From contig NZ_CP042997.1 in assembly GCF_008087625.1 (NCBI RefSeq), positions 5,704,001 to 5,768,000 on the forward strand: 64,000 nt of DNA. The letters run 5' to 3'. Both the position numbers and the translations under genes were made by a program. Positions 1-64,000 of this stretch are shown here, in pieces. The DNA is from Aquisphaera giovannonii (lineage in GTDB: Bacteria > Planctomycetota > Planctomycetia > Isosphaerales > Isosphaeraceae). The notes under the pieces were generated by a model. The model was not told where the DNA came from, searched no databases, and worked only from the letters and a program-made list of their open reading frames with translations. How positions within the stretch are numbered: the stretch's first letter is position 1; the number at the start of each line of letters is the position of its first letter.

Positions 1-742
1 CTCGTGAGGGGGCCATCCTCGGCGATGGGGGACAAGGGCCGGCTGCCGCGATGGATCGGTGGGCGGGCCTTCGAACGGTAAAGGCTCTGCGGAACCATAC
101 CCGGCGTGCAGGGGGGCATGACGGGATCAACGTCGCCTGGTTCGATGATGCTCGCCTCTCGGGGCCGCTCGGCGAGCGACGCATTGGCATCAGGTTGAGG
201 ACGATTTCGAGCGTATCGACGGCCGATCGGGAAGCCCCCCTTGGGAGCCGGCTCCGCCCGGCGACCGGGGCGGACCTCGGCCGACACGGCTCACCCGGTC
301 GCCGGGCGGAGCCGGCTCCCACGCGGAGAGGCAATCGACGGCTTGACCCGATGCCCAAGGGGCCGCTCGCCGAGCGGCGCACCCGGGCGGTGTCCGGGCG
401 GTGGACCGCCGCGACCGCTCCCGGGGGCCCGACGTCGCCAGGCGCGGGCCGCAAGGTGCGGCGGAGCATCCGGGCGACGGACGGCCGCGCCAGCCCGGCG
501 GCCGCCCGCATCGCGGAGTTCTCGGGTTGGCGAGCGGCCCGAGCCGCTCGAAGCGGACGGTCGGGTCGGGGGCAGGGTCCCGCCCCTCGCCCGGCCGACC
601 TCGCATCCGGGGCGACTCGCCCCCGTCGGTCGGCCCGTGGCGGATGCCGGAGACGCTCCCCGTCATGGGGCGGCCGGAGCGTCGCGGGGAGGCGTCGGCG
701 ATGCGGGTGCGATGACATTCGCCGGCGGCGGCGGGACGCACC
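1..742. other. Gene-free stretch at the window edge
   Basis: No reading frame here has a recognisable product. The long open frames overlap each other on both strands and are Arg/Pro/Gly-rich, as expected from very GC-rich non-coding DNA. The stretch carries a long perfect inverted repeat (separate entry) and ends in the promoter of the ArsR-type gene. Confidence 0.6.
243..320. repeat. Long perfect inverted repeat (REP-like hairpin)
   Basis: Positions 243-268 and 295-320 are exact reverse complements, 26 bp each, around a 26-bp loop. The arm contains GGGAGCC and GGCGACCGG. It is a sequence variant of the element that makes the tandem array at 42.6-43.1 kb and the hairpin at 60.27-60.35 kb, so this is one dispersed intergenic family. 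Confidence 0.85.
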
Positions 743-790
743 TTGCCCGACGCCGCCGACTCCTCTATACTGAACCACATGGTTCAGTAT
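743..790 (+). promoter_or_regulatory. Promoter and operator of the ArsR-type gene, overlapping its start codon
   Basis: TTGCCC (743-748), a 17-bp spacer and TATACT (766-771) form a good sigma-70-type promoter. A perfect inverted repeat ATACTGAACC / GGTTCAGTAT (767-776 and 781-790, 4-bp spacer) covers the -10 box, the expected transcription start and the ATG at 779. This predicts a leaderless mRNA and autorepression by the encoded repressor. The TTG at 743, a possible alternative start, coincides with the -35 box and is therefore rejected as a start. Confidence 0.75.
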
Positions 791-1144
791 TCCCCGGAAC
801 GCCTCAACGCCTCCTTCGCCGCCCTCGCCGACGCCACCCGCCGTGGCGTCCTCGACGAGCTCGCGCGCGGCGACGCCTCCATCACCGCCCTCGCCGGCAA
901 GTTCGGGATGACCCTCACGGGCATGAAGAAGCACGTCGGCGTGCTCGAGCTGGCGGGCCTCGTGACCACCGAGAAGGTCGGCCGCGTGCGCACGTGCCGC
1001 ATCGGCCCGGGCCGACTCGAGGAGGAGATGGAGTGGATCGCGCGTTACCGGCGGGTGTGGGACGCGCGCTTCGAGGCGCTGGACGGCGTCATCGACGAAC
1101 TCAAACGCGAGGAGAAGGCCCGTGGCCGCAGGAAACGAAAGTGA
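779..1144 (+). CDS. ArsR-family winged-helix repressor
   Basis: The product is 121 residues. A winged helix-turn-helix spans about residues 8-85, with the typical ArsR N-terminus (LNASFAALADATRRGVLDEL), a recognition helix near LTGMKKHVGVLE, and a wing at VTTEKVGRVRTCRI. No metal-binding Cys pair is visible, so it is probably not a metal sensor. Small ArsR proteins of this type commonly precede SRPBCC/AHSA1 genes, as here. The start at 779 is chosen because a promoter -10 box lies just upstream and a perfect palindrome overlaps the ATG, which suggests autoregulation. There is no Shine-Dalgarno sequence, in agreement with leaderless translation. It overlaps the next gene by 23 bp, so the two are one transcription unit. 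Confidence 0.88.
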   Translation: MVQYSPERLNASFAALADATRRGVLDELARGDASITALAGKFGMTLTGMKKHVGVLELAGLVTTEKVGRVRTCRIGPGRLEEEMEWIARYRRVWDARFEALDGVIDELKREEKARGRRKRK

Positions 1145-1619
1145 TGCTCGTCGCACGACGGTGCAGAGGAAGTCCGAGCGCGAGGTCGTCGTCACGCGGA
1201 CGTTCGACGCGCCCGCGCGGCTCGTCTTCGAGGCGTGGTCCAGGCCCGAGCTGTTCCGGAAGTGGTGGGTGCCCCGCTCCATGGGCATGACGCTCCGCTC
1301 GTGCGAGATGGACGTGCGCACCGGCGGCGGATACCGCCTGGTGTTCGGCGACGATCCCGCGAACACGATGGCGTTCTTCGGCAAGTACCTCGAGGTGGTG
1401 CCGAACGAGCGCATCGTCTGGACGAACGAGGAAGGCGGCGACGGGGGATCCGTCACCACCGTGACGTTCGAGGAGCGCGACGGCCGGACGTTGCTCGTCC
1501 TGAGCGAGCTGTATCCCACGAAGGAGGCGCTCGACGCGGCCGGCACCGGCGCGCAGGACGCGATGCACGAGACGTTCGGGCAGCTCGACGAACTGCTCGC
1601 CGAGCTGGCCGCGCGTTGA
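1122..1619 (+). CDS. SRPBCC / AHSA1-like domain protein
   Basis: The product is 165 residues with one SRPBCC (START-like) domain. The hallmark beginning VVVTRTFDAPARLVFEAWS is followed by WW (residues 49-50), FGKYLEVVPNERIVWT and a C-terminal helix ending LDELLAELAAR. Such proteins bind small hydrophobic ligands in a deep cavity; the family is named after the Hsp90 co-chaperone Aha1 but most bacterial members have unknown ligands. The GTG start at 1122 has GGAG at 1111-1114 at proper spacing and overlaps the end of the ArsR gene, implying translational coupling. The repressor upstream probably controls both genes, and the SRPBCC protein may bind the inducer (inference). Confidence 0.88.
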   Translation: MAAGNESDARRTTVQRKSEREVVVTRTFDAPARLVFEAWSRPELFRKWWVPRSMGMTLRSCEMDVRTGGGYRLVFGDDPANTMAFFGKYLEVVPNERIVWTNEEGGDGGSVTTVTFEERDGRTLLVLSELYPTKEALDAAGTGAQDAMHETFGQLDELLAELAAR

Positions 1620-1730
1620 CCTGGCCCTCGGCGAAGCCGTGGGGAGTTGGAAAGAGGGCGATCGCCAGAGTGGATCATCGCTCGTACTTCGTTGCGCGGC
1701 CGGGCCGCCATCCCTCTCCCTCGCCCGCTC

Positions 1731-1874
1731 GCGGGAGAGGGGCGGGGTGAGGGTCCTCGATCGCCTCGACCCTCGCGGGGCCGCGTCGATCTCCGGCTGG
1801 CCGCGGCGGCCGAGGCATCGGGCCTCGGTCTGCGGGCGAGGGCTCACCCCGCCCTCACCCCGCCCCTCTCCCGC
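1731..1874. repeat. Inverted repeat, 23-bp perfect arms
   Basis: Positions 1731-1753 and 1852-1874 are exact reverse complements. The arm contains GCGGGAGAGGGGCGGGGTGA. Each arm also contributes to a small local hairpin (CTCTCCCGC/GCGGGAGAG). A related hairpin occurs in the galT upstream region near 19454-19476, so this is another dispersed intergenic family. Confidence 0.75.
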
Positions 1875-2457
1875 CGAGCGGGAGAGGGAGATGTCCTCGA
1901 TCGTCGGCCTCGGTTGGCGCAACGAATATGCCCGGCGCGATCTCTCGTCAACGCCGACGGAAACAGCCTGTTTTCAACACATCAGTGAAACCATTCCCCA
2001 TGGTTGCCCGGTCGAGACCGCCGTACGCGTGATGTCGCACAGATTCCGTGCGAGTGCTTCGGTACCGGTCGGAGGATATCGGGCCTACCATCCGGGCGGG
2101 TCGCGGGGCGGGCCGGTCGGAGGAATCGCCGTCGCCGGCCTCCGCGGCGATCCATCCGGGTCAATCCGGGCGGATCTATCTGGGCCATCCGCCTTTCGGA
2201 GTCCATCTGGGCCGTCCACCTATTACCCCGGCGAGGAAGAAGATCACGTTGTGCGGGTCCCGAGGCTCTCACACCCCTCGGTGAGGGGCGGGCCGGATTC
2301 GATTCCCCCCTTACGAAGGGGGGATACAGGGGGGTATTCGACCGCCTCGGCCTGAGGAATCCACCCCCTCCCACTCCCCCTTCGTGAGGGGGAGAGCCGG
2401 ATTGGCTCCCCCTGCCGGGGGATGAACAGCACTTCCGGTAGCCGGAGCCCGACCTCC

Positions 2458-2573
2458 TTTCTCGCCGGGGTAATATCGGGCCTTCGAAGGTGGGTGGCCC
2501 CTTTCGGGTCGCTTCTTTCTCGCCGGGGTAATATCGGGCCTTCGAAGGTGGGTGGCCCCTTTCGGGTCGCTTT
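2458..2573. repeat. Tandem duplication of a 58-bp unit
   Basis: The unit at 2458-2515 is repeated at 2516-2573 essentially without change; it contains TCGCCGGGGTAATATCGGGC and ends GGCCCCTTTCGGGTCGCTT. The tail is followed by short GGCCCCTTTCGGG iterations to about 2610. An inverted partial copy of the core lies near 2222-2236. It is non-coding. Confidence 0.8.
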
Positions 2574-2745
2574 CGGCCCCTTTCGGGGCGCCCCTTTCGG
2601 CCCCTTTCGGGTCCCCGATCCGCCTCGATTTCGGGCGTCGTGAAAGCGGCGGGCCTGGGCGCGGGATCGTGTTGGGTGAAAGCTGCGAAATTTCGCGCGC
2701 TCGTTCTCCAATAAACCCTCATCCTCGACGCGGAGGCTCCCGACG

Positions 2746-4371
2746 ATGACGACCGAGGCCCAGATCCTCGCGAACAGGCGGAATGCATCGCTCTCGACGG
2801 GCCCGAAGACGAGGCGGGGCAAGGCCCGCTCCCGGCGGGAAGGGTACGGGCCGGGGGCACGGAGTCAGGGGGCGGCGATCACGGAGGCGGGCCGGGCGGA
2901 TCCGCGGTGGATCGAGGAGCGGGCGGCGGGATTCCTCCGGGCGGCGTACTCGGGCGCGAGCGAGGAGGAGAAGGCGATGCGGAAGAGGGCCGCCGAGCTG
3001 GCCCGGAAGATCGGGGAGGCGGAGCGGGCCGTGGCGGCGTACCTCGAGCGGGCCGGCCGCATCGTGGAGGATCGACGCAGGGCGGCGGAGGCGGGGGGAC
3101 CCGGGCGGGTGCTGGAGTTGAGCCGGCGGCTGATGGCGTGGGAGCAGTCCGCCGCCGCCGACTCGTCCGACGGGGCCGGGCGCATCCTGGGCGAGCTGGA
3201 GGGCTCGCGAGCGGGCCGGGCGTGGCTGATCCGGACCTGGCGGTGGATCCGCGAGTGGCTCGGGCGGAAGGGCCGGTTCGGGGTGATGGATCGGTATCGG
3301 CTGGTGCGGGCGCTCGGCCACGACCCGATCCACGTGGCGAGGCTCCCGCGGGTCCGCGAGGTCTTCGCGGCGCTGAATGCCCTGGACCCGCGGGGCGGGC
3401 TCGATGGCGAGGCGTTCTTCGCCCGGGCGAGGGAGCTCGCCGCGGGATGCGACCCGATGGCCCGCGACTCGCTGGCCTGGCGCGAGGCGGCCGGGACGTT
3501 CGCGTCGGCGGAGGAGGCCCGCGCGTTCCTGCTAAACCTGGTGGACGAGCGAGTCCGCCGGCTGGAGGCCCTCCAGGCCGCGTCGGACGCCGAGCCGGCC
3601 GGCCGCGAGGCCCTCGCGGTGATGGCGGCGGTGGAGGGCCTGCGCCGCGAGGTCGAGGCGATGGGCCGGGAGCTCCTCCGGGTCGTGGAGGACCTGCAGC
3701 GGATGCGGAAGGGAGGGCCGCGGGCGGTTGAGGGCGACGCGATCCGGCCGGCGGCTGCCTCGGGGCCCGAGGTGAGGTCGCGGCAGGGAGAAGGCGGGAC
3801 GGCGAAGCGGCTCCGTCCCGCGTGGCGCGGACGCGGACGGACGCCGTGCCGGGGTCACGGGGGCCGTGGCGGGGGCGCAGCGACGCCGCGGTCGAGCGGG
3901 GCTTCGCCCCCGGCGGCCGTCCCCGAGCCGTGGCGATCCCGTGGCGTCGCTGCGATCCCGCCGCGGCCACCCGGAGGGGCGAGGATCGGGGCCGGCTTCG
4001 TGCCGTCGTTGGAGTGTCGAGTCACGGCTCCTCGAACTGGAGCGGCGCCGGTGTGGCCGGTCGAGAAAGGAAGTAAGGCGTTTCGGGGTGGAGACTTGGG
4101 GGTCGGGATTCGAAGCGGGTCGCGCGACGAGCGAACCCAAGCTCGGGCCGCGACGGGGGGGCGGATCGATGGGCCGGGGGAGGGGCCTCGCGTGCATCCC
4201 GCCGGGCCGACGAGGCGGGGCAGGAGGGGCCGACTCCGGCTGAGATTGACGGGGGCGGCGATTCCTACAAGACTCGTAAACGCGAGCGGGGGCGGGAAAG
4301 GGCGGGGGCCCTCCCTTCCGCGGTGGCGCCTGGCCACGCGGCGGGCGGGGCCGGTCGAGTCGAGGAGAGCC
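2746..4371 (+). CDS. Planctomycete hypothetical protein whose frame lacks a stop codon
   Basis: From ATG 2746 the frame starts MTTEAQILANRRNASLSTGP, the hallmark N-terminus of a large planctomycete family of unknown function, usually about 300-350 residues. Charged helical segments continue to about residue 325 (VEGLRREVEAMGRELLRVV..., near 3720). After that the translation becomes Gly/Arg/Pro-rich with no structure, yet no stop occurs and the frame runs into the HAL2-like gene at 4372. The segment near 3930-3970 matches an intergenic element seen elsewhere in the window (for example near 10775-10815), so it is probably not protein-coding. A TGA at 3729-3731 lies in another frame, so a small indel or stop-codon loss is likely. 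The true end is therefore uncertain, probably 3.72-3.78 kb. Position 4371 is only the limit set by the next gene. Confidence 0.5.
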
Positions 4372-5397
4372 ATGAGCCAACCTTTCGAGCTTGAGCAGGC
4401 GGCGGCCGTCGCGGCGGTCCGACGGGCCGCTCGCCTCTGCCAGGCGGTCCGCCGGGGGATCCGCCCGGAGGTGCTGGACAAGAAGGACAAGAGCCCGGTG
4501 ACGGTGGCCGACTTCGGCAGCCAGGCGCTCGTCTGCCGGGCCCTGCTGGAGTCCTTCCCGGAGGATCCGGTCATCGCCGAGGAGGACTCCGCGGAGCTCC
4601 GCCAGGCGTCGAACGCGGCGGTCCTCGGGCAGGTCGTCGCGCACGTCCGGGGCGTCGGCGGGGGCGAGTCGCTGGTCGACGCGACGGCCGAGGACGTCTG
4701 CGGCTGGATCGATCGCGGCGGGACGGCCGAGTATCGCGACCGCTTCTGGACGATCGACCCGATCGACGGCACCAAGGGCTTCCTCCGCAACGAGCAGTAC
4801 GCCGTCGCGCTGGCCCTGGTCGTCGGGGGCAGGGTCGTGGTGGGGGCGCTCGCGTGCCCGAACCTGGCGGTGCGGGGGGAGGGGGGGCCAACCGGCGGCG
4901 TCGGGGTGGTCTTCACCGCCGTCCGCGGCGGGGGGGCCTTCGCATTCCCGCTCGATGAGGCGATTGCCATGGAGCCGGTGCCGATCCGCGTGAATGCGGC
5001 GGACGACCCCGCGGCGATGCGGTTCTGCGAGTCCGTGGAGTCGGGCCACAGCGCGCACGGGGACGCGGCGGCCATCGCCGCGAAGCTGGGGATCGCGGCC
5101 CCGCCGATCCGGATGGACAGCCAGGCCAAGTACGGCGTCGTCGCCCGGGGCGAGGCGGACGTCTACCTCCGCATGCCCACCCGCGCCGACTACCGGGAGA
5201 AGATCTGGGACCACGCCGCCGGGGCGCTCGTCATCGAGGAGGCGGGGGGCGTCGTCACCGACGTCGCCGGCCGTCCGCTCGAATTCCGGCATGGCCGGGA
5301 GCTGTCCGCCAACCGCGGCGTCGTCGCCACCAACGGCCGGATCCACGACCGCGTCATCCGGGCCATCGCGGACCTCGGCCTGGCACCGGGCGCTTGA
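4372..5397 (+). CDS. HAL2/CysQ-like 3'(2'),5'-bisphosphate nucleotidase
   Basis: The product is 341 residues, of the inositol-monophosphatase superfamily. Visible Mg2+-binding signatures are KDKSPVTVADFGSQ near the N-terminus, EED in the PVIAEEDSAEL segment, and the diagnostic DPIDGTKGFLR; the C-terminus has WDHAAGALVIEEAGG. The KSPVTVAD...DGTKGFLR combination and length fit HAL2-type enzymes that hydrolyse PAP to AMP, clearing the by-product of sulfate assimilation and sulfotransferases. Other IMPase-family substrates cannot be excluded. ATG 4372 is preceded by GAGGAG (4361-4366). The same frame is open upstream to 2746, but the conserved domain starts at residue 1 of this ORF, so an independent start is preferred over an 883-residue fusion. 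Confidence 0.85.
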   Translation: MSQPFELEQAAAVAAVRRAARLCQAVRRGIRPEVLDKKDKSPVTVADFGSQALVCRALLESFPEDPVIAEEDSAELRQASNAAVLGQVVAHVRGVGGGESLVDATAEDVCGWIDRGGTAEYRDRFWTIDPIDGTKGFLRNEQYAVALALVVGGRVVVGALACPNLAVRGEGGPTGGVGVVFTAVRGGGAFAFPLDEAIAMEPVPIRVNAADDPAAMRFCESVESGHSAHGDAAAIAAKLGIAAPPIRMDSQAKYGVVARGEADVYLRMPTRADYREKIWDHAAGALVIEEAGGVVTDVAGRPLEFRHGRELSANRGVVATNGRIHDRVIRAIADLGLAPGA

Positions 5398-5700
5398 AGA
5401 TCGCCCGCCGCGAGCTATAACGGAGTGTGGGGGGATCCTCCCGCCCGTCACGCCACCGAGCCCACCGGCCTGCCCGCCAATCTTCGCCCGATCGAGACAC
5501 CGAACGGGACGGCCTCCGCCCGGCCGAGTGCCGCGTTGCCTCGCACCGTCTCGCGCGGCCCGGGCATGACTGGCCGGCGAACCACCGGTGGCCAGTCGCC
5601 AGGACCAGTCTTTCGGGACAGAGAAGAACTGGCCGACGGCTGGCCGCCGGCCCCCCAGGGACGTCCCGCGCGGGCATTTCGACGACGGCCGTCGGCCGCG
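5398..5700. other. Intergenic gap between convergent genes
   Basis: About 300 bp separate the HAL2-like gene from the convergent lipoprotein gene. No gene, strong hairpin with a T-tract, or known repeat was recognised. Confidence 0.5.
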
Positions 5701-5961
5701 TCAGCGGCCCGCCGGCTGGGTGCTCGTGAGGGGCGACGGCGAGGCATCCTGCATGTTCGCCCCGAACGGGGAGAGCGGGGCGGGCGAGGGCGCCGCGGCA
5801 CCGGCGGGGGCGGCCCCGCTCCTCTCCAGCGTCGGGGCGGTCGGGAGCTGGACGGGCTCGCGACCGAGCTTCTCCCGATTGTGCCGCAGGTGATTCCCCG
5901 TGCACCCCGTGACCAGCGCGAGGGTCGCGCCCAGCACAGCCATCCGGGCCGTGGTTTTCAT
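5701..5961 (-). CDS. Small predicted lipoprotein
   Basis: The product is 86 residues. It starts MKTTARMAVLGATLALVTGC: a short basic n-region, a hydrophobic core, and a lipobox LVTGC with Cys20 as the lipidation site. The mature part is short, Pro/Ala-rich and without a recognisable domain (NHLRHNREKLGREPVQLPTA then low complexity). GGAG lies about 10 bp upstream of the ATG, supporting this start. Longer in-frame extensions upstream have no coding character. The role is unknown. It stands alone between a convergent phosphatase gene and a divergent CYTH gene. Confidence 0.75.
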   Translation of the reverse strand: MKTTARMAVLGATLALVTGCTGNHLRHNREKLGREPVQLPTAPTLERSGAAPAGAAAPSPAPLSPFGANMQDASPSPLTSTQPAGR

Positions 5962-6175
5962 CGGACTTCTCCTCCGTGAATGCGTGATCGCCGCGGGCCG
6001 CTCGAGTTCGGACGTGGCGGTACGCGACGCCTGGCGACGCCCCCAGCATATCGCCGGCGGCGGATCTGGAAACCCGAATCCGGCTGGCGGGATCGCGCGC
6101 GGGGGGCGAAGATGGCGTGCGGCCGACTTCCGCGGGGGCCGGCCCCGCCCGTCGAGGACCTTCGGGAGTTCCCTC

Positions 6176-7084
6176 ATGAGTCGTCCCTGGCCGTTCGCGG
6201 ACCCCGAGGACACGGTGGTGATCACGCTCGACCGCATCCTGCGGGGGGCGTCGCCGCTGCTGCTGGTGACGCACGACCGCGACGACGGCGCCTGGCAGTT
6301 CCTCGACGGCGAGCACGTCTTCGAGGAGGACGGCGTCGCGGTGAGCCTCGCCGAGATGGTCGCGTTCGACCCCGGCCTGGAGTCGCTCGCCGACCTCCCC
6401 GCGGGCTGGCGGGCGTGGCGCGACCGCCCCGGCGAGCCCTGGCGACGCGCCGAGGGGGACCTGGGCGACGACCCGGGCCCCGAGGCGGGCTCGGCCGGGC
6501 CCGAGGCGGAGGAGTCGACCGACCCGGCGGACAGCCCGGACCCGATGGCCTCGCGGAACATCGAGATCAAGGCGACGGTGCCCGACTACGACGCGATGCG
6601 GGCGGCGATCGAGTCGCTCGAAGACGTGGAGGGCCCGGCGGAGGTCCTCGACCAGGAGGACATCTTCTACGAGGTGCCGGGCGCCCGGCTCAAGCTGCGG
6701 ATCTTCCACGAGGGGGCGGGCGAGCTGATCCGCTACGAGCGCAGCGACGTCGCCGGGCCGAAGGCGTCGTGCTACGAGATCGCACCGACCTCCGCGCCGG
6801 CGACGATGAAGTCGATCCTCGGCCGCGTCCTCCCGGTGCGCGGGGTCGTCCGCAAGGAGAGGCGGCTCTACCGGATCGGCCCGACGCGGATCCACCTCGA
6901 CCGCGTGGAGGGGCTGGGCGACTTCCTCGAGCTCGAGGTCGTCCTCCGCCCCGACCAGCCGGACCTGGAGGGCGCCCTCGTCGCCGAGGAGCTGCTCACG
7001 CGCCTCGGCATCGACGAGTCCCAGCTCATCAGCACCGCCTACATCGACCTGATCGTCGAGGGCGGCGAGGCCGACGGCGGATGA
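6176..7084 (+). CDS. Two-domain protein: uncharacterised N-terminal domain fused to a CYTH (CyaB-like) domain
   Basis: The product is 302 residues. Residues 1-95 form a small domain (VVITLDRILRGASPLLLVTH, DDGAWQFLDG, SLAEMV, LPAGWRAWRD) that resembles stand-alone hypothetical proteins. Residues 96-122 are an acidic linker. From residue 124 (MASRNIEIKA) to the end lies a CYTH domain with the E-x-K of the tunnel entrance, FYEVPGARLKLRI, LIRYERSD, RLYRIGPTRIHLD and LGDFLELEVVL, all typical of CyaB/ThTPase-like triphosphate-binding barrels. The substrate is unknown; adenylate cyclase or triphosphatase activity is possible. The internal ATG at 6545 would give the CYTH domain alone. The gene ends in an ATGA overlap with the next gene, so the two are coupled. 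Confidence 0.8.
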   Translation: MSRPWPFADPEDTVVITLDRILRGASPLLLVTHDRDDGAWQFLDGEHVFEEDGVAVSLAEMVAFDPGLESLADLPAGWRAWRDRPGEPWRRAEGDLGDDPGPEAGSAGPEAEESTDPADSPDPMASRNIEIKATVPDYDAMRAAIESLEDVEGPAEVLDQEDIFYEVPGARLKLRIFHEGAGELIRYERSDVAGPKASCYEIAPTSAPATMKSILGRVLPVRGVVRKERRLYRIGPTRIHLDRVEGLGDFLELEVVLRPDQPDLEGALVAEELLTRLGIDESQLISTAYIDLIVEGGEADGG

Positions 7085-7839
7085 AACTGGCGATCGCCTT
7101 CGCGATCCTGGGGCTCGCCATGGCGACGCTCGCCGCGGGGATGGGCGCCCGGGCCTCGGGCGGGCGGTGGCTGGCCTTCGGCCTGGAGGCTTACCTCGCG
7201 GCGTGCTTCCTGGCGTTGTCGGCGATTTACGCGGCCCGCGCGGCCGGCGTGGAGGTCGAGCGGATCCTGGCCAGGTCCCGGTGGTCGCCGCTCCTGCGGG
7301 CGGTCCTCCTGCCGTACCTCGCGACGGGCGTGATCGCCCTCCTCGTGGCGCGTGGGCTCGGCCTTGGAAGCCCCTTCCGGCCCGTGGCGCCGGGGCTGTA
7401 CGCGGGGCGGATCCCGTTCCCGGACGAGCGCGGCCGGCTGCGGGAGGCGGGGATCGACGCGGTGCTCAACCTCTGCTGGGAGTTCCCGGGGCCCTCCGGC
7501 CCGGCCGCGGGGACGGGGATCGCGACGGCCCGCGTGCCGATCCTCGACGGCGTCCCGCCCACGGACGCCCAGTTCCGCGAGGCGCTAGAATATGTGGAAC
7601 GGTGGCATGCCGCGTGGCGTCGCGTGCTCATCCACTGCGCCCAGGGGCACGGCCGGACCTCGACGATCGTCGCCGCGGCGCTCGTCCGGCTCGGCCTGGC
7701 GGAGGGCGGGGACGAGGCGCTCGCGAGGGTCGCCGCCGCGAGGCCGGGCGCGCGGCCCTCGCCCTCGCAGAAGGCGGCGCTCGACCGCTACCTCTCGGGA
7801 TCCACCCCCGACGCGCGCGGCCGGCCGCGGGGCTCGTGA
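7081..7839 (+). CDS. Membrane-anchored dual-specificity-phosphatase-like protein
   Basis: The product is 252 residues. Three hydrophobic segments at about residues 2-22, 35-58 and 70-98 anchor the protein. The cytosolic part from residue 100 is a small DSP-type phosphatase: LYAGRIPFPDERGRLREAGI, an acid-loop candidate PILDGVPPTD, and the catalytic P-loop HCAQGHGRTS (Cys near residue 187; C-x5-R complete). Enzymes of this class remove phosphate from Ser/Thr/Tyr, phosphoinositides or other small phosphates; substrate not predictable. ATG 7081 overlaps the stop of the CYTH gene (ATGA), so the two are co-translated, suggesting a shared phosphate-related role (inference). Confidence 0.82.
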   Translation: MKLAIAFAILGLAMATLAAGMGARASGGRWLAFGLEAYLAACFLALSAIYAARAAGVEVERILARSRWSPLLRAVLLPYLATGVIALLVARGLGLGSPFRPVAPGLYAGRIPFPDERGRLREAGIDAVLNLCWEFPGPSGPAAGTGIATARVPILDGVPPTDAQFREALEYVERWHAAWRRVLIHCAQGHGRTSTIVAAALVRLGLAEGGDEALARVAAARPGARPSPSQKAALDRYLSGSTPDARGRPRGS

Positions 7840-7897
7840 AGGCCCGACGGCCGGCGGCCGCCACGCCCGCGATCCCGCCGGCCCGGAGGTCGGCGGC

Positions 7898-7927
7898 TTG
7901 ACACGGCCCGTCCCGCTGGCGGATAGT
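7898..7927 (+). promoter_or_regulatory. Sigma-70-like promoter of the DUF1559 gene
   Basis: TTGACA at 7898-7903 is a perfect -35 box. GATAGT at 7922-7927 matches the -10 consensus at four of six positions with an 18-bp spacer. It lies about 50 bp before the start codon at 7979, which has GGAGG at 7966-7970. Confidence 0.65.
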
Positions 7928-7978
7928 CGGTCTCCTACAATCGTACGACTAATCCCTTCGTTCACGGAGGATGGTCCG

Positions 7979-9010
7979 ATGCGCCGCCATCGCCGGGGGT
8001 TCACGCTGATCGAGCTGATGGTCGTCATCGCGATCATCGCGATCCTGATCGGGCTCCTGCTGCCGGCGGTGCAGGCGGCCCGGGAGGCGGCCCGCCGCGC
8101 GCATTGCATCAACAACCTCAAACAGATCGGCCTGGCCCTGCACAATTATGAGACGGTCGTCGGGGCGCTGCCGATGGCGATCTCGCTGAGGGGGAGCGGC
8201 ACCACGACGGCCTTCCAGACGGGGTGGAGCGCCCTGGCCCGCATCCTGCCGTTCCTGGACGGCGGGCCGCTGTTCAACGCGGCCAACCTGTCGGTCTCGA
8301 AGGAGGACCCGCCGAACGCGACGGTCATCTCCTCGAGCGTGGCCGCGTTCATCTGCCCGAGCGAGGTGAAGCCGGCGCCCTCGATGCACGACTACGGCGT
8401 CGCGGGCATCGCGAACTACGGCGTCAACCAGGGGGACTGGTTCGTCTGGGGCGGCTTCAACGGCCCCGGGAACCGGTCGGCCTTCGAGGCGAACCGGAGC
8501 CGCCGCCTCGCCGAGTTCACCGACGGCCTCGGCCAGACGCTCTTCGCCGCGGAGGTGAAGGCGTACCAGGCGTCGGCGAACTGCCGGCACGTCACGCTGC
8601 CGTCGGTGAACGACCCGCTCCACATCCCGGGCCCGGACGCCGACCCGTACGCCGTCGCCCCGGAGTACGACAACGGCACGTGCGTCACCCAGAACCAGTC
8701 CGAGTTCCACACCGAGTGGTCCGACGGCAACGTCCACGCGGCGGGGTTCACCACGGCCTGGCCCCCCAACAAGGCCGTCATGGGGCGGGCCGCCTACGAG
8801 GGGCTCGACCTGGACCTGAACGGGCGGAACGAGGAGGACGGCGGGCCCACCTTCGCGGCGATCAACGCGAGGAGCTATCATCCCGGCGGCGTCAACGCGT
8901 TGATGGGGGATGGAGGGGTCCGCTTCGTCAAGGGCACGATCAGCGGCATGACCTGGCGGGCCCTCGGCACCCGGAGCGGCGGCGAGGTGGTCGGCGCGGA
9001 CGCATACTGA
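7979..9010 (+). CDS. DUF1559 / SBP_bac_10 pseudopilin-like protein (H-X9-DG type)
   Basis: The product is 343 residues. The N-terminus RRGFTLIELMVVIAIIAILI is a type IV pilin/pseudopilin class III signal: cleavage would fall before FTLIE, which then forms the hydrophobic assembly helix. The C-terminus carries the H-x9-DG motif (HPGGVNALMGDGG), the defining mark of DUF1559 proteins, which are hugely expanded in planctomycetes. They are thought to be exported by a type II/type IV pilus-like system; function unknown. The start at 7979 is supported by GGAGG eight bp upstream and a sigma-70 promoter at 7898. The second ATG at 7971 is in another frame. Confidence 0.92.
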   Translation: MRRHRRGFTLIELMVVIAIIAILIGLLLPAVQAAREAARRAHCINNLKQIGLALHNYETVVGALPMAISLRGSGTTTAFQTGWSALARILPFLDGGPLFNAANLSVSKEDPPNATVISSSVAAFICPSEVKPAPSMHDYGVAGIANYGVNQGDWFVWGGFNGPGNRSAFEANRSRRLAEFTDGLGQTLFAAEVKAYQASANCRHVTLPSVNDPLHIPGPDADPYAVAPEYDNGTCVTQNQSEFHTEWSDGNVHAAGFTTAWPPNKAVMGRAAYEGLDLDLNGRNEEDGGPTFAAINARSYHPGGVNALMGDGGVRFVKGTISGMTWRALGTRSGGEVVGADAY

Positions 9011-9051
9011 GATGTCGGGCGATCGATTGGCCCGCGGAGTGGGGTGCCGTG

Positions 9052-10134
9052 ATGAGTCCCATCGCCTTCCTCGTCGTGCTGCCCGCTCTGCTCGGCGAGC
9101 CCCGCCAGGCGGAGGCCGCGGCCCCGACGCTCTCGCGGACCTTCGCGCTCGACGACGTCCGCGGGCCGGCGGACCGGACGGGCATCGCGGGGCGGATCGA
9201 TCACATGGCGTACGACCCCGCGACCGCCAGGCTGTTCGTCGCCTGCGTCGCCAACGGCACGCTCGAGGTCATCGACCTGGACGCGGGCACCAGGGCGGGG
9301 ACGATCCGCGGGCTGAAGGAGCCCCAGGGGGCCGCCGTGGCGGGCGATTCGGTCTACGTCACGACGGGGGCCGACGGCCGGCTGAATCGGTTCGACGCCC
9401 GCACGCTGGCGGCGCGGGGATCGGCGGCCGTGGGCGACGACGCGGACAACGTGCGGCTCGCGCCCGACGGCCGGCTCTGGGCGAGCTTCGGCGGCGGGGG
9501 CCCCGGCGGGATCGCCCCGTTCGACCCGTCCACCCTGGCGGGCGGCCCCAGGCTCGGCCTGCCGCGGATGCCGGAGGGGTTCCAGGTCCACGCGTCCGGC
9601 GCGGCGATCTTCGCGAACCTGCCCGCCGGCAAGCGGTCCACGGCGGACGGCTCGGTGGTCGGCCTGAAGCTGCCGTCCGGCGAGCGGCTCTGGGAGCGGA
9701 AGCTGTCCGGCCGCGCGGGGAACTTCCCCATGGCGCTGGACCCGGCCCGCGATCGGGTGTTCGTGGTCTCGCGGGTGCCGGCCCGGCTCATCGTCCTGGA
9801 CGCCCGCGACGGCTCGATCCTCGGCGAGGCGGAGTGCCCCCCGCAGTCGGACGACCTCTTCCTCGACCCGCGATCCGGCCTGGTCGCCGTCATCGGAGGC
9901 GGCACGCTGCCGTCCGGGGAGGAACCCGGCGGCGCGGGGGCCTCGCTGGACCTGTTCGCGGTCGACGCGGCGGGCCGCCCCGCCCGCGTGGGCGCGACGC
10001 CTTTGCCGCCGCATACTCGGACGGGCAAGCTCGTCGAGGGCCGTCGGGCCCTCTACGTCGGCGTGCCGATGGCGAAGGGCCGGCCGGCGGAGGTCCGCGA
10101 GTACCGGCTGCCGGATCGCCCCGCGACGCCCTGA
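9052..10134 (+). CDS. Secreted YncE-like beta-propeller protein
   Basis: The product is 360 residues with a hydrophobic N-terminal signal (PIAFLVVLPALLGEP...AEAAA, likely cleaved near residue 25). The rest shows beta-propeller blades: DHMAYDPATARLFVACVANG, LEVIDLDAGT, GLKEPQGAAVAGDSVYVTTG, DNVRLAPDGRLWASFGGG, MALDPARDRVFVVSRVPARL. This is the YncE/SMP-30-like seven-blade repeat of periplasmic or extracellular proteins. No catalytic residues can be assigned. It follows the DUF1559 gene after 41 bp on the same strand and may be co-transcribed. Confidence 0.78.
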   Translation: MSPIAFLVVLPALLGEPRQAEAAAPTLSRTFALDDVRGPADRTGIAGRIDHMAYDPATARLFVACVANGTLEVIDLDAGTRAGTIRGLKEPQGAAVAGDSVYVTTGADGRLNRFDARTLAARGSAAVGDDADNVRLAPDGRLWASFGGGGPGGIAPFDPSTLAGGPRLGLPRMPEGFQVHASGAAIFANLPAGKRSTADGSVVGLKLPSGERLWERKLSGRAGNFPMALDPARDRVFVVSRVPARLIVLDARDGSILGEAECPPQSDDLFLDPRSGLVAVIGGGTLPSGEEPGGAGASLDLFAVDAAGRPARVGATPLPPHTRTGKLVEGRRALYVGVPMAKGRPAEVREYRLPDRPATP

Positions 10135-10146
10135 TCGCCGCCCGGA

Positions 10147-10572
10147 TCACCGCCTCGGGATGATCCAGCATGAGTCATGAAATTGCATGCCGATGTGGGG
10201 ATAATACTCGCGGGCCTTCGGCGCGGCGAGGAGGATGAGCGTGGTCTTGGGGCCCGCCGCCTCGTGCGTCAGCCGGATCAGCTCCCGGCCGATCCCCCTC
10301 CGCTGGTAGGCGACGTCCACGGCCAGGTCGGACAGGTACGTGCAGAACTGGAAGTCGGAGAGGGCCCGCGAGATCCCCACCAGCCGGCCGCCGTCGCGCG
10401 CGGTGATGATGACGTCGGCCTTCTCCAGCATCCCGAGGATCGCCCCCGGGTCGTCCACCGGACGCCGCTCGGCGAGAGTCGAGCGCACCAGGACGTCGAC
10501 GAAGTCCGCGGGGGTCAGGTCGGGGTAGCTCTCGCGCTGGTAGGTCAGGTCCATCTCGGTTGCGTCTCGCAT
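10147..10572 (-). CDS. GNAT-family N-acetyltransferase
   Basis: The product is 141 residues. The acetyl-CoA-binding signature is visible as [17 protein letters not shown] (Q/RxxGxG/A), followed by [17 protein letters not shown], the usual beta5-alpha4 end of GNAT enzymes. The substrate is unknown. The start at 10572 is taken because GGGGAG lies a little upstream. The in-frame ATG at 10554 is an alternative, and the longer open frame upstream runs into intergenic repeat sequence. The gene converges on the beta-propeller gene with only 12 bp between their ends. Confidence 0.8.
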
Positions 10573-10955
10573 GTGGATGAATGTCTCCCCGGGACGAACG
10601 GGGTAAGGCCGCGTGGCCTCGTGTCGCACGCCTCGGATGAGATCGCGAATCGGCCGGGGGCCGTCTCGCCGAGCCGACCGGGTTCCGGGTGGCCGGGGAG
10701 GAGCCGCAGGCGACGTCCCGAGACCGCCTGGGCGAGCGGAAAGGGCCGCGTCGCCCGCCGCGGCCCGCCCGACCGTGGCGTCGCTTCGCTCCGCCACAGC
10801 CACCCGGAGCCCCGGGAGCCGGTGCGAGACCTCGGGGATCGTTCGGCCCGCGCGTCATCGAGGATGAGGGCCCCCGGCCCCGGATCCATGGTCACGGCCG
10901 GGCGGCAGTCCATCAAGCCCTCGCCGGAGAATGTCCGCGGCCTCTCGGGGGTCTC
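10573..10955. other. Intergenic region with a dispersed repeat
   Basis: The region lies between the divergent GNAT and TA genes. Around 10775-10815 it has the dispersed element GTGGCGTCGCTTCGC...GCCACAGCCACCCGG, which also occurs near 3930-3970, 46767-46785 and 47079-47100. No gene is supported. Confidence 0.55.
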
Positions 10956-10985
10956 TTGCCCATGTACGGCAACCTGCCGTACAAT
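10956..10985 (+). promoter_or_regulatory. Promoter and operator of the toxin-antitoxin operon
   Basis: TTGCCC (10956-10961), an 18-bp spacer and TACAAT (10980-10985) form a promoter. A perfect 9-bp inverted repeat TGTACGGCA / TGCCGTACA (10963-10971 and 10975-10983) fills the spacer and enters the -10 box. This placement fits repression by the antitoxin or toxin-antitoxin complex. Confidence 0.75.
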
Positions 10986-11012
10986 GCCGAGGCGGAAAGG
11001 GGAGGTGCACGC

Positions 11013-11300
11013 ATGGCCGATCGGAAGCGACGCACGGCGAGGATCGAGGCGAGGATCACTCCCGATGCCCTGGACGTCGTGAAGCGGGCCGCGGAGATCC
11101 AGGGGCGGAGCGTCAGCGAGTTCGTGGTCGCGGCCGCCCAGGATGCGGCCTCCAAGGTCGTGGAGGATACGCACCTCATCCGGCTGACGGTCGAGGAGCA
11201 GATCCGGTTCGCTGAGTTGCTGATCGATCCGCCGCCGATGTCGCCGGCCTTGAAGCGGGCGCGGAAGGACCACGCGCGCTTGACCCGGAAGCCCGGCTGA
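11013..11300 (+). CDS. DUF1778 (TacA-like) antitoxin
   Basis: The product is 95 residues. The ribbon-helix-helix part is RTARIEARITPDALDVVKRAAEIQGRSVSEFVVAAA, typical of DUF1778 antitoxins. The C-terminal tail (RLTVEEQIRFAELLIDPPPMSPALKRARKDHARL) matches the toxin-neutralising region of TacA-type proteins, including the conserved LxxxPPxP-like stretch. It should dimerise, bind the palindrome just upstream and wrap the acetyltransferase toxin. GGGGAGG at 10999-11005 supports the ATG at 11013. The stop codon overlaps the toxin start (TGATG). Confidence 0.9.
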   Translation: MADRKRRTARIEARITPDALDVVKRAAEIQGRSVSEFVVAAAQDAASKVVEDTHLIRLTVEEQIRFAELLIDPPPMSPALKRARKDHARLTRKPG

Positions 11301-11800
11301 TGCCCGCGCGATTCGTCATCGGGCCCCTCGGGCCCGGACACGACCGCGAGGGCTTCACCTGCGGCGTGGATGCCCTGGACCGTTATCTCCGGGCTCAGGC
11401 GACGCAGGACGTCCGCCGTCGCGTTACGGCGTGCTATGTCGCGACGGACGGGGCCGGAGGCCGCATCGCGGGATACTACACCCTCGCCGCCGGCGGCGTA
11501 CTCCTCATGGACCTGCCGCCCTTGCTCTCGAAGAAGCTGCCCCGCTATCCGTCGGTGCCCGTGGCGAGGCTCGGGCGGCTCGCGGTCGATTCCTCATTCC
11601 GCGGCCGAAAGCTCGGCTCGACGCTCCTCTGGGATGCGATCGAGCGATCCCTGAGGTCGGAGGTCGCCGTCTTCGCGCTCGTCGTGGACGCCAAGGACGA
11701 TCAGGCCGTGGCCTTCTACCGGCACCACGGCTTCGTGCCGTTCGGCCCGACCTCGAAGCAACTCGTCCTGCCCCTGACGAACCTTCGCTCGCGGGGATGA
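11300..11800 (+). CDS. GNAT-type toxin (TacT/AtaT-like)
   Basis: The product is 166 residues. Features of the tRNA-acetylating toxin family are FTCGVDALDRYLRAQATQD (the F-C-G...LD..L start), ACYVAT, IAGYYTLAAGGV, the acetyl-CoA loop LAVDSSFRGRKLGSTLL (R-x-x-G-x-G/S), VDAKDDQAVAFYRHHGF and a C-terminal hydrophobic strand. Known members acetylate the amino group of charged tRNA and block translation; that activity is inferred here. Its ATG overlaps the antitoxin stop by one base, so synthesis is coupled. The insertion sequence starts only 33 bp after the stop; the toxin gene is intact. Confidence 0.9.
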   Translation: MPARFVIGPLGPGHDREGFTCGVDALDRYLRAQATQDVRRRVTACYVATDGAGGRIAGYYTLAAGGVLLMDLPPLLSKKLPRYPSVPVARLGRLAVDSSFRGRKLGSTLLWDAIERSLRSEVAVFALVVDAKDDQAVAFYRHHGFVPFGPTSKQLVLPLTNLRSRG

Positions 11801-11860
11801 CCCCCGCGGCTTGCCCGTGAGGGGGCACGCCCTGGGTGAGCGTCTTGTAAGTGGTAAAGG

Positions 11861-13263
11861 TCAAGCTGCCTTCCGGCGGTTGGCCCAGAAGCCGGTCCAG
11901 AGGGCGGACTCGCTGAGGTAGAGGGCCCGGAGGTGGGCCATGGCGTCGGCCCCCTGATGGCCCCAGCGCATCCCGGTGCCGTTGAGCCGCTCGTTGATCA
12001 CCAGCTTGCAGCCGGCCTCCATCGGGCCCGAGCCGATCTGCCACCCCTTGGCCAGGTAGGCCGGGTAGTCCATCCGGTGGTGCTGGTTGCGGAAGTAGTT
12101 CACCGTCGCCTCCCACGTCGCCCGCGCCCGCGGGGCGGCCGCGACGTCCAGGCCCTCCAGCCAGGCCAGCATCGCGGCGCCCCCCTCGTGCTTCAGCCGA
12201 TGCGACCACGCCGCGTGCGCCGCCTCCGCCTGGGCCTCGTCGGCGTGCCAGGCCTTGGCCAGGTCCCCCAGGTGCTCGCTGGCGTGGTAGAAGTCCAGGA
12301 TCACCGCGTCGATCCGCCCGAAGTGCCGCCTCAGCAGGTCCTCCAGCCCCGACCCGCCGTCGCACACCGCGATCCAGCGCCGGGCCTCGCCCATGCCCGC
12401 CCGGGCGGCCATGTGTCGCAGCGGCTCGGCCACCGCCTCCTGGCCCTCGGCGCTGGCGACGTACCTCGCCTGCCGGGGGGGCCGGCGCCGGCCCTGGGTC
12501 GCCCATCGCTCGCGGCCCTCGGGGATGGGGTTGTAGACCATGCCCACGGCGATCATCTCCCCCTCGGCCGCGGCCCCCTCGGGCCCCTGCCTGCGGACGC
12601 CCGTCAGGTCGATCGACACGTAGGCGCAGGTCATCCCCTCGGCGTCCACGTGCCAGGCCCAGGGGCCCGCCTCGTCGAAGGGGACCTTGGACTCGATGGC
12701 CCGGCCCACCTCGGCGCCGACGGCCTCGGCGACCCGCTCCACGGTGGACTCGGCGAGGTCCAGGCCGCACATCCGCGGCAGGGCGACATCGGCGGCCTTG
12801 GCGAAGCTCTCCCGGGCCGCCGCCAGGCAGGCCAGCTCGGCGGCGCCGGAGGTCAGGTCGCCGCCGTCGAGGCCGAAGGCGGCGTCGGCGGGGCAGTGGC
12901 CCTCGCGGCATCGCGGGCAGTGGTAGTAGCCGCGCTCGATGCGCAGCGGGCCCAGGGCCGAGACCAGCCCCTTGGGCCGATAGCCCTTGAAGCGGGCGGC
13001 CTCGGAGCAGCGGGGGCAGCTCGTGCTGGACCCTACATACCCCCTTTTTTCCGCTGCATGGCAGCGGCCTGGAGGGCCTTGGCGCCGACCCGATGGACCA
13101 TGTCGCGGAGCTGGAACTCGGCCTCGCCGAAGAGCTCGTCGTCGGGCTTGGTGGCCAGCAGCTCGGCCATGGCCCGGATGTCCGCGTCCGAGGCCGCCCG
13201 GAGCTCCTCGTAGAGATCCTGGGCGAGGCGGGCCTGCCGCTCGGGCAGATGCTCGAAGGACAT
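11861..13263 (-). CDS. ISKra4-family transposase made by -1 frameshifting
   Basis: Frame 0 runs from 13263 to the TAG at 13033-13035 (76 residues, MSFEHLPERQARLAQDLYEE start, helical). The -1 frame continues from the A6 tract at 13045-13050 (minus strand) to 11861. The fused product is about 467 residues. After the junction come a zinc-ribbon-like segment (CPRC...CPRCREGHCP), an alpha-helical domain, and the DDE-type catalytic core: VCDGGSG, VILDFYHASEHL and GSGPMEAGCKLVINERLNGTG with Trp. These blocks are typical of ISKra4 transposases. The upstream open frame beyond 13042 in the -1 frame has no coding character, so the second frame is not an independent gene. It would bind the terminal repeats listed for the IS. 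Confidence 0.88.
13040..13067 (-). other. Probable programmed -1 frameshift site in the transposase gene
   Basis: On the minus strand the sequence is CCGCTGC-cat-GCAGCGG (13067-13051), then A6 (13050-13045) and G5 (13044-13040). Frame 0 reads CGG AAA AAA GGG GGT ATG TAG. Slipping back one base on AAA AAA joins exactly the frame that encodes the catalytic part. The hairpin abuts the slippery tract on its 5' side. Transcriptional slippage on A6G5 is an alternative mechanism. Confidence 0.7.
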
Positions 13264-13457
13264 GACGGGGACCCTCCGTGAACAGAAGGCTACTGATTCC
13301 GAGGCGACGCATCGAAGACCTCTGTTCTACGGAATTTCCCACCCACTTTCGAGACGCTTACCCGCACGCCCTGGCCCGGCCGTCGCCCCTTTGTGCGCGG
13401 CCGCGGCGCCCTGTAGGCTGGAGGCTCGGTTCGGACTCTCGGAGTGGAGGGCGGCGG

Positions 13458-14903
13458 ATGAGGACCTGGATCTGGGCGATCGTCGCGGCCCTCGGCGCGG
13501 GGTTGATGCTGGCGGCCTACGAGCGGGGGATGCGGCTCGACCCCGGGGCCCCCTGGGCGGCCGGGCTGATGGTCGTCGGCGACGGAGAGCCGGCGGGGGA
13601 GCTGCCCGAGGCCGCTCGGGTCGTGGCGACGAGGCTCCGGTACCTCCCCTCGGGGGAGGCCGTCGACCCGGTCGTGCGGGTGATCGGGGGGAAGGACGAG
13701 GCCCTGACGACCCGGCTCAAGGCGAGGCTGCGGCCGAAGGTCGTCGGGATGCCGGCGGACGCGATGGCGCCGCTGGCCCCGTGGCTGCGCGAGGGCCGGA
13801 TGCCGGACCCGGGCGGCGGCGAGGTGCTCGCCGGCTGGCCGGGCAGGCTCGGCGAGGAGATCGCCCTCGCCGGGGAGCCCGCGAGGGTGGTCGGCGTGCT
13901 GAAGCCCGACGTGGCCCTGCTGGCGGAGGCGTACGTCGCGCCGGCGGGGCCGACGCCCTCCGGCGCCTTCGCGAAGGGGGATCCCGAGACGGCCGCCGTG
14001 CGGCTGATCCAGGTGCGGGCCGACGATCCGGGGGCGAGGAAGACGGCCGAGGCCCTCGCCCGCGCCTTCGCCGGCAAGGCGTTCGCGCTCCTGCCCCCGA
14101 ATGTCCGGCCGGCGATGCCCGATTACTTCGCCTACCAGGGCGGCCAGGCGCTCTTCCTCCTGCGCGGGAGCGGGCTCCTGATCGGGCTCTATCGCCGGAT
14201 CGCGGCCGGGATCACCGCGCCGATTATCGGGCCGCCGATCCGGGAGCTGGCGGCGCGGCCGCGGCTGCTCTGGGGCGTCCACGTCGCGTACTTCGGCCTC
14301 TACGTGATCGCCGCCGCAACCGTCGCGTTCCTGCCCCTGGTGCACACGGCGGGCGCGATGGCGGTGCAGGGGCAGTTCGGCGACGACAAGGCGAACGTGC
14401 TGGCGGTCGCGGGCCGGGCCTACGCGACGGGCAACGTCGCCCGGGCGGCGGCCGTGACCTTCGCCGTCAACTTCTTCCTGGGGACGCTGGCGTCGATCAG
14501 CGTGCCGTCCGTGATCATCCCCGGCTCCGGCGTCGTGATGGCCACGCTCCGGGCCGCGATGTGGGGCGTGATCCTGGGCCCGGGGGACGCCACCATGGCG
14601 AGGATGATGATCCCCCACACCGGGACGCTCCTGCTCGAGGGCGAGGGCTACATCCTGGCGACCTTCTTCGCGATCCTCGTGCCGGTCCTCCTGCTGGGCC
14701 GCCTCGAGCTGAAGCCGGATGGCCAGCCCTTGGACGAGGCGGCCGTGGACGGCGAGCCGCCACGGACGGTCCCGGCCACGGCGGGGCGACGGTTCGTGTG
14801 GGCCGTGGCGCTGAATCTCGCGGGGAGCTTCTGGGTGGCCGTCGTGCTGGCCGTGGCGGCCGTCTACGAGGCGGCCGAGGTCATTTACATGGCGGGGCTT
14901 TGA
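13458..14903 (+). CDS. Integral membrane protein with SpoIIM-like (DUF95) C-terminal domain
   Basis: The product is 481 residues. A single N-terminal membrane segment (WIWAIVAALGAGLMLAAY) is followed by a soluble domain of about 250 residues (residues 25-270) with FtsX/MacB-extracytoplasmic-like features (VVATRLRYLPSGEAV, VVGVLKPD) that I cannot assign firmly. From about residue 275 there are five or so membrane helices with SpoIIM-type spacing: LLWGVHVAYFGLYVIAAATV, VTFAVNFFLGTLASISVPS, MIPHTGTLLLEGEGYILATF and a last helix near the C-terminus. SpoIIM-like proteins often partner with ABC transporters; none is adjacent here. ATG 13458 has GGAGG at 13446-13450. The IS separates it from the TA operon. 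Confidence 0.68.
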   Translation: MRTWIWAIVAALGAGLMLAAYERGMRLDPGAPWAAGLMVVGDGEPAGELPEAARVVATRLRYLPSGEAVDPVVRVIGGKDEALTTRLKARLRPKVVGMPADAMAPLAPWLREGRMPDPGGGEVLAGWPGRLGEEIALAGEPARVVGVLKPDVALLAEAYVAPAGPTPSGAFAKGDPETAAVRLIQVRADDPGARKTAEALARAFAGKAFALLPPNVRPAMPDYFAYQGGQALFLLRGSGLLIGLYRRIAAGITAPIIGPPIRELAARPRLLWGVHVAYFGLYVIAAATVAFLPLVHTAGAMAVQGQFGDDKANVLAVAGRAYATGNVARAAAVTFAVNFFLGTLASISVPSVIIPGSGVVMATLRAAMWGVILGPGDATMARMMIPHTGTLLLEGEGYILATFFAILVPVLLLGRLELKPDGQPLDEAAVDGEPPRTVPATAGRRFVWAVALNLAGSFWVAVVLAVAAVYEAAEVIYMAGL

Positions 14904-14940
14904 TGGCCGCGTCGCTGTCGTTTGCGAGGAAGGATGATTG

Positions 14941-16989
14941 ATGATGAGAACCTCTCCCGATGGATCGCGGGCCATGGCACGCGTGCGCCCGGCGATCCTC
15001 CTGGCCGCGGCCCTGATCGCTGGGGCCGCGGCCCCGGCGACGGCCCTCGCGGCGGACGACCGGGCCGTCGCGGCCGGCCGGTCGCGCGAGATCGCCCCCG
15101 GCCCGTTTCGGCCCTCGTCCGAGTCGCTCAAGGGCTACGCCTATCCGGACTGGTTCCGCGACGCGAAGCTGGGGATCTGGGCCCACTGGGGGCCGCAGGC
15201 CGTCCCCATGTTCGGCGACTGGTACGCGAGGCAGCTCTACCAGCAGGGGCATCCGCAGTACAAGGACCACCTGGAGCACTACGGCCACCCGTCGAAGGTC
15301 GGGCACAAGGACCTCATCCCCCTCTGGAAGGCGGAGAAGTGGGACCCGGATCGCCTGATGGAGCTCTACAAGAAGGCGGGCGCGAAGTACTTCGTCAGCA
15401 TGGGCGTCCACCACGATAACTTCGACCTCTGGAACTCGACGTTTCACCGGTGGAACGCCGTGCAGATGGGGCCGCATCGCGACGTCGTCGGCGACTGGCA
15501 GAAGGCGGCGCGGAAGCTCGGCCTGCGTTTCGGCGTCTCCGAGCACCTGGGGGCGAGCTTCACCTGGTTCCAGGACAGCCACGGCGCGGACAAGACCGGC
15601 GACCTCGCCGGCGTCCCGTATGACGGCGCCGACCCGAAGTATCAGGACCTCTACCACCCGCCGGCCGCCCCCGACGACAAGGGCTGGTACAGCAAGGACC
15701 CGCGCTGGCAGGCCGAGTGGTTCGCCCGGATCAAGGACCTGGTCGATCAGTACCAGCCGGACCTCCTCTACACCGACGGGGGCGCGCCGTTCGGCAACGA
15801 GGTGGGCCTGTCGCTGATCGCCCACATGTACAACGCGAGCGCGGGGCGGCACGGCGGCACGCCCGACGTCGTCTACACGTGCAAGGAGAAGTCCGACGGC
15901 AAGTGGGTCGAGGACCTGGAGCGGGGCGTGATGCCGGGCATCCGGCCGTTCCCCTGGCAGACGGACACCTCGATCGGCGACTGGTTCTACAACCGGACCT
16001 GGAAGTACCGCGACGCCGGCTGGGTGATCACGATGCTCGTGGACATCGTCAGCAAGAACGGCAACCTGCTGATCAACGTCGTCCAGCGGCCCGACGGGAG
16101 CCTCGACCCGCAGGCGGAGGAGACGCTCGCCGAGATGGCGAAGTGGATCGAGATCAACGGCGAGGGCATCTACGGGACGCGGCCCTGGCTGGTCCACGGC
16201 GAGGGGCCCGTCCGCGCCCGCGGCGGCCACTTCCGCGAGGACTTCGCGTACACCGCCAAGGACATCCGGTTCACCGCGAAGGGGGACGTGCTGTACGCGT
16301 TCGCGCTGGGATGGCCCTCCGACGGCAAGCTGCTCATCCGGTCGCTGGGCCGCTATCCCGGCGTGACCGGTAAGGTCGAGGGCGTCGCCCTGCTGGGCCA
16401 CGACGGCCCGCTCCGCTTCACGCACGACGAGGCGGGGCTGGCCGTGGACCTGCCGGCCTCCGCGCCGTGCCGGTATGCGGTGGCCCTGAAGATCCGGGGC
16501 GCGGACCTCCGCGGGTTCAAGCCCGAGCTCGCCCCGTCGCAGTCGATCTCGGTCGCGCCCGACGCCGAGGGCAGGCTGGCCCTCACCGCGGACGCGGCGG
16601 AGCTGCACGGCGAGCAGATCAAGGTGGAGGAGAAGGGGGGCACGGCGAACATCGGCTTCTGGGACCGGGCCGACGAGCATGCCTCGTGGAAGGTGAAGTT
16701 CCCGTCGGCCGGCACCTACAAGGTCGCGATCTCGGCGGCGGCCGTCGCGACGGACGCCCGGGCGGTGCTGGAGGTCGGCGGCAAGACCCTGGCCATCGCG
16801 CCGAAGTCCACCGGGGGCTGGGACGCGTTCGCCGAGTCCGAGGCGGGGACGATCGAGGTCCCGCACGCCGGGGAGCTCGAGGTCACCCTGCGGCCGGCCG
16901 ACCGGGCGAGCTGGCGGCCGATCAACGTGCGCGCCGTGACGCTCAGCCCGCGGGGAAGTGATCGCGCCCGGCATCGGGCGACGAGATGA
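14941..16989 (+). CDS. Secreted GH29 alpha-L-fucosidase
   Basis: The product is 682 residues with a signal peptide (residues 14-40, RPAILLAAALIAGAAAPATA). The catalytic barrel starts with YPDWFRDAKLGIWAHWGP and shows YFVSMGVHHDNFDLWNS, the GH29 hallmark. The nucleophile candidate is the Asp in LLYTDGG near residue 278. Further blocks are PWQTDTSIGDWFYN and LLINVVQRPDGSLD, the usual end of the barrel. The C-terminal 130 residues resemble a carbohydrate-binding beta-sandwich. GH29 enzymes release L-fucose from glycans, fitting a planctomycete that feeds on complex polysaccharides. ATG 14941 is preceded by AGGAAGG; a TTG at 14938 and ATG 14944 are alternatives. A strong hairpin terminates the gene. 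Confidence 0.92.
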   Translation: MMRTSPDGSRAMARVRPAILLAAALIAGAAAPATALAADDRAVAAGRSREIAPGPFRPSSESLKGYAYPDWFRDAKLGIWAHWGPQAVPMFGDWYARQLYQQGHPQYKDHLEHYGHPSKVGHKDLIPLWKAEKWDPDRLMELYKKAGAKYFVSMGVHHDNFDLWNSTFHRWNAVQMGPHRDVVGDWQKAARKLGLRFGVSEHLGASFTWFQDSHGADKTGDLAGVPYDGADPKYQDLYHPPAAPDDKGWYSKDPRWQAEWFARIKDLVDQYQPDLLYTDGGAPFGNEVGLSLIAHMYNASAGRHGGTPDVVYTCKEKSDGKWVEDLERGVMPGIRPFPWQTDTSIGDWFYNRTWKYRDAGWVITMLVDIVSKNGNLLINVVQRPDGSLDPQAEETLAEMAKWIEINGEGIYGTRPWLVHGEGPVRARGGHFREDFAYTAKDIRFTAKGDVLYAFALGWPSDGKLLIRSLGRYPGVTGKVEGVALLGHDGPLRFTHDEAGLAVDLPASAPCRYAVALKIRGADLRGFKPELAPSQSISVAPDAEGRLALTADAAELHGEQIKVEEKGGTANIGFWDRADEHASWKVKFPSAGTYKVAISAAAVATDARAVLEVGGKTLAIAPKSTGGWDAFAESEAGTIEVPHAGELEVTLRPADRASWRPINVRAVTLSPRGSDRARHRATR

Positions 16990-16990
16990 T

Positions 16991-17042
16991 ACGAGCCGCG
17001 TCGCCGGGCGGGGGGTCGTGTCCCGCCGGCGACGCGGCTCGT
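16991..17042. terminator. Strong terminator hairpin after the fucosidase gene
   Basis: The arms at 16991-17012 and 17022-17042 pair over about 21 bp with one bulged base (ACGAGCCGCGTCGCCGG...). The hairpin begins two bp after the fucosidase stop. It lacks a clear T-tract, so it may act as a stabilising or factor-assisted end. Confidence 0.65.
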
Positions 17043-17046
17043 GAGC

Positions 17047-17097
17047 TTCCCTGTTCCGACAGGGAAAAGGCGATCGGACCGGGTCAGAGTCCGATCG
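17047..17097. terminator. Two further hairpins between convergent genes
   Basis: TTCCCTGT-tccg-ACAGGGAA (17047-17054 / 17059-17066) and CGATCGGAC-(9)-GTCCGATCG (17071-17079 / 17089-17097) are perfect inverted repeats. They lie between the ends of the fucosidase gene and the convergent HAD gene and could end either transcript. Confidence 0.6.
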
Positions 17098-17123
17098 GTG
17101 CGAGTCGTATCGCGCGACGCCGC

Positions 17124-17669
17124 CTAGAATGATGTGGCCGCGAGCGGCCGGCGACGGGGGCGATGAGACGGGGGTTGCAGGGGGGCCGCCGGGGCTGCCG
17201 CGAGGGCGCCCCGGGCGGCGTTGAATTCGGCCTCGAGCCCGTGCGGGTCCAGGTCGGCGAAGGACGGCACGACCCGGTCCGGGCGGCAGGCATGGCGGTC
17301 GAGGTCCCCGGCGCGGGTCCTGCCGCCGAGGACGAGGATGGTCCTGTATTGGAGCCGGACGCCGCCCAGGATGGCGGCCTCGGAGTCGCCGACGACCACG
17401 GTCTGGTCAGCGGGGATGGCCAGCTCCTCGCGGGCGGCGCGAAGCCCGGCCGCGGACCCGGCGCGGCGGAAAATGTGGTAGGGCGTCACGTCGAGGCCCA
17501 GCCTCCGGAGGCGGGCGGCGACGTCATGGCACTCGCGCCGGCCGGTGCCGGCCAGCACGAGGAAGGGGATGTTCGCCTCGCGAAGCCCGTCCACGAACCG
17601 ATCCACGCCGGGGATCAATCGCCCCCCGCGGTCGATCATGCCATCGATGTCGATCAGGTAGCCGAGCAT
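17124..17669 (-). CDS. HAD-superfamily (NagD-like) protein with incomplete active site
   Basis: The product is 181 residues. Motif I is present (YLIDIDGMI, the DxD pair) and so is a motif II Thr (VLAGTGRRECHDVAARLRRLGL), as in subclass IIA NagD-type HAD proteins. The usual motif III Lys is not evident where expected (HIFRRAGSAAGLRAA), and motif IV reads GDSEAAILGG, lacking the second acidic residue of the normal GDxxxTDI. The protein is also shorter than typical members (about 250 residues) because the cap is reduced. It may be a degenerate or non-catalytic member. ATG 17669 puts motif I at residue 7; a GTG at 17708 is possible. The C-terminal 25 residues are low complexity. Confidence 0.65.
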   Translation of the reverse strand: MLGYLIDIDGMIDRGGRLIPGVDRFVDGLREANIPFLVLAGTGRRECHDVAARLRRLGLDVTPYHIFRRAGSAAGLRAAREELAIPADQTVVVGDSEAAILGGVRLQYRTILVLGGRTRAGDLDRHACRPDRVVPSFADLDPHGLEAEFNAARGALAAAPAAPLQPPSHRPRRRPLAATSF

Positions 17670-18101
17670 CGAAACGCGGAGCCTCGCTGGAGCCCGGAGG
17701 AAACCCACGCCCCGCGGGGAAGGCGGCGCCCCGCGGTCGAGTTCGTGACCCCGGGATACGCCGCGAACCCCGAGGGCCGCGGGACACGGGAAACCCCCTT
17801 GAGCGAATCATGTACCAACCAACCTTGGCGGAGCTCGATGCGCCCGAAATCGGGCGCGAAGCATCGTTCGCGACGGAACTTAGGGAATGTTGCCAGCACG
17901 CAACGTCGGGCGGGCCGGGTGGCCGTGACGCGAGTCGTGCCCACGATGCGCGCAAGATTTGCCTGCTTTGTGAGTGGGGCGGAGGCAGGATGCGGACAGA
18001 TGTCGGGCGGCAAAGGGGCGCGGCGAGGCAGGCTTCGGCGTGCCTGGTGAAAAGTCGGGGCCTTAAGGCAATCTTAATAAGCAGCGTAGCCGGTGCGGTC
18101 A
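17670..18101. other. Intergenic region upstream of the HAD gene
   Basis: No convincing gene is seen in 432 bp. There is an A/T-richer patch near 18060-18085 (CCTTAAGGCAATCTTAATAA) that stands out in this genome. The open frames on both strands have no recognisable product. Confidence 0.5.
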
Positions 18102-19310
18102 TCAATGGGCGGGAGTTCGGGCCTCGCGGCGGAATCGGGCGGGGGTGGTGCGGAGGGCACGGCGGAAGACCTGGGCGAGGTAGCTGGGGCTGGAAAACCC
18201 GGCCGCGCGGGCGACCCCCGGGATGGGGAGGTCGGACTCCAGGAGGAGCCGGCGGGCCCGCTCCAGGCGGATCCGCTGGAGCTCGTCGTGGATGGTGCGT
18301 CCGACCGCCGCGCGGAAGCGGAGCTCCAGGCTCCGCCGCGAGATGAGGCGGTCGGCGACGACGTCCGCCACGCCGATCGGCTCGCCCGCGTGGTTGTGCA
18401 GGAAATGGAGCGCGGCGGCCACCTCCGGGTCGTCCAGGGCGATGCTCTCGGTGGACCGGCGGGGGACGACGCGGAGGGCCTCGACCACGAGCCGGGCCGG
18501 GCGGGCCCGGCGCCTCGGGGGGCGCCCGGCCGCGCGGGCGTGGGCCCGCATCAGGCGGTCGAGCAGCGCCGCGGCGCGGTAGCCGCCGGCCTCCGCGTTG
18601 AGGGCGACGCTGGAGAGGGGCGGGTCGGCCAGCTCGCAGAGCAGCTCGTCGTTGTCCACGCCCACGACGGCGACCTGCTCCGGCACGACGAGCCCGCCGG
18701 CGCGGCAGGCCTCCAGGACCTGGCGGCCGCGGTCGTCGTCGCAGGCCATCAGGCCCGCGGGCCTCGGCAGGCGGCGGAGCCAGCCCGAGAGGATCGGCTG
18801 CTCGCGGCCCCACGAGCGGTCCCTCGCCGCCCTCGGCGGCTCGTAGACGTGGGCCTCGAAGCCCGCCTCGCGGACCCTCGCGACGAACGCGGCCCGGCGG
18901 CGGAGCGACCACACGCGATCCCCGGTCCCGACGTAGGCGTAGTTCCGGAATCCCAGCCCCAGGAGGTGCTCCGCGGCCAGCCTCCCCGCCCCCTCGGAGT
19001 CCGACTCCACCTCGGGCAGGTGCCCCAGCGCGTGGCCCGGCTCCAGCTCCTCCTCGGCGAGGTCCAGGGCGATGGCCGGCAGGCCGGACTCGAGGATCGC
19101 CCGGGCCACCGCCGGCGTCTCGACCCTCGCGATGATCCCGGTCCCGCCCCAGGACTGCATCCGCGGCAGGACCTGCTCGAAGTCCCCCGGGGTGAGGTAG
19201 AACCCCCAGGGCCCGTGCAGCCTCGCGTACCGGACGATCCCCCGCAGCAGCCCCCGCCCGTAGCCGCGCGACGTCTCGATCAGGAGCGCGACCTTCGGGA
19301 TCTTCGACAT
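18102..19310 (-). CDS. XylR-type transcription regulator (LacI-like sensor + AraC DNA-binding domain)
   Basis: The product is 402 residues. Residues 5-280 form a periplasmic-binding-protein-like sugar sensor ([97 protein letters not shown]). Residues 300-398 are an AraC/XylS double helix-turn-helix ([33 protein letters not shown]...[30 protein letters not shown]). This architecture is that of XylR, normally a sugar-responsive activator. GGAGGA lies 7-12 bp before the ATG. It is divergent from galT across 365 bp, so it most likely controls the gal/ara cluster. Confidence 0.9.
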
Positions 19311-19675
19311 CGCGGGTCCTCCCCCGGCGTGGACGCCGCGGCGAGGGGCGTCGTCCCGGCCGGGGCGTCCTTGAGTTCCGAGATGACCTTCGACCGCGGA
19401 CGACGCCCACGGGCCGCGAATCCAGGCCATCGCGACGGGCCCCTCCCGTCCCCTCTCCCGCCGAACGGGAGAGGGAGAGTTCCCTCTGCCCACGCCTCGT
19501 GGAGGTTCAAGGCCGTGCGGTGGTGTGTCGATTGTCCCGGCCGGGCCCGGTCTCGCCAAGGGATCTCTGCGCAAAAGTGATATTTTATTGCGCGATCGCG
19601 ACCTGGCGGCGCGTCCGGGGCGCGGATAGGCTGTCTCCCGTCGGGACACACCGGCTTTTCTCGAGGGTCGCGAAC
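19311..19675. promoter_or_regulatory. Divergent control region between xylR-type gene and galT
   Basis: The region contains a hairpin of the CTCTCCCG...CGGGAGAG family (about 19454-19476). It also has an unusually A/T-rich island at 19571-19590, bounded by a 6-bp inverted repeat GCGCAA (19569-19574) / TTGCGC (19588-19593). The island lies 83 bp before the galT start and is the best operator candidate for the adjacent XylR-type regulator. Confidence 0.55.
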
Positions 19676-20722
19676 ATGACGTGGGAACAGCGCTGGCATC
19701 CTCTGCGCGAGGAATGGGTCGTCGTCGCGGCCCACCGGAACAACCGCCCGTGGGTGGGCGGGACGCTCGACGGGCCGGAGAAGGCCATCCCGGAGTACGA
19801 CCCGGGCTGCCCGCTCTGCCCCCGGAACACGCGGGTGAGCGGGGTCACGAACCCCGACTACTCCGGCGTCTTCGTCTTCGACAATGATGCCCCCTGCGTG
19901 GGCCCGAAGGCCCCCCGCGACCTGCCGAAGCCGGCCGGCATCTATCGCAACGCCCCGGCGGAGGGGATCGCCCGGGTCGTCTGCTACACGCCGCGGCACG
20001 ACATGACGCTGGCGGAGCTGGGCGCCGGGCAGGTGGAGGCCCTGCTGAGCTGCTGGCAGGAGCAGTACCGCGACCTCGGCTCGCGGCCCGAGGTCAATCA
20101 CGTGCTCATGTTCGAGAACAAGGGGGAGGCCGTCGGCGTCTCCAACCCGCACCCGCACTGCCAGATCTACGCCACCAACTTCGTCTTCAAGACGATCGAG
20201 AACGAGGCCGCGATCTCGGCGCGGTACTGGGACGAGAATCGCCGAGGCCTGATGGAGGACATCATCGCCTCCGAGCGGGCCGACGGCCGGCGGATCCTCG
20301 CGGAGAACGACTCGGCGATCGCCTTCCTGCCGTACTTCGCCCGCTACGCGTACGAGACGTTCGTCGTCCCCAAGCAGCCGCACGGCAGCCTCGCGGGCCT
20401 CTCCGCGGCGGAGCTCCGGGATTTCTCGAAGGTGCTCCACGAGGTGCAGGTGCGGTTCGACAACCTCTGGAAGATGCCGTTCCCGTACGTGATGGCCCTG
20501 CACCAGGCCCCGACCGACGGCAAGGCGCACGAGGGCTTCCACTTCCACATCGAGTTCCACCCGCCCCTGCGGAAGCCGAACCTGCTGAAGTACCTGGCCG
20601 GCCCCGAGGTCGGCGGCGGCAGCTTCCTGAGCGACACGTCGCCCGAGGAGAAGGCCGCGGAGCTGAAGGCCGTGCCGGCGGTCCACTACCGGCATGCCGG
20701 GGAGGCGGTGGCCCATGCCTGA
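19676..20722 (+). CDS. galT: Galactose-1-phosphate uridylyltransferase (class I GalT)
   Basis: The product is 348 residues, the normal GalT length. Diagnostic elements are the zinc-type pair in CPLCPRNTR (residues 44-47), FDNDAP, and the active-site triad [10 protein letters not shown], where the second His (about residue 161) is the uridylylated nucleophile. The C-terminal half has [14 protein letters not shown], the second metal/HIT-like site. GalT exchanges UMP between UDP-glucose and galactose-1-phosphate. Here it is followed, with an 8-bp overlap, by a GHMP kinase that looks like an L-arabinokinase, so the enzyme may also act on L-arabinose-1-phosphate (inference). ATG 19676 begins exactly at the conserved N-terminus. 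Confidence 0.93.
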
Positions 20723-22169
20723 GATCCGCGAGCGAGGGGCGGCGAGCGCCGAGGGCGAGGTCGCGGGGTTCCTCTCGGGGCTCCGCGCGTCGCCCGAGGG
20801 GGACCTGTTCGAGGCCGGCCGGCGGGTCGTCGCGGCGAGGGCGCCGGGGCGGCTCGACGTGATGGGGGGGATCGCCGACTATTCGGGCTCGCTGGTCCTC
20901 CAGTGGCCCATCCGCGAGGCCACTCTGGCCGCCGTCCAGTCGGCCGGCGGGCCCGGCCTGACGATCGTGAGCCGGGCGATCGACGAGGGGCATCCCGCGA
21001 GGCGGCTGGAGATCGACGGCCCGACGACGCGCGAGCTGCTCGACGGCGGCTACGAGGCCGCCCGGCGGTGGCTCTCCCGCGACCCGGAGGCGCACTGGGC
21101 GTCCTACGTCGTCGGCGTGCTGGCCGTCCTCCACCGCGAGCGCGGGCTCACGCTCGGCGTGGACCGCGGGCTTCGGGTCCTCGTCGAGTCGAAGGTGCCG
21201 GAGGGCAAGGGGGTCAGCTCGTCCGCGGCGCTCGAGGTCGCCGTGATGCAGGCCGCCGCGGGCCTGCTGGGCGAGTCGATCGAGGGGACCGAGGTCGCGA
21301 GGCTCTGCCAGATGGCGGAGAACTTCGTCGTCGGCGCGCCCTGCGGGATCATGGACCAGATGGCCTCCGCCGTGGCCAAGGCCGGCTCGCTGCTGGCGCT
21401 CCTCTGCCAGCCGGCGGAGGTGAAGGGCTACGTGGACCTGCCGCCCGCGATCGGCTTCTGGGGGATCGACTCCGGGATCCGCCACGCGGTCACGGGCAGC
21501 GATTACACGTCGGTGCGCACCGGCGCGTTCATGGGATATCGGATGATCGCCGAGGCCGCCGGCCTGCAGGCGTCGGCCACGTCCGAGCCGGGCGTCGTGG
21601 CGATCGACGACCCGAGGTGGTCGGGGTTCGTCGCCAACCTCACGCCGGCCGAGTTCGACCGCGAGTTCGCCTCGAAGCTCCCCGCGACGCTCGCCGGCGC
21701 CGAGTTCCTGGGACGGTTCGGCGGCACGACGGACCGCGTGACCCGCGTGGACCCGTCGCGGACCTACGCCGTCCTGAAACCCACGGCCCACCCGATCGGC
21801 GAGCACGCGCGGGTGCGGCGGTTCGCCGAGCTGCTCTCGGCCCACGCCGACGAGGCGGCCCTCCGCGAGATGGGCGAGCTGATGTTCGGCTCGCACGCGA
21901 GCTACTCCTCCTGCGGCCTCGGCTCCGACGGCACCGACCTGCTCGTCGAGATGGTCCGCGAGGCCGGCCCGGCGCGGGGCCTCTACGGCGCCAAGATCAC
22001 CGGCGGCGGCAGCGGCGGGACCGTCGCCATCCTCGGCCGCGCCGACGCCGGGCCGGCCGTCGCCGACATCGCCCGCCGATACGCCGCGGAGACCGGCCGG
22101 ACGCCGTACCTGTTCGAGGGCACTTCGCCGGGCGCCTGCCACTTCGGCACGCGATCCACGGAAGGTTGA
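20715..22169 (+). CDS. GHMP sugar kinase of the L-arabinokinase type
   Basis: The product is 484 residues. Motif 1 reads [20 protein letters not shown] (about residues 43-62) rather than the galactokinase GRxNLIGEHTDYNxG. The ATP loop is [16 protein letters not shown] (about 161-176), followed by [35 protein letters not shown] and [14 protein letters not shown]. From memory of the family, these stretches agree closely with the kinase half of plant L-arabinokinase (ARA1), not with GalK. The reaction would be ATP-dependent C1 phosphorylation of L-arabinose or possibly galactose. The glycosyltransferase-like N-terminal half of the plant enzyme is missing. Start ATG 20715 overlaps the galT stop. 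It probably supplies sugar-1-phosphate to GalT. Confidence 0.85.
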
Positions 22170-22206
22170 GGACGACGAGAGGCGGGAAGAAGACAAATAC
22201 CAATAC

Positions 22207-22394
22207 AAATGCGTTTAACCACGGAAAACACGGAAAGCACGGAAGGGGAAATACGGAGGGAGGAGAGGGAGTAAGGATCGGGATTCGGACAGGTCGAGAT
22301 GGGCGTGAGGGCATGACGGCCCCGGTCGTTTGTCTCATGACTCTCCGTGGATGAATTTTTCCGTGCCATCCGTGTTTTCCATGGTTGAATGCAT
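22207..22394. repeat. Inverted-repeat element in the gap before the phosphohexomutase gene
   Basis: The arms at 22207-22244 and 22357-22394 are reverse complements over 38 bp with about six mismatches. Each contains iterated CGGAA (AACCACGGAAAACACGGAA). It resembles the CACAGAGG-type elements in the flagellar operon in layout but not in sequence. It is non-coding and may behave as a MITE-like hairpin. Confidence 0.75.
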
Positions 22395-22409
22395 TTGTAA
22401 TTCTGAATC

Positions 22410-23933
22410 ATGAGGTGTTCCGTGGACGACGAGCTCAACCTGTCGATGTTCCGGGCCTATGACATCCGCACGCCGGCGGCGCAGTTGACGCCGGGGCTGG
22501 CCGCGAGGCTGGCGAGGGCGGAGGCGAAGTATTTCCGGGAGGACCTGGGCGCGCCGGGGGTGGTCGTGGCGCACGACGCGCGGCGGACCGGGCCGCAGTA
22601 CCTGACGATCTGCATCGACGCCTTCCGCGCGGCGGGCCTGGACGTGATCTACCTGCCGGGGGCGTGCTCGACCTCGTACTTCTACGACTCGGCGGTCTGC
22701 AACCCGTCGTACGCGGCGGCGATCGTCGGGGCGTCGCACAACCCGTCGGGCGACACCGGCCAGAAGATCCTGGCGCCCGGCGTGGTGCCGATCGCCGAGG
22801 GCATCGGCCCGCTCGGGGGCCTCGACCGCATCAAGGAGCTGTACCTCAAGGGCGAGGGCGTGTCCTCGGCGCGGAAGGGGAGGCTCCGGATCGAGGAGCG
22901 GATTGGCGAGTTCGTCCGCCGCAGCATGGAGCTGGCCGGCGTGGAGCCCGGCGGCCTGGAGGGGGCCAAGGTCTTCCAGGACTACCTCTTCGGCGCCTCG
23001 GGCCGGGAGATGATGATGGCCTTCGGCCTGGCCGGGGCGGACCTCGAGCCGATGCACTTCACGCCCGACGGCACGTTCCCGCTGGGCGACCCCAACCCCG
23101 TGAAGCAGGCGGTCGTCCGCCCCGGCCTGGAAGCCATGAAGGCCGGCGGCCACCAGGTGGGCATGTTCTTCGACGGCGACGGCGACCGCCTGGACGTCTA
23201 CAGGGGGGACGGCACGTACCTCTCGTCCAGCTTCGTCTACGCGGCGGTCCTGCCGGAGATCCGCCGGCGGCTGCCCGGCGCGGGGCTCGGGGTCTTCGCC
23301 GACCTCAAGTCGAACCCGCTGGCGATCATCGAGATGGCCAAGGCCGGCCTCGCCGTGGACGTCATCCGCAACGGCCACTCGCAGATCAAGGAGAGCCTCA
23401 AGACCGACCCGGCACGCCTGGGCGCGGTGGAGGAGTCGGCGCACTATTACGAGGCGTTCACGGGCCCCGACGGCGGGCGGTACTGCACCGAGAACACGCT
23501 CTACTTCGCCCTGCTGATCGCCAGGACCTGGCGCGACCACCCCGAGCGGTTCGACCGCCTCATCGGCATCCAGGCGACGACGGCCCGCCAGCGCGAGTGG
23601 GGCTACAAGTTCCCGACCGACGGGCAGCGGGCCGCCGCCCTCGACGCCGTCCGGGCCCACTTCGAGGGCGCGGGGGCGAGGTCGCTCGATAGAATGAAGA
23701 ACGGCATGGACCTGGAGGCGACCCTCCTGCGGCGCGGGCTGCCGTTCGACGTGGACGAGCACACGACGCTGGCGAAGGACTGGATCCAGGTCAGCCAGCG
23801 GGTCTCGCAGAGCGAGAACGGCCTGGCCCGCTGGGAAGTTGTCGGGGCCACCGCCGACCTCGTCGGCGAGGCCAAGCGGGAGATCGCGGAGTGCGTCCGG
23901 CGCTTCGGCGCGGGCGACGAATACCAGGGCTGA
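22410..23933 (+). CDS. Phosphomannomutase/phosphoglucomutase-type phosphohexomutase
   Basis: The product is 507 residues, an alpha-D-phosphohexomutase. The phosphoserine loop is GASHNPSGDTGQK (Ser near residue 109), the metal loop is FFDGDGDRLD (about residue 256), and the sugar-binding loop corresponds to EESAHYYEAF near residue 344. The FRAYDIRTPAAQLTP start is typical of PMM/PGM proteins. The enzyme interconverts hexose-1- and -6-phosphates, linking the GalT product glucose-1-phosphate to glycolysis or mannose activation. It is slightly longer than bacterial PMM/PGM (about 460). ATG 22410 is chosen because the conserved N-terminus begins at once. It lies between galT/kinase and galE on the same strand. 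Confidence 0.88.
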   Translation: MRCSVDDELNLSMFRAYDIRTPAAQLTPGLAARLARAEAKYFREDLGAPGVVVAHDARRTGPQYLTICIDAFRAAGLDVIYLPGACSTSYFYDSAVCNPSYAAAIVGASHNPSGDTGQKILAPGVVPIAEGIGPLGGLDRIKELYLKGEGVSSARKGRLRIEERIGEFVRRSMELAGVEPGGLEGAKVFQDYLFGASGREMMMAFGLAGADLEPMHFTPDGTFPLGDPNPVKQAVVRPGLEAMKAGGHQVGMFFDGDGDRLDVYRGDGTYLSSSFVYAAVLPEIRRRLPGAGLGVFADLKSNPLAIIEMAKAGLAVDVIRNGHSQIKESLKTDPARLGAVEESAHYYEAFTGPDGGRYCTENTLYFALLIARTWRDHPERFDRLIGIQATTARQREWGYKFPTDGQRAAALDAVRAHFEGAGARSLDRMKNGMDLEATLLRRGLPFDVDEHTTLAKDWIQVSQRVSQSENGLARWEVVGATADLVGEAKREIAECVRRFGAGDEYQG

Positions 23934-23960
23934 TCCGGGCGATCGGCCCGGGGGAGATGG

Positions 23961-24953
23961 ATGATGAATGTGCTGGTAACGGGCGGCGCGGGGTACGTGG
24001 GCTCACACGCGGCGAAGCTGCTGGCCCGCGAGGGGCACGAGCTCTGGATCTACGACAACCTGGTCTTCGGCCACCGCGGCGCCGCCCCGGCCGGCCGGCT
24101 CATCGAGGGGGACCTGCTCGACTTCGACAAGCTCGCGGGGGTCCTCCGCGAGAAGGAGATTGACGCGGTGATGCACTTCGCCGCATTCGCCTACGTCGGC
24201 GAGTCGGTCACCGACCCGGCCAAGTACTACCGGAACAACGTCCTGGGCACGCTCTCGCTGATGGAGGCGATGCGCGCCACGGGAGTCTCGAAGATCGTCT
24301 TCTCGAGCACGTGCGCCACCTACGGCGAGCCCGACTCGGTCCCGATCCGCGAGACGCAGCCGCAGCGCCCAATCAACCCCTACGGGTTCACGAAGCTGGT
24401 CATCGAGCACGCCCTGGCCGACTACACGAGGGCCTACGGCTGGGGCTACGCGGCGCTCCGGTACTTCAACGCGGCCGGGGCCTCCGCCGACGGGGACATC
24501 GGCGAGGACCACGACCCGGAGACGCACCTGATCCCCCTGATCCTCCAGGTGGCCCTCGGCCAGCGCGAGAAGGTGACGATCTTCGGCGACAGGCTGCCGA
24601 CGCCCGACGGCACCTGCATCCGCGACTATATCCACGTGGACGACCTCGCCACGGCGCACCTCGCCGCGCTGGGCAAGCTGGAGAAGGGGACGGAGCTGAA
24701 GCTGAACCTCGGCACCGGCCGGGGCACGAGCGTCCGGGAGGTCATCGACGCCTGCCGCGAGGTGACCGGCCATCCGATCCCGGCGGACGTCGCCGGCCCC
24801 CGCGCCGGGGATCCGCCGTCGCTCGTCGCGGATCCCTCGTCGGCCCTCCAGGCGCTCGGCTGGAAGGCGAAGTTCACCGAGATCCGGCCCATCGTCGAGT
24901 CCGCCTGGAAGTGGCACAAGGCCCACCCGAAGGGCTACGGCGACCGCGGCTGA
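23961..24953 (+). CDS. galE: UDP-glucose 4-epimerase
   Basis: The product is 330 residues, an extended short-chain dehydrogenase. The NAD-binding motif is VTGGAGYVGSHAAKLL; the active site contains the FSSTCATYGEP Ser/Thr and the YxxxK in NPYGFTKLVIE (Tyr near residue 141). DGTCIRDYIHVDDLATAHL is the GalE hallmark. It interconverts UDP-glucose and UDP-galactose and completes a Leloir-type cluster; related enzymes also act on UDP-xylose/UDP-arabinose, which would fit the arabinokinase-type partner. GGGGGAG stands before the paired ATGs at 23961 and 23964; either may be used. Confidence 0.93.
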   Translation: MMNVLVTGGAGYVGSHAAKLLAREGHELWIYDNLVFGHRGAAPAGRLIEGDLLDFDKLAGVLREKEIDAVMHFAAFAYVGESVTDPAKYYRNNVLGTLSLMEAMRATGVSKIVFSSTCATYGEPDSVPIRETQPQRPINPYGFTKLVIEHALADYTRAYGWGYAALRYFNAAGASADGDIGEDHDPETHLIPLILQVALGQREKVTIFGDRLPTPDGTCIRDYIHVDDLATAHLAALGKLEKGTELKLNLGTGRGTSVREVIDACREVTGHPIPADVAGPRAGDPPSLVADPSSALQALGWKAKFTEIRPIVESAWKWHKAHPKGYGDRG

Positions 24954-25024
24954 CCGCCGCCGGGGGGCTCGCCCACCCGCCCCCGGCCGCGAGCCCCGCC
25001 CTCCTGATCGCGCCCGGCATGGCA

Positions 25025-25053
25025 CTTGCATCGAAGTCCTCGACTGATGCAAG
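25025..25053. promoter_or_regulatory. Inverted repeat upstream of the AI-2E-type permease gene
   Basis: CTTGCATC (25025-25032) and GATGCAAG (25046-25053) are perfect 8-bp inverted repeats around a 13-bp centre, 26 bp before the start codon. It could be an operator or a leader hairpin just upstream of the GAGGAGGA ribosome-binding site. Confidence 0.45.
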
Positions 25054-25078
25054 CCATAGCTCGGCGAGGAGGACAACG

Positions 25079-26395
25079 ATGCCGAACGCCCCCGGGCGAC
25101 CGCCCGAGCCCGCGCCCGCGACGGCGGGGGAAAAGCCGGTCGCGGAGACGCTGGACACGCAGACGACCGTGCTGTTCTGGATCGCCGGGATGCTCCTGGC
25201 CGGGGCCGCGTGGCTGATGTCGGCCATCCTCGTGCCGTTCGTCCTCGGGCTGGTGCTGGCGATCGCGCTGTCGCCGGCGGCGCGGTGGCTGGAGAAGCAT
25301 GGCCTGGGCCGCACCGGGTCCAGCCTCGCCTGCCTGGTGCTCGTCATCGCGGTCCTCGCCGGCACGTCCGGCCTGCTGGTCTACCAGGCCGGGACGATCC
25401 TCCAGCAGTCCGACAAGTACTATGAGCGGCTCAGTCGACTCATGGCCGATGCCACGCGCGCCGTCGGCGGCGAGCGCCTGCTGCAATCGCTCAAGGTCAT
25501 CCAGGAGAAGGAAGGCCAGGGCCAGGGTGCGGGCGAGAAGGGCGGCGAGCGGGCCGGCGGGAGCCCGACCACCGCGGAGGGGGAGGCCGCGGGCAAGGCC
25601 GCCGAGGGCGGCGGCGGCGACGACGAGGGCCCGCCGGATCGCGTCGAGTACTGGGTGCGGATGATCCGCAACAACATGTCGAGCGTCGGTGGCTGGGCGA
25701 TGACCGGCCTGGGCGGCTTCGTCGGGGTGCTCGGCTCGGCGATCATCTGCCTGTCGTTCCTCTTCTACCTGCTGGAGTCGCGGGACGAGTGGATCGGGCG
25801 GATCCTCCGCATCCTCTACTTCCTGGGACTCCGGCCGAGGAGAGAATCCCTGGAGCGGGCGCAGAAGGGGATCACGACGTTCGGGGGCTTCGTGACGATG
25901 GTCTCGCTCTGCGGCTGGCTCGTCATCGGCACGACGGCCTGGCTGCTCGGGCTGCCTCAGCCGTATCTCTGGGGGCTGATCTTCGGCCTGCTCGAGTTCA
26001 TCCCCTACTTCGGGCCCATGGTCGGCGGCTCGCTCGTGACGCTGGTGGCGATCGCCGCCGGGACCGGCTGGTGGCAGCCGCTGACGATGCTCGGCGTCAT
26101 CCTGGTCTGGCTCACGCTGGAGGGCTACGTGATCTCCCCGCTCGTCTACGGGCGGGCGGTCCACTTCGACCCCGTGATGGTGCTCGTCGCCATCCTCTTC
26201 TTCGGCTGGCTCTGGGGACCGCTCGGCATGATCACCGCCCTGCCGATGATGGTCATCCTCCGCGAGCTGGTGAACATGACGCCCGAGAGCCCGGCGCTCG
26301 ACGCCTTGCTGGAGCCGCACGAGGAATCGTCGGGCGGCGGGAACAAGGCCGGAGGGGGCCCGAAGGCCGCCGGCCTCGCGTCCTCCGCGACTTGA
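25079..26395 (+). CDS. AI-2E/PerM family membrane transporter
   Basis: The product is 438 residues. Paired N-terminal helices (VLFWIAGMLLAGAAWLMSAI and VLGLVLAIALSPAARWLEKH), a third helix LACLVLVIAVLAG, a soluble segment of about 120 residues and then a C-terminal bundle with LEFIPYFGPMVGG, LVWLTLEGYVISPLVYG and FFGWLWGPLGMITALP are the standard UPF0118/AI-2E pattern. An unusual Gly/Glu-rich insertion lies at about residues 145-180. Members export autoinducer-2 or act as Na+/H+ antiporters or lipid-related permeases; the substrate here is unknown. GAGGAGGA at 25065-25072 supports ATG 25079. Confidence 0.88.
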   Translation: MPNAPGRPPEPAPATAGEKPVAETLDTQTTVLFWIAGMLLAGAAWLMSAILVPFVLGLVLAIALSPAARWLEKHGLGRTGSSLACLVLVIAVLAGTSGLLVYQAGTILQQSDKYYERLSRLMADATRAVGGERLLQSLKVIQEKEGQGQGAGEKGGERAGGSPTTAEGEAAGKAAEGGGGDDEGPPDRVEYWVRMIRNNMSSVGGWAMTGLGGFVGVLGSAIICLSFLFYLLESRDEWIGRILRILYFLGLRPRRESLERAQKGITTFGGFVTMVSLCGWLVIGTTAWLLGLPQPYLWGLIFGLLEFIPYFGPMVGGSLVTLVAIAAGTGWWQPLTMLGVILVWLTLEGYVISPLVYGRAVHFDPVMVLVAILFFGWLWGPLGMITALPMMVILRELVNMTPESPALDALLEPHEESSGGGNKAGGGPKAAGLASSAT

Positions 26396-26489
26396 TGAGC
26401 CGTGCCCGGCCGCGGGAAGGGGCATCGGGTCGGAGACTTCCGAACACATCGACCGAGATCCATCCAGGAACTCCAGGAGCTGCATCGAA

Positions 26490-26945
26490 ATGGCCGACCA
26501 GGCGAGCACGATCACCCGCGAACAGCTGATCGAGGCGTTGAATCAGGACCTGGCGAGGGAGTACCAGGCGATCATCGCCTACACGGTGTACTCCCAGGTC
26601 CTCAAGGGCGCGGAGTACATGAACATCGCCGACGAGCTGGTCACGCACGCGAGCGAGGAGCTCTCCCACGCCCTGACGATCTCCAAGCAGATCGACTACC
26701 TCGGCGGCATGCCGACCGTCACGCCGATGCCGGTGAAGACCTCCGAGAAGGCCACCGACATGCTCCGCTTCGACCTTGAGAACGAGGCCGAGACCATCAA
26801 GAACTACCGCGAACGGGTCCGCCAGTGCGAGGCCCTGGGCGAGTACGCGATCGCCGAGGAGATCCGCCAGATCCTCGTCCAGGAGCAGGAGCACCTCATC
26901 GACCTGGCGACGGCCCTGGGCGAGGACGTGCCGAGGCTGAGCTGA
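26490..26945 (+). CDS. Ferritin-like (bacterioferritin-type) protein
   Basis: The product is 151 residues, a four-helix ferritin-like bundle. Candidate iron ligands are the Glu in DLAREYQAIIAY, EELSHA (E-x-x-H), the Glu pair in DLENEAETIKNYRERV, and EQEHL near the C-terminus. It lacks an obvious haem-binding Met at the usual bacterioferritin position near residue 52, so iron storage or detoxification without haem, or a Dps-like role, is more likely. Proteins of this short class are widespread in planctomycetes. It is monocistronic as far as visible, on the same strand as the transporter gene with a 94-bp gap. Confidence 0.88.
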   Translation: MADQASTITREQLIEALNQDLAREYQAIIAYTVYSQVLKGAEYMNIADELVTHASEELSHALTISKQIDYLGGMPTVTPMPVKTSEKATDMLRFDLENEAETIKNYRERVRQCEALGEYAIAEEIRQILVQEQEHLIDLATALGEDVPRLS

Positions 26946-27082
26946 ACGGCCGGCACTCGCGGGGAGGTTCCTGCAATCCGCACCGCCGGCCGGCGAAGAC
27001 ACGGGTACAGTCGGAGGACCGGCCGCAACCTCGCGGGAGGGCGCACTCCCTCGCGGCCAGGCCCCGTGGGGATCCGAACTCG

Positions 27083-27472
27083 ATGGATGCCTTCGCCGCG
27101 GCGGTCCTGATCGTGTTCGGCTTCCTGGCCGCCGCCGTGGTCGTGATCAACGTGACCTCGTGGCAGTCCCGCCGGTTGCGCGGGATACTGGAGGCGTGGG
27201 CCGACCGAAACGGCTTCGAGCTCCTGGATGCCGATCGCCGGTATGACTCCAGGGGGCCGTTCACCTGGGATTTGTCGGGACAAGGGTACGTCTACCGTGT
27301 GAAGGTCCGGAGCAAGGAGGGCGTTCGTACCGGGTGGCTGCGCTGCGGCGGTCCGTTTCCCGCGATCCTGTCGGACAGGGTCGAAGTCCGCTGGGATGAA
27401 CCCCCAACCGCGTCCAAGACCACGACTACGAGGCCCGCGGACGCGATGGCGGACCCGTGGCTGGACCGCTGA
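27083..27472 (+). CDS. Small single-pass membrane protein, paralog 1
   Basis: The product is 129 residues: one N-terminal membrane helix (AVLIVFGFLAAAVVVINV) and a compact domain LRGILEAWADRNGFELLDADRRY, YVYRVKVRSKEGVRTGWLRCGG, VEVRWDEP, ending MADPWLDR. The family is not one I can name. The next gene (27647) has the same layout and wording in every block, so the two arose by tandem duplication. The conserved RxGW-LRCGG and VRWDEP segments suggest a small beta-domain facing the cytosol. No functional inference is justified. Confidence 0.72.
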   Translation: MDAFAAAVLIVFGFLAAAVVVINVTSWQSRRLRGILEAWADRNGFELLDADRRYDSRGPFTWDLSGQGYVYRVKVRSKEGVRTGWLRCGGPFPAILSDRVEVRWDEPPTASKTTTTRPADAMADPWLDR

Positions 27473-27646
27473 GGATGCGCCGGGCCGGGCGTGGCGGTAC
27501 CTCCTCATCCGGGCGATTTAGCCCAATCTACGTTGCCGCGAACCGAATGACCTGGATCAATCGGCAGGCCCGGACGCGATGGGGCGGGGCATGAGTGATC
27601 CGCCCGCGGCCGGCCGTCGCGCCGATTCCCGAGGGATTCGGAGCCC

Positions 27647-28033
27647 ATGGTCCTCCTCGCTGAAACCACCGTCGTGACCGTCTTCTGGTTCCTGCTCGTG
27701 GCCTTCCTGGTCGTCGCGGGGTTCACGTGGCATTTCCGCCGCTCGCGTCAGCTCCTCGAGAACTGGGCGGAGCGGAACGGCTACGAGATCCTGGAGGCCG
27801 AATACCGCCACATGTTCAAGGGCCCGTTCTTCTTCAGGTCCACGAGGGACCAGACGGTCTACCGCGTGACGGTCCGCGACAAGGCGGGCGTCCATCGGGG
27901 CTGGGTGCGCTGCGGCGGCTGGTTCTTCGGGCTGATGACCGACAAGGCCGAGGTCCGCTGGGACGAGCCGGAGGCCGTGAAGGCGGCCGCTCCCCGGGAG
28001 GACCTCATGGCGGATCGTTGGTTCGACGCGTAG
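27647..28033 (+). CDS. Small single-pass membrane protein, paralog 2
   Basis: The product is 128 residues. A membrane helix (TVFWFLLVAFLVVAGFTWHF) precedes LLENWAERNGYEILEAEYRH, GPFFFRSTRDQTVYRVTVRD, HRGWVRCGGWFFG, AEVRWDEPEAV and MADRWFDA. It aligns along its whole length with the gene at 27083, from which it is separated by 174 bp. The GGAG before ATG 27647 (TCGGAGCCC) supports the start. Unknown function. Confidence 0.72.
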   Translation: MVLLAETTVVTVFWFLLVAFLVVAGFTWHFRRSRQLLENWAERNGYEILEAEYRHMFKGPFFFRSTRDQTVYRVTVRDKAGVHRGWVRCGGWFFGLMTDKAEVRWDEPEAVKAAAPREDLMADRWFDA

Positions 28034-28059
28034 CCGTCGCGTGCGGGCCGCCCGACCCG

Positions 28060-28341
28060 TCACCGCGAGGATCGGGATCCGGCTGTCCTCGCCCCTTTCG
28101 CGGGCTGGGCCCGCTTCTTCGGGGCATTGAGCTTCCGGTCGACGATCGCGACGGCCAGGAGGATGATGATCCCCACCAGGACGAGCCCGGCCAGGAACAT
28201 CGCCCCCGGCTCCCGCCTGGAGAGGCCCTCGTAGAAGGGCCCGACGCTCACCGCCACCGCGACGATCGCCGTGATCGCGACGACGAACGGATTGCCGCGC
28301 AGGAGGGCGTTGATGTACAGGCGGAGCAGGGCACCGACCAT
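28060..28341 (-). CDS. Small two-helix membrane protein
   Basis: The product is 93 residues. Two membrane helices (about residues 18-40, PFVVAITAIVAVAVSVGPFY, and 48-68, AMFLAGLVLVGIIILLAVAI) are followed by a basic tail (RKLNAPKKRAQPAKGAR). GAGGAG ten bp upstream supports the start at 28341. It is divergent from the GT83 gene and convergent with paralog 2. No family recognised; the layout resembles small phage-holin-like or accessory membrane proteins but nothing more can be said. Confidence 0.6.
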   Translation of the reverse strand: MVGALLRLYINALLRGNPFVVAITAIVAVAVSVGPFYEGLSRREPGAMFLAGLVLVGIIILLAVAIVDRKLNAPKKRAQPAKGARTAGSRSSR

Positions 28342-28576
28342 CGACGTGTCTCCTCGGCTGGGGCATTCCGCCGTCGTCCATCGCCGGTCGTCCGCAGCAT
28401 CCGGGCGTCGCCGCGGCGGTCGGCGGTGAGCGTACATGATCCGCGGCGAGCATGCCAGCTCGTTCGTGCGCCGGCCGTCGACGCGTCTCGGCTTGCCCGG
28501 ATGAGCACTCCGCGATAGGTTCTGGCCGCCGCGGGACGGGCCGCGGGGGGAGTCGGGGTGCGCACGGAGGCTCGCG

Positions 28577-30421
28577 ATGGGGCCGGGGCAGGGGGGATCG
28601 CTCCGATCGGCGGCCGGGCGATGGTGGCCGGAGCTCCTCGTCGGGGTGCTCGCCTGCGCGACGTTCCTGGGATGCCTGGGCTCGGTGGAGCTCTGGGGCA
28701 AGCGGGAGCAGCGGGCCGCGGCCGAGGCGCTCGACACGGTCCTCAACGGGCACTGGCTCGTCGCCGAGATCCAGGGCCGGCCCCGGCTCGAGAAGCCGCC
28801 GCTGCCGCGATGGGCCGTCGCCGGCCTGCTCCTCCTGACGGGCCGCCGCGAGGAATGGGTCGTCCGCCTGCCGAGCGCCCTGTCGGGCCTGGCGTGCGTC
28901 GCCCTGGTGTACGCGCTGGGGAGGAGGATCGGCGGCCGCGAGCTCGGGCTGGCCTCGGCCGTGATCCTCGGGACGACCGGATTATTCATCTCGGAGCTCC
29001 GCCAGGCGGGCAACGACGGCCCGCTCGCCGCGTTCACGGCGCTGGCCGTCTTCGCGGCGTGGCGGAGGATCCATAAAGAAGGGGACGGTGCCGGCGAAGA
29101 TGCCCCCGGCGGCCGCGGCTGGGCGGTCCTCTTCCACGTCGCGATGGGCCTGGGGTTCCTCTGCAAGGGGCCCATCGTGCTCATGCTGGTGGGCGTGGCG
29201 GTCCTCCCTTATTTGATGCTGACCGGCCGCCTGCGAGTGGGGCTAAGGCGGCTCTGGGATCCCGCGGGCGTGCTGGCCTTCCTCGCGATGGCGATCGCCT
29301 GGCCGGCGCTCGTGCTGGCGGCCGACCCGGAGGCGCTGGGGGTCTGGACGACCGAGATGGGGCAGAAGACCGGGGCCCTGCCGCTGGCCCATCGGGAGAG
29401 GGGGGGCCTCCTCCTTTCGTCCCCCCTGATGATGCTCCCGTGGGCGGTCGTCGGGATCGTCGGGGCCGCGGTCCCGTTCCGGGCCGACCGCGGGCTGGGC
29501 CTGCCCTGGCGGCGGGGCGACGCGTGGCTCCCCTGGTGCTGGACGATCGGGAACCTCGGCCTGCTCGGCACCTGGGCGGTGGCCAAGCCGAACTACTTCG
29601 TCCCGTGCCTGCCCGGCCTGGCGCTCCTGGGGGGCATGGCGTGGATCCGCCTGGACGCCCTGGCCCGCTCCGCCGTGCCGGCCGCGTCCCGGAGGGCGCG
29701 TCGCCTGCTCCACCTTCAGTGGGGGATCCTGGCGCTCGCCGGGGTCGTGGTCGCGGCGGCGTGCCGGGGGGCCCTCTCGGCGGCACCCCCCGGCTGGCTG
29801 GCCCTCCTCGCCGTCATGCCGCCCGCCGCGGCGGCCCTGGGCGCGCGGGCCCGGGGACGAGGCCGGGGCGCGGTGGCCCTCCTGCCCGCCGCGGCGGCGA
29901 CCGCGGCCGGGGTGCTCATCGGGTACGGCATCCTCGGCCCGGGGGACGACCGCGAGCGGGGCCATCGCCACCTCGCCGAGCAGATCGCCCGCCTGGCCCC
30001 CGCGGGGGCCGATGCCGGCGCCGCGGAGCTCCGCTTCTTCCACGAGATCGACGAGGGCCTCTGGTTCTACCTCGGGGACCGCCGCCTCGCCCCCGTGCCC
30101 GGGAGCCAGCCCCGCTACAGCGACAGCTACGACAAGCTCGGCAACGCCCTCACCTCCGGATCCAACTGCATCGACCCGGCCGCGATCGCCGCGCGCTTCG
30201 AAGGGCGGCAGCGGCGGGTCCTCCGCGACTGGATCGATCGTCGCCCGCCCGCCGCCGGCCCCGCCGCCCTCCTCATCCGCGTCCCCCTCCTCGAGAGGTG
30301 GTCGGCGGACCTGGCCGGCCGCGCGGCCCCGCTCGTCGTCGAGGAGAACCGCAAGCGCACCCCGCTGGCCCTCCTTCGAGTGGTCCCCGACGCCGCCGGC
30401 ATCGCCGACGCGTCCCGCTGA
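28577..30421 (+). CDS. ArnT/PMT-like glycosyltransferase (GT83)
   Basis: The product is 614 residues with about ten membrane helices. The first periplasmic loop carries the family signature: LGSVELWGKREQRAA (the acidic catalytic loop, with Glu in place of the first Asp of the classic DE pair), then RPRLEKPPLPRWAVAGLL and RLPSALSGLACVALVYALGRR. A later block is AVAKPNYFVPCLPGLALL. GT-C enzymes of this type transfer sugars from a polyprenyl-phosphate donor to lipid A or other envelope lipids. A soluble C-terminal region (residues 470-614) follows the last helix. The donor and acceptor cannot be predicted. Confidence 0.82.
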   Translation: MGPGQGGSLRSAAGRWWPELLVGVLACATFLGCLGSVELWGKREQRAAAEALDTVLNGHWLVAEIQGRPRLEKPPLPRWAVAGLLLLTGRREEWVVRLPSALSGLACVALVYALGRRIGGRELGLASAVILGTTGLFISELRQAGNDGPLAAFTALAVFAAWRRIHKEGDGAGEDAPGGRGWAVLFHVAMGLGFLCKGPIVLMLVGVAVLPYLMLTGRLRVGLRRLWDPAGVLAFLAMAIAWPALVLAADPEALGVWTTEMGQKTGALPLAHRERGGLLLSSPLMMLPWAVVGIVGAAVPFRADRGLGLPWRRGDAWLPWCWTIGNLGLLGTWAVAKPNYFVPCLPGLALLGGMAWIRLDALARSAVPAASRRARRLLHLQWGILALAGVVVAAACRGALSAAPPGWLALLAVMPPAAAALGARARGRGRGAVALLPAAAATAAGVLIGYGILGPGDDRERGHRHLAEQIARLAPAGADAGAAELRFFHEIDEGLWFYLGDRRLAPVPGSQPRYSDSYDKLGNALTSGSNCIDPAAIAARFEGRQRRVLRDWIDRRPPAAGPAALLIRVPLLERWSADLAGRAAPLVVEENRKRTPLALLRVVPDAAGIADASR

Positions 30422-30939
30422 TCGGCCTCCTTCCTTCCCCAGGCCGCAGGCCTTGCCGGCGTGCCACCCCGGCAGGCCCCCCGAGGACGCCGCGCCTTCC
30501 CGTCGGAGGGGTCGCGCGGCTCGCTCCGGACGTGTCGGTCGCGTCGCCTCGGGGGCCTGGGGGGTGTGAGGCATGGCGACTCTAGCGATTAGGACGGTCG
30601 CGACGCCGGTTCATCCTGCGGAGATTGCCCCTTTTTACTGACCCCGTCAGGCGGCCCATTGTTGTCGTAAAGTGTTGCGACAAAAGGTGAAGCGCGTTCA
30701 AGGGCGGGCCCAGGGATGACGATACAAACAGTGCCTCGGCATGGTAGACCCACGACGAGGACTCGGGAGCACCAAACTGGTGGCAATGACTCGCGGGGGG
30801 GCGGAAACGCCCCGGGCCCCGGGAAGGCCTCAACCGCGGCGTCGATGCCATGGACGACCGAAGAGAAGCAGGGACGAGCGGAACGGCCGGCCGGCCACGC
30901 CGCCCTCGAACTTACGTTAGCCTAGGAGAGCATTCTCCC
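30422..30939. other. Intergenic region with possible operator
   Basis: No gene is seen in 518 bp. TTGTCG (30662-30667) and CGACAA (30678-30683) form an inverted repeat in an A/T-richer patch, and CACCA/TGGTG (30770-30774 / 30778-30782) a second, shorter one. These may regulate the Cys-rich secreted protein gene downstream. Confidence 0.45.
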
Positions 30940-31551
30940 ATGTTGAAGCCCTTGACCTTGAGCCTCAGCCTTGCCGTCGCCCTGGGGTTCACCAGCGTGA
31001 GCATGGCGGGCGGTCATGATGGTGGTTGTTCCACGTGCGGCCTGGCCTCGCCCCAGGGCGGCCCGATCGCCAGCGCCCAGGGCCCCGTCTCTTACGGCGA
31101 GTGCGCCGAGACCGGCCACAAGAAGTGCAACCTGTTCCACGGGATGAGCGGCAAGCTCAGCGGCCTGCACTGCAAGCTGAAGAGCGCCCTGCATCCTCCC
31201 GTCACCTACGAGTGGGTGCTGAAGAAGAAGCGGCTCTGGGGCCACAAGAGCTGCGGCGGCTGCGGCGAGTCCACCTGCGACAGCTGCGGCGGCGCCCCGG
31301 CGGTCTATCCGACCGGCCAGGTTGCCCCGTCCGGCCAGGGCTATGCGGCCCCGTCCGGCCAGGGCTATGCGGCCCCCCAGGCGGCCCCCGTCTACGGCGC
31401 CGGCCAGCACGCCTTCAAGGCCGTGAAGCCCGCCCCGACGATCGCCTCGGTGCCCGCCGAGATGACCCCCGCCGTCGCCGGCGAGGAGGCTCCTCCGGCC
31501 CCGGAAGTCAACGGGGGTGGCCTGCTCCTCCCGACGCCCGCCGGGAACTGA
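30940..31551 (+). CDS. Secreted Cys-rich planctomycete hypothetical protein
   Basis: The product is 203 residues with a signal peptide (LTLSLSLAVALGFTSVSMAG). The mature part has Cys pairs: CSTC, ECAETGHKKCNLFHG, HCKLK, then CGGCGESTCDSCGG. Next comes a VYPTGQ...PSGQGYAAP tandem repeat encoded by two exact 24-bp units (31327-31350 and 31351-31374), and a Pro/Ala/Glu-rich tail. Similar small proteins with C-x2-C pairs and PTGQ-type tails are common in planctomycetes but have no known function; disulfide-bonded envelope proteins are possible. AGGAG at 30924-30928 supports ATG 30940. Confidence 0.75.
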   Translation: MLKPLTLSLSLAVALGFTSVSMAGGHDGGCSTCGLASPQGGPIASAQGPVSYGECAETGHKKCNLFHGMSGKLSGLHCKLKSALHPPVTYEWVLKKKRLWGHKSCGGCGESTCDSCGGAPAVYPTGQVAPSGQGYAAPSGQGYAAPQAAPVYGAGQHAFKAVKPAPTIASVPAEMTPAVAGEEAPPAPEVNGGGLLLPTPAGN

Positions 31552-31627
31552 TCCCGCGGACCGCGACATACTTCCCGGCCTGGAGGGTGAATCGGGAGTC
31601 ATCCCGGATCCCCTCCGGCCGGCCTTC

Positions 31628-31667
31628 AACGGCCCTCGCGATGCCTTCGGGTGTCTCGAGGGCCGTT
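31628..31667 (+). terminator. Hairpin terminator candidate
   Basis: AACGGCCCTCG (31628-31638) and CGAGGGCCGTT (31657-31667) are perfect 11-bp inverted repeats, 77 bp after the stop of the Cys-rich protein gene. The 3' flank is only weakly T-rich. Confidence 0.6.
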
Positions 31668-31789
31668 TCGCGTTGCGCCCCATCTCCGCCTCCCGACATC
31701 GGCACATCCCTCCCTCGGCGGCCCTGCCCACCCCGGCGCCGCCCGCCCTCCCCGCGGCCTGCCCCGGCCCCTCGCCCGACCCCCCGCGA

Positions 31790-31817
31790 TTGACAGATGG
31801 CGGCGATTGTGGATAAC
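31790..31817 (+). promoter_or_regulatory. Sigma-70-like promoter of the fli operon
   Basis: TTGACA (31790-31795) with a 16-bp spacer and GATAAC (31812-31817) gives a near-consensus promoter about 100 bp before the fliF start. The form points to housekeeping sigma control rather than sigma-28 or sigma-54, unlike most flagellar hierarchies. Confidence 0.6.
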
Positions 31818-31914
31818 TCGTGCGCCGCGGACGGCGCCCGGCGGGATTCCCAGGGAAGGGAACGACGGCCGGCCCGACACTCGGGGCGCGGCGGGGTCGT
31901 CCGGAGGAGGATGG

Positions 31915-33438
31915 ATGCGGAGCTTCACCTGGCTGCCTCTCGGCCCGGTCGCGGACGGATTCCGCCCCTGGCTGGATGCCTATCGCCGGCAGTCGCCGGG
32001 CCGCCGGCGGGCGATCCGCTGGGGCCTCGCGGGGGCGATCCTGGCGGTCGCGGCGGTCGCCGTCGTCGCCACCACGCCCTCCCTGGGCACCCCGGGGACC
32101 TGGTACCTGGGGATGGGCCGGCACTACGCCGCGGACGACCTCAGCAAGGTGGCCCGCGCCTTCGACCGCCAGCGGATCGCGTACCAGGTCGACGATCAGC
32201 GGCGGGTGGCCGTGCCCTGGTCCCAGCGCGAGGCGGCCGAGGCGGCCGCCGCCAAGCTCGAGCTCGGCCCCCGGCTCCCCGGCGAGATCCGGGACGAGGT
32301 CCAGGCCCCGGGCCTCCTCGACTCCCCCTCCGACCGGGAGGCCCGCGAGCATCGCCGGCAGGAGCAGATCCTGGAGTCCCTCCTCGCGAGGGTGCCCGGG
32401 GTGGCGGGGGCCTTCGTCCGGGTCAACCAGCCCCGGCCCCGGCTGGGCCTCCAGCCGGCGGAGCGGCCCTGGGCCTTCGTCAGCCTGGAGACCGAGGGGG
32501 ACCGCCCGCTGCCCTTCCAGTCGGTGCAGCTCATCACCACGGTCGTCAACGGCTTCGACCGGGGCATCGCGCCGGAGTCCATCACCGTGGTGGACCGCCG
32601 CGGCCACAAGTACCTGGACGCCGCCAACCCCTCGCTGGGCGTCCTCTCCCGGAACCTCGCGGAGGAGGAGCGGCTCACCCGCGAGATCGAGGGGGAGCTC
32701 GACTGGATCAGGGGCGTCCGCGTCTCCGTCCAACTCCCCGACGCGCCGGCCGACGAGCCGAGGCCGCCGGCCCCGACCGCGACGGCCGAGGCCGCGAAGG
32801 GCCCGGATGCCGCGGCCCCCGTCATCGCCATCAACCGGCCGCTGGAGATCGCCGAGCCCCCGCCCTCCCCCCCGATCGCGCCCGCCGCCCCCGCCTCGCC
32901 GCCCGCGACGGCCGGCCCTCGACCGGGGCGCGAGCACGGCCGCGTCTGGGTCAAGGTGCCGCGGAGCTATTACTATCAGGTGGGCATGATCCCCGGCCGC
33001 AAGGAGCCCTCCCCGGACGACTTCCAGAAGCTCGTCGCCAAGACGGAGGAGCTCGTCCGCCAGGGCATCGGGGGCGTCGTCCCGCTCGCCGGGCCCTCGG
33101 CCTGGCAGGCGACCGTGAGCGTGATCCCCGACGAGCTCCCCTCGCCGGCCCCGGCCATGCCCGCGTCCGAGACGCGCGGCGTCCCCGCCACCTGGGCCGT
33201 CGCGGCGGGCGTCGCGGGGCTCCTCGCGGCCCTCGCGGCGCTCGCCGCCTGGCTCGTCCGCCTGGGCCTGCGGCCGGCCTCGCGGCGCGAGGCCTCGCCC
33301 CGGGGCGTGCGCTATCACCGGGGCTCGGCCGCCAGCCCCGGGCCGTCCGAGCTCGTCCGCGAGTTCGTCCGGCGCAACCCCGAATCGGCCGTGAGCGTCC
33401 TGGAGCGGTGGACCAGCCAGGGAGGCGAGACCCCATGA
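31915..33438 (+). CDS. fliF: FliF-like MS-ring protein
   Basis: The product is 507 residues. Membrane segments lie at about 35-56 (AIRWGLAGAILAVAAVAVVAT) and 420-447 (TWAVAAGVAGLLAALAALAAW). Between them are ring-building motifs (ADDLSKVARAFDRQRIAYQV, the YscJ/FliF domain; TREIEGELDWIRGVRVSVQL; FDRGIAPESITVVDRRGHKY) and a Pro/Ala-rich stretch. The cytosolic tail ends ELVREFVRRNPESAVSVLER, the usual FliG-binding C-terminus. FliF forms the membrane ring around the export gate. ATG 31915 has GGAGGAGG at 31902-31909. Its stop overlaps the fliG start (ATGA). It is somewhat shorter than classic FliF (about 550). Confidence 0.88.
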   Translation: MRSFTWLPLGPVADGFRPWLDAYRRQSPGRRRAIRWGLAGAILAVAAVAVVATTPSLGTPGTWYLGMGRHYAADDLSKVARAFDRQRIAYQVDDQRRVAVPWSQREAAEAAAAKLELGPRLPGEIRDEVQAPGLLDSPSDREAREHRRQEQILESLLARVPGVAGAFVRVNQPRPRLGLQPAERPWAFVSLETEGDRPLPFQSVQLITTVVNGFDRGIAPESITVVDRRGHKYLDAANPSLGVLSRNLAEEERLTREIEGELDWIRGVRVSVQLPDAPADEPRPPAPTATAEAAKGPDAAAPVIAINRPLEIAEPPPSPPIAPAAPASPPATAGPRPGREHGRVWVKVPRSYYYQVGMIPGRKEPSPDDFQKLVAKTEELVRQGIGGVVPLAGPSAWQATVSVIPDELPSPAPAMPASETRGVPATWAVAAGVAGLLAALAALAAWLVRLGLRPASRREASPRGVRYHRGSAASPGPSELVREFVRRNPESAVSVLERWTSQGGETP

Positions 33439-34016
33439 CGACCCCGACCCCGCGGGCCGCCGCCGATCCGGCCGGCGACGCCTCCGCCCCGCCGCTCGCC
33501 GTCGAGGCGGGGGCCATCCCGCCGCTCCGCAAGGCGGCGATCGTCCTCGTCAGCCTCGAGCAGTCGCTCGCCTCCCAGCTCCTCCAGCACCTCGACCGCG
33601 CCGCGGTGGAGGCGGTCACCTGGGAGATCGCCCGGCTCGAGCGGATCGACCCGGCGGAGCAGGAGGCCGTGCTCGAGGAGTTCCTCGGCCAGGGCCTCCG
33701 TCGCCTCTGCTTCGTCTTCGAGGACCTCCTGCGGATGGACGACCGCGACGTCCGCGGCGCCTACCACGAGGAGGACATCGACGCCTGGGCGCTCGCCCTC
33801 GCCGGCGCGGCCCCGCCGGTCCGCGCCAAGGTCTTCGGCTCGCTCGACCCGGCCTCGGCCGCGTCGCTCCGCGCCCACCTCGAGGGCATGGGCCCGTTCC
33901 GCCTCTCCGACGCCGAGTCCGCCCAGGTCGACCTCGCCGAGCGGTTCCGACGTCTCCACGACCGCGGCGCCGTCCGCCTGCCGGAGCCGAGCGCCCGCGA
34001 CGAGGTCCTCGTCTAG
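33435..34016 (+). CDS. fliG: Reduced FliG: N- and C-domains joined without the middle domain
   Basis: The product is 193 residues against about 330 for ordinary FliG. Residues 30-85 (LRKAAIVLVSLEQSLASQLLQHL...EQEAVLEEFL) match FliG-N, which binds FliF. Then the sequence goes directly to FVFEDLLRMDDRDVRG and the FliG-C helices (LALALAGAAPPVRAKVFGSL...LRAHLEGMGPFRLSDAESAQ). The whole middle domain, which carries the EHPQR FliM-binding site, is absent. Of the charged residues needed for torque in E. coli FliG, only the Arg in GPFRLS is kept; the Lys is Ala, the DD pair is AH and the other Arg is Ser. It overlaps fliF by 4 bp. It probably caps the FliF ring but is unlikely to drive rotation. Confidence 0.85.
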   Translation: MTTPTPRAAADPAGDASAPPLAVEAGAIPPLRKAAIVLVSLEQSLASQLLQHLDRAAVEAVTWEIARLERIDPAEQEAVLEEFLGQGLRRLCFVFEDLLRMDDRDVRGAYHEEDIDAWALALAGAAPPVRAKVFGSLDPASAASLRAHLEGMGPFRLSDAESAQVDLAERFRRLHDRGAVRLPEPSARDEVLV

Positions 34017-34059
34017 CGGGCGGGATCGCCGGCCGACCCCCGGGAGCAGGAGGCTCCTC

Positions 34060-34545
34060 ATGTTCGCGACACCTCGACGCACGATCGCCGCTGCGACCTT
34101 CTCGCTCGCCGCCCTCCTCGCGTCCGCGGCCGGCCCGACGTCCCGGGCCGAGGAAGCCGGCCCGGTCGTCGTGCCGCCCCCCTCGGGGCGCCTGCCGGTC
34201 CTCGGCCTTTCGGGCCCGTCGGCCCCGACGGATCCCGAGGCCGCGCGGCCGTCCGGCGGCGGCTGGTGGCTGGGGACCTCCGGGATCGCGCTGGCCCTCG
34301 CCGCCTGCGGCGCCGCCTCCGTCGCCGCCCGCCGATACCGCCCGCAGGGCTCCTCCGGGATGGTGAACGTCGTCGGCAAGGTGAGCCTCTCGCCCCGGCA
34401 TTCGATCGTCCTCGTCCGCGCCGGGGCCCGCGTCCTCCTCGTCGGCACGGGCCCGCAGGGCGCGCCCTCGCTCCTGGGCGAGCTCGAGGGCGAGGCCCTC
34501 CCCCTCGCCGCGGACGGCACGCCCCGGGCGGGAGGCGAGGCATGA
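34060..34545 (+). CDS. fliO: FliO-like export-gate assembly protein
   Basis: The product is 161 residues. A signal-like N-terminus (FATPRRTIAAATFSLAALLA) and a central membrane helix (about residues 67-90, WWLGTSGIALALAACGAASV) flank a Pro-rich segment. The cytosolic domain has NVVGKVSLSPRHSIVLVRAG, then VLLVGTGPQGAPSLLGELEG, the conserved FliO pattern. FliO is a chaperone for FliP ring assembly. AGGAGG at 34048-34053 supports ATG 34060. It overlaps fliP (ATGA), as in other fliOPQR operons. Confidence 0.8.
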   Translation: MFATPRRTIAAATFSLAALLASAAGPTSRAEEAGPVVVPPPSGRLPVLGLSGPSAPTDPEAARPSGGGWWLGTSGIALALAACGAASVAARRYRPQGSSGMVNVVGKVSLSPRHSIVLVRAGARVLLVGTGPQGAPSLLGELEGEALPLAADGTPRAGGEA

Positions 34546-35486
34546 CCGGACGCGGGCCGACCATCCGCCGCGCCGCCCTCCTCGTGACCCTGGCGGCGCT
34601 GGCATTCCTGGCTGCGGGCGCGAAACCGTGCCCGGCGCAGTTGCTGGCCGATTCCGACGAGCGCCCGTCGATCCCCGGCTTCGAGAGGCCGCGGTTCGAC
34701 GCCGAGGCGCTCAGGGCCGAGGCCGTGACTGTCCACGCGACGCCGCCGGGCCAGGCAGATGCCGCGGCCCCGGGCGAGGAGCCGGCCCCGGCGAAGCCCT
34801 CGCCGCTGCCCGACGCCCGGGACGCCATGCGGACCGCCTCCACGATGGCCCTCTACGGCCTCATGTGGCTGGCGCCGATGGGCGTGCTGATGCTCACGGC
34901 CTTCGTCCGCATCGAGATCGTCCTGGTCCTGCTCCGCCAGGCGATGGGCAGCCCGCAGGTCCCCAGCAACCAGGTGCTCATGGTTCTGGCGCTGCTGCTC
35001 ACGGCGCTCGTGATGCGGCCGGTCGGCGAGCGGGTCTACCAGGACGCGATCGTCCCCTTGCAGGCGGGCAAGGCCGCCCCGGCGGAGGCCTGGGAGGCGG
35101 GCTCAGCGCCCATCAAGGGCTTCATGGTAGACCAGATCGTCCGGACGAAGCACGCGGATTACCTGTGGGCCCTCTATCATCACGCCCGCCCGCCCGGCCC
35201 CGGCCGGGCCGAGCCGAAGTACGGCCACGAGTTCCCGTTCCGGATCGTCGCGCCGGCGTACCTGCTGAGCGAGCTGACCACCGCGCTGGTCATGGGCTTC
35301 TACCTGTACCTGCCGTTCCTGGTCATCGACCTGGCCGTCTCCGCGGTGCTCGCCGCGATGGGGCTCTACATGCTCCCGCCGACGCTCGTGGCCATGCCCG
35401 TGAAGATGATCGTCTTCGTCCTCGCCGACGGCTGGCTGCTCGTCTCGACGATGCTCCTGTCGAGCTTCGCCGGCCCGGGCGGATAG
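34542..35486 (+). CDS. fliP: FliP export-gate protein
   Basis: The product is 314 residues. After a signal peptide (residues 8-32) and a Pro/Ala/Glu-rich insert to about residue 95 come the family blocks: FVRIEIVLVLLRQAMGSPQV, PSNQVLMVLALLLTALVM, HADYLWALYHHARP, YLLSELTTALVMGFYLYLPF, VIDLAVSAVLAAMGLYMLPP and MPVKMIVFVLADGW. Five FliP subunits with FliQ and FliR make the substrate channel. All conserved parts are present, so the gate itself looks functional. The long periplasmic insert makes it larger than E. coli FliP (245). Confidence 0.93.
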   Translation: MTGRGPTIRRAALLVTLAALAFLAAGAKPCPAQLLADSDERPSIPGFERPRFDAEALRAEAVTVHATPPGQADAAAPGEEPAPAKPSPLPDARDAMRTASTMALYGLMWLAPMGVLMLTAFVRIEIVLVLLRQAMGSPQVPSNQVLMVLALLLTALVMRPVGERVYQDAIVPLQAGKAAPAEAWEAGSAPIKGFMVDQIVRTKHADYLWALYHHARPPGPGRAEPKYGHEFPFRIVAPAYLLSELTTALVMGFYLYLPFLVIDLAVSAVLAAMGLYMLPPTLVAMPVKMIVFVLADGWLLVSTMLLSSFAGPGG

Positions 35487-35501
35487 CCGAGGGGGAACAC
35501 C

Positions 35502-35768
35502 GTGGAACTCGATCATGTGATCGACTGGACGCGCGAGGCCCTGCGGATGAGCCTCCTGCTGGGCGGCCCCTTGCTCCTCGCCGCCCTGGCGGTCGGCCTG
35601 GTCGTGAACGTCCTCCAGACGCTCACGCAGCTGCACGAGCCGGTCGTCGGCCTGGTCCCGCGCCTGGCGGCCGTGCTGGTCGTCCTGCTGCTTATCCTGC
35701 CCTGGCTGCTCGGCCGCTGGCTGGGCTTCACGGCGGACCTCATCGGCCGCATCCCGGACCTGCTGTAG
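35502..35768 (+). CDS. fliQ: FliQ export-gate protein
   Basis: The product is 88 residues, the normal FliQ size, with two membrane helices (LRMSLLLGGPLLLAALAVGL and LAAVLVVLLLILPWLLGRWL) joined by the conserved LQTLTQLHEPVVGLVPRL loop. GTG start at 35502 with GAGGGGG upstream, 15 bp after fliP. It surrounds the FliP/FliR core. The next gene, fliR, is separated by a 178-bp inverted-repeat element, which is unusual inside this operon type. Confidence 0.92.
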   Translation: MELDHVIDWTREALRMSLLLGGPLLLAALAVGLVVNVLQTLTQLHEPVVGLVPRLAAVLVVLLLILPWLLGRWLGFTADLIGRIPDLL

Positions 35769-35778
35769 TTGGGACTCA

Positions 35779-35956
35779 CCACAGAGGCACAGAGGACACA
35801 GAGAAGACCGGAAGAGAAGAGAGCTTCTTTTGTAGGGTGCGTCTTGACGCATCGCGACCGCCCCGGCCGACCGGACGAGAGAAGTGCGAAGGGGTAGACC
35901 GCTCCACAAAGTCCTCCTCTCGTCCGGTCTTCTCTGTGTTCTCTGTGCCTCTGTGG
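35779..35956. repeat. Long inverted-repeat element inside the fli operon
   Basis: Arms at 35779-35811 and 35924-35956 are 33 bp each with one mismatch (CCACAGAGGCACAGAGGACA...). The centre has a TAGGGTGCGTCTTGACGCA block. Half-copies of the same element lie between fliR and flhB. The RNA would fold into a stable hairpin within the operon mRNA. Confidence 0.88.
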
Positions 35957-35987
35957 TTCGTACGATCGAAGATGCGAGGAGGATTCG

Positions 35988-36752
35988 CTGGACGCCTTCC
36001 CGCCGGACGCAGCCTGGATTGCCCTGCACGGGCCCGCCTGGATCCTGATCCTGGCGAGGGTCGCCGGCCTCTGCGTCACGGCCCCGCTGACGGCGGTCCC
36101 CGGCGTGGACGTGCGGCTGAAGCTCCTCCTCGCGGCGATGCTCGGCGCGGTGCTGATCCCGGTCCTGGAGCCGACGATCGGCGTGCCGCCGGCCGGGCCG
36201 GCGCTCGCCTGGGCGGCGGTCATGGAGCTGGCGGTCGGGGCCCTGCTGGGCCTCTCCGCGGGGCTGATCGTGGCCGGGGCCCGGCAGGCCGGGGACCTCG
36301 TCGCGGCGCAGGCGGGGCTCTCCGCGGCGACGCTCTTCAACCCGGAGTCGGGCGAGGAGGTCACCGCCCTGGGGCACCTGTACGGCCTCGTTGCGCTGGG
36401 CGTCTTCCTGGCGATGCAGGGGCCGCTCGTCCTGGTCGCCGCGCTCGCGGAGAGCTACCGCGTCGTCCCCGCCGGGGGCTTCCTCCTGGACGCGTCGACC
36501 GCGTCTCAGGTCTTCGCCCAGGTGGGCGGGGCCCTCGCGCTGTCCCTCCGCGCCGCCGCCCCCGTGGCGCTCGCCCTGGCCCTCGCCGGGCTCGCCATGG
36601 GCTGGATCGGCCGCCTCGCCCCCGCGATCCCCGTCCTCGCGATGTCCCTCCCGCTGCGTTCCCTGCTGGGCATCGCCCTGGTCATCCTGGTCCTCGGGGT
36701 GCTCGTCGCCACATTCTCGCAGGCGTGGGCCGCATGGCCGTGGGGAGGATAG
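35988..36752 (+). CDS. fliR: FliR export-gate protein with a probable CTG start
   Basis: The product is 254 residues, the usual FliR length. The next ATG-, GTG- or TTG-type in-frame start is at 36105 and would delete the conserved N-terminus (WIALHGPAWILILARVAGLC, TAPLTAVPGVDVRLK). The frame is open upstream and has GAGGAGG at 35976-35982, placed 5 bp before CTG 35988, giving (M)DAFPPDAAW. Later blocks are AVMELAVGALLGLSAGLIVA, GDLVAAQAGLSAATLFNPES and LMLP-like SLPLRSLLGIALVIL. FliR completes the FliPQR channel. No ATG/GTG/TTG fits, so the rare start codon is inferred and may reduce expression. Confidence 0.82.
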   Translation: MDAFPPDAAWIALHGPAWILILARVAGLCVTAPLTAVPGVDVRLKLLLAAMLGAVLIPVLEPTIGVPPAGPALAWAAVMELAVGALLGLSAGLIVAGARQAGDLVAAQAGLSAATLFNPESGEEVTALGHLYGLVALGVFLAMQGPLVLVAALAESYRVVPAGGFLLDASTASQVFAQVGGALALSLRAAAPVALALALAGLAMGWIGRLAPAIPVLAMSLPLRSLLGIALVILVLGVLVATFSQAWAAWPWGG

Positions 36753-36860
36753 GATGTTCATGATTGACATTAAACAATATTTGGCAATTCTGTTTTCTCT
36801 CTTTCTTTCTCCGGTCATCCTCTCCGGAACTCTCCCGTCCGGAAGGCCGGGGCGGTCGCG

Positions 36861-37027
36861 GTGCGTCAAGACGCACCCTACAAAACAACCCCTCTCCTCT
36901 TCCGGTCTTCTCTGTGTCCTCCGTGCCTCTGTGGTTAGGTGCGTCCGCGCTGCGCTTGACGCACCCTACAGAAGAACCTCCCCCTCTTCTCGGCCTTGTC
37001 TTCTCTGTGTCCTCCGTGCCTCTGTGG
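36861..37027. repeat. Half-copies of the CACAGAGG-type element between fliR and flhB
   Basis: Two direct copies of the arm, CTTCTCTGTGTCCTCCGTGC followed by CTCTGTGG, lie at about 36901-36934 and 36994-37027. They are accompanied by palindromic GTGCGTC/GACGCAC blocks (36861-36876 and about 36939-36964). The sequence matches one arm of the 35779-35956 element. The region also includes an A/T-rich patch (36760-36810) and no gene. Confidence 0.8.
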
Positions 37028-37049
37028 TTAGTCCATTAGGGGTTGCGTG

Positions 37050-38105
37050 ATGTCCGACGAGGATCGCACCCAGCCCGCATCGAAGCGTCGCCTCCAGCTC
37101 GCCCGCGAGCAGGGCCAGGTCGCGCACAGCCCGGAGCTGACGGCCGCGGTCGGGTGGCTCGTCGCCCTGGTCCTGCTGGGCTCCTGGGGCGGGGACCTGA
37201 TCCGCGGCCTGGCGATGCTGACGCGGGCCCCGCTGGAGGCCGTGCCGGTCGCGATCGACGCCGGCCGATTCGTGGCCGACCTCCGCGCCGCGGCCCTGGC
37301 GATCGCGGCGCCCCTCGCGGTCCTCGTGCTGGGCTTCGCGGCGGGCGCCGTCGCGGCCCACCAGGCGCAGGTGCGGGGCCTCTGGGCCCCCTCGCTCCTC
37401 GCCCCGGACGCCTCGCGGCTCTGGTCGGTCGGCCGCGGCGGCGGGCTCGGGGCGGGGCTCGAGCGGATCGCCTGGGCGGCGATCAAGGCGGTCCTCCTCG
37501 TGGTCGTCTCGGCCTGGGCGATCCGGGCGGAGTGGGCCGAGCTGCAACGCCTCGGCCTGCTGGCGCCGGCGGAGCTGGCGTCGGCATCCGGCCGCGTCGT
37601 GGTCTGGCCGCTCGGGGTGCTCGGCGCGGTCATGGTCGCGGTCGGCCTGGCGGACCTGGGCCTCCGCCTCGCCCGGTTCGAGGCGATGCTCCGGACCACG
37701 CCCGACGAGCACCGCGAGGACCAGAAGGCGATGGAGGGCGACCTCTCGCTTCGGGCCAGGCGCCGGCGGCTCGCCCGGGCCTGGCGCGGCGACGCCCCGG
37801 AGCTGCTGGCCGGCGCCACGCTCGTCGTCACCGGCGCCGGCGGCCTGACCGTCGTCATCGGCGGCGGCCCGCCCCCGCGTCGCGTGAACGTCCGCTCCGC
37901 CGCCAAGGGCCCGACCGGCTTCCAGCTCCGCCATTCCAATCGCACCGTCTGGATCCCCGAGATCGAGGCCCCCGCCCTCGCCCTCCGCCTCGGCCCCTAC
38001 GCCGCCAACGCCCCCGGCGCACCCGAGACCCTCCCCGCTGACCTCCTCGCCGCCCTCGCCGCCGCCTGGCCGGCCCCGGCTCCCGGCCCTCGCCGGCCGG
38101 CCTGA
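37050..38105 (+). CDS. flhB: FlhB-like export switch protein lacking the NPTH cleavage site
   Basis: The product is 351 residues. The start KRRLQLAREQGQVAHSPELT is the FlhB signature (SKRRLxxAREQGQVAxSxEL). Four membrane segments follow to about residue 215. The cytosolic linker EHREDQKAMEGDLSLRARRR matches the EhKEE.K..EGDP..K.R.R block. Where every export-competent FlhB has VTNPTHxA, this protein reads LVVTGAGGLTVVIGG. Without Asn-Pro the self-cleavage that switches substrate class cannot occur. The C-terminal tail is poorly conserved and Pro/Ala-rich. Start at ATG 37050 (GTG 37047 also possible) with AGGGG upstream. Confidence 0.85.
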   Translation: MSDEDRTQPASKRRLQLAREQGQVAHSPELTAAVGWLVALVLLGSWGGDLIRGLAMLTRAPLEAVPVAIDAGRFVADLRAAALAIAAPLAVLVLGFAAGAVAAHQAQVRGLWAPSLLAPDASRLWSVGRGGGLGAGLERIAWAAIKAVLLVVVSAWAIRAEWAELQRLGLLAPAELASASGRVVVWPLGVLGAVMVAVGLADLGLRLARFEAMLRTTPDEHREDQKAMEGDLSLRARRRRLARAWRGDAPELLAGATLVVTGAGGLTVVIGGGPPPRRVNVRSAAKGPTGFQLRHSNRTVWIPEIEAPALALRLGPYAANAPGAPETLPADLLAALAAAWPAPAPGPRRPA

Positions 38106-38570
38106 TCGCCCCGCGGTCCGAGCGCGGGATTGGGTTTGATCGTCGCCCGGCAATTTCTTGATATCGGGTGTATCTTCTTTCGGTATGCAGGCTTGTCGCG
38201 AGAAGCGTGGCTTTGACTCGTGCCGATTTTCTCGCGTTTTCGCCTCCGCTGGGGGGCCACCGCAGGGTGGCGGGGGCCTCCCGCCTGCCGCCCGCCACCG
38301 CGTCCTGGCGCGTCCCTGTCGCTGTCTGCCGGATTGCCAAAGATCATCCGGGCCTTCCAAGGGCGGACGGCCCTCCACTCCCCTATGATCCACGCCCGGG
38401 CTTGCGGGTTTCACGCCGATGACGACATTTCGCGCAGGTCGTCCATGGGCTCGTCCCTTATCGCGAGCGAATCGGCCTGGCCTGTCGCCGGTCCCCCTGC
38501 GTCTTCGCGGGCCATGGACGGCGGTCGTGGGGGTTGGATTTTTCCCCCGCGATCGATCCTTCTTGCTCGG
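38106..38570. other. Intergenic gap between convergent flhB and mmsA
   Basis: No gene or known repeat was recognised in 465 bp. The first 130 bp are A/T-richer than the rest. The downstream flagellar gene order (flhA, flhF) is not continued here. Confidence 0.5.
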
Positions 38571-40106
38571 TCAGGACCATCCATCCTTCGGCGCCTCGCA
38601 GCCGAACCAGCGCTCCGTGACCACTTTCTTTCGCGTGTAGAAGGCGACGGCGTCGGCGCCCTGGGTATTGTGATAGCCGTAGATCGAATCCTTCCAGCCG
38701 CCGAACGGGAAGAACCCCATCGGCGCCGGCACGCCGACATTGACGCCGAGCATCCCGGCCTGTATGCGCTCGCGGAAGGTGCGGGTCGCCGCGCCGGATT
38801 GCGTGAAGAGGCAGGCCGTATTGCCGTATCGGCTGCGGTTCGCCAGCGTGATCGCCGCGTCCAGGTCCGGGGCGCGCATCAGGCTCACCACCGGGCCGAA
38901 GAGCTCCTCCCGGCCGATGAACATGTCCGGCGTCACGTCGTCGAAGATCGTCGGCCCCAGGAAGCACCCCCGGGGCCTGTGTGGCGCGGACTGGGAACGG
39001 CCGTCGAGGCGCAGCCGGGCCCCTTCCGCCTCCCCGCGCCCGATCGCGGCCCGGATCCGCCTTTCCTCGACCGGGTTCACCACGGGACAGAGCGTCGCGG
39101 CGTCGTCCAGGCCGTCCCCCAGCCTGAGCTCGCCCGCCGCGCGGAGGAAGGCATCGGCTACGGCATCCTGTCGCGCCCGATCCCCGACCGCCACCAGGAC
39201 GCTCCCGGCGAGGCATCGCTGCCCCGCGGAGCCGAAGCACGATCCGATCAGTTCGGGCAGGATCCGCTCCAGGTCGGCGTCGGGCAGGATGAGCAGATGG
39301 TTCTTCGCCCCGCCGTGCGCCTGGACGCGCTTGCCGTGGGCCGCCGCGAGGCGGTAGACCGACTCCGCCACGGCCGACGTGCCGACGAAGGAGACCGCCT
39401 GCACGTGCGGGTCGGCGATGAGCCGCTCGCTGACGTCCTTGCTCCCCTGGACCACGCCGACGACGCCCGGCGGCAAGCCGGCGTCGGCGAACATCTCCAC
39501 CAGCCCGGTGCCGGTGAGCGGTGCCTTCTCGGCGGGCTTGAGGATGAACGCGTTGCCGCAGGCGACGGCGACCGACATCATCCAGAGCGGGATCAGCGCC
39601 GGGAAATTGAACGGCGGGATGCCGACCACCACGCCCATGGGCTCGCGGAAGGTGAGGCAGTCGACGTCCCGCGAGACGTCGGCCAGGGCCTGGCCCATCA
39701 TCTGGGACGGGATGCCGCACGCGAATTCGACGACGTCGAGCCCGCGACGCAGCGAGCCGCGGGCCTCGCTCAACAACTTGCCGTTCTCGCGGACGATGCC
39801 GCGTGCCACCTCCGAGAAGTTCTCTTCCAGGAACTCCCGGAACCTGAACAGGATGCGGGCCCGCTCCGCCGCCGGGGTGGCTCGCCAGCCGGGGAGGGCC
39901 CGGGCGGCGGCGGCGCAGGCCTCGTCCACCTGATCCGGCGCGGCCTCGCGCACGGACGCCAGCATCTCGGCCGTGTCCGCGGGATTGTGGATGTCGCGGC
40001 TCGCGTCCCCGCGGCCTTCGACCCAGGTCCCGCCGATCAGGTTCCGCGCGGCGGCCGAATGCGGGGATGTCGCGGGCGACCCACCGGGGGAAGCGATGCT
40101 GCTCAT
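38571..40106 (-). CDS. mmsA: CoA-acylating methylmalonate-semialdehyde dehydrogenase
   Basis: The product is 511 residues. FNFPALIPLWMM and PSERDP-type segments give the NAD-binding region, HGGAKNHLLILPDADLE replaces the usual Glu-containing motif of non-CoA enzymes, and the nucleophile lies in FGSAGQRCLAGSV (Cys near residue 297). The GGAKNH and GQRCxA combination is specific to MMSDH-type CoA-dependent enzymes. They convert malonate or methylmalonate semialdehyde to acetyl- or propionyl-CoA in valine, beta-alanine and myo-inositol breakdown. It follows the aldo/keto reductase gene by 55 bp on the same strand, so they may be one operon. Confidence 0.92.
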   Translation of the reverse strand: MSSIASPGGSPATSPHSAAARNLIGGTWVEGRGDASRDIHNPADTAEMLASVREAAPDQVDEACAAAARALPGWRATPAAERARILFRFREFLEENFSEVARGIVRENGKLLSEARGSLRRGLDVVEFACGIPSQMMGQALADVSRDVDCLTFREPMGVVVGIPPFNFPALIPLWMMSVAVACGNAFILKPAEKAPLTGTGLVEMFADAGLPPGVVGVVQGSKDVSERLIADPHVQAVSFVGTSAVAESVYRLAAAHGKRVQAHGGAKNHLLILPDADLERILPELIGSCFGSAGQRCLAGSVLVAVGDRARQDAVADAFLRAAGELRLGDGLDDAATLCPVVNPVEERRIRAAIGRGEAEGARLRLDGRSQSAPHRPRGCFLGPTIFDDVTPDMFIGREELFGPVVSLMRAPDLDAAITLANRSRYGNTACLFTQSGAATRTFRERIQAGMLGVNVGVPAPMGFFPFGGWKDSIYGYHNTQGADAVAFYTRKKVVTERWFGCEAPKDGWS

Positions 40107-40161
40107 GGAGTCCTCCGGGAAGCCGGGGATCGGCCCCGCACCTGGGCGGCGGTCGTCGCGG

Positions 40162-41154
40162 TCAGAGGTTCACTCCCGACATGTCCTCGTAACGCTCCCC
40201 GCTGGCGGCACCCTTCGGCGCGGCCTCGTCGATCCGCTTCAGGTCTTCGCTCGTGAGGGTGATCCCGAGTGCGGCCGCGTTCTCCTCCAGGTTCTTGCGG
40301 CGCTTGGTGCCGGGGATGGGGACGACGCCATCCTGGGCCAGGAGCCACGCCAGCGCCAGCTGGGCCGGCGTCACGCCCTTCGTGGCGGCGATCTCCTTCA
40401 CGCGATCCACGAGCTGCAAGTTCTTCCGGAAGTTGTCGCCCTGGAACCGAGGCCTGTGGCGGCGCCAATCGTCCGCCGGCAGGTCCTCGAAGCGGCGCAA
40501 TTGGCCGGTGAGGAAGCCGCGCCCGAGCGGGCTGTACGCGACGAATCCGATGCCCAGCCCTCGCAGCGCGGGGAGGAGCTCGTCCTCGGGGTCGCGGCTC
40601 CACAGGGAATACTCGGTCTGAAGGGCGGTGATCGGGTGCACCGAGCAAGCCCGGCGAATGGTCGCGGGCGCCGCCTCGCACAGGCCGAGGTATCGCACCT
40701 TCCCCTCTCGCACCAGCTCCGCCATGGCGCCGACGGTCTCCTCGATGGGGACCTTGGGATCGACGCGGTGCTGGTAGAAGAGGTCAATGTGGTCGATCCC
40801 CAGCCGTCGGAGCGAGCCCTCGCAGGCCTCGCGCACGTGGGCCGGGCTGCCGTCGATCCTCCCCCCTCCCTTGCCGTCGGTACCGCCCACGAAGCCGAAC
40901 TTCGTGGCCACCGTCACCCCGTCACGCCGGTCGCGGATCGCCTTCCCCACCAGCTCCTCATTGGTGAACGGGCCGTAGGCGTCCGACGTGTCGAGGAGAT
41001 TGACACCCAGGTCCAGGGCCCGGTGGATGGTCGCGATGGACTCGTCCTCGTCGGCGGGCCCGTAGGCGTCGCTCATGCCCATGCACCCGAGCCCCAGCGC
41101 CGAAACGACCAGGCCCTGGCTGCCGAGCGCCCGCGTCTTGATGGGATCGCTCAT
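40162..41154 (-). CDS. Aldo/keto reductase (AKR13-like)
   Basis: The product is 330 residues, a TIM barrel with the start [13 protein letters not shown]. The catalytic tetrad can be read from [12 protein letters not shown] (Asp and Tyr), VATKFGF (Lys) and FYQHRVDP (His). The C-terminal NADPH-binding segment is [19 protein letters not shown]. The DAYG...QHRVDP pattern fits the YakC/AKR13 group that reduces aldehydes such as methylglyoxal. It stands upstream of mmsA and could feed or protect that aldehyde pathway (inference). Confidence 0.9.
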
Positions 41155-41383
41155 GGCGGAAGCTCCTCCAATCGTGCAGGATGACTACCCGACCCGAATC
41201 GTCGCCCCATGCCCCCAGGACACTAGGCGGGCGTGATGGACGCTGCAAGCAAAATCGGCACGTGAGGCAGAAGTTTGAATGTGTTCCCGCCGCCCGGCGG
41301 GCTCGGCCTCGGCCCCGTGACCATCCGGGGATGGTCGCCCTAACCATGCCCCGGGCCGGGCCCTGCTCGCATTGAGGAGCGCA

Positions 41384-42466
41384 TCACCTCGCAGGGGCGG
41401 CATCACCGCCGCGTCGTCCGTGCTCCCCGGCCAGCCAGGCGTCGAGGCGCTCGCGGCAGCCGTCGCCGAGCTTGAACTCGGTGTCGTAGCCGAGGTTGCC
41501 CAGGACGGCGATGTAGGCGTGGTCCTTCGGCCGGCGGATCAGGACGCTCGTGAAGCCGGTGCCGCCGCCGCCGTGCTGGAAGTGGGAGATCTCGCCGTCG
41601 GGCCCGCGGCGGAGGAACCAGCCGTAGCCGACGCCGCCCCGGGCCGTCTTGAACTGGGGCGAGAACATCGCCTCGCGCGACGCGGGCGAGAGGAGCTTGT
41701 CGCCGTAGAGGGCCTCATCCCATTTGAGGAGGTCGTCGACGGTCGAATAGACGTCCCCCGCGCCCACGATGCCGTGCGTCGGCTGCTCCTGGATGGACGG
41801 GGAGGCCCCCGAAAGGTCGTGCCCCCGGGCGCGGCCGGGCGTGACGGCGTCGCGGTCGCAGCCGGTGTGCGTCATGTCGAGCGGCCCGAAGATCTCCTCC
41901 TCGAGGAAACGGGGGAATTCCTCGCCGCTCACCCGGGCGATCACCTGCGCCAGCAGCATGTAGCCGCCGTTGCTGTACTGGAACTTCTCGCCGGGCTTCG
42001 ACAGCAGAGGCTTGCGCTCGTAGGGGCCGAGCCGCGGCCCTTCGCGGTAGGACGGATAATGGTTGTAGACCCACGACCAGAGGTTGTCGATCTCGATGCC
42101 CGAGGTGTGCGAGAGCAGGTGGTGCAGCGTCACGGGCTCCCACTCGGGCGGGCAGTCCGGCAGGTGCCTGCCGATGGGGTCCGTGAGCGCCAGCTTGCCC
42201 CGATCCCGGAGCATCAGGATCGCCGCGGCCGTGAACTGCTTCGTGTTCGAGTAGAGCAGGAACGCCGTCTCCGGCGTGGCCGGCGTCCGCTTCGTCCAGT
42301 CCGCGTACCCGTACGCCCGCCGCACCAGCGGCTTCCCGTCCTTCGCGATCAGGATGACGCCGGAGAACCGCTTCTGCTCGACCTCGCCCCGGAGATAGGC
42401 GTCGATCGCGGCGTCGAGTGCCTCGACGGGAGGGAGGGCCAGCAGGCACGCGGCGAGGAGGATCAT
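41384..42466 (-). CDS. Beta-lactamase-fold serine hydrolase (class C/DD-peptidase type)
   Basis: The product is 360 residues. A short signal (MILLAACLLALPPVEA) precedes the Beta-lactamase domain. The SxxK nucleophile motif is SNTK (Ser73, Lys76), the YxN motif is YSN near residue 166, and a third motif HGGGGTGF is found near residue 300. HTSGI follows at about residue 120, as in esterase- and peptidase-like members. Such proteins cleave D-amino-acid peptides or esters; a peptidoglycan or signalling role is possible. A single gene on the minus strand with its 5' side next to the 54-bp tandem array. Confidence 0.88.
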   Translation of the reverse strand: MILLAACLLALPPVEALDAAIDAYLRGEVEQKRFSGVILIAKDGKPLVRRAYGYADWTKRTPATPETAFLLYSNTKQFTAAAILMLRDRGKLALTDPIGRHLPDCPPEWEPVTLHHLLSHTSGIEIDNLWSWVYNHYPSYREGPRLGPYERKPLLSKPGEKFQYSNGGYMLLAQVIARVSGEEFPRFLEEEIFGPLDMTHTGCDRDAVTPGRARGHDLSGASPSIQEQPTHGIVGAGDVYSTVDDLLKWDEALYGDKLLSPASREAMFSPQFKTARGGVGYGWFLRRGPDGEISHFQHGGGGTGFTSVLIRRPKDHAYIAVLGNLGYDTEFKLGDGCRERLDAWLAGEHGRRGGDAAPAR

Positions 42467-42597
42467 CGAAGTTCATCCGTTCGGTGCGAGGAGCGTTGAG
42501 ACCCGATTCGCGCTGCGGGTCGGACAAATGTAGCGGACGGGGCGAGGTCGAGCAAGGGTTTCGGAGCGGAGCACGGGCGCATGGCGAAGGCCCCTCG

Positions 42598-43140
42598 TGG
42601 GAGCCGCCTCCGTGCGGCGACCGCGCCGGCCGAGGCTCACCCGGTCGCCGCACGGAGGCGGCTCCCACAAATACGCCCGCCGGCCGAGGCTCACCCGGTC
42701 GCCGCACGGAGGCGGCTCCCACAAATACGCCCGCCGGCCGGGGCTCACCCGGTCGCCGCACGGAGGCGGCTCCCACAAATACGCCCGCCGGCCGGGGCTC
42801 ACCCGGTCGCCGCACGGAGGCGGCTCCCACAAATACGCCCGCTGGCCGAGGCTCGCGCGATCGCCGCACGGAGGCGGCTCCTACAACGGCTTTCGCCGGC
42901 CGAGGCTCACCCGGTCGCCGCACGGAGGCGGCTCCCACGAGGGTTTACGCCGGCATCGGCTGATTCGGTCGCCGCACGGAGGCGGGTCCCACAAATACGC
43001 CCGCTGGCCGAGGCTCACCCGGTCGCCGCACGGAGGCGGCTCCTACAAATTCGCCCGCTGGCAGAGGCTCACGCGGTCGCCGCACGGAGGCGGCTCCCAC
43101 GAGGGTTTTCGCCGGCATCGGCTGATTCGGTCGCCGGTGG
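42598..43140. repeat. Tandem array of 54-bp units
   Basis: GGTCGCCGCACGGAGG, or a close variant, recurs with an exact 54-bp period from 42643 to 43075, and the GGTCGCCG part again at 43129 (ten positions). Units share a core TCGCCGCACGGAGGCGGCTC followed by CCACAAATACGCCCGC. The left end at 42598-42622 is an inverted copy of the core. Because 54 is divisible by three, several long open frames pass through (VGAASVRRPGEPRPAG-type peptides); these are artefacts. The core belongs to the same family as the hairpins at 243-320 and 60269-60346. The intervening 28 bp is also conserved, so this is not a CRISPR array. Confidence 0.92.
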
Positions 43141-43153
43141 AGCACGGCCCGCC

Positions 43154-45799
43154 TCAGGGGCGGGGCGTCATCGGCGGGGGAGTCGCCCCGGGGGCGGCGG
43201 CGGAGGTTGACGCCGCCTCGCAGTCGGACAGGTACCGCTGGAGGACGCCGGGGCGCAGGTAGTCGGCGCGGGGGTAGGCGGCGATACGCTGGCTCGGGAT
43301 CCGGCCCAGGTTCTCGATCGCCCGGCGGAGGACCGGGGCGGCCTCGGAGGGGCGGCCGGTCTCGCGCAGGAGCCGCGCGAGCTCGTCCTCGTCATGGATC
43401 AGCGAGAGGCGGATGTCGGCGTTCTCGGGGTCGGACCCGACCAGGTCGGCGAACAGGGCCTCCGCGTCGGCGTAGAGCGGCTCGGCCCCCGCCAGGTCGC
43501 GTCGCCGGTGGAGGACCCCCGCGAGGTCATTCATCGCGGTGGCCAGGTGGGCTTTCGTCTCGCGATCCGCCGGGTGGGCCCCGAGGCTCTCCCGGCCGAC
43601 CGCGATGGCCCTGAGGTAGTCGCCGCGGGCGGCCTCGAGGTCGCCGGAGAGCTTGTGGATGTCGCCGAGCTTGCGGTCGCTCCAGGCGAGCATGGCCGAG
43701 GCCTCGGCGCTGCCCGGCTCCTCCGAGGTCCAGCGCCCGGCAAGGTCGCGGGCCCTCCGGAACCAGGCCACCGCCTCGCCGTAATCCCGGCGGAATCCGT
43801 ACGCCCGCCCCAGCCGGATGTACGCCTCGAGCAGCCCCCTGCGGTCGCCCGGGCGCGAGGCGCCGGACGCCGCGACCTGCTCCGAGAGGTCCACGACCCG
43901 CTGGAAATGCTCCAGGGCGGGCGTGTTCCCCGGGTCGAACACGCCGAGCTCGCCGAGGCCGATGTGGGCCCGGATCAGGCAGTCCCTGGCGGCCAGGTCG
44001 CCGGGGGCGTCCTCGGCGCGCTGCTCGGCCAGGCGGACGGCGAGCTCGAACTGGCGCCCGGCCTCGGCCGACCGGCCCACCTGGCGGTAGATCTCGCCGA
44101 GCTTCTGGTGGGCGGCGGCGCGGCTCATGTCGGGCGGCGTGGCCTCGGTGCTCGTCGCCAGATCATCGAGGCCGGCGATGGCCGTGTCGAGCAGGCTCTG
44201 GCGGAGGTGCCGCGTCGCGGGCGTCTCCCCCAGCCGCTCCTGGACCTCGAAGACGAGCTTGTCCAGCGCCTGCATGGCGAGGTTGCGCTGCTCGAGCGCG
44301 AACCGGGTCTTGCGGTCGGCCTCGTCCTTCGCCTCGCGGGCCGCCCGCACGCCGGCCCGGAGCAGGGCGTTGTAGCGGAGGATGCCCGCGAAGACGACGG
44401 CGACGGCCAGGGCGAGCCCGAGGAGCGCTACGGCGAGCCCCGGGCGGCGGCGGGCCCACTTCGCCGCCTTCTCCCAGGGCGGGGAGGGGCGGGCGAGGAT
44501 CGGGCGGCCGTCGAGGAACCGCCGCAGGTCGTCGGCCATCGCGTCGGCGGAGGCATACCGCCGGGACGGGGCCTTCTCCAGGCACTTCATGCAGATCGTC
44601 TCGAGGTCGCGCGGCGTGCTCCTCTGGAGGCTGCTGGGGACGAGCGGCTCCTGGTTCGCGACCTGGTCGAGCGTGGAGAGGGGCGTGGCCCCCTTGAAGG
44701 GCGGCCGGCCGGTGAGGGCCTCGTAGAGGATCGCCCCCAGCGCGTAGACGTCCGCCGCGGGGGTGATGTCGCCCGAGGGGCCGAGGAGCTGCTCGGGGGC
44801 CATGTAGCTGGGGGTCCCCAGGATCGTCCCGGAGACCGTGGGGGCGGCCTCCTGCTCGAGCAGCTTCGCCAGGCCGAAGTCGGTGATCTTCGGGACGCGG
44901 CCCTCGGCCAGGACGATGTTGGCCGGCTTCAGGTCGCGGTGGACGATCCCGCACCCGTGCGCGTAGTGGATCGCCCGCGCGAGCTGCTCGACCAGGGCGG
45001 CCGACGCGGCGGGATCCTGCGGCGTGCCGGCGATCGCGGCCCCGAGGCTGCCGCCGGCGGCGTACTCGAGCGTGATGTAGCCGAGCCCCTCGTGCTCGCC
45101 CACCTCGTAGACCTGGATGATGTTGGGGTGCTGGAAGCGGGCCGCCGCCTCGGCCTCGGCGCGGAAGCGGCCCGCGGCCCCGGGCAGCGCGTGGTGCCCG
45201 GCCTGGATCACCTTGAGGGCCACCAGGCGGTTGAGCGCGAGCTGGCGGGCCCGGTACACGACGCCCGCCCCGCCCCGGCCGAGCTCGCCGAGGATGCGAT
45301 AGCCCGGGATCTCCGGCGCGCCCTCGAGGCCCGGGCCGTCCTCGGCGTCGCCCCCGCCGAGCGTCCTCGCGGGCGCCTCGCCGCCGGGCTCGTCCCGGGC
45401 GAGGGCCCGATGCAGCGCCAGCTGGCGGCGCAGCCGGTCGGCGAGCTCCGGGAATCGCCACGCGTACTCCTCGATGCACGGCGATTCGCCCATCGACTCG
45501 CGGAGCATGAACTCGCTGTAGACCACCTCGAACGCCGCGTTGCCGCGCCCCCGGAGCGCCGGGTGCAGGGCGAGGTAGGCCTCCGCGGGGATTCGATGGC
45601 CGGCGTGCCAGCCGCGGATCTGGTCGTTGCAGAGCCACTCGACGAGCTCCTCCTCGCTGGCGTCGACGGCCCGGGCGATGCGCTCCCGGATGTCCGGGCC
45701 GCGGCCCGAGTCGCCGGATCGGCCGTCCGCCGTCGGGGGCCCGAGGTGGGTCCGGCCGTGCCGCGCCGGGTCGTTCGGGGATGCGTCCTGTCTGATCAT
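43154..45799 (-). CDS. Membrane Ser/Thr protein kinase with TPR repeats
   Basis: The product is 881 residues from ATG 45799; an in-frame GTG at 45892 would add 31. Residues 1-160 hold a planctomycete kinase N-region (EELVEWLCNDQIRGWHAGHR...IEEYAWRFPEL). The kinase domain (about 165-430) has LGRGGAGVVY, VALKVI, IVHRDLKPANI, ITDFGLA and SYMAPEQL, all catalytic residues present. A membrane helix near 453-473 (GLAVALLGLALAVAVVFAG) is followed by an extracytoplasmic region with several TPR-like repeats up to the end. The gene directly follows an ECF-type sigma factor, the standard planctomycete sigma/kinase pairing, so it may regulate that sigma factor. Confidence 0.9.
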   Translation of the reverse strand: MIRQDASPNDPARHGRTHLGPPTADGRSGDSGRGPDIRERIARAVDASEEELVEWLCNDQIRGWHAGHRIPAEAYLALHPALRGRGNAAFEVVYSEFMLRESMGESPCIEEYAWRFPELADRLRRQLALHRALARDEPGGEAPARTLGGGDAEDGPGLEGAPEIPGYRILGELGRGGAGVVYRARQLALNRLVALKVIQAGHHALPGAAGRFRAEAEAAARFQHPNIIQVYEVGEHEGLGYITLEYAAGGSLGAAIAGTPQDPAASAALVEQLARAIHYAHGCGIVHRDLKPANIVLAEGRVPKITDFGLAKLLEQEAAPTVSGTILGTPSYMAPEQLLGPSGDITPAADVYALGAILYEALTGRPPFKGATPLSTLDQVANQEPLVPSSLQRSTPRDLETICMKCLEKAPSRRYASADAMADDLRRFLDGRPILARPSPPWEKAAKWARRRPGLAVALLGLALAVAVVFAGILRYNALLRAGVRAAREAKDEADRKTRFALEQRNLAMQALDKLVFEVQERLGETPATRHLRQSLLDTAIAGLDDLATSTEATPPDMSRAAAHQKLGEIYRQVGRSAEAGRQFELAVRLAEQRAEDAPGDLAARDCLIRAHIGLGELGVFDPGNTPALEHFQRVVDLSEQVAASGASRPGDRRGLLEAYIRLGRAYGFRRDYGEAVAWFRRARDLAGRWTSEEPGSAEASAMLAWSDRKLGDIHKLSGDLEAARGDYLRAIAVGRESLGAHPADRETKAHLATAMNDLAGVLHRRRDLAGAEPLYADAEALFADLVGSDPENADIRLSLIHDEDELARLLRETGRPSEAAPVLRRAIENLGRIPSQRIAAYPRADYLRPGVLQRYLSDCEAASTSAAAPGATPPPMTPRP

Positions 45800-45910
45800 C
45801 GCCGTCTCGCGACCCCCGGGTGAGGCGCCCGGGCGACCCCGCCCGAGCGGGGCCCCGGGATCCCCATTGCCGTCGCGGGCCGGGCCGGACACGGCACGCC
45901 CGGCATCCCG

Positions 45911-46516
45911 TCAATCCGCGACCGTGTCCAGCCCCAGCTCCTGGTTGACCCTCTGGACGGCCCGGGCGAGCTGCTTGCGGCGGCCGTCGGGCGTGCCGCC
46001 GAGCTCCCGGGCCACCGCCGCCCAGTCGTGCCCCTGCGACCGCAGCTCGGCGATGCTCCGCTCGTCGTCGGACAGCCGCTCCCGGAACAGGGCCAGCAGC
46101 TCGCGCCGGGAGATGACCTCGCTCGGCGACTCGGCCTCCGACGGGATCCGCCATTCGTCCGGGGCGTCGGCGCCGAGCCGCCGGACGTCTCGGCGGTGCC
46201 GCTGGTGGAACCGGACGCGCTCGGCCAGGCGGTTCCGGGCCATGCCCACCAGCAGGCGGATGAGCTGGGAGGGCTCGTCCAGGTCGAACTCGCCGACCGC
46301 GGCCCGGACGAAGAAGCTCGCCATGACCGACTGGCAGATGTCCATCGAGTCGAAGACGCGCCGCAGCCTCGAGTCGCGGAGCCGGAGCATGATGCGGATC
46401 TCCAGCCGGATCTCGGGCTCGTAGCGCCGGATCAGCTCCTCGGCGGCCTGCTCGTCGCCGAGCCGGATGCGGCGGATGAACCCCGCGTATTCCTCACCCT
46501 CCAGCGACTCGTTCAT
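45911..46516 (-). CDS. ECF-type RNA polymerase sigma factor (planctomycete ECF01-Gob-like)
   Basis: The product is 201 residues. Region 2 is about residues 10-95 (IRRIRLGDEQAAEELIRRYEP, RRVFDSMDICQSVMASFF, LIRLLVGMARNRLAERVRFH) and region 4 about 125-185 (LFRERLSDDERSIAELRSQGHDWAAVARELGGTPDGRRKQLARAVQRVNQEL). The DSMDICQSV...FF pattern fits planctomycete-specific ECF groups that pair with kinases. GAGGAG before ATG 46516 supports the start; a TTG at 46519 is less likely. The promoter is at 46544-46572. The kinase gene starts 111 bp (or 18 bp with the GTG) after the stop. Confidence 0.9.
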   Translation of the reverse strand: MNESLEGEEYAGFIRRIRLGDEQAAEELIRRYEPEIRLEIRIMLRLRDSRLRRVFDSMDICQSVMASFFVRAAVGEFDLDEPSQLIRLLVGMARNRLAERVRFHQRHRRDVRRLGADAPDEWRIPSEAESPSEVISRRELLALFRERLSDDERSIAELRSQGHDWAAVARELGGTPDGRRKQLARAVQRVNQELGLDTVAD

Positions 46517-46543
46517 CAAAATGTTGCTCCTCGATGAACGGCG

Positions 46544-46572
46544 ATTATACCCGGGAATGTCGCCGGAATGAA
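46544..46572 (-). promoter_or_regulatory. Promoter of the sigma/kinase operon
   Basis: Reading the minus strand, TTCATT (46572-46567), a 17-bp spacer and a perfect TATAAT (46549-46544) stand upstream of the sigma gene. The expected start point is near 46537, about 20 bp before the ATG, just upstream of GAGGAG. Confidence 0.65.
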
Positions 46573-47291
46573 CCTCGCGGGCGTTACGCCCGCCCTTCGC
46601 GGTTCTTTCCGGTTCGTCCGGCTGAGGCGTGCGCCGAGTGAGCTATGGGGCTATCGGAGTCGAGATGGCCGGGCGTCCGGGTGGCTGCGGCAGGGCCGGA
46701 GGCGATGCCGCGGGATCGCCCCGGCTCGCGGACGAGCCCGCGCTTCTAGCGCCGGCTACGGCGATCCCGTGGCGTCGCTGCGCTGTGACGCGACGCCGTG
46801 GTGTGCCGCGAATGCGGGCGGCCGGCTTCGCCGCCCCGCACGCTTCCCCCCTTACCGAGGCTTATCGTTACCCACAACTCGAGCCGGGTGGGCCTTCCGT
46901 CCCCTCCCCCCACCGTGGGGGAGGGGACCGGAATGGTCCCTCGCCTCGAGTTGTGGGTAAAGCAAAGCTTGGTAAGGGGGAGAACCGGGACGGCCCTCTC
47001 CAAGGACCGGCCGGCGCCCGCCGCGGCGAAGGGAGCGGCCCGAATTGACGGCACACCACCGCGTCGCGTCACACCGCGCTTCCGCCACAGCCACCCGAGG
47101 CCGCCGCGCCGAGATTCCTCCCGGGCGAATGTCCGGCGGCCGGGCCGTCGGCAATGAGGGGGGCAGACCGGGGCCGACGCCGGCCGAGCGACTCGAGGCG
47201 GCCGGGCCGGCCCGGCATGCCGTCGATGATCGGACGATTCGCGTCCCCCTCGCCTCGTGCACGTCCGCCTTTCCCCAAGGAGCTTACCCCC
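46573..47291. other. Intergenic region dominated by a nested inverted repeat
   Basis: No gene is supported in this 719-bp gap between the divergent sigma and HAF-repeat genes. Most of it is the nested inverted repeat at 46785-47072, flanked by the GTGGCGTCGCT / CCACAGCCACCCG element also seen near 10.8 kb. Confidence 0.6.
46785..47072. repeat. Nested long inverted repeat (MITE-like, about 290 bp)
   Basis: The outer arms at 46785-46808 and 47049-47072 pair with one mismatch in 24. The inner arms at 46868-46883 and 46945-46960 (TTACCCACAACTCGAG) pair perfectly over 16 bp and extend imperfectly for about 20 bp more. A third small palindrome sits at the centre. No transposase is encoded. Confidence 0.8.
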
Positions 47292-48371
47292 ATGCCTGCC
47301 CATCGATCCGACCGCATCCGAGCCCGCAGCCTTCGCCCCCAGGTGGCCTCGCTGGAGGACCGCGCGCTGCTCAACGCCGCGATGCCTCACCACGGGCACG
47401 CCGCGCGTCCCGCCGCGCAGGTCCGCGTGCAGGCGCACCCGGACCACGCGTCGAAGCCCGCGGGGCCGCCCATCGCGGTCCTCGGCCAGGCCGCCGCCGG
47501 CGGCTTCCGGTTCACCAACTTCGACCTCCCCATGACGGGCACGAACGCCGGCGCCGGGACCAACATGAACGGCATCGCGAACAACGGCACCGCGGTGGGC
47601 TTCGCCATCGACAACGACGGCAACTTCCACAACTTCGCGGCCAATCCCCTGAGGTCGAATTCCGCGCAGGCCCTCAACATCAACGCGTCGACGGCCGCCA
47701 TGGCGTTCGCGGTCAATGCGAAGGGCGTCGTGGTGGGCACCGACGGCAACGGCAACGCGTTCACGCTCTCTCGCGGCAGGGTGAGGACGTTCATCCCCAA
47801 CGGGGGCATGTCCGCGATCGCCTTCGGCATCAACGACCGGGGCGCGATCGTCGGCCAGTACACGACCGCGAACGCGTCGCCGGGCTTCATCCTGGCGGGC
47901 AGGGCGACGACCACGATCAACGCCCCGTCCGGGCCGAACGTCGTGAACGCGCAGGGGATCAACGGCAGGGGGCTGGTGGTCGGCTTCTACGAGGGCACCG
48001 ACGGCCAGGTCCACGGCTTCCTCGCCAGCCAGAACGCGGCGCGGAATAACACGCTGACCGGCACCGCGATCGCCGACCCGACCATCCCGGCCGTCCCGGG
48101 CGAGCCGGGGGCCACGTTCGTCTTCTCCCAGGTCCTGGGCATCAATGACAAGGGCATCGCCGTGGGCTACTACGGCGATTCCACGACCAGCCAGCACGGG
48201 TTCCTCTACAACACCCACACCGGCCAGTACACGTTCCTCGACGATCCCAGCGAGGCGTTCAGCAACGGGGTCGAGGTGACCCAGATCACGGGCATCACGA
48301 ACTCCGGCGAGATCACGGGCTTCTACTCCGACGCCAACGGCGTGTTCCACGGCTTCGTCGCGAAGATGTGA
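47292..48371 (+). CDS. Secreted HAF-repeat-like protein with LExR-xLL-type N-terminus
   Basis: The product is 359 residues. The N-terminus is basic (RSDRIRARSLRPQVASLEDR) and leads to LEDRALLNA, the planctomycete LExR-xLL sorting-type motif of secreted proteins. The rest consists of about seven repeats of the form GIN..G.IVG.Y..(N)..GF (for example FGINDRGAIVGQYT, QGINGRGLVVGFYE, LGINDKGIAVGYYG, TGITNSGEITGFYS), as in HAF-type extracellular repeat proteins, a propeller-like fold. AAGGAG upstream supports ATG 47292. A perfect terminator follows at 48392-48434, so it is monocistronic. Function unknown; a possible exported cargo. Confidence 0.82.
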   Translation: MPAHRSDRIRARSLRPQVASLEDRALLNAAMPHHGHAARPAAQVRVQAHPDHASKPAGPPIAVLGQAAAGGFRFTNFDLPMTGTNAGAGTNMNGIANNGTAVGFAIDNDGNFHNFAANPLRSNSAQALNINASTAAMAFAVNAKGVVVGTDGNGNAFTLSRGRVRTFIPNGGMSAIAFGINDRGAIVGQYTTANASPGFILAGRATTTINAPSGPNVVNAQGINGRGLVVGFYEGTDGQVHGFLASQNAARNNTLTGTAIADPTIPAVPGEPGATFVFSQVLGINDKGIAVGYYGDSTTSQHGFLYNTHTGQYTFLDDPSEAFSNGVEVTQITGITNSGEITGFYSDANGVFHGFVAKM

Positions 48372-48391
48372 CGTCCTCGCCGATCCGGCGC

Positions 48392-48434
48392 GCGGGCCCG
48401 GGGCCTCACGCAGGCCCCGGGCCCGCTTTCGTTT
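48392..48434 (+). terminator. Rho-independent terminator after the HAF-repeat gene
   Basis: Perfect 15-bp arms (48392-48406 and 48412-48426) with the loop CACGC are followed by TTTCGTTT. It starts 21 bp after the stop codon. This is the most canonical terminator in the window. Confidence 0.9.
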
Positions 48435-48744
48435 GGCCGCCGTGCGGGGGCGGGCCGGGGCGGCCGCCGCGGCTCCGACGAGTCGCCCGGAGGATCGCCG
48501 CGGCCCGACGATCCAATTCGGGGAAAACAGCCTCGATCGTGTCCAGGGTCGATGGCGTTGAGCAATAAGGTGCCGTACCGAGGCCGGAGGGGGCCGCGTC
48601 CACCGCGGCCCGGGTCGAAGGCGAGCAGCCGGACGCCTCGGTTGGAAATGCCCTCGGGCCGTGGCCGACGAGTGGGCGCGGGCGGTGGTCGCTCGCACGC
48701 CCCTCCCGGTCGCGGTCCGCGCCGAACCGTAAGGTCCGATCACC

Positions 48745-51700
48745 ATGATGACGCACTGGTTCTGCCGCCGGAACGGCTCCCGCCCGACGACCTCCCCCCG
48801 CCGCGCCCGCAACCGTCGCCGCCCGGCGATCGAGGCCCTCGAGACCCGCGAGGTCCTCTCGGCGCTCTACACTGTCACCTCGGTCGCCGACGGCGGCGCC
48901 GGCTCGCTCCGCGACGCGATCAACCAGGCGAACGCCCTGACGCCCGGCACGGCCGCGACGATCGACTTCTCCATCGCCTCCGGGGCGCAGACCATCGAGC
49001 TGGGCTCCGCGCTGCCGAAGCTCGCCAACCCGATCACCATCGACGGCACGACCCAGCCCGGCTACGCCGGCCGGCCGCTGATCCAGGTCGACGGCCAGTC
49101 CGCCGGCGCCGGTGCCCTCGGCTTCTCGCTCGACGACGACTCGCACAACAGCGTCATCAAGGGCCTGGAGATCACCGGCTTCGACGGCGGCGGCATCTAC
49201 GTCAACAACGGGAGCGGCGACGTCTTCACCAACGACGTCGTCGGCCTCCACTACAGCGGCGGCCTCCCCCGCGTCGTCGGCAACGTCACCTACGGCATCA
49301 CGCTGACCAACCAGGCCAACGGCAACACCATCTCGAATGTCGTCGTCGCCGGCACCCGGTACAACGGCATCATCATCACCAACTCGATGAACAACACGGT
49401 GACCGCGAGCGACATCGGCACCGACCTGACGGGTGAGGACTCGCTCGACCGCAACGGCGTGGCGCTGGGCAACGGCGCGGCCGGCGGCGGGGGCAGCGGC
49501 CTGGTCCTCAACGGCTCCGCCAACCACAACACGATCTCGAACAACGTCATCGTCAACAACGCGAGCGACGGGATCGCGATCATCAGCGCGGGCACCTCGG
49601 CCAACGTCCTCGTCGGCAATCGCATCGGCATCGACCTGGCCGGGACGACGGCCCTGGGCAACGGCGGGAGCGGCGTGTCGCTGGCCGGCGGCGCCAACGG
49701 CAACTTCATCGGCCAGGCCGGCAACGGCAACGTGATCTCGGGCAACGGCCAGTACGGAGTCCTCCTCACCGGCATGGACAGCGTCGGCGACAGGACGACC
49801 GGGAACGCCGTCGCCGGCAACCTGATCGGCACGAACGCGGCCGGCAAGGCGGCCGTGCCCAATGGCGTCAACGGCGTGGTGGTGAACGGCGGGGCCAGCT
49901 ACAACCTCATCGGCACGCCGGCCACGGGCACCGGCACCGTGACCCAGGCCGGCGGCAACGTGATCTCGGGCAACACGGGCTGGGGCGTCTACATCAGCGA
50001 CTCCGGGACGACCGGCAACGTCGTCCAGGACGACTACGTGGGCACCGACGTCGCCGGCGAGGCCGCGCTCCCCAACGGGAACAACGGCGTCGACGTCGTG
50101 AACGCGGCCGCCGGCAACACCATCGGCGGCACGGCCGCGGCGAGCCGCAACGTCATCTCGGGCAATGCCAACGAGGGCGTCCTGATCGGCCTGGGCGCCA
50201 CCAAGAACCTCGTCGAGGGCAACTTCATCGGCACCGACGCGACGGGCCTCGCCGCCCTGCCGAACCTGCTGGACGGCGTCTACGTCGGCCTGGGCGCCGT
50301 GAACAACACGATCGGCGGCCAGGACCCGGGCGGGGCCTTCAACACGGCGGCCTGGAACGTCGTCTCGGGCAACGGCACCAACGGCGTCAAGGTCGTCGAC
50401 GACGGGACCACGGGCAACGCGCTCTCCGGCAACTTCATCGGCACCGACGCGACGGGCTCGCTGCCGGTCCCCAACTCCGCCAGCGGGGTGTACATCGGCG
50501 CCGGGACCTCGTCGACCACGGTCGGCGCCCAGGCGAGCGGCTTCGCGAACCTCAACGTCATCGCCGGCAACCAGGCCGACGGCGTCTCGATCAACGCGTC
50601 GTCGAACAACAACGTGTCGTTCGACTACATCGGCCTCAACCTGGACGGCACGCTCACCGTGCCCAACCAGGGCAACGGCGTGTCGATCCACGGGGCCTCG
50701 TCGTCCTACAACCGGGTGAACCTGACCGCGATCCGGAACAGCGGCGGCTACGGCATCCTGAACGACTCCGGCGTGGGGCAGGGCTGGTACTACGACTCGA
50801 TCTTCGGCAACGCCAAGGGCGGCATCTCCCAGCCCGGCAACCCGAACCTCCAGCCGGCGCCGGTGCTCTTCTCGGCCGTGGCGGCCGGGGGGAAGACGAC
50901 GGTCGTCGGCACGATCATCAACTCGCCGAACAAGAACACGGCGCTGAACGTCCTCTTCTACGCGAGCCCGCCGCCGACCTCGCTCGCCGCCGTCCAGGGC
51001 CTGACGTTCCTCGGCCAGGCGAGCGTGACGACCGACGCCAGCGGCGACGCTACGTTCACGGTCGTCCTGAATGCCGCCGCACCCGGCGGCCAGGTCGTCA
51101 CGGCGACGTCTGACTTCAACGTCTCCTCGTCCTCGAACTTCGGCAACTTCGTCACCGTCCCGGCCGCGCCGACGTCCTCCGCCGCGTTCGTCGGCACCGA
51201 CACCACCGACCAGGGCAACTGGCGCAAGGCCTTCGGCGTCGACGGCTACGACATCGCCGGCGACTCCGGCGCCGCCAACCCGAAGCTGCCGTCGTACGCG
51301 ACCCTCGCGGTCAACGGCGCGAGCGCCTACGTCTGGGCCGCCAGCACCACCGACCCTCGCGCGCTCCAGAACGCCGCGAACACCGGCCGGGTCGCCGGCA
51401 CCTTCTACTCGTCCACGGCGTTCAGCCTGGACCTGAACCTGACCGACGGCAAGGCGCACGAGGTGAGCCTCTATGCCCTCGACTGGGATCGTCGCGGCCG
51501 CACCGAGACGATCCAGGTCGTCGACGCCGGCACCGGGGCGGTGCTCGACACCCAAAGCCTGAGCGGCTTCCAGAACGGCAAGTACCTGACGTGGAACCTC
51601 TCGGGCCACGTCCAGATCCGCGTCACCAACACCGGCCCGAGCAACGCCGTCGTCGGCGGGCTCTTCTTCGGCGCCTCGCCCGCCGCCTCGGCCGCCTTCC

Positions 51701-52185
51701 TCGGCGCGGACAGCGCGACCGCGGGCTCCTGGCGCGGCGTCTACGGGGCCGACGGCTACGACATCGCGCAGGACCCCAGCGCCGGCAACCCGAAGCTGCC
51801 GTCGTACGCGACCGTCGGCCTGTCCGGCGTGTTGAACTACACCTGGGCGGCCAGCACGACCGACCCCCGCGCCCTCCAGAACTCCGCGAACACGGGCCGC
51901 CTCGCCGCGACCTGGTACGGCGGCAGCTCCTTCAGCATCAACGTCAACCTGACCGACGGCCAGGCCCACAAGGTCAGCCTGTACGCCGTCGACTGGGACA
52001 ACCAGGGGCGAAATGAGACCATCCAGGTCATCGACAACGCGACCGGCAATGTCCTCGATACCGAGTCGCTCGCCGGCTTCCAGGGCGGGAAGTACCTGTC
52101 CTGGTCGATCAAGGGGAACGTGACCATCAAGGTCACCAGGGTGAGGGGCCCCAACGCGGTCGTCGGCGGCCTCTTCTTCAACTGA
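48745..52185 (+). CDS. Large secreted right-handed beta-helix protein with two C-terminal modules
   Basis: The product is 1146 residues. The N-terminus has a basic stretch and EALETREVLSA (the LExR-xLL-type motif). Residues 40-700 are repeat-rich: NGNTISNVVVAG, NNTIGG, GNVISGN, NFIGTDATG, NGVNGVVVNGGA, the parabolic N/G-rich coils of a beta-helix that resembles adhesins and polysaccharide-binding proteins. After an Ig-like linker (residues 705-805) come two copies of a module of about 165 residues: residues 814-980 and 983-1146, each with DGYDIA, NPKLPSYAT, YTWAASTTDPRALQN and TETIQVVD. The second copy is the C-terminus, with no stop-transfer or LPxTG. A large surface or secreted protein, possibly an adhesin. 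Confidence 0.85.
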   Translation: MMTHWFCRRNGSRPTTSPRRARNRRRPAIEALETREVLSALYTVTSVADGGAGSLRDAINQANALTPGTAATIDFSIASGAQTIELGSALPKLANPITIDGTTQPGYAGRPLIQVDGQSAGAGALGFSLDDDSHNSVIKGLEITGFDGGGIYVNNGSGDVFTNDVVGLHYSGGLPRVVGNVTYGITLTNQANGNTISNVVVAGTRYNGIIITNSMNNTVTASDIGTDLTGEDSLDRNGVALGNGAAGGGGSGLVLNGSANHNTISNNVIVNNASDGIAIISAGTSANVLVGNRIGIDLAGTTALGNGGSGVSLAGGANGNFIGQAGNGNVISGNGQYGVLLTGMDSVGDRTTGNAVAGNLIGTNAAGKAAVPNGVNGVVVNGGASYNLIGTPATGTGTVTQAGGNVISGNTGWGVYISDSGTTGNVVQDDYVGTDVAGEAALPNGNNGVDVVNAAAGNTIGGTAAASRNVISGNANEGVLIGLGATKNLVEGNFIGTDATGLAALPNLLDGVYVGLGAVNNTIGGQDPGGAFNTAAWNVVSGNGTNGVKVVDDGTTGNALSGNFIGTDATGSLPVPNSASGVYIGAGTSSTTVGAQASGFANLNVIAGNQADGVSINASSNNNVSFDYIGLNLDGTLTVPNQGNGVSIHGASSSYNRVNLTAIRNSGGYGILNDSGVGQGWYYDSIFGNAKGGISQPGNPNLQPAPVLFSAVAAGGKTTVVGTIINSPNKNTALNVLFYASPPPTSLAAVQGLTFLGQASVTTDASGDATFTVVLNAAAPGGQVVTATSDFNVSSSSNFGNFVTVPAAPTSSAAFVGTDTTDQGNWRKAFGVDGYDIAGDSGAANPKLPSYATLAVNGASAYVWAASTTDPRALQNAANTGRVAGTFYSSTAFSLDLNLTDGKAHEVSLYALDWDRRGRTETIQVVDAGTGAVLDTQSLSGFQNGKYLTWNLSGHVQIRVTNTGPSNAVVGGLFFGASPAASAAFLGADSATAGSWRGVYGADGYDIAQDPSAGNPKLPSYATVGLSGVLNYTWAASTTDPRALQNSANTGRLAATWYGGSSFSINVNLTDGQAHKVSLYAVDWDNQGRNETIQVIDNATGNVLDTESLAGFQGGKYLSWSIKGNVTIKVTRVRGPNAVVGGLFFN

Positions 52186-52540
52186 GGCCGGCCGTCCCGG
52201 GGGCGGAATCGACGGCGACGGCCCGGGGGCATCTCCCCGGGCCGGCGTCGCGCGCCGGCCGGCGGGGTGGCGTGCCCTCCGGGCGTGGATCCGCAGCCGA
52301 TTGCATGCCATTCGCTCTGGACACGTCCCGACGGGGGCGGTATGGTCCCCGCACACTTCCAGAGCGATGCCGATTCACGGCGACAGGCGGGACAGAGATC
52401 GGGACGGCCTCGGCGCGAGCCGGGGCCGGGGCGACGCTGCCGGTCGGGGCGGGGGCGGAGGGGATCCGTGCGGCCCGCCTCCGGCGCCCGGGCCCCGCGC
52501 CGGTTCGGCATCGTCGGGTCAGGAATCGCGGAGGGGACGG
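52186..52540. other. Leader region before flhA, with a hairpin
   Basis: CGGCCCGGGG (52219-52228) and CCCCGGGCCG (52235-52244) form a perfect hairpin that may end the beta-helix transcript; it has no T-tract. I see no clear promoter for flhA. A GCCGATTC near 52369 is only loosely similar to a sigma-28 -10 box. Confidence 0.45.
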
Positions 52541-54886
52541 ATGCCAGGGACGACATCGAGCCCGCTCGCTTCCGGGTGGCGGCACGCCTCCGGGTTCGTG
52601 ATGCCGATCGTGATCGTCGGCGCCGTCCTCGTGTTCGTGGTGCCGATCCCGCCGGCTCTGCTGGACGTCCTGCTCTCGGCCAACCTGACGCTCGCCGTCG
52701 TGGTCCTGCTGACCACGCTGGCGATCCGGACGCCGCAGGAGTTCAGCGCCTTCCCGACCATCCTGCTGACGACCACGCTGACCCGGCTGGTGCTCAACGT
52801 GGCGACCACCCGGCTCGTCCTGACCGGCGGCGGCACCGAGCTCGGCGTGAACGCGGCCGGCGGCGTGATCCGGTCGTTCGGCGAGTTCGTCGCCGGCGAC
52901 CAGGTGCTCGTCGGCGTGATCCTGTTCTCGATCCTGGTCGTCATCCAGTTCGTCGTGATCACCCGGGGGGCCACGCGGATCAGCGAGGTCGCCGCGCGGT
53001 TCATGCTCGACGGTCTCCCCGGCCGGCAGATGGCCATCGACGCCGACCTGCACGCCGGGCTGATCGACCAGCACCAGGCCCACGAGCGCCGGGACGAGGT
53101 CTACCGCCAGGCGGACTTCTTCGGGGCGATGGACGGGGCGGGCAAGTTCGTCCGCGGCGACGCCATCGCGGGCGTCGCCATCCTGATGGTGAACATCTGC
53201 GGCGGGCTCTTCCTGGGCGTCTTCCAGTACGGGATGAGCGTCTCGGACGCGGTGAACGTCTTCACGAAGCTGACGATCGGCGACGGCCTGGTGAGCCAGG
53301 TGCCGGCGTTCCTGATCTCGCTGGCGGCCGGCCTGATCGTGACGCGGTCGTCGTCCTCGACGGACCTGGGCCGCGACGTGACCGGGCAGCTCTTCGGGGA
53401 CCGCGGCGTGCTGGGCACGGCGGCCGTCTTCCTGGGCCTGCTGGCCTTCACGCCGCTGCCCAAGGCCCCGCTGCTGACGCTCGCCGGGGGCCTCGGCGCC
53501 GGGGCGATCCTGATGGGCCGCCGCGGCGCGTCGGGCGAGGGCGAGGCGGCGGCCGCCGACCACCCGGCCGGGCGTCGCGAGGGCCCCGGCCAGGCCCACG
53601 GCCCGGACCGCCGGGTGGACGCCGGCCACGCCCCGATCGCCGCCCCGAGGCACGCGGCCGAGCCGCCGGCCGCGCCGGCTTCGGGCCCGGGCTCCGAGGG
53701 GATGGAGGACCTGCTGCACGTCGACCCGCTGGAGCTGGAGATCGGCTACCGGCTGATCGGACTGGCCGACCCGACGCGGGGCGGCGACCTTTTGGAGCGG
53801 CTGCGGACGGTCCGCCAGCGGATGGCCCGCGAGCTCGGCCTGATCATCCCGCAGGTCCGGATCCACGACGAGATCGGGCTGACGCCGCACGAGTACCGGG
53901 TGAAGATCCGCGGGGCGATCGCGGGGCAGGGGACGGCGCACGCCGGCCGGCTGCTGGCGGTGCCCCCGGCGGGGCTGGCCGGCCGGCCCGACGGCCGCGA
54001 CGGCATCGACCCGATCACAGGCCAGGCCGCGGTCTGGATCCACGCCGACGGGCGTGAGGTCGCGGAGCTCTCCGGCTGCCGGGTCATGGAGGCCTCGTCG
54101 GTCGTCGCCGGGCACTTCGGCGAGATCATCCGCAACCACGCCGACGAGTTGCTGACCCGCGAGCAGGTGGACCGCCTGCTCGACCGCGTCCGCGCCACGG
54201 CGCCGTCGCTGGTGGCCGAGGTCGTGCCCAGCCTGCTCCGCCCCGGCGAGCTCCAGCGGGTGCTCCAGAACCTGCTCCGCGAGCGCGTGAGCATCCGCGA
54301 CCTGGAGACGATCCTGGAGACCCTGGCCGTGCACGCCGGCCGGACCCGCGACGTGGAGGTGCTCACCGAGCACGCCCGCCAGGGGCTGGCCCGCCAGATC
54401 ACCGAGAGCCACCGCGGCGCCGACGGGCGGCTCCGCGTGGTCACGCTGTCGAAGCCCCTGGACGCCCGGCTCTGCGCGGCCGGCGGCGAGGCCGACACCC
54501 GGCCCTCCGAGGCCCTCGGCGACGAGATGACGCGGAGCGTCGTCCGCGCCGTGGCCGTGGCCGTGGCCACGCTGGTGGACGCCGGGCTGCCGCCGCTGAT
54601 CCTCACCTCCGCCGCGGCCCGCCCCGTGCTCAAGGACCTGACCCGCGCCGACCTGCCGCGGCTCGTCGTCCTGAGCCAGCGGGAGATCCCGCGGGACACG
54701 CCCCTGGAGGTCCTGGGCAGCGTGATCGAGGAGGACGACGCCGACGACGCCGAGGCCGGGGTCGAGCCGGGGCCGGGGCCCCTGGATGCGGACTGGGAGG
54801 GCGCGCCGGAGGCCGGCCGCCGGACGCCGCCGCGGCGGGAGCCGGACATCGTGACCTCGATCACCACCACCGAGGCCCTCGGCTGA
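52541..54886 (+). CDS. flhA: FlhA export-gate protein
   Basis: The product is 781 residues, longer than E. coli FlhA (692). Eight membrane helices occupy residues 20-330, including LLDVLLSANLTLAVVVLLTT and the FHIPEP-type signature FGAMDGAGKFVRGDAIAG. Residues 330-385 are a Pro/Ala/Gly-rich linker. The cytosolic part (LLHVDPLELEIGYRLIGLAD, RRQMARELGLIIPQVRIHDE, ...LLREQVDRLLDRV, LLRERVSIRDLETILETLAV) is complete. FlhA forms the nonameric docking ring for substrates. GGAGG precedes ATG 52541. The position 14.4 kb from flhB and downstream of secreted proteins is unusual but the gene looks intact. Confidence 0.93.
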   Translation: MPGTTSSPLASGWRHASGFVMPIVIVGAVLVFVVPIPPALLDVLLSANLTLAVVVLLTTLAIRTPQEFSAFPTILLTTTLTRLVLNVATTRLVLTGGGTELGVNAAGGVIRSFGEFVAGDQVLVGVILFSILVVIQFVVITRGATRISEVAARFMLDGLPGRQMAIDADLHAGLIDQHQAHERRDEVYRQADFFGAMDGAGKFVRGDAIAGVAILMVNICGGLFLGVFQYGMSVSDAVNVFTKLTIGDGLVSQVPAFLISLAAGLIVTRSSSSTDLGRDVTGQLFGDRGVLGTAAVFLGLLAFTPLPKAPLLTLAGGLGAGAILMGRRGASGEGEAAAADHPAGRREGPGQAHGPDRRVDAGHAPIAAPRHAAEPPAAPASGPGSEGMEDLLHVDPLELEIGYRLIGLADPTRGGDLLERLRTVRQRMARELGLIIPQVRIHDEIGLTPHEYRVKIRGAIAGQGTAHAGRLLAVPPAGLAGRPDGRDGIDPITGQAAVWIHADGREVAELSGCRVMEASSVVAGHFGEIIRNHADELLTREQVDRLLDRVRATAPSLVAEVVPSLLRPGELQRVLQNLLRERVSIRDLETILETLAVHAGRTRDVEVLTEHARQGLARQITESHRGADGRLRVVTLSKPLDARLCAAGGEADTRPSEALGDEMTRSVVRAVAVAVATLVDAGLPPLILTSAAARPVLKDLTRADLPRLVVLSQREIPRDTPLEVLGSVIEEDDADDAEAGVEPGPGPLDADWEGAPEAGRRTPPRREPDIVTSITTTEALG

Positions 54887-54947
54887 GCCGGGGCGGCGGG
54901 GGGGCGTCGGGTCGGGCCCAGTCGAGTCGAATTGTCGAGGTCGGTGG

Positions 54948-56102
54948 ATGACGATGGCCGCGAAAACCTACAGGGCCGGGACGATGCGGGAGGCGCTGGC
55001 GAGGGTCCGCAAGGACCTCGGCGGCGACGCGATCATCCTCGCCTCTCGCTCGGTCCGGCGCCGGCGGCTGTTCGGCCTGGGCGGCCGCGAGCTGATCGAG
55101 GTCCGCGCGTCGGCCACCATGCCGCAGGCGGCCGCGCTCGTGGAGGCGGCCGGGGCGCCGCCCCCGCCGGCCTCCGGGGCCGCGGCGGGGCCGGGGGGCC
55201 TCTCCGCCGACGCGCAGGGGCGGCTCGGCGACGAGCTGAGCCGGCTGCACGAGCGCGTGGACGCCCTGAGCCGGATGGGGCGGGTGGACCACCTCGTGCC
55301 CGACCTGCCGGCGCCGGTCGTCGCCTCGTATGCGAGGCTGGTCGAGGCCGAGGTCCCCGAGCCCCTGGCGCGCCGGATCGCGGCGGCCGTCGCGGACTCG
55401 CTGGAGCCGCACCAGCTCCACGACCCGGCGGAGGTCGACGAGGCGCTCCTCGAGGCCGTGGCGCGGTCCATCCCGGTCGCCCCGCCGATCCGCGCCGTCA
55501 TGGGCACGAGGCGGGTGGTGGCGCTCGTCGGGCCGACGGGCGTGGGGAAGACGACGACGGTGGCGAAGCTCGCGGCCAACTTCAAGCTGGTGCACGGCCT
55601 GTCCGTCGGGCTCGTCACGCTGGACACCTACCGGATCGCGGCCGTGGAGCAGCTCCGGACCTACGCCGAGATCATCGACCTGCCGCTGGCCGTGGCGAAC
55701 GACCCCGGGGAGATGGCCCGGGCGCTCGACGAGCTGGGCGCGGTGGACATCGCCTTCATCGACACGGCCGGGCGCAGCCCGCGGGACGAGGTGAAGATCC
55801 GCGAACTGGGCGAGTTCATGGACCGGGCCCGGCCCGACGAGGTCCACCTGGTCCTCAGCGCCGGGGCCGGCGAGAAGACGCTCCGCGCCGCGGCCGAGCG
55901 GTTCGCCCGGGTGCGGGCGGATCGCCTGATCCTCACCAAGCTCGACGAGGCGGAGGGCCTGGGCGATGCGCTCGGCCTGCTCGGCCAGTCGAGCCTGCCG
56001 GTGAGCTACCTGACCACCGGCCAGGCGGTCCCCGACGACATCGAGCCGGCCGACCGCCGGCGGCTCGCGGGCCTGATCCTCGGGATGGAGGCCATCGGAT
56101 GA
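54948..56102 (+). CDS. flhF: FlhF SRP-type GTPase
   Basis: The product is 384 residues. An N-terminal B domain (residues 1-120, TYRAGTMREALARVRKDLGG and DAIILASRSVRRRRLFG) is followed by the NG domain. GTPase motifs are G1 GPTGVGKTTT (about residues 195-204), DTYRIAAVEQLRTYAEIIDL, DTAGRSPRDEVKIREL and TKLDEAEGLG. FlhF places the flagellar base and export gate at the membrane and needs the N-terminal helix of FlhG to trigger GTP hydrolysis. ATG 54948 lies 61 bp after the flhA stop. A 59-residue peptide with the FlhG activator motif follows at 56208. Confidence 0.92.
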   Translation: MTMAAKTYRAGTMREALARVRKDLGGDAIILASRSVRRRRLFGLGGRELIEVRASATMPQAAALVEAAGAPPPPASGAAAGPGGLSADAQGRLGDELSRLHERVDALSRMGRVDHLVPDLPAPVVASYARLVEAEVPEPLARRIAAAVADSLEPHQLHDPAEVDEALLEAVARSIPVAPPIRAVMGTRRVVALVGPTGVGKTTTVAKLAANFKLVHGLSVGLVTLDTYRIAAVEQLRTYAEIIDLPLAVANDPGEMARALDELGAVDIAFIDTAGRSPRDEVKIRELGEFMDRARPDEVHLVLSAGAGEKTLRAAAERFARVRADRLILTKLDEAEGLGDALGLLGQSSLPVSYLTTGQAVPDDIEPADRRRLAGLILGMEAIG

Positions 56103-56207
56103 CGGGGACCGCGACGGGCATGGCGGCCGGCCTGGCGGCGCGACGCGAGCCTCTCGGCGCGGGCGCCGCGGGCGGCCGATCCGACATCCGGCCGGACGGG
56201 AGGCGAG

Positions 56208-56387
56208 ATGCCCGATCAGGCGGATAACCTGCGGCGGCTCGTCCGGGCGCAGCGGCAATGGAAGCGGGCCGACGAGCCGGCGCGGCCCGTCGCGGCGGGG
56301 GAGCCCTCGGGGCGCCCCGGCGCGACGGGCCGGCGCGAGGGATGGCTGGCACGGGCGGCACGCCGGGCCTTCGGGCTCGCCACGTGA
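56208..56387 (+). CDS. 59-residue FlhG-activator-like micropeptide
   Basis: The product is 59 residues. It begins MPDQADNLRRLVRAQRQWKR, which contains DQAxxLR, the conserved motif of the N-terminal helix by which FlhG/YlxH activates the FlhF GTPase. There is no MinD-type ATPase domain. A Gly/Pro/Arg linker leads to a C-terminal basic amphipathic segment GWLARAARRAFGLAT, which resembles the membrane-targeting helix of MinD/FlhG. GGGAGG at 56198-56203 stands four bp before the ATG. It lies 106 bp downstream of flhF, where FlhG would be expected. An overlapping 42-codon frame starting at 56099 is judged a shadow. Inference: a stand-alone FlhF activator stripped of the ATPase. Confidence 0.72.
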   Translation: MPDQADNLRRLVRAQRQWKRADEPARPVAAGEPSGRPGATGRREGWLARAARRAFGLAT

Positions 56388-56732
56388 GGGCGGGCGGGCG
56401 GGGCGGACGCGCGACGGGGCGCGGGCTCCAGGGTTTCTCAGCGCGAAGAAAGGAGGATCGTCATGGGATGCGAGATTTCTCGGTCGGGGGGATAGTGACG
56501 TTCAAGCGGGTTGGGCCGACGATCCGATAATCGAATAGGTTGGAGTTCTCTGGACGGCGTGAGGATCCGGGGCGATCGCCGGGTGCCGGCACGGGCGGCA
56601 AGGCATCGCGGCGCGGGCGGGTCGCGGCGGCGGCATCGGCGGGCATCGGCCCGTACGGCCGGCGCGGGCGGCCGGCCGCTCACCCCGGGCACATGGATGT
56701 GATCCCCACGCCCAGCCGACACGGAGGTCAGG
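56388..56732 (+). other. Leader region before fliA, with a mini-ORF
   Basis: AAAGGAGGAT at 56449-56458 is an almost perfect ribosome-binding site but serves only a 10-codon frame, MGCEISRSGG-stop (56463-56495). TCCGATAA at 56523-56530 resembles the sigma-28 -10 box (GCCGATAA) but its -35 partner is weak (TCAAG near 56502-56506). This may be a leader peptide or a decayed gene start. Confidence 0.45.
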
Positions 56733-57509
56733 ATGTCAACCAAGGTGGATGTGGATGTGACCGAACTCTGGCGCGAGTTCAAGGAGCACCCCACCACGGA
56801 GATGCGGAACCAGCTCGTCGAGCGGTACCTGCCGCTCGTCAAGTACAACGCCGAGCGCATCTGGCAGCGGCTGCCGGAGGGGGTGGACCTCGATGACCTG
56901 ATCTCCGCCGGCGTCTTCGGGCTGATGGACGCCATCGACGCGTTCGACCTGACCCGCGGCGTCAAGTTCGAGACCTACTGCGTGCCCCGGATCCGGGGCG
57001 CCATGCTCGACGAGCTCCGCACGATGGACTGGGTCCCCCGGCTGGTCCGCTCCAAGGCCAGCAAGATGGAGGAGGCCCGCAAGGAGCTCGAGGCCAGGCA
57101 CGGCCGGCCCCCCACGCCCGCCGAGCTCGCCGAGAAGATGGGCCTGCCCATGGCCGAGTTCGAGAAGCTGGCCATGGACGCCTCCGCCGTCGGCCTCATC
57201 AGCCTCAACAAGAAGTGGTACGAGACCGACGGCTACAAGGACGTCCGCGAGATCGACATCCTCGAGGACAAGAAGGGGGAGGACCCCACCCGACGCCTCC
57301 AGCGCAAGGACCTGATGCGCATGGTGACGAAGGGGCTGAACCGCAACGAACGCCTGATCATCATCCTCTATTATTACGAAGAGCTGACCATGAAGGAGAT
57401 CGGGGCGACGCTCGACCTGAGCGAGTCGCGGGTCTCCCAGATGCACTCGTCGATCATCCAGCGGCTCCAGTCCCAGCTCTCCTCCCGCCGCCCCGAATTC
57501 GGCACCTGA
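56733..57509 (+). CDS. fliA: FliA/WhiG-type sigma factor (sigma-28 family)
   Basis: The product is 258 residues with sigma-70 regions in order: region 2 about 20-95 (NQLVERYLPLVKYNAERIWQ, DLDDLISAGVFGLMDAIDAF, RGVKFETYCVPRIRGAMLDE), region 3 about 100-165 and region 4 about 200-255 (NERLIIILYYYEELTMKEIG, LDLSESRVSQMHSSII). The RGAMLDELR and SRVSQ motifs are those of FliA-type factors that read sigma-28 promoters. No FlgM gene is visible. GGAGG at 56723-56727 supports ATG 56733. It ends the flhA-flhF group, as in many flagellar operons. Confidence 0.93.
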   Translation: MSTKVDVDVTELWREFKEHPTTEMRNQLVERYLPLVKYNAERIWQRLPEGVDLDDLISAGVFGLMDAIDAFDLTRGVKFETYCVPRIRGAMLDELRTMDWVPRLVRSKASKMEEARKELEARHGRPPTPAELAEKMGLPMAEFEKLAMDASAVGLISLNKKWYETDGYKDVREIDILEDKKGEDPTRRLQRKDLMRMVTKGLNRNERLIIILYYYEELTMKEIGATLDLSESRVSQMHSSIIQRLQSQLSSRRPEFGT

Positions 57510-57766
57510 CCGCACGCCGCCCCCGCCGTGCCCGCCCGATCCGGGGGGCGAGGGGCGAGATCCGAGGCACGGCGGCCCGTCGCGGGATGACCACCGCGGC
57601 GGGCCGCCGTGCCCCTTTTCCCCCCCGCCCAGAAGGCGCGCCGGCGCCGGCTCACTTCCCCGATCCCGCCGCCGCGCATTAGAATCCTCTCGGGCGCGGC
57701 GAGAGGCTCTCGCCCCGCGTCCCCCCGCTCCACGACCGAGCATCCCCCGAATCCGAGGACCGGCCG

Positions 57767-58513
57767 ATGACCTGGACTGACCGGCGTGCATCCCGTTGGC
57801 TCGTGCCGCTCGCGGCCTGCGCCGTCATGGGCCTGGCCCCGGGGCGTGCCCACGCCCAGTTCGGCTACGGCGGCTTCGGCTGGATGGGCGGCTTCAACTA
57901 CGTCGAGCAGCCGACGAACGTGATCAACCAGGCCGCGCTCTCCCGCGCCGGCCGGCCGGTCGGGCCGGAGATCCGGAGCGTCTACGCGAACATGCCGAAC
58001 TCGTACATCAACAACATCCGCGACAACGGCTTCGTCCCGACCTACAATGTGGCCCGCCGCCGGCCCGTCTCGGAGCGGGCGCCCGCCCGGACCTCGCCCG
58101 GCGACCTGGCCATGGTCACGCCCGGGACGCCCGCGCCGGTCGCCGCGCCGGCCGCGCCCGCCCGGCCGCAGATCCCCCTGTCCAGCTTCTTCGACTCCAT
58201 GCAGCGGCTCGCCTGGCCGGCGGAGTCGCCCGTCGACGGCGACCTGAAGGAGAAGCGGGAGGTCTCCGACCACGCCAGCCTCGAGGTCTACCTGCAATCC
58301 ACGGCGCACGGGGCGGCCACGCTCACCTCGGTCGCGGAGGCCCGCCAGAAGCTGCTCGACTACGGCCGCCCGGCCCTCAAGGAAGTGCGCGAGAAGTTCA
58401 CGCCCCGCGTCGCGGACACGTTCCACATGTTCATGCTCTCCCTCTACGACTCCCTCGCCCAGGTGGCCACCGTCGCGGATCCGGGCCCCGACGGCCCCCC
58501 GCCGGTCCCCTGA
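57767..58513 (+). CDS. Secreted planctomycete hypothetical protein
   Basis: The product is 248 residues. A signal peptide (WLVPLAACAVMGLAPGRAHA) is followed by FGYGGFGWMGGFNYVEQPTN, a Gly/aromatic-rich start, then PEIRSVYANMPNSYINNIRD and a Pro/Ala-rich hinge. A C-terminal helical part (SLEVYLQSTAHGAATLTSVAEARQKLLDYGRPALKEVREK) ends the protein. I do not recognise the family beyond its planctomycete character. It is downstream of fliA on the same strand (257 bp gap) and might be in the same regulon. Confidence 0.7.
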   Translation: MTWTDRRASRWLVPLAACAVMGLAPGRAHAQFGYGGFGWMGGFNYVEQPTNVINQAALSRAGRPVGPEIRSVYANMPNSYINNIRDNGFVPTYNVARRRPVSERAPARTSPGDLAMVTPGTPAPVAAPAAPARPQIPLSSFFDSMQRLAWPAESPVDGDLKEKREVSDHASLEVYLQSTAHGAATLTSVAEARQKLLDYGRPALKEVREKFTPRVADTFHMFMLSLYDSLAQVATVADPGPDGPPPVP

Positions 58514-58959
58514 GCGAGCGGCGGACGGCCCCGCGAGCGCGAGGTCGCGAAGCTCCTTGGGCCAGGCCGTGTGTCGGGCGCGGGACGGGCCCCCCCTGAC
58601 AGGATCATTGCCTCGCCCCGGGTGGCCGTGGGAAAGCCGAAGGCGATCCCGCGGGATCGCCGAGGCCCGCGGGCGGGCCCGCGCCGTCCCCGCCGGCGGC
58701 GGCCCCGCGGTGTCGCTGCGCCCCCACCGCAACCGCCCGGACGCGGCCCTCCATGGCTTGTCGGACGCGTGCTCGCCGGCGATTCCCCGGCCGGGCCCGC
58801 GACGTTTGTCGCTCGTGTCCCGGGGGAATCCGCGCGATTCGCATGGGCAATCCGCCACGTGCTCGGGTAGGATCCCGCTGTTTCACAACTGTTAAATGCC
58901 GGCGGGCTCGGCGATTCGCCGATCCCCGCCTCGAATCCCGTCATGCGGAGGGCCGACAG
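58514..58959. other. Intergenic region
   Basis: No convincing gene in 446 bp. Near 58613-58760 it has GTGGCCGTGGG..GCGATCCCGCGGGATCGCC-type sequence, including the palindrome GCGATCCCGCGGGATCGC (58640-58660), that resembles the dispersed intergenic elements elsewhere in the window. Confidence 0.5.
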
Positions 58960-60174
58960 ATGAGCGAAGGGCAGAGCCACCCCATCGATCGCCGGCAATT
59001 CCTTCAGGCGAGCGCGGCCGCGACGGCGGCCGTCGCGTCCGCGGGCCTGGTCGCCGGGGACGCGTCGGCCCAGGAGGCGAAGGCGAATCCGGCCGGGACG
59101 ACGCTGAAGACGCGGAAGCTGGGCAAGACCGGCGTCGAGGTCACCCTGCTGAATCACGGCACCGTCGGCGAGCCGGCCGGGCTGGCCCGGCTGCTCCGCA
59201 CCTCGTATCGCGAGGGGGTCCGGTATTACGACACCGCCGAGGGGTACAAGAACTCCGAGAAGGTCATCGGCGACTGGCTGGCGGCCGAGCCGGAGGTCCG
59301 CAAGTCGATCTTCCTGGCGACCAAGAGCCACGTGCGGACCCCGTCCGACATGTTGAAGAAGCTGGACCAGCGGCTCGCCCTGCTGAAGACCGATTACGTG
59401 GACCTCCTGTTCTTCCACGGCCTGGACACCTCCCAGACCGACTGGCCCAAGAGCAAGGAGCTGAAGGAGGCCGCGGAGGCCCTGAAGAAGACCGGCAAGG
59501 TGAAGTTCGTCGGCTTCTCGACCCACGACGCCAAGATCGCGGAGCAGATCCGGAACGCCGCCGAGGGCGGGTTCATCGACGTGATCATGCTCAAGTACAC
59601 CCCCTGGCTGGACAGGGACGCCCCGCTCAACAAGGCCCTGGACGCCTGCCACGCCAAGGGCATCGGCCTGGTGTCGATGAAGCAGCTCGCCGGCCAGACC
59701 CAGTTCACGGCCGAACACGTCCCGTCAATCAAGGCGAAGGGGCTGACCCCGGCGCAGGGCCTGCTCCAGGCGATCTGGACCGACGAGCGGTTCTCCGCCT
59801 CGTGCGTGACCCTGCGGAACACCGAGCAGGTCGTCGAGAACGCCGACGCCGTCCGCCGCTTCGAGCCGCTGAAGCAGGCGGAGATCGACGAGCTCCGCGA
59901 CGCGGTGCTCGCCTCGAACCCGACGATGTGCCCCGGCTGCGACGGCCGCTGCTCGCTGGCCGCCGGCACCGACGCGAAGCTCGGCGACCTCGCCCGCTTC
60001 TACACGTACCACGAGTCGCACGGCATGCGGTCCGTCGCCCGCGAGTCCTACGCCGAACTCGCCGAGGAGCACCGCGACTGGCGCGGGGCCGACCTCGCCG
60101 CCGCCCGCGAGGCCTGCCACCACAAGCTCGACTTCGCGCGGATCCTCCCCGAGGTCGACCGCCTGCTGGGCTGA
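58960..60174 (+). CDS. Tat-exported aldo/keto reductase with C-terminal Cys motif
   Basis: The product is 404 residues. The N-terminus IDRRQFLQASAAATAAVAS is a twin-arginine signal (RRQFLQ), cleaved near residue 37. The AKR barrel follows, with YYDTAEGYKNSEK (Asp, Tyr), LATKSH (Lys) and FFHGLD (His). The C-terminal extension has CPGCDGRC, three Cys that look like a reduced form of the 4Fe-4S motif in related AKR proteins, then a helical tail. Tat export suggests a cofactor is loaded before export. Substrate unknown. GGAG lies upstream of ATG 58960. Confidence 0.86.
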   Translation: MSEGQSHPIDRRQFLQASAAATAAVASAGLVAGDASAQEAKANPAGTTLKTRKLGKTGVEVTLLNHGTVGEPAGLARLLRTSYREGVRYYDTAEGYKNSEKVIGDWLAAEPEVRKSIFLATKSHVRTPSDMLKKLDQRLALLKTDYVDLLFFHGLDTSQTDWPKSKELKEAAEALKKTGKVKFVGFSTHDAKIAEQIRNAAEGGFIDVIMLKYTPWLDRDAPLNKALDACHAKGIGLVSMKQLAGQTQFTAEHVPSIKAKGLTPAQGLLQAIWTDERFSASCVTLRNTEQVVENADAVRRFEPLKQAEIDELRDAVLASNPTMCPGCDGRCSLAAGTDAKLGDLARFYTYHESHGMRSVARESYAELAEEHRDWRGADLAAAREACHHKLDFARILPEVDRLLG

Positions 60175-60268
60175 TGCCGCATCCCGGCCGGACGGGGCCG
60201 CCGCACCCCCCTCGCGGGGGCCGGCCCCGCCCGGCGTCGTCGCGGGGACCTGCACCCGAGGACCGAAT

Positions 60269-60400
60269 CTCGTGGGAGCCGCCTCCGTGCGGCGACCGCG
60301 CGAGCCGTGGCCGGCGCGGTCGCCGCACGGAGGCGGCTCCCACGAGGACGCGGGCCGGCGTTGGCGCCCGCGGTCGCCGCACGGGGGCGGCTCCCACGGG
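60269..60400. repeat. Perfect 32-bp inverted repeat plus a third half-copy
   Basis: Positions 60269-60300 and 60315-60346 are exact reverse complements of 32 bp around a 14-bp loop (CTCGTGGGAGCCGCCTCCGT...). A third half-copy lies at about 60369-60400. It is the same family as the 54-bp array at 42.6-43.1 kb. It sits between the ends of two convergent genes and could terminate both. Confidence 0.88.
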
Positions 60401-60455
60401 AGGGGCCGCCGTCACGCGCGGGTCGATGGTGATTTGTTCTCGCGGGCCGCCGGCT

Positions 60456-63400
60456 TCAGGAGAGCAGCAGCTCCAGGTCCTCGCGCCCGAGGTCCCGGAT
60501 GAGGCTGTTGTCCGCGGTGATGATGGCGTCGGCCAGGGCTCGCTTCTGGGCCTGGAGCTGGAGCACCTTATCCTCGACGGTATCCTTCGCGATGAGCCGG
60601 TAGGCGAACACCGGGCGGGTCTGGCCGATCCGGTGGGCTCGGTCGATCGCCTGGCTCTCCACCGCGGGGTTCCACCAGGGGTCGAGCAGGAAGATGTAGT
60701 CCGCGGCCGTCAGGTTCAGGCCCAGGCCGCCGGCCTTCAGGCTGATCAGGAAGACCTTGCAGTCGGGGTCCTCCTGGAACTGCTGCACCCGCGCCTGACG
60801 GTCGCGCGTGCGGCCGTCGAGGTAGGTGTAGGGGATCTTCTCCTCGTCCAGTCGCTGCTTGACGATCGCCAGCAGGCTCGTGAACTGCGAGAAGACCAGG
60901 GTCTTGTGCCCCTCGTCGAAGACCTCGCGCAGTTGCGGCACGAGCACGTCCAGCTTGGCGCTCGACTCGCCCGACCGCCCGGCCTTGTCGATCAGTCCGG
61001 GATGGCAGGCCGCCTGCCGCAGGCGCAGCAGCGCCTCGAGGATCTGGATCTTCGACTTCTTGATCCCGTCGCGCGCGACGAGCCCCAGCAGCGAGCTCCG
61101 GTAGTGCTCGCGGAGCTCGTCGTACAGCTTGCGCTGGGCGGGCTCCAGGTCGCAGTAGATCGTCTGCTCGGACTTCTCGGGCAGGTCCTTCGCGACCTGC
61201 GCCTTCGTGCGACGGAGGAGGAACGGCCGGAGGGCCCTGGCCAGGAGGGAGCGGGCCTCCTCGTCGGCCTTCCGGAGGCCGAGGCCGGCCTTGCCCAGCT
61301 CCGCGGCCTGGCCGAGCATGCCCGGGTTGAGGAACTCGAACAGGCTCCACAGCTCGCCCAGGTGGTTCTCGACGGGCGTGCCGCTGAGGGCCAGGCGGTG
61401 CTCCGCCCGGATCAGCCGGGCCGCCTTCGCCGACAGGCTGCTCGCGTTCTTGATCGCCTGGGCCTCGTCGAGGATGGCGTAGTCAAACGCGTAGTCCTTC
61501 AGGTCGACGATGTCCCTGCGGAGCGTGCCGTAGGTGGTCAGGACGACGTCGCAGTCGTCGAACCCTCCCCCGGGCTTGCCGCGGCCGATGCCGGTGTGGT
61601 CGAGGACGCGGAGCTCCGGCGCGAAGCGCGCGGCCTCCTCCTTCCAGTTGAAGATCAGCGACCGCGGCGCCACGACGAGCGACGGCGGCGGCCTGCGGCC
61701 CTTCCTGCGGGCGGCCCGCAACTCGCGGCGGGCCTCCAGCAGGGCGAGCACCTGGACGGTCTTGCCCAGCCCCATGTCGTCGGCCAGGCAGCCGCCGAAG
61801 CCGAACTCGCGGAGGAAGTGGAGCCAGCCGAGGCCGTCGCGCTGATAGCCGCGGAGCTCGCCCCGGAACCCCTCCGGCGGGTCCGCGGGCGCCACGCCCT
61901 GGAACTGCCGCAGCCGCTCGCGGGCCCGCTCGAACCGCTCGTCGAATCGGGCCTCGGGCTGCTCGGCCAGCAGGGCGTCGAGCAGGCCGACCTGCGTCCG
62001 CCGGAACTGGAGATGGTCCCCCTCCGGCGTGCCCAGCCCGGCCAGCGGCGCGTACTTCTTCAGCCACTCCTCCGGCAGCAGGCCGAAGCTGCCGTCGCCC
62101 AGCGGCACGAGGTCCTCGCCGCGCCGGAGGGCCGCGAGCAGGGCGGGGAGCGGCACCTCCTGGTCGCCGAAGGTCACCCCGCCGTGCAGCTCGAACCAGT
62201 CGATCCCGGACGTCACCTCGATCCGGAAGTCGCCCGCCTGGCGGTACAGCTTCCCCTCGGCCTCGACGCGCCAGCCCTCCTTCAGGAGGGCCGCCGCGGC
62301 CTTGGGCAGGTTGCGCGCGGGCATCTCCAGGGCCTCGCCCTGGCGGTAGTAGTCGATCCTGCGGTGGAAGCCCACCTCCTCGAGCCTGGCGTCGAAGGAC
62401 CGCTCGGCCGCCGGGTCGCGCAGCAGCAGCCGGCGCGCCTCGGGCTCGAAGACGCTCCGGGCCGGGCTCCGCGCGGGCACGACGTGGCCGCCGTAGTCGA
62501 AGGAGAGCTCGCCCACGACCCAGCTCGGATCCCGGTCGGACATCCGGCCCCGGTCGTCGCGGCGCTTGATCGTCAGGCAGGGCCGCGGCGCCGGAGTCAC
62601 TTCCTCGTAGTGCAGGTCCTCCGGCAGGTCGAGCCGGGGCAGGTCCGGCATCCGGAGCAATTCCTCCAGGAATTCCTGCTCCTGCCCGGCCGGGACGCGC
62701 ACCCCGCCCTGCTGCCGCAGCATCGTGATCCACGGGAAGGCGTCGAAGTCCCGGAGCGGCGCGACGCGGTCCTCCCAGAAGACGAGCCCGCCGCTCAGCA
62801 GCAGGTGGGGGGCCCGCAGCGGCAGTCGCTCCTCGCCGCGCCGGAGCTCGCCGGCGATCGCGTAGGCCTTGCCGGCGCCGTCCGGGGCCGCCTTCAGCCA
62901 GAACTCCCAGGGGCCGGCGTCATCCCAGCGGAGCGGCCGCATCGAGGGCTCCGCCTCCGATTCCCGCAGCAGGCACCGGCCCGTGGCGCAGAGCCTCGGC
63001 AGCAGCGCCTCGCTGAGCGCGTGCGGGAGGAGGAAGCGGGACGGCGCGCTGTCGTAGTAGCCGTAGCTGGTGTAATAGCTGTTCACCTGCTCGCGCCCGC
63101 CGGCCAGGATGGACAGCGCCTGGCGATCGTCGGGGTCCGGCAGTTGAGCGATCTCGCCCAGGCCGAAGCGCCGGCCCGAGGGCTTGCTCCATTCGCCGTC
63201 CTTCTTGCGACGGCGCGTCGCCACCTCGAGCACCAGCCCGCCGCCGGCCAGGGACGCCGGCACGTCCGCGACATAGACGATCTCGTGCCCGGGGGCCAGG
63301 GTCGCCTGGCGGATCGCCGGCGCCCGATCCCTCGGCGATCGCAGGCGAGATAAGGCCTGCTTCCATGCCTGGGCCGCCCGCCGAGGTTGGCCGGGCCGGG

Positions 63401-63812
63401 ATTTCGAACGGGCGCGCCTGGCCCGCGGGCGGGGCCTCGGGGCCGGTCCCGGGGGCTCGCCCCAATCCTCGTCCTCGAAGATGTCCTCGACGTCCGGGGC
63501 GGCCAGCTTCAGCCCCCGCGCCCGCTGCCTGCCGTCTCCCCGGAGATGCCCCTCGCCATCCGCGGCGAGGAGGGCGGCCCAGATGTGCTTGCAGACCTCG
63601 AGGTCATCCTCGCAGTACGGGCACGAGCACCAGGCCTCTATCGCGTCGCCTTCGCGGGAGAGGCTCACCTCGTACGGCCGGCTTCCCCGGACGGTCGCGT
63701 CCACGTGCCACGCGTCGCCGTCGACGACGGTCACCTTCCGCGAGAGGAAGTCGTCGCAGCCGAGCTCGCGCGTCCTCCTCGAAGCGTGATCTTGCAGGTC
63801 CGCGGACAGCAC
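60456..63812 (-). CDS. SNF2-family helicase with N-terminal SWIM zinc finger
   Basis: The product is 1118 residues, with a GTG start at 63812. Residues 60-75 contain CSCPYCEDDLEVCKH, a SWIM-type C-x-C...C-x-H zinc finger. The middle is uncharacterised and helical. From about residue 655 come the SNF2 ATPase motifs: LADDMGLGKTVQVLALLE, ILDEAQAIKN (DEAQ box) and LALSGTPVENHLGELWSLFE. The helicase C half has KTLVFSQFTSLLAIVKQRLD, LISLKAGGLGLNLTAADYIF and QAIDRAHRIGQTRPVFAYRL. This is the bacterial RapA/HepA-like SWIM-SNF2 group, possibly remodelling protein-DNA complexes. It is at the end of the window and converges with the reductase gene. Confidence 0.9.
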   Translation of the reverse strand: MLSADLQDHASRRTRELGCDDFLSRKVTVVDGDAWHVDATVRGSRPYEVSLSREGDAIEAWCSCPYCEDDLEVCKHIWAALLAADGEGHLRGDGRQRARGLKLAAPDVEDIFEDEDWGEPPGPAPRPRPRARRARSKSRPGQPRRAAQAWKQALSRLRSPRDRAPAIRQATLAPGHEIVYVADVPASLAGGGLVLEVATRRRKKDGEWSKPSGRRFGLGEIAQLPDPDDRQALSILAGGREQVNSYYTSYGYYDSAPSRFLLPHALSEALLPRLCATGRCLLRESEAEPSMRPLRWDDAGPWEFWLKAAPDGAGKAYAIAGELRRGEERLPLRAPHLLLSGGLVFWEDRVAPLRDFDAFPWITMLRQQGGVRVPAGQEQEFLEELLRMPDLPRLDLPEDLHYEEVTPAPRPCLTIKRRDDRGRMSDRDPSWVVGELSFDYGGHVVPARSPARSVFEPEARRLLLRDPAAERSFDARLEEVGFHRRIDYYRQGEALEMPARNLPKAAAALLKEGWRVEAEGKLYRQAGDFRIEVTSGIDWFELHGGVTFGDQEVPLPALLAALRRGEDLVPLGDGSFGLLPEEWLKKYAPLAGLGTPEGDHLQFRRTQVGLLDALLAEQPEARFDERFERARERLRQFQGVAPADPPEGFRGELRGYQRDGLGWLHFLREFGFGGCLADDMGLGKTVQVLALLEARRELRAARRKGRRPPPSLVVAPRSLIFNWKEEAARFAPELRVLDHTGIGRGKPGGGFDDCDVVLTTYGTLRRDIVDLKDYAFDYAILDEAQAIKNASSLSAKAARLIRAEHRLALSGTPVENHLGELWSLFEFLNPGMLGQAAELGKAGLGLRKADEEARSLLARALRPFLLRRTKAQVAKDLPEKSEQTIYCDLEPAQRKLYDELREHYRSSLLGLVARDGIKKSKIQILEALLRLRQAACHPGLIDKAGRSGESSAKLDVLVPQLREVFDEGHKTLVFSQFTSLLAIVKQRLDEEKIPYTYLDGRTRDRQARVQQFQEDPDCKVFLISLKAGGLGLNLTAADYIFLLDPWWNPAVESQAIDRAHRIGQTRPVFAYRLIAKDTVEDKVLQLQAQKRALADAIITADNSLIRDLGREDLELLLS

Positions 63813-64000
63813 GGTGCACTTCTCTGGGCCGGGTTGGGATTCCTCGCCTGATCATTATTGTACGGGAGGCGAGGGCCGTCGCACCACGCCGGCCTGCCCT
63901 GCCCGCGGGGGAGGGCGCCGTGGACCTCGTCGGGGGGGAGGCCCTCGCGGATCGGCCTGGGCTCGGCCCCCGGCGAGGCTCCCCGGCCTTGGCGCGGAGT
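63813..64000. other. Edge of window upstream of the helicase gene
   Basis: No gene is recognisable in these 188 bp. GAGAAG in minus-strand orientation lies just before the GTG start at 63812 and may be its ribosome-binding site. Confidence 0.5.

Follow-up and report, generated by a model that had tools for sequence, protein, structure and literature searches.

A reduced flagellar-type export gate conserved across the planctomycete family Isosphaeraceae

Our analysis suggests that the Isosphaeraceae have converted the flagellar gate and inner rings to an export machine of another kind. We consider it on balance probable that this system is an export machine derived from the flagellum, which works without an ATPase, is positioned by FlhF and carries an injectisome-like cytoplasmic platform. 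The DNA analysed is a stretch of 64,000 nt from Aquisphaera giovannonii (GCF_008087625.1, NZ_CP042997.1, positions 5,704,001-5,768,000 of the forward strand), referred to here as the window; its own genome is coded G000. The family sample comprised 37 Isosphaeraceae genomes, and 22 genomes of other families served for comparison.

The flagellar genes named in the original prediction were confirmed at their positions on the forward strand of the window, and fliF to flhB, flhA and flhF pass Pfam cut-offs. The first group consists of fliF, encoding the MS ring (31915-33438; PF01514, 52 bits), a short fliG in which the N domain is joined to the C domain (33435-34016; FliG_C 78 bits, FliG_N 54 bits), fliO (34060-34545; PF04347, 34 bits), fliP (34542-35486; PF00813, 200 bits), fliQ (35502-35768; PF01313, 76 bits), fliR (35988-36752; PF01311, 154 bits) and an flhB without the NPTH motif (37050-38105; PF01312, 123 bits, positions 1-261 of 335). 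The second includes flhA (52541-54886; PF00771, 763 bits), flhF, encoding an SRP-type GTPase (54948-56102; PF00448 (SRP54), 148 bits), a 59-aa FlhG remnant (56208-56387) and the sigma factor gene fliA (56733-57509; NCBIfam FliA_WhiG, 265 bits). FliF, FliG, FliR and FlhB fall below the cut-offs of the stricter NCBI equivalog models and are therefore divergent. FliF nevertheless keeps a C-terminal peptide of the FliG-binding type, which by eye is alike in 24/24 family rows.

The export gate of G000 is present in all its parts, namely FliP, FliQ, FliR, the transmembrane part of FlhB, and FlhA. The channel formed by FliPQR and FlhA had been called intact, and this was borne out by complete domains (PF01311 3-227 of 230 in FliR) and by purifying selection. 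No in-frame ATG, GTG or TTG lies ahead of the first helix of fliR, and its start is likely the CTG at 35988, which GAGGAGG precedes. Repeats sit between fliQ and fliR and also between fliR and flhB. These repeats and the unusual fliR start could mark a functionless flagellar remnant in decay, as could the cut FlhB of G006, G009, G014 and G026, the disappearance of the cytoplasmic platform (described below) from four genomes, and the loss of FliG2 and FlhG in the lineage of the window. Such decay is very unlikely given how the genes are kept across the whole family: FlhA is found in 36/37 genomes and FliP in 34/37, all ten genes compared have dN/dS far below 1 (0.013-0.449; pairwise Nei-Gojobori, three close pairs), the seven-gene order from fliF to flhB is identical in 21 of the 28 genomes compared, and a family-specific protein, X, is maintained. 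Conservation of the gene set in relatives, which the original prediction had proposed as a check, thus points to a gate kept across the Isosphaeraceae and not to decay in a single genome. The neighbourhood comparison covered 28/37 family genomes, represented by the window and by 40 stretches taken from 27 relatives, with ORF clusters pre-filtered by codon-position G+C; the stretches of G023, G028, G031, G033, G034 and G035, and one of G024, entered the motif scan only.

Isosphaeraceae FlhA forms one clade (support 100) among planctomycete FlhA, in a tree that held no named NF-T3SS row and was limited to other-planctomycete sequences of 550-1000 aa and family sequences of at least 600 aa. Long branches lead to G007, G013 and G021. 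The split of the genes over two loci holds for the window, but it is a local feature and not a general trait. The gap between the flhB and flhA matches measures 200-473 bases in G001, G015, G020, G025, G029, G032 and G036, and about 3.3, 1.1 and 2.8 kb in G002, G010 and G027, respectively. The HAF and beta-helix proteins, earlier put forward as substrates on account of their location between the two halves, were rejected on position, because flhA follows flhB within 473 bases in seven relatives, which leaves no argument from position for them.

FliG, FlhB and FlhG do lack parts tied to torque, substrate switching and ATPase control, as originally predicted. The short FliG retains its N- and C-terminal domains, and its middle domain and the charged residues of the torque helix are gone. 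The NPTH self-cleavage motif of FlhB was found in 0/26 family sequences; its region is missing or garbled in the four genomes with a cut FlhB, and the gene of G030 runs to the contig end (alignment display restricted to sequences of 240-500 aa). FlhG occurs in a short form in 10/25 family loci and in a full form with KGGVG in 12/25. In at least two lineages the ATPase domain has been lost and the FlhF-activating helix retained, seen in the window as DQADNLR, matching DQAxxLR. The FlhG remnant is a natural separation of function, in which the ATPase domain has been dropped and the FlhF-activating helix alone kept. This retention of FlhF and of the helix fits another explanation, in which export has been lost and the ring and gate, together with the FlhF/FlhG remnant, form a positioned scaffold or regulator in the membrane, whose targets might include type IV pili, budding or polarity. 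The missing FliI and FlhB switch also speak for a scaffold, and according to an excerpt of PMC7277350 twitching in the non-flagellated Lysobacter enzymogenes is affected by flhA, flhB, fliI and fliR. We regard a scaffold as rather unlikely, since intact FliP, FliQ, FliR and FlhA under purifying selection seem to exceed what it would need, and in the same excerpt Lysobacter twitching required neither fliP nor fliQ.

The genome-wide check for rod and hook, filament, MotA and FliI proposed with the original prediction was carried out, and none of them was found over cut-off in G000; FliM, Flg_bbr_C, MotA_N and flagellin profiles gave no match there at E 0.001. Flg_bbr_C, the rod, hook and hook-associated domain, was detected in 1/37 family genomes against 20/22 genomes of other families, and flagellin in 0/37 against 20/22. 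The single family match is in G005, which has neither FlhA nor FliP; it was taken as contamination or an incomplete bin and was retained in every denominator. FliI exceeded its cut-off in 0/37 family genomes and in 21/22 of the others. Matches to the FliI model in the family score about 213-237 bits against a cut-off of 379.5, and the match of G000 is at the level of F1-ATPase. The model used (TIGR01026) spans FliI and YscN and hence also covers SctN-type ATPases, for which the count over cut-off is likewise 0/37. The stator domain MotA_N was matched in 0/37 family genomes, with a sensitivity limited to 13/22 genomes of other families. This limited sensitivity, together with FliF, FliO and the FliM half lying near or under their cut-offs, would be expected if the family built a full flagellum whose axial parts have diverged beyond detection. 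A hidden flagellum is hardly credible, since FliI is strongly conserved elsewhere and Flg_bbr_C, which is common to several axial proteins, never stands beside the gate in the family. Moreover, the described members treated in an excerpt of PMC5352709 are without motile swarmers. The only statement on flagellar genes in Isosphaeraceae that we found among the open-access papers searched is of their "poor representation".

The reported absence of fliM and fliN applies to the window but not to the genome, which encodes one FliM/FliN-like SpoA protein 2.9 Mb away (G000:C1:8713043-8714302). This protein is a FliM-FliN fusion, found in 26/37 family genomes and apparently built like the injectisome protein SctQ, with a FliM middle domain and two SpoA domains by structure. 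Its best NCBIfam model is SctQ, at 84.9 bits under a cut-off of 100.8. SctQ is known to have an internal start; by a crude rule, an internal start codon after a purine-rich stretch was seen in the linker of the fusion in 14/23 members and was absent in G000. The gene for the fusion overlaps that of protein X, a helical protein specific to the family (36/45 family genomes vs 0/203 other genomes). By sequence, X shows no relative with a solved structure, and Foldseek gave no match at E 0.001 (best 0.13). Its best structural match is the SctK protein PscK (6uie_B; rank 1, Z 8.7, rmsd 4.9, 167 aligned), at a Z in the range about which the tool warns for helical proteins, and the ten matches ranked next are all FliG. 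As a sequence relative of FliG, X was rejected, with a non-significant profile comparison (E 0.17, probability 0.3%) in which FliG was represented by seven aligned rows, including four from family members; against FliG_C, G016 alone of 22 members reaches the cut-off (23.5 vs 23.3 bits). Neither X nor the SpoA protein was seen in G007, G012, G013 and G021 (93-99% complete), all of which keep the gate.

FliA has a median identity of 92% to 24 family members and of 74% to 52 other planctomycete loci; because identity stays this high, its role may, from sequence, be wider than the gate system. In the window, fliA is preceded by a sigma-28-like element (56502-56529, forward strand, by motif scan), and a looser form of the element was found upstream of the gene in 18/25 loci. 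Scanned genome-wide as a lead to substrates through a FliA regulon, the stricter pattern has 91 sites in 45 family genomes (0-5 per genome, 2 in G000) vs 8 sites when read backwards as a control, an excess that may come from CpG-rich composition or from a small regulon. Some sigma-28-like sites (TCAAGACGCAC) resemble part of a dispersed repeat. In addition, the region upstream of fliF encodes a small protein (30940-31551, forward strand) that has the core YEWVLKKK and whose N-terminus looks, by eye, to be of the Sec type. Its profile was found in 40/45 Isosphaeraceae and marginally in 1/203 other genomes of the class, and in G022 the gene adjoins flhA. By its position it is a possible partner of the gate system.

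Compared with flagellated planctomycetes, the family shares FliF, FliG, FliO, FliP, FliQ, FliR, FlhB, FlhA, FlhF and FliA of the basal body and export apparatus, and its FlhA groups with planctomycete flagellar FlhA. Unlike them, it has no FliI, rod/hook domain or flagellin, its FlhB is without NPTH, its FliG is without the middle domain, and FliM and FliN are fused. In having a gate and ring without a flagellar axis, the system resembles the injectisome (NF-T3SS), including the secretin-less Myxococcales form in the part of PMC3459982 available; the fusion appears to resemble SctQ as presented in an excerpt of PMC4832279, and X would be its SctK-like partner. It differs from the injectisome in having no FliI/SctN-type ATPase over cut-off, in keeping FliG, FlhF and FlhG, and in an FlhA that descends with planctomycete flagella in a tree lacking named NF-T3SS rows. 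As in Lysobacter enzymogenes, a flagellar gate has outlived loss of the flagellum, but Lysobacter, according to the available part of PMC7277350, keeps and uses FliI, whereas the state without it is family-wide in the Isosphaeraceae. A further case is G054, Pirellulaceae-type by FlhA, which has no Flg_bbr_C, flagellin or MotA_N match and an FlhB cut before the NPTH region; unlike the Isosphaeraceae, it retains FliI and FliH along with a weak FliJ-like ORF and a FliM protein, and its FliF is fused to FliG. By the FlhA tree, its axis-less state arose separately. The kept set contains a whole export core, and excerpts of PMC9380563 and PMC7277350 mention a role of such bare cores in membrane nanotubes. 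A platform for nanotubes or another envelope structure is highly unlikely here, as it leaves the retention of FliF, FliG, FlhF and the FliM-FliN fusion unexplained.

In the model that we favour, that of an ATPase-free export machine, an inherited flagellum would have been reduced in the Isosphaeraceae to its base, consisting of the FliF MS ring, a FliG ring that has lost its torque parts, and the FliPQR-FlhB-FlhA gate together with FliO. The flagellar C ring would have become an injectisome-like platform of the FliM-FliN fusion with its two SpoA domains and the co-encoded SctK/FliG-like helical protein, all assembled into a single complex. FlhF, its GTPase stimulated by the FlhG helix, would position the complex, which may have a part beyond the inner membrane. 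The gate would be powered by proton motive force in the absence of FliI; in Salmonella, ATPase-less export is possible at raised proton motive force, according to an excerpt of PMC4230889. There would be no substrate switch, because FlhB is without NPTH and the hook is missing, and a small set of proteins would be exported across the inner membrane. We found neither substrate nor chaperone for the gate, which counts against the export model. The four platform-less genomes, the lack of a significant sequence match of X to FliG, the Z of 8.7 for PscK within the range of the warning for helical proteins, the scores of FlhB, FliF and FliG under equivalog cut-offs and the long FlhA branches of G007, G013 and G021 also stand against it. 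The original prediction of a gate retained for secretion and not for motility holds for a gate kept under selection without rod/hook, filament or FliI; secretion itself we infer.

More tentatively, the Isosphaeraceae may represent a second, independent conversion of a flagellum into an injectisome-like machine, in planctomycetes, with an SctQ analogue (FliM+FliN), an SctK analogue from a FliG relative, no export ATPase and no substrate switch, family-wide, and with G054 as a parallel, less reduced case; we would put this at somewhat below an even chance. Arguments on how a flagellum turns into a secretion machine have rested on a single ancient event, of which Myxococcales are taken as a surviving intermediate (PMC3459982, in part). 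If true, a second conversion would mean that descendants of a separate event are alive today as a family, in which the genes are clustered, some species can be cultured and lineages have lost parts to different degrees; in what sequence the parts were lost, and whether the ATPase, the switch and the C ring are needed, would become directly testable.

In the 10.5-Mb genome of A. giovannonii, the flagellar genes named in the original prediction do sit at two places in the window, which spans C1:5704001-5768000: fliF, a short fliG, fliO, fliP, fliQ, fliR and flhB at 31.9-38.1 kb, and flhA, flhF and a sigma factor gene, whose product passes the FliA/WhiG model of NCBIfam, at 52.5-57.5 kb, all above Pfam cut-offs. 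We found the order fliF-fliG-fliO-fliP-fliQ-fliR-flhB on a single stretch in 21 of 28 Isosphaeraceae genomes compared by tblastn (40 stretches plus the window); in the remaining seven the stretch ends at a contig end, is rearranged, or a gene was missed by tblastn. The split into two loci is real in the window but not general: flhA directly follows flhB in seven relatives, with 200-473 bases between the matches, and thus the 14-kb gap is local. Dispersed repeat-like stretches of the CACAGAGGCACAGAGGACACAGAGAAGACC type lie within the operon at 35775-35955 (fliQ/fliR gap) and 36800-37035 (fliR/flhB gap), and overlapping ORFs on both strands with tandemly repeated peptide units point to a short DNA repeat array at 42473-43262. 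Among promoter-pattern matches, TCAAGACGCAC...CCGATA recurs in six relatives (G013, G016, G020, G022, G032 and G003) and is probably part of a dispersed repeat.

The gate is conserved in the family, and matches to rod/hook proteins, flagellin or FliI above cut-off are all but absent from its genomes. Among 59 genomes searched (37 Isosphaeraceae and 22 from other families of the class), FlhA was found in 36/37 and 21/22, respectively, and FliP in 34/37 and 21/22. In contrast, the rod/hook domain Flg_bbr_C was matched in one family genome (G005, which lacks FlhA and FliP) versus 20/22 others, flagellin in 0/37 versus 20/22, and FliI above cut-off in 0/37 versus 21/22. The MotA_N model decides little, since it found nothing in the family yet matched just 13 of the 22 others. 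The FliM model gave four weak matches (21-28 bits) in the 37 family genomes and matched 14 of the 22. Five genomes of another family of the class (G038, G043, G047, G051 and G056) have rod/hook proteins, flagellin and FliI, but the Pfam FliM model is silent; each has two SpoA proteins, so FliM is divergent there. G040, G049 and G057 carry a second, partial FlhA match (about 309-656 of the model) alongside the full one.

The losses proposed within FlhB, FliG and FlhG were borne out. NPTH, the self-cleavage motif of FlhB, occurs in none of 26 family sequences; G006, G009, G014 and G026 lack this region or have it garbled, and the G030 gene runs into a contig end. Eight full-length FlhB proteins of other planctomycete loci have NPTH (five), a variant (NPTE and NPSH) or neither (one, L173, which likewise lies outside the family). 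In the short FliG, Pfam joins the N domain directly to the C domain, and the lysine and paired acidic residues of the flagellated relatives L071 and L073, which have a role in torque, are substituted. In 12 of 26 loci, fliG is followed by the gene of a second, C-only FliG (FliG_C 7.8e-13), which the window locus lacks. The FliF C-terminal peptide, judged by eye, is kept in 24/24 rows. Of FlhG, the window retains a 59-aa ORF (56208-56387) with the DQAxxLR helix, the part that stimulates FlhF according to one report (PMC12826062). Of 25 fliA loci, twelve encode full FlhG including KGGVG; a 354-aa ORF at one further locus lacks KGGVG, ten loci have a 59-78 aa ORF containing the helix, and two have neither form. 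The short form occurs in G000 (the window's genome), G001, G002, G015, G029 and G036, which group together in the FlhA tree, and in G017, G020, G022 and G032. As the neighbours of that group, G006 and G018, have full FlhG, it was lost at least twice, perhaps four times.

No fliM or fliN lies in the window, as claimed, but a SpoA protein is encoded about 2.9 Mb away (C1:8713043-8714302), and 26 of 37 family genomes have a single such protein. It matches FliMN_C at 73 bits; among NCBIfam models SctQ scores highest (84.9 bits across residues 241-417, under the 100.8 cut-off), and its closest solved relatives by profile are FliN, then YscQ-C and SpaO. In the predicted model (pLDDT 75.8, pTM 0.45), residues 232-419 match FliM(SpoA)-FliN fusions (4yxc, Z 15.1, rmsd 13.2 across both domains; 4yxb, Z 14.2, rmsd 2.8) and residues 35-214 match FliM middle domains (4gc8, Z 14.9, rmsd 3.3); the best Foldseek match is a C-ring FliM (E 8.2e-9). 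These matches identify the protein as a fusion of FliM with FliN in which the FliM middle domain is retained. Injectisome SctQ has likewise been argued to be a fusion of this kind (PMC4832279).

Overlapping the start of the fusion gene is that of protein X (313 aa, C1:8714292-8715233), which matches nothing in Pfam or NCBIfam; its profile found 36/45 Isosphaeraceae and 0/203 other genomes of the class. Its helical model (pLDDT 81.3, pTM 0.75) best matches the sorting-platform protein PscK (SctK) at Z 8.7 (rmsd 4.9, 167 aligned), a value that can occur among helical proteins; the next ten matches are all FliG (Z 5.1-5.6), followed by a retroviral capsid (4.9). Against kinship, Foldseek had no match at E 0.001 (a FliG came closest, at 0.13) and profile comparison with FliG was negative; one of 22 members narrowly passed the FliG_C cut-off. 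On balance X is likely akin to SctK/FliG. Neither X nor the fusion was found in G007, G012, G013 and G021, where the gate is kept.

FliA (56733-57509) has a median identity of 92% within the family (n=24) and 74% to other planctomycete loci (n=52), far above that of FlhA, FlhF or FliP, and may have a wider role than the export system. A small protein with a Sec-type start by eye (30940-31551) is found in 40/45 Isosphaeraceae, with a marginal match in 1/203 others by profile search. It lies near fliF in most compared loci and adjoins flhA in G022, with distances up to about 40 kb in some other genomes; it is a possible partner of the export system.

In a quick-method tree with no bootstrap, the 27 family FlhA sequences group as a single clade (support 100) apart from 73 rows of other planctomycetes, on a long branch (0.89) that may reflect changed constraint. 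FlhA of G054, a Pirellulaceae-type genome (loci L203, L204 and L205), groups with Rhodopirellula-type rows. This genome has FliI (507 bits), a FliM protein, a FliF-FliG fusion, FliH and a weak FliJ-like ORF, with no match to Flg_bbr_C, flagellin or MotA_N, and its FlhB matches only positions 1-236 of 335, cut before NPTH. It is probably an independent axis-less system, differing from the family in that FliI is kept.

Between three close pairs, dN/dS is 0.013-0.449 across the ten genes, and decay of the system seems improbable. PMC5352709 describes flagellar assembly genes as poorly represented in four Isosphaeraceae, and no motile swarmers in described members. Among the papers listed by literature searches, mostly outside subscription journals, none covers a conserved exporter in the family, which is weak evidence of novelty. 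Gate proteins pass Pfam models, and nearly all FlhA rows resemble one another over a central stretch. A role as scaffold or regulator is the next most probable reading after export. That the gate exports protein is slightly more probable than not, and since Salmonella can secrete without its ATPase once proton motive force is raised (PMC4230889), the Isosphaeraceae may possess, by analogy, a proton-driven exporter.

Follow-up and report, generated by a model that had tools for sequence, protein, structure and literature searches.

A shortened FliG conserved across Isosphaeraceae and its possible place in a stationary flagellum-derived export machine

Directly behind fliF in the window (the whole 64,000-nucleotide stretch of Aquisphaera giovannonii DNA analyzed here) lies a fliG gene for a protein of only 193 residues, raising the question of what such a FliG might do in the Isosphaeraceae, a family with no motile swarmers and few flagellar genes, described as a "poor representation" (PMC5352709), of which Isosphaera pallida has no flagella, glides, and carries pili (PMC3072084). 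That flagellar genes are scarce in these bacteria has thus been published (PMC5352709), but the open-access literature searched gave no description of a FliG shortened in this way or of its conservation, nor of the additional FliG-C gene, the loss of the ATPase or the changes in FlhB described below.

Architecture of the short FliG

The gene (coordinates in Table 1) translates without a stop into 193 residues, and its ATG overlaps the stop of fliF by 4 bases. Pfam places FliG_N (PF14842) on residues 30-85 (profile positions 4-59 of 104, 2e-14, 54.3 bits), a match that covers the first half of the profile only, and FliG_C (PF01706) on residues 84-182 (profile positions 10-108 of 108, 9e-22), where the score of 77.9 bits is above the cut-off of 23.3. 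A weak FliG_M match (5e-6) falls on N-terminal residues 34-77; as these are the same residues as the N domain, it points to a resemblance between armadillo folds and not to a middle domain. In the alignment, E. coli FliG residues 64-228 are missing, that is, the second half of FliG-N, the linker, the entire middle domain including the EHPQ motif, and ARM-C to just before the MFXF hinge. The EHPQ motif of the FliG_M domain is the site of FliM binding. At the positions of the torque residues K264, R281, D288, D289 and R297 (E. coli numbering), the short protein reads A, A, A, H and R, such that R297 alone (its R156) is kept, and its score against the rotor-FliG family TIGR00207 (77.9 bits) lies below the cut-off of 226.7.

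An AF2 model obtained with the family alignment as input (pLDDT 85.6) superimposes through residues 26-87 on the FliG-N of the FliF-FliG co-crystal 5tdy (Z 10.4, 1.6 Å, 62 residues, 44% identity), and through residues 94-181 on the MotAB-bound FliG torque domain 8ucs (Z 14.0, 1.6 Å). Assignment of the N domain as FliG-M was ruled out by comparison of both scores (54 vs 27 bits, and Z 10.4 for FliG-N vs 7.4 for FliG-M, 4qrm). Pfam, alignment and model therefore agree with the first-pass annotation, which had described FliG-N joined directly to FliG-C, with the middle domain gone and only the last torque arginine left. The protein retains the FliG-N fold of the FliF-FliG co-crystal, the FliG-C torque-domain fold and the place directly after fliF that are seen in flagellated bacteria, but the FliG of these organisms has about 330 residues with a middle domain and a whole FliG-N, whereas here four of the five torque residues are gone from a protein of 193. 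As judged from its sequence, this is a FliG cut down to its predicted FliF-gripping half and a torque-type domain without the torque charges.

The same annotation had proposed that FliF binding may be retained, noting that the FliF tail is present, and this tail is indeed kept. The fliF reading frame opens at 31651, with the ATG at 31915 as its likely start, and the C-terminal end of the product is a FliG-binding-type tail, SELVREFVRRNPESAVSVLERWTSQGG, whose pattern ERVREL(V/I)R.(N/D)PEAAA.VL.RW is kept in 30 of 31 Isosphaeraceae loci. We note also that this is the sole FliG of the organism: the window's 10.5-Mb genome (G000; 99.94% complete) contains no second FliG_C match, and a FliG_M search returned only the same N domain, ruling out a full-length fliG hidden elsewhere.

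Conservation of the deletion across Isosphaeraceae

We aligned E. coli FliG with 23 full-length planctomycete FliGs and 27 short FliGs from Isosphaeraceae. The deletion of E. coli residues 64-228 is present in all 27, and none of these close relatives has a normal middle domain; the middle domain and torque residues are kept in the 23 full-length FliGs, which come from other Planctomycetia. In the full-length set, K264 and R281 are invariant and positions 288/289 are acidic (E), with one exception (N). In the short set, position 264 holds A, G or V, position 281 varies, and an acidic residue is almost never found at 288/289 (a single E, at 288). R297 is present throughout, and further invariant residues are spread over both domains. 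More broadly, FliG_C was found in 38 of the 45 Isosphaeraceae genomes (25 of the 26 of good quality), and the short form is seen in all 30 FliG loci retrieved as well as in L052, L054, L055, L057, L059 and L060. FliG_C matches from the rest of the Planctomycetia lie mostly in frames of more than 300 aa with a separate FliG_M, and more distant relatives give separate N and C matches, the pattern typical of full-length FliG. As a side observation, seven genomes of other Planctomycetia (G133, G190, G220, G061, G144, G172 and G208) have FliG_M, and some of them FliG_C, within frames of 740-930 aa, which may encode larger proteins that have taken up FliG domains by fusion.

In some members of the family, a second FliG_C match lies directly downstream of the short fliG, as seen in 12 Isosphaeraceae genomes (about a quarter of them), the window's genome not being among these. 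In the loci read, this extra FliG-C is a free-standing gene of about 102 residues that overlaps the end of the short fliG by a few bases.

Nei-Gojobori comparison with two relatives gave dN/dS values of 0.16-0.45 for all genes compared, values that are approximate given the 72% GC of the genome. Low dN/dS, open frames and synteny together speak against decay, and indicate that the operon holding the short fliG is under purifying selection. They also bear on the possibility that this one genome has suffered a local deletion, carries a pseudogene or was misassembled. Nothing but the short length itself speaks for this, and the same architecture recurs in 27 relatives whose genomes were assembled independently in many cases, the complete chromosome of Singulisphaera acidiphila among them, such that conservation and dN/dS leave this explanation a negligible probability and rule out a local deletion or pseudogene.

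The export gate and the missing motor

The order fliF-fliG-[second fliG-C]-fliO-P-Q-R-flhB is syntenic throughout the Isosphaeraceae; flhA, flhF and fliA often follow flhB directly in relatives, and in the window they lie 18 kb on (Table 1). FlhF is an SRP-type GTPase that places flagella. The set of membrane gate proteins, FliP, FliQ, FliR, FlhA and FlhB, is thus fully encoded. FlhA is of the flagellar rather than the injectisome type (TIGR01398 741 bits vs SctV 488 bits), can be aligned from end to end with solved flagellar FlhA, and still has the MAIDADL and RGDAIAG segments, which we take to be the sites of D208 and D249; at 91% identity to A. insulae, it is also the best-conserved component. 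Other gate proteins have been altered: the methionine gasket of FliP (MMM) reads L-Y-M in the window and mostly L-F-M or similar in the family, so that gating may differ, and alignment to solved FlhB shows the autocleavage motif NPTH replaced by GAGG (VVTGAGGLTVV), with NPTH missing from all 22 Isosphaeraceae FlhBs read. In L055, L057, L089 and L092, FlhB appears to end at about 262-274 aa, in which case most of the cytoplasmic switch domain would be gone, beyond the cleavage motif alone. Separately, the two hypothetical products listed at the edges of the cluster, with Sec-like signals, gave no family match in profile searches, and are possible partners of an export machine.

Table 1. Features of the window and related loci (positions without a prefix are those of the window).
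Feature	Position	Strand	Evidence
Conserved Cys-rich secreted-type hypothetical, just upstream of fliF	30850..31551	+	Synteny, most family loci
fliF, MS-ring protein, about 507 aa	31915..33438	+	Pfam YscJ_FliF 1.4e-13
fliG-short, 193 aa	33435..34016	+	FliG-N fused to FliG-C; Pfam, alignment, AF2 model
FliG-N part, residues 30-87, predicted FliF-binding	33522..33695	+	Pfam FliG_N; 5tdy_B match
FliG-C part, residues 88-182, opens at MFVF-like CFVF hinge	33696..33980	+	Pfam, alignment, model
fliO-like	34060..34545	+	Pfam FliO 3e-8
fliP, ATG 34542 within ORF from 34266	34542..35486	+	Pfam FliP 1e-58; alignment to solved FliP
fliQ	35502..35768	+	Pfam Bac_export_3 1.5e-21
fliR, start uncertain (listed ORF opens at GTG 36105)	35988..36752	+	Pfam Bac_export_1 4e-39
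flhB	37050..38105	+	Pfam Bac_export_2 1.8e-35; alignment to solved FlhB
flhA, flagellar type	52541..54886	+	TIGR01398
flhF	54948..56102	+	TIGR03499 205 bits, above cut-off
fliA/whiG-type sigma-28 factor	56733..57509	+	TIGR02479 265 bits, above cut-off
Conserved hypothetical, Sec-like signal	57767..58513	+	Adjoins fliA in several relatives (L058, L071, L074)
Extra free-standing FliG-C gene	L075 (Singulisphaera acidiphila) 10488-10793		
SctQ-like SpoA gene and upstream partner	G000:C1 about 8,713,043-8,715,233; L050:7044-9234 (-)		

In family-profile searches, which strongly diverged versions could escape, neither FliI nor the MotB plug reached the cut-off in any of the 45 Isosphaeraceae genomes, the rod/hook domain Flg_bb_rod was not found in the window's genome and gave stray matches in 3 of the 45, all drafts, and a canonical FliM domain was above cut-off in a single genome, where it is a fragment of the SpoA protein discussed below. 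The best FliI matches were rejected, as they look like F-type ATPases. The sole convincing rod-domain match (G005:C92 and C541) comes from a draft without FlhA or FliG_C, and is perhaps contamination.

With the torque residues gone and MotB missing from all 45 genomes, the earlier proposal of a base that cannot rotate is strongly supported. That this base supports export is likely, to judge from the conserved genes for FlhA, FliP, FliQ, FliR and FliO. The further description of a base without FliM stands only for canonical FliM, since an SctQ/FliM-FliN-like SpoA protein is encoded in 34 of the 45 genomes; the ring is reduced and rearranged, not simply missing. It might be objected that so many absent parts, and the truncated C-terminal domain of FlhB in some genera, indicate a decaying relic of a lost flagellum kept by inertia. 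We consider this highly improbable, as reading frames stay open, gene order is kept and dN/dS is low family-wide, and as the same truncated FliG architecture, with invariant residues in both of its domains, is fixed in all members.

Taking these observations together, the reading we consider probable is that the retained flagellum base is a stationary, proton-driven export machine, with the short FliG as cap or adaptor of the FliF ring. FliF, the short FliG and the FliPQR-FlhB-FlhA gate would form a stationary inner-membrane ring, on which the short FliG would act as a structural cap or adaptor and not as a rotor. The proton-driven FlhA engine may then export one fixed substrate class, because FlhB is uncleaved, without an ATPase and without a substrate switch, and, with no rod and hook, substrates would pass to the periplasm or into some conduit. 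In Salmonella, ATPase activity is dispensable for type III export (PMC4230889), and there is a precedent in non-flagellated Lysobacter, which has kept a working flagellar export apparatus while FliG is gone (PMC9927559).

The main alternative is that the retained proteins serve as a scaffold connected with FlhF, budding or pili. FlhF, FliF and the short FliG would then mark a membrane site (a pole, bud or pilus base), the gate being kept for assembly and export being absent or incidental. The retention of flhF in the cluster would fit such a role, as would the loss of FliI, the rod and the FlhB switch, the fact that Isosphaeraceae are non-flagellated and bud or grow in chains (PMC5352709, PMC3072084), and the effect of the retained Lysobacter apparatus on type IV pilus twitching (PMC9927559). 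However, a pure scaffold would have no use for the cytoplasmic domain of FlhA that docks substrates, yet FlhA, with this domain, is conserved better than any other component. We regard the scaffold role as unlikely. Still less probable, in our view, is a role of the retained core in making membrane tubes or other membrane extensions, which has been suggested for the flagellar CORE of other bacteria (the nanotube proposal, as cited in PMC9380563): while the retained set does amount to the CORE (FliO, FliP, FliQ, FliR, FlhB, FlhA) plus FliF, FliG and FlhF, the proposal needs none of the latter three, and yet all are strictly kept.

Comparison with known systems sets the putative stationary export machine apart. 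Lysobacter enzymogenes is also non-flagellated, has lost motor genes and uses FlhA, FlhB, FliP, FliQ and FliR in a new role, but it keeps FliI and has lost FliG, (PMC9927559), whereas in Isosphaeraceae it is FliI that is gone and FliG that persists in remodelled form. The ancestral-type non-flagellar T3SS of Myxococcales is similarly flagellum-derived and without motility parts, with protein transport proposed in place of a contact-dependent injectisome role (PMC3459982); by comparison, the FlhA and FlhF of Isosphaeraceae are clearly of flagellar type, and there is no FliI. Injectisome-type systems are without FliG, which Isosphaeraceae keep. Finally, the CORE and the hat-like structures that have been connected with the flagellar T3SS share FliO, FliP, FliQ, FliR, FlhB and FlhA apart from a flagellum, but occur in species with complete flagellar genes (PMC9380563), whereas Isosphaeraceae have the reduced set alone.

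The short FliG would represent a natural separation of FliG tasks, in which selection, once the need for torque and switching is gone, keeps FliF gripping and a torque-domain fold stripped of the torque charges. It points to a machine, shared by the family and derived from the flagellum, that has neither FliI nor FlhB autocleavage, which may offer a natural test both of purely proton-driven export and of the change from a motor to a secretion device.

The SctQ-like SpoA protein and its neighbour

The SpoA-domain protein mentioned above is of the SctQ/FliM-FliN type and is encoded once per genome where present, away from the fliG locus. The protein from the window's genome has 419 aa with a C-terminal SpoA domain, and its best family is SctQ (TIGR02551), although its 84.9 bits are below the curated cut-off of 100.8. 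It therefore resembles SctQ and FliM-FliN ring proteins in this domain and in its best match (85 bits), but differs from them in scoring below the SctQ cut-off, in lying far from the gate genes, and in standing beside a family-only FliG-like protein.

This neighbour is the product of a gene of about 310 aa, without family assignment, which the SpoA gene follows in most genomes having both. It was found in 27 genomes of the Isosphaeraceae but not in any of 216 genomes from other Planctomycetia, and G003, G004, G011 and G034 lack both it and the SpoA gene. Among 23 members, a single one matches Pfam FliG_C, with a score right at the cut-off. For an AF2 model (pLDDT 70), FliG chains take all of the first 13 places in the structural comparison, at Z scores of 4.7-6.5 that are weak and within the chance range for helical proteins. 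Profile-profile comparison with FliG alignments gave no significant score, and local alignments with FliG are consistent but individually insignificant. The weak fold match, the borderline Pfam score and these local alignments make a highly diverged FliG a lead as to what this protein may be. Where present, the SctQ-like protein and its FliG-like neighbour might form a separate cytoplasmic platform for substrate sorting.

One may go further and suppose that FliG has been split by function, with the FliF-gripping N domain and a torque-dead C domain in the short protein (joined by the extra FliG-C where that gene is present), and with the diverged FliG-like gene, relocated beside the gene for an SctQ-like ring protein, supplying its adaptor, in a stationary machine without ATPase, rod or specificity switch. 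We offer this fuller version tentatively, as less likely than not. Isosphaera pallida (G011) has the short FliG and FlhA while both the SpoA gene and its neighbour are missing, which indicates that the export core does not require them. In the window's genome, the SpoA gene and its partner lie in a two-component regulator neighbourhood.

Follow-up and report, generated by a model that had tools for sequence, protein, structure and literature searches.

A reduced flagellar export gate with an FlhB lacking the autocleavage motif in Aquisphaera giovannonii and other Isosphaeraceae

Introduction

The role of FlhB cleavage is best described in Salmonella. Uncleavable Salmonella FlhB stays in the early mode, in which early substrates are exported and polyhooks are formed (PMC13344023, PMC10965912), indicating that without cleavage export continues and only switching is blocked. 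A first-pass annotation of the locus described here, which took self-cleavage to be universal among export-competent FlhB proteins, thus went too far. In Salmonella without rod, hook, and Flk, FlgM, a late substrate, is exported to the periplasm when FlhB lacks its cleaved domain (PMC13344023).

Several residues of the gate have assigned roles. FlhB A286-P287 is the pair in the early-substrate pocket (PMC13344023), and FlhA F459 and T490 contribute to the dimple where chaperones with filament-type substrates bind (PMC8166844). FlhA D208 is important, though not essential, for proton-driven export (PMC7911332). The DQAxxLR helix of FlhG activates FlhF (PMC12826062).

Reduced systems have been described as well. 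The non-flagellar 'Myxo' T3SS of Myxococcales, once taken for a relic, is conserved in sequence and order (PMC3459982). Poor flagellar gene content was noted in 2017 in four Isosphaeraceae genomes, with no mention of the gate (PMC5352709), and a survey of flagellar loss asked what incomplete gene sets do (PMC12199754). In the open-access literature, we find no published report of a planctomycete FlhB without NPTH.

Results

Gene content of the locus

The window is a 64,000-nucleotide stretch of A. giovannonii DNA. The export gate FliPQR-FlhA-FlhB and the MS ring protein FliF are all encoded in it, as identified by Pfam profiles (Table 1). The genes from fliF to fliR lie upstream of flhB, and the flhA-flhF-flhG-fliA block lies about 14 kb downstream, on the same strand. 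FliG, which injectisomes lack, is present. Stretches of the repeated type CTCTGTGTCCTCCGTGCCTCTGTGGTTAG, apparently dispersed in the operon, precede fliR (35770-35990) and flhB (36765-37040), and dense short repeats at 42470-43200 yield open frames of repetitive sequence in several reading frames (GRGSPGRRTEAAPT...).

Table 1 Features of the gate locus in the window
Feature	Coordinates	Strand	Evidence
fliF (MS ring), 507 aa; start is the first Met of the open frame	31915..33438	+	Pfam YscJ_FliF 8.9e-14
short fliG of 193 aa with the N-terminal and the C-terminal domain	33435..34016	+	FliG_C 8.6e-22, FliG_N 2.3e-14
junction; site of fliI, fliJ, fliK, flgD, flgE, motA, motB, fliL, and fliN in ordinary operons	34017..34059	.	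comparison with L150+L151
fliO	34060..34545	+	Pfam FliO 3.1e-8
fliP (gate)	34542..35486	+	Pfam FliP 5.4e-59
fliQ (gate)	35502..35768	+	Pfam Bac_export_3 1.5e-21
fliR (gate; start approximate)	35994..36752	+	Pfam Bac_export_1 7.2e-45
flhB without autocleavage motif, 351 aa	37050..38105	+	Pfam Bac_export_2 and alignment
GAGG (G262-G265) at the NPTH/NPTE position of flhB	37833..37844	+	alignment
flhA (start approximate)	52538..54886	+	Pfam FHIPEP 3.8e-229
flhF GTPase	54948..56102	+	TIGR03499 2.5e-60, above cut-off
flhG cut to the FlhF-activating helix (MPDQADNLRRLV), 59 aa	56208..56387	+	motif scan, place between flhF and fliA
fliA/whiG-type sigma factor, 258 aa	56733..57509	+	TIGR02479 4.3e-79, above cut-off

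The order fliF-fliG ... fliOPQR-flhB, flhA-flhF-flhG-fliA is shared with the native flagellum of other Planctomycetia, of which an ordinary operon reads fliG-fliI-fliJ-fliK-flgD-flgE-motAB-fliL-fliN-fliOPQR-flhB-flhA-flhF-flhG-fliA. In a flagellated relative (G053; loci L150+L151), fliI, fliJ, a gene for an MgtE_N-type protein, fliK, flgD, flgE, motA, motB, fliL, and fliN lie between fliG and fliO. This block is gone from the window, where 44 bp separate fliG from fliO. The flagellum of the relative differs from the window in having an NPTE FlhB, FliI, FliJ, FliK, FlgD, FlgE, MotAB, FliL, and FliN.

The FliA of the window shares 78% identity with that of the flagellated relative (72-80% across families) but just 31-38% with the FliA proteins of the second flagellar lineage, indicating that the window gate belongs to the native lineage. 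The gate is not a second system paralogous to the flagellum, as the flagellated relative has the same flhA-flhF-fliA block. In genomes with two systems, the second flagellar set represents the other lineage, the one seen in family f3 (L158). The 'Myxo' T3SS is likewise reduced but belongs to the injectisome lineage, whereas FliG, FlhF, and FliA accompany the window gate, which is of native planctomycete flagellar descent.

The losses extend beyond the operon. The rod/hook domain Flg_bbr_C, found in all four flagellated controls, is absent from the Aquisphaera genome and from 44 of the 45 family genomes, including all 26 of high quality. Flagellin is presumably absent too, given the missing rod and hook. 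The sole rod/hook match in the family (G005:C92:3905-4036; L117) is in a genome in which FlhA and FlhB are absent; this genome is 85% complete and 5% contaminated, and the match may be contamination. No FliI export ATPase scores above the cut-off in the 45 genomes, and SctN, the injectisome ATPase, is not found in the same search; the best FliI matches reach less than half of the cut-off, scores that ATP synthase subunits also give. A 445-residue protein with a FliN-type C-terminal domain is encoded away from the gate (G000:C1 near 8713052; L112:8047-9381, minus strand). Upstream of it lies a conserved partner of no assigned family (L112:9296-10261).

The cleavage site of FlhB

The window FlhB aligns over its full length with flagellar FlhB (TIGR00328; Salmonella, PDB 36hu and 6s3l) in gate domain, linker, and C-domain fold. 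It matches Bac_export_2 at 1.8e-35 over residues 4-266, which include the N-terminal four-helix export-gate domain, and the match ends at profile position 261 of 335, the cleavage site. In the alignment with full-length planctomycete FlhBs, the NPTH/NPTE autocleavage motif is absent, and the site reads T261-G262-A263-G264-G265. Unlike Salmonella FlhB, the protein has neither NPTH nor the A-P pocket, and it scores 71.9 bits against the TIGR00328 equivalog, of which the cut-off is 349 bits. It is 83% identical to the FlhB of Aquisphaera insulae, the nearest named genome.

The first-pass annotation had named two circumstances that could undo the absence of the motif, a frameshift around 37.82-37.87 kb and a second flhB with NPTH, and neither holds. 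The other two frames over 37640-38200 contain no NPT, and in a search at E<=10 the window FlhB is the sole match in the Aquisphaera genome (10.5 Mb in 3 contigs; completeness 99.94%).

The C-domain is recognizable nonetheless. It matches the C-domains of full-length FlhBs (hhalign 97.4%, E 1.2e-11), and HMMER matches it to structures of FlhB, YscU, and EscU. As judged from these profile comparisons, the FlhB/YscU-type C-terminal cytoplasmic fold is kept; the predicted structure of FlhB (mean pLDDT 44) is too poor for use in judging the fold.

Loss of the motif across the family

Among the 27 Isosphaeraceae FlhBs that retain the C-domain, none has Asn at the cleavage site; Gly occupies the Asn position in 25, and Gly also occupies the His/Glu position of the motif in 25, indicating that the loss of the motif is not due to chance. 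The Asn is present in every one of the 30 full-length FlhBs from Planctomycetia outside the family (NPTE in 23, NPTH in 6, and NPVH in 1). The His of the motif is thus Glu in most full-length planctomycete FlhBs (L058-L087). Going by the alignment, loss of NPT is a trait of the Isosphaeraceae, and the absence of NPTH reported by the first-pass annotation is borne out. TGAGG, proposed there as a substitute motif, is indeed what stands at the site, but the conserved pattern is G-x-x-G with variable middle residues.

The window FlhB is therefore probably not cleaved. Cleavage at another site or by other chemistry would be compatible with the retained C-domain fold, but it is extremely unlikely: no N-P or other conserved labile bond is present (N in 0/27, P in 5/27 at the next position), and sister genera of the family (g20, g13, and g8) have lost the C-domain of FlhB wholly.

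Where present, the C-domain is not random sequence. Almost no variation is seen in the family at W340 (W112 in the alignment) and at several glycines and prolines, and dN/dS of the C-domain is 0.04-0.48, near the value of the membrane part in several pairs. Together with the homology, these values indicate that the C-domain is maintained under purifying selection.

FlhB and FlhA are each present as one copy in all 26 high-quality genomes (45 family genomes searched). In one genome (G031; L030), the flhB frame is broken in the C-domain and continues in another frame, and in another (G013; L031) flhB is shortened; either case may be a sequencing error or a real loss.

The retention bears on whether the locus is a relic in slow decay without present function. 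The losses of ATPase, motor, switch, and docking sites, the frameshifted and shortened flhB genes of G031 and G013, and the poor flagellar gene content noted earlier in four Isosphaeraceae (PMC5352709) would all accord with a relic. However, FlhA and FlhB persist in 26/26 high-quality genomes, the C-domain shows the dN/dS given above, and FlhA scores are comparable to those of flagellated relatives (see below). In addition, no copy among the 26 is inactivated, save possibly those of G031 and G013. A relic is therefore quite improbable.

Parallel losses in other planctomycetes

We survey 248 Planctomycetia genomes for the state of FlhB. In 28 genomes outside the Isosphaeraceae, the sole FlhB is switchless, that is, short, or full length without NPT (G143). 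In 12 others, a switchless FlhB occurs beside a full-length FlhB. Outside the family, 19 switchless FlhBs are read in sequence, all without Asn-Pro, and the rest are judged by profile coverage. The loss is accordingly not peculiar to the FlhB type of the window: other planctomycetes have deleted the entire C-domain, apparently independently.

The state of FlhB goes with the axial structure. Rod/hook proteins are missing from 27 of the 28 genomes outside the family whose sole FlhB is switchless. The exception (G239) has four rod/hook matches and only a switchless FlhB found in a fragmented assembly of 480 contigs. Eleven of the 12 genomes with both kinds of FlhB have 5-6 rod/hook proteins, and G250 has one. 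In our sample, rod/hook loss thus goes with loss of the motif or domain and rod/hook presence with a full-length FlhB, with the one exception in the fragmented assembly.

A tree of FlhB only is poorly resolved and is replaced by a tree of the gate built from FliP, FliQ, FliR, and the membrane part of FlhB, rooted on the second flagellar lineage. In this tree, the Isosphaeraceae form one group. In two clades separate from this group, one of f2 (99/95) and one of f5, f7, f11, f14, f20, and f12 (98/97), switchless and flagellated gates are mixed. A single origin of switchless FlhB is not supported. Since regain of a deleted NPT domain is unlikely, the mixed clades suggest that switchless FlhB arose at least three times independently, with the caveat that the tree is weak at several inner branches and contains one very long sequence, of f15.

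Eroded and retained sites

In all seven FlhAs from flagellated systems, the residues corresponding to F459 and T490 are F and T. Other residues take their place in all 16 Isosphaeraceae FlhAs and in 14 of 16 from other switchless systems; in the window FlhA these are T and G. The A286-P287 pair of FlhB is AP in 30/30 full-length FlhBs and never in Isosphaeraceae. With both the A-P pocket of FlhB and the chaperone-binding residues of FlhA gone, neither known substrate class should dock.

Other sites are retained. D208 is present in 38 of 39 FlhAs, including that of the window, which scores 760 bits against its profile with the cytoplasmic ring whole (708-793 bits in the family, like flagellated relatives). 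FlhG is reduced to the DQAxxLRxLV helix in the window and six relatives (L041, L043, L047, L049, L050, and L054), and a full FlhG is retained in L039/L040. Retention of D208 and of the FlhF-activating helix, together with loss of the docking residues, indicates that selection keeps chosen parts.

These sites bear on an alternative in which the gate exports nothing and serves as a scaffold or polar mark. FlhF would bring FliF and FliG to the pole, for example the budding pole, and the gate would be the core for assembly of the ring. The erosion of the docking sites of FlhA and FlhB, and the retention of FlhF, the FlhG helix that activates it, FliF, and FliG along with the gate, are in line with such a role. 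However, D208 and the complete cytoplasmic ring of FlhA exceed the needs of a scaffold, and FlhF is not found in the switchless lineages L125, L128, L130, L134, and L137. We consider a scaffold rather unlikely, though less so than a relic.

Discussion

The locus is probably a native flagellar gate that was left after loss of the axial structure and is kept by selection in one unswitched mode, although the erosion of both docking sites could mean that nothing is transported, and both FliG and FlhG are truncated. The ATPase, motor, and axial components would have gone first, leaving the native set of FliF, FliG, FliOPQR, FlhB, FlhA, FlhF, and FliA in place. With no hook to complete and no filament to start, switching would be useless and the self-cleaving switch superfluous. 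The motif of FlhB would then have been lost, and in other genera the whole domain. The gate would still assemble; locked in a single mode, it would work without an ATPase and open to the periplasm. Less certainly, it may transport some cargo into the periplasm in this single mode, driven by the proton gradient; a protein that regulates the sigma factor FliA, encoded nearby, would be one candidate cargo.

A broader proposal is more tentative, and we hold it as possible but doubtful: that a working, ATPase-free type III gate without rod, hook, needle, or filament, with one mode and periplasmic cargo, evolved repeatedly among planctomycetes as they abandoned swimming, and that in some of them it later came to work alongside a separate normal flagellum. 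The single-purpose secretion gate of the first-pass annotation is partly supported. The motif loss is family-wide and goes with flagellum loss, and a gate of one mode is the best reading; active secretion is overstated, as the docking sites of both known substrate classes are eroded.

The two changes seen in planctomycetes, loss of the site and deletion of the C-domain, are those of the Salmonella mutants flhB N269A/P270A and FlhB-deltaCCD (PMC13344023, PMC10965912). Whereas those mutants were made in the laboratory, the planctomycete change arose in nature and is fixed in a family in which rod, hook, ATPase, and docking sites have been lost as well. The planctomycetes thus provide a natural experiment on the long-argued purpose of FlhB cleavage. 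The co-occurrence of FlhB and rod/hook states, together with a pore under selection, fits a role of cleavage in substrate switching alone and none in export. A further question is what purpose a type III gate serves in the absence of an axial structure. For genome annotation, the case is a warning that FlhA, FlhB, and FliPQR genes are no proof of motility.

Two further forms of FlhB are seen in the survey. In five genomes of f3 and f4 (G051, G141, G046, G186, and G047), a separate protein of about 90-150 residues that consists of the FlhB C-domain only is encoded besides a full FlhB. Low-scoring FlhBs (E 1e-37 to 1e-54) that may be switchless occur in families f32, f65, f66, f69, and f73, which belong to other classes of the phylum.

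Follow-up and report, generated by a model that had tools for sequence, protein, structure and literature searches.

Directly behind flhF in Aquisphaera giovannonii lies a gene of 59 codons which, we propose, encodes the enhancer helix of FlhG as a stand-alone peptide, derived from FlhG and able to activate the FlhF GTPase. On the strength of sequence comparisons, we give this reading a probability of roughly 0.8. The conserved part of the peptide is exactly the element that published work has tied to FlhF: the N-terminal 23-mer of FlhG is helical when bound to FlhF and lies close to the catalytic site (PMC7226244), and a glutamine of that N-terminus is co-catalytic (PMC12826062; PMC12327844). 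It is for this reason that a stand-alone FlhF activator seems to us the best reading. A preliminary description of this DNA had likewise proposed a minimal FlhF activator, an interpretation that our analysis supports, with stimulation of the GTPase drawn from the published work on the helix.

A short gene conserved behind flhF

The window, by which we mean the whole 64,000-nucleotide stretch of DNA analysed here (G000:C1:5704001-5768000), comes from a genome of 10.5 Mb, denoted G000. Four genes follow one another in it on the + strand, in the order flhA, flhF, the short gene (which we call mini-FlhG), and a sigma-28-type gene (Table 1). The short ORF, MPDQADNLRRLVRAQRQWKRADEP...EGWLARAARRAFGLAT, starts 105 nt past the flhF stop, and the sigma gene lies 345 nt further on. 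As the preliminary description had claimed, an ORF carrying DQADNLR directly follows flhF and is free of an ATPase domain. GGGAGG serves as its ribosome-binding site. No Pfam domain was found in the ORF, and no remnant of the ATPase was found between mini ORF and sigma gene, the only weak match being that of the G002 tail to the FlhG C-terminus (E 0.05). A phmmer search of the PDB with the 59-mer returned one chance match, no FlhG peptide and no alignment to 3syn. In the AlphaFold2 model, residues 3-22 form a helix with high confidence (pLDDT about 90); the middle of the peptide is disordered, and residues 43-58 form a weak helix.

Table 1. Features of the window that bear on mini-FlhG and the remaining flagellar genes.
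Feature	Position	Strand	Basis or remark
mini-FlhG ORF, 59 aa, putative stand-alone enhancer helix	56208..56387	+	kept behind flhF in 15 family genomes
GGGAGG, Shine-Dalgarno-like, 4 nt ahead of ATG	56198..56203	+	sequence; similar purine-rich stretches precede other minis
enhancer helix, residues 3-22	56214..56273	+	invariant motif; helix pLDDT about 90; purifying selection across mini genomes
DQADNLR, residues 3-9 of mini-FlhG	56214-56234	+	
basic tail at the C-terminus, possibly left over from the membrane-targeting helix of FlhG	56334..56381	+	helix 43-58 at low pLDDT; constrained in genus; homology only via G002 and G010
flhF, SRP-type GTPase, presumed partner	54948..56102	+	SRP54 GTPase domain; best PDB relatives 8r9r and 2px0/3syn (FlhF)
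flhA, export gate	52301..54886	+	FHIPEP 5e-229; coordinates of the listed ORF, whose real start probably lies further in
sigma-28-type sigma factor (fliA/whiG-like)	56733..57509	+	Sigma70 regions 2, 3 and 4
fliF, short fliG, fliO, fliP, fliQ, fliR, flhB cluster, remaining flagellar core	31651..38105	+	Pfam matches
short FliG, within the cluster	about 33525-34016		FliG_N piece runs straight into FliG_C, the middle domain being small or missing
FliP, within the fliF-flhB cluster	34860-35456		

The preliminary description proposed a search for the same small ORF behind flhF in related genomes, its absence there counting against the reading, and we looked for it in 45 genomes of the Isosphaeraceae, by tblastn with the 59-mer and by a script that reads the DNA behind flhF. 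The tblastn search finds a match behind flhF in G001 (62% identity, E 2.8e-16) and further matches adjoining flhF in G002, G027, G028, G029, G030, G031 and G022. Altogether, an ORF of 59-78 aa beginning M-x-DQAxxLR occupies the slot behind flhF in 15 of the 45 genomes; the D, Q, A, L and R of the motif are invariant in all 15, and the remainder of the ORF diverges. In sister genera the same slot holds a full FlhG of about 270-320 aa (273-318), consisting of MSDQADxLRQLV, a linker and a MinD-like domain, with a C-terminus that is usually such as RRPGFFAALAARWALSRV. One or the other usually fills the slot; in a few genomes, either this kind of flhF is missing or the pair is divergent. Conservation at the same locus across species rules out a chance ORF in GC-rich DNA, and the 59-codon ORF is confirmed as a real, conserved gene.

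The peptide is not conserved uniformly along its length. When mini genomes are compared in five independent pairs, helix codons 2-18 give pS 0.31 and pN 0.07 (Fisher p 1e-5), a pattern of purifying selection at the sequence level, and linkers and tails drift freely across genomes. Within the genus of the window, the closest pair (G000 and G001) has a free linker (pN 0.43, pS 0.25), a constrained tail (pN 0.11, pS 0.40), and too few changes in the helix to show selection.

Two departures from the usual arrangement were observed. A decayed mini ORF, MDDPAESLGRR, lies behind flhF in G032 (L074); its catalytic glutamine is lost, and the adjoining flhF has a shortened linker. At two loci of family f19 (L089 and L090) the sigma gene follows flhF with neither FlhG nor a helix ORF between them, and FlhF there may work without a linked activator. 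FlhF can thus persist without a linked helix, a point that weighs against the activator reading.

Descent from FlhG by loss of the ATPase domain

The best PDB relatives of the family's full proteins are FleN and FlhG (5j1j, 4rz2), and the ancestral gene was therefore FlhG. The preliminary description held that FlhG had been replaced by the peptide. This wording must be revised, since the mini is FlhG itself, cut down: a full FlhG with the same N-terminus fills the slot in sister genera, and mini-FlhG arose from such a protein when the MinD-like ATPase domain was lost and the helix kept.

A full-length FlhG elsewhere in the genome, which the preliminary description had named as a finding that would speak against it, is ruled out by a profile search. 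The full-FlhG profile matches the flhF locus with E below 1e-130 in most full-FlhG genomes, and with 1e-55 to 1e-66 in the divergent G003 and in genus g18; in the mini genomes it returns only generic ParA/MinD matches of 1e-11 to 1e-15, or none. Such generic matches occur in every mini genome except G014, which has none at the threshold used, and one might suppose that another MinD/ParA-type ATPase supplies the ATP-dependent function in trans, the helix peptide being one half of a split system. However, these ATPases are found in full-FlhG genomes as well, none is linked to flagellar genes, and the family's full FlhG already lacks the P-loop lysine, so that ATP gating is perhaps not needed. 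We regard a split system as very unlikely.

The number of times that FlhG was shortened can be judged from a maximum-likelihood tree of FlhF plus the C-terminus of FlhA, on which the full and mini states require 5 changes. The mini groups are g1 with g17, g13, g5, G010 and G014, and the mini-bearing G010 is sister to G025, which has a full FlhG, with support 99/97. An AU test rejects a tree that holds all minis together (p-AU 9e-70); joining g13 to g1 and g17 (p 0.027), or G010 to g5 (p 0.015), is rejected more weakly. A single ancient truncation is ruled out by the tree and the AU test. FlhG thus appears to have been shortened in about five separate events, or in three without the two weaker tests. 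Counts of changes give no direction by themselves; loss is the natural reading because full FlhG is the common state in the class Planctomycetia and beyond. Outside the family, no mini ORF was found in 80 loci sampled from other Planctomycetia, nor, in a wider, non-exhaustive sample of other groups, among the flhF loci whose flhF end was found.

The P-loop suggests how deletion of the domain may have been prepared. In the family's full FlhGs the P-loop reads KGGVGTS, a Thr occupying the position of the lysine. In our survey of the class (L089-L168), that lysine is kept in 28 of the 33 loci of family f2, and most other families of Planctomycetia, flagellin-bearing ones included, have Thr, Ala or Val, or a P-loop that was not found. 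DQAxxLR is kept in most of the families that lost the lysine. From these sequences, we infer that ATP hydrolysis by FlhG was probably weakened or lost ahead of the deletion, although some P-loop variants still bind ATP. At three loci of family f11 (L122, L141 and L145), the FlhG-like protein is reduced to about 190-225 aa and has the helix but no P-loop that can be recognised; these are possible intermediates of the reduction.

The tail bears on the form of the deletion. Against a C-terminal profile of full FlhG, the G010 tail scores 15.9 bits (0 of 200 shuffles) and the G002 tail 5.2 bits (1 of 200), and both tails are consistent with an internal deletion that retained the two ends. The tail of the mini-FlhG in the window has, alone, no recognisable match to the full C-terminus, and in genus g17 the old C-terminus is apparently gone. 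The preliminary description saw in this peptide's tail a basic, amphipathic counterpart of the MinD membrane helix. The tail is indeed basic, and a helix is predicted there at low confidence, but in hydrophobic moment it does not exceed shuffled tails (18% of shuffles reach the same value), and the feature is not general among minis. The idea of a membrane helix thus has partial support only.

A presumed activator in bacteria that probably lack flagella

Described Isosphaeraceae have no motile swarmers and few flagellar assembly genes (PMC5352709). Flagellin is absent from all 45 family genomes in a search whose controls behaved as expected, and it is present in 59 of 109 sampled genomes of the class. 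The rod/hook domain Flg_bbr_C and the C-domain of a FliI-type ATPase were each found in 1 of the 45. The family retains fliF, fliG, fliOPQR, flhAB, flhF and the sigma-28-like gene, with practically no rod or hook proteins; FliP is found in 39 of 45 genomes (26 of 26 good assemblies), FliG_C in 38 and FliM/N in 34. FlhF and the helix therefore persist alongside the MS-ring, parts of the C-ring and the export gate, without an axial structure. Judging by gene content, the Isosphaeraceae probably have no flagellum that would need placing. Since MS-ring, C-ring and export-gate genes are kept, and flagellin, rod, hook and FliI-type ATPase are missing, FlhF probably serves a stripped-down export gate.

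The short gene might also be a non-functional remnant, the last-surviving 5' end of an flhG in decay since the flagellum was lost. The missing flagellin and rod/hook genes, the decayed copy in G032, and the free drift of linkers and tails all fit such a process. Yet motif, start codon and reading frame survive in about five independent lineages over deep divergence, with synonymous changes in excess, and FlhF is strongly conserved too (most of the family shows 57-83% identity, and the GTPase motifs are intact). We consider a remnant very unlikely, and the evidence suggests that the helix can function on its own.

In the mechanism that we propose, the mini peptide would bind the GTP-dependent FlhF homodimer, and its Q4 would act as the catalytic glutamine, speeding GTP hydrolysis and dissociation of the dimer as the FlhG N-terminus does elsewhere. 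With the ATPase domain gone, activation would no longer be gated by ATP or by dimerisation of FlhG on the membrane; its level would depend on how much peptide is present and, in some genera, on the short basic tail. The output would probably be placement or turnover of the residual complex of MS-ring and export gate, because filament, hook and rod genes are absent. Translation of the gene, binding to FlhF, stimulation of the GTPase and the output are all steps that we infer. The peptide might instead bind FlhF to another end, as a stabiliser, tether or dimer inhibitor, or have another partner such as the C-ring, a reading for which the basic tails and linkers leave room. Published work, however, ties precisely the residues that are retained, the catalytic glutamine among them, to stimulation of the GTPase, and we find such another role highly improbable.

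The literature searched, which takes in few subscription journals, contains no report of a natural FlhG without its ATPase, and we regard mini-FlhG as a variant on the known FlhG system with no earlier description found there. The broader proposition has three parts: an SRP-type GTPase is activated solely by a natural peptide made of little besides the helix; such peptides arose about five times through deletion of the ATPase; and, in these flagellum-free bacteria, FlhF acts for a reduced complex of MS-ring and export gate whose function is new. Taken as a whole, this proposition seems to us evenly balanced.

Comparison with known systems

FlhG is viewed as a two-part switch, in which an ATPase counts and places flagella and a helix fires FlhF. 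In the Isosphaeraceae, evolution appears to have separated these two parts, which would make FlhF activation the hard-to-lose part of FlhG and ATP-gated cycling on the membrane the dispensable one. The mini-FlhG/FlhF pair would offer a minimal, genetically simple system for studying how a peptide switches an SRP GTPase. It also draws attention to a complex of flagellar origin that non-swimming bacteria have conserved.

Compared with FlhG/YlxH/FleN, a MinD-type ATPase with an N-terminal enhancer helix, the mini likewise has the DQAxxLR helix and the slot behind flhF, and the C-terminus remains recognisable in the minis of G010 and G002. In contrast to those proteins of about 300 aa, however, it has 59-78 aa and no MinD/ParA-type ATPase domain or P-loop. 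A counterpart in size and motif is the N-terminal 23-residue peptide of Bacillus subtilis FlhG, crystallised with FlhF (PDB 3syn) and, as Bange 2011 is cited in PMC7226244, enough to bind and stimulate it. The likeness is one of motif, and that peptide is a laboratory fragment, whereas the mini is a natural gene. By analogy, without homology, the pair also recalls the action of SRP RNA on Ffh-FtsY, where a small trans-acting element likewise completes the active site of an SRP GTPase, an RNA in that case and a peptide in this one.
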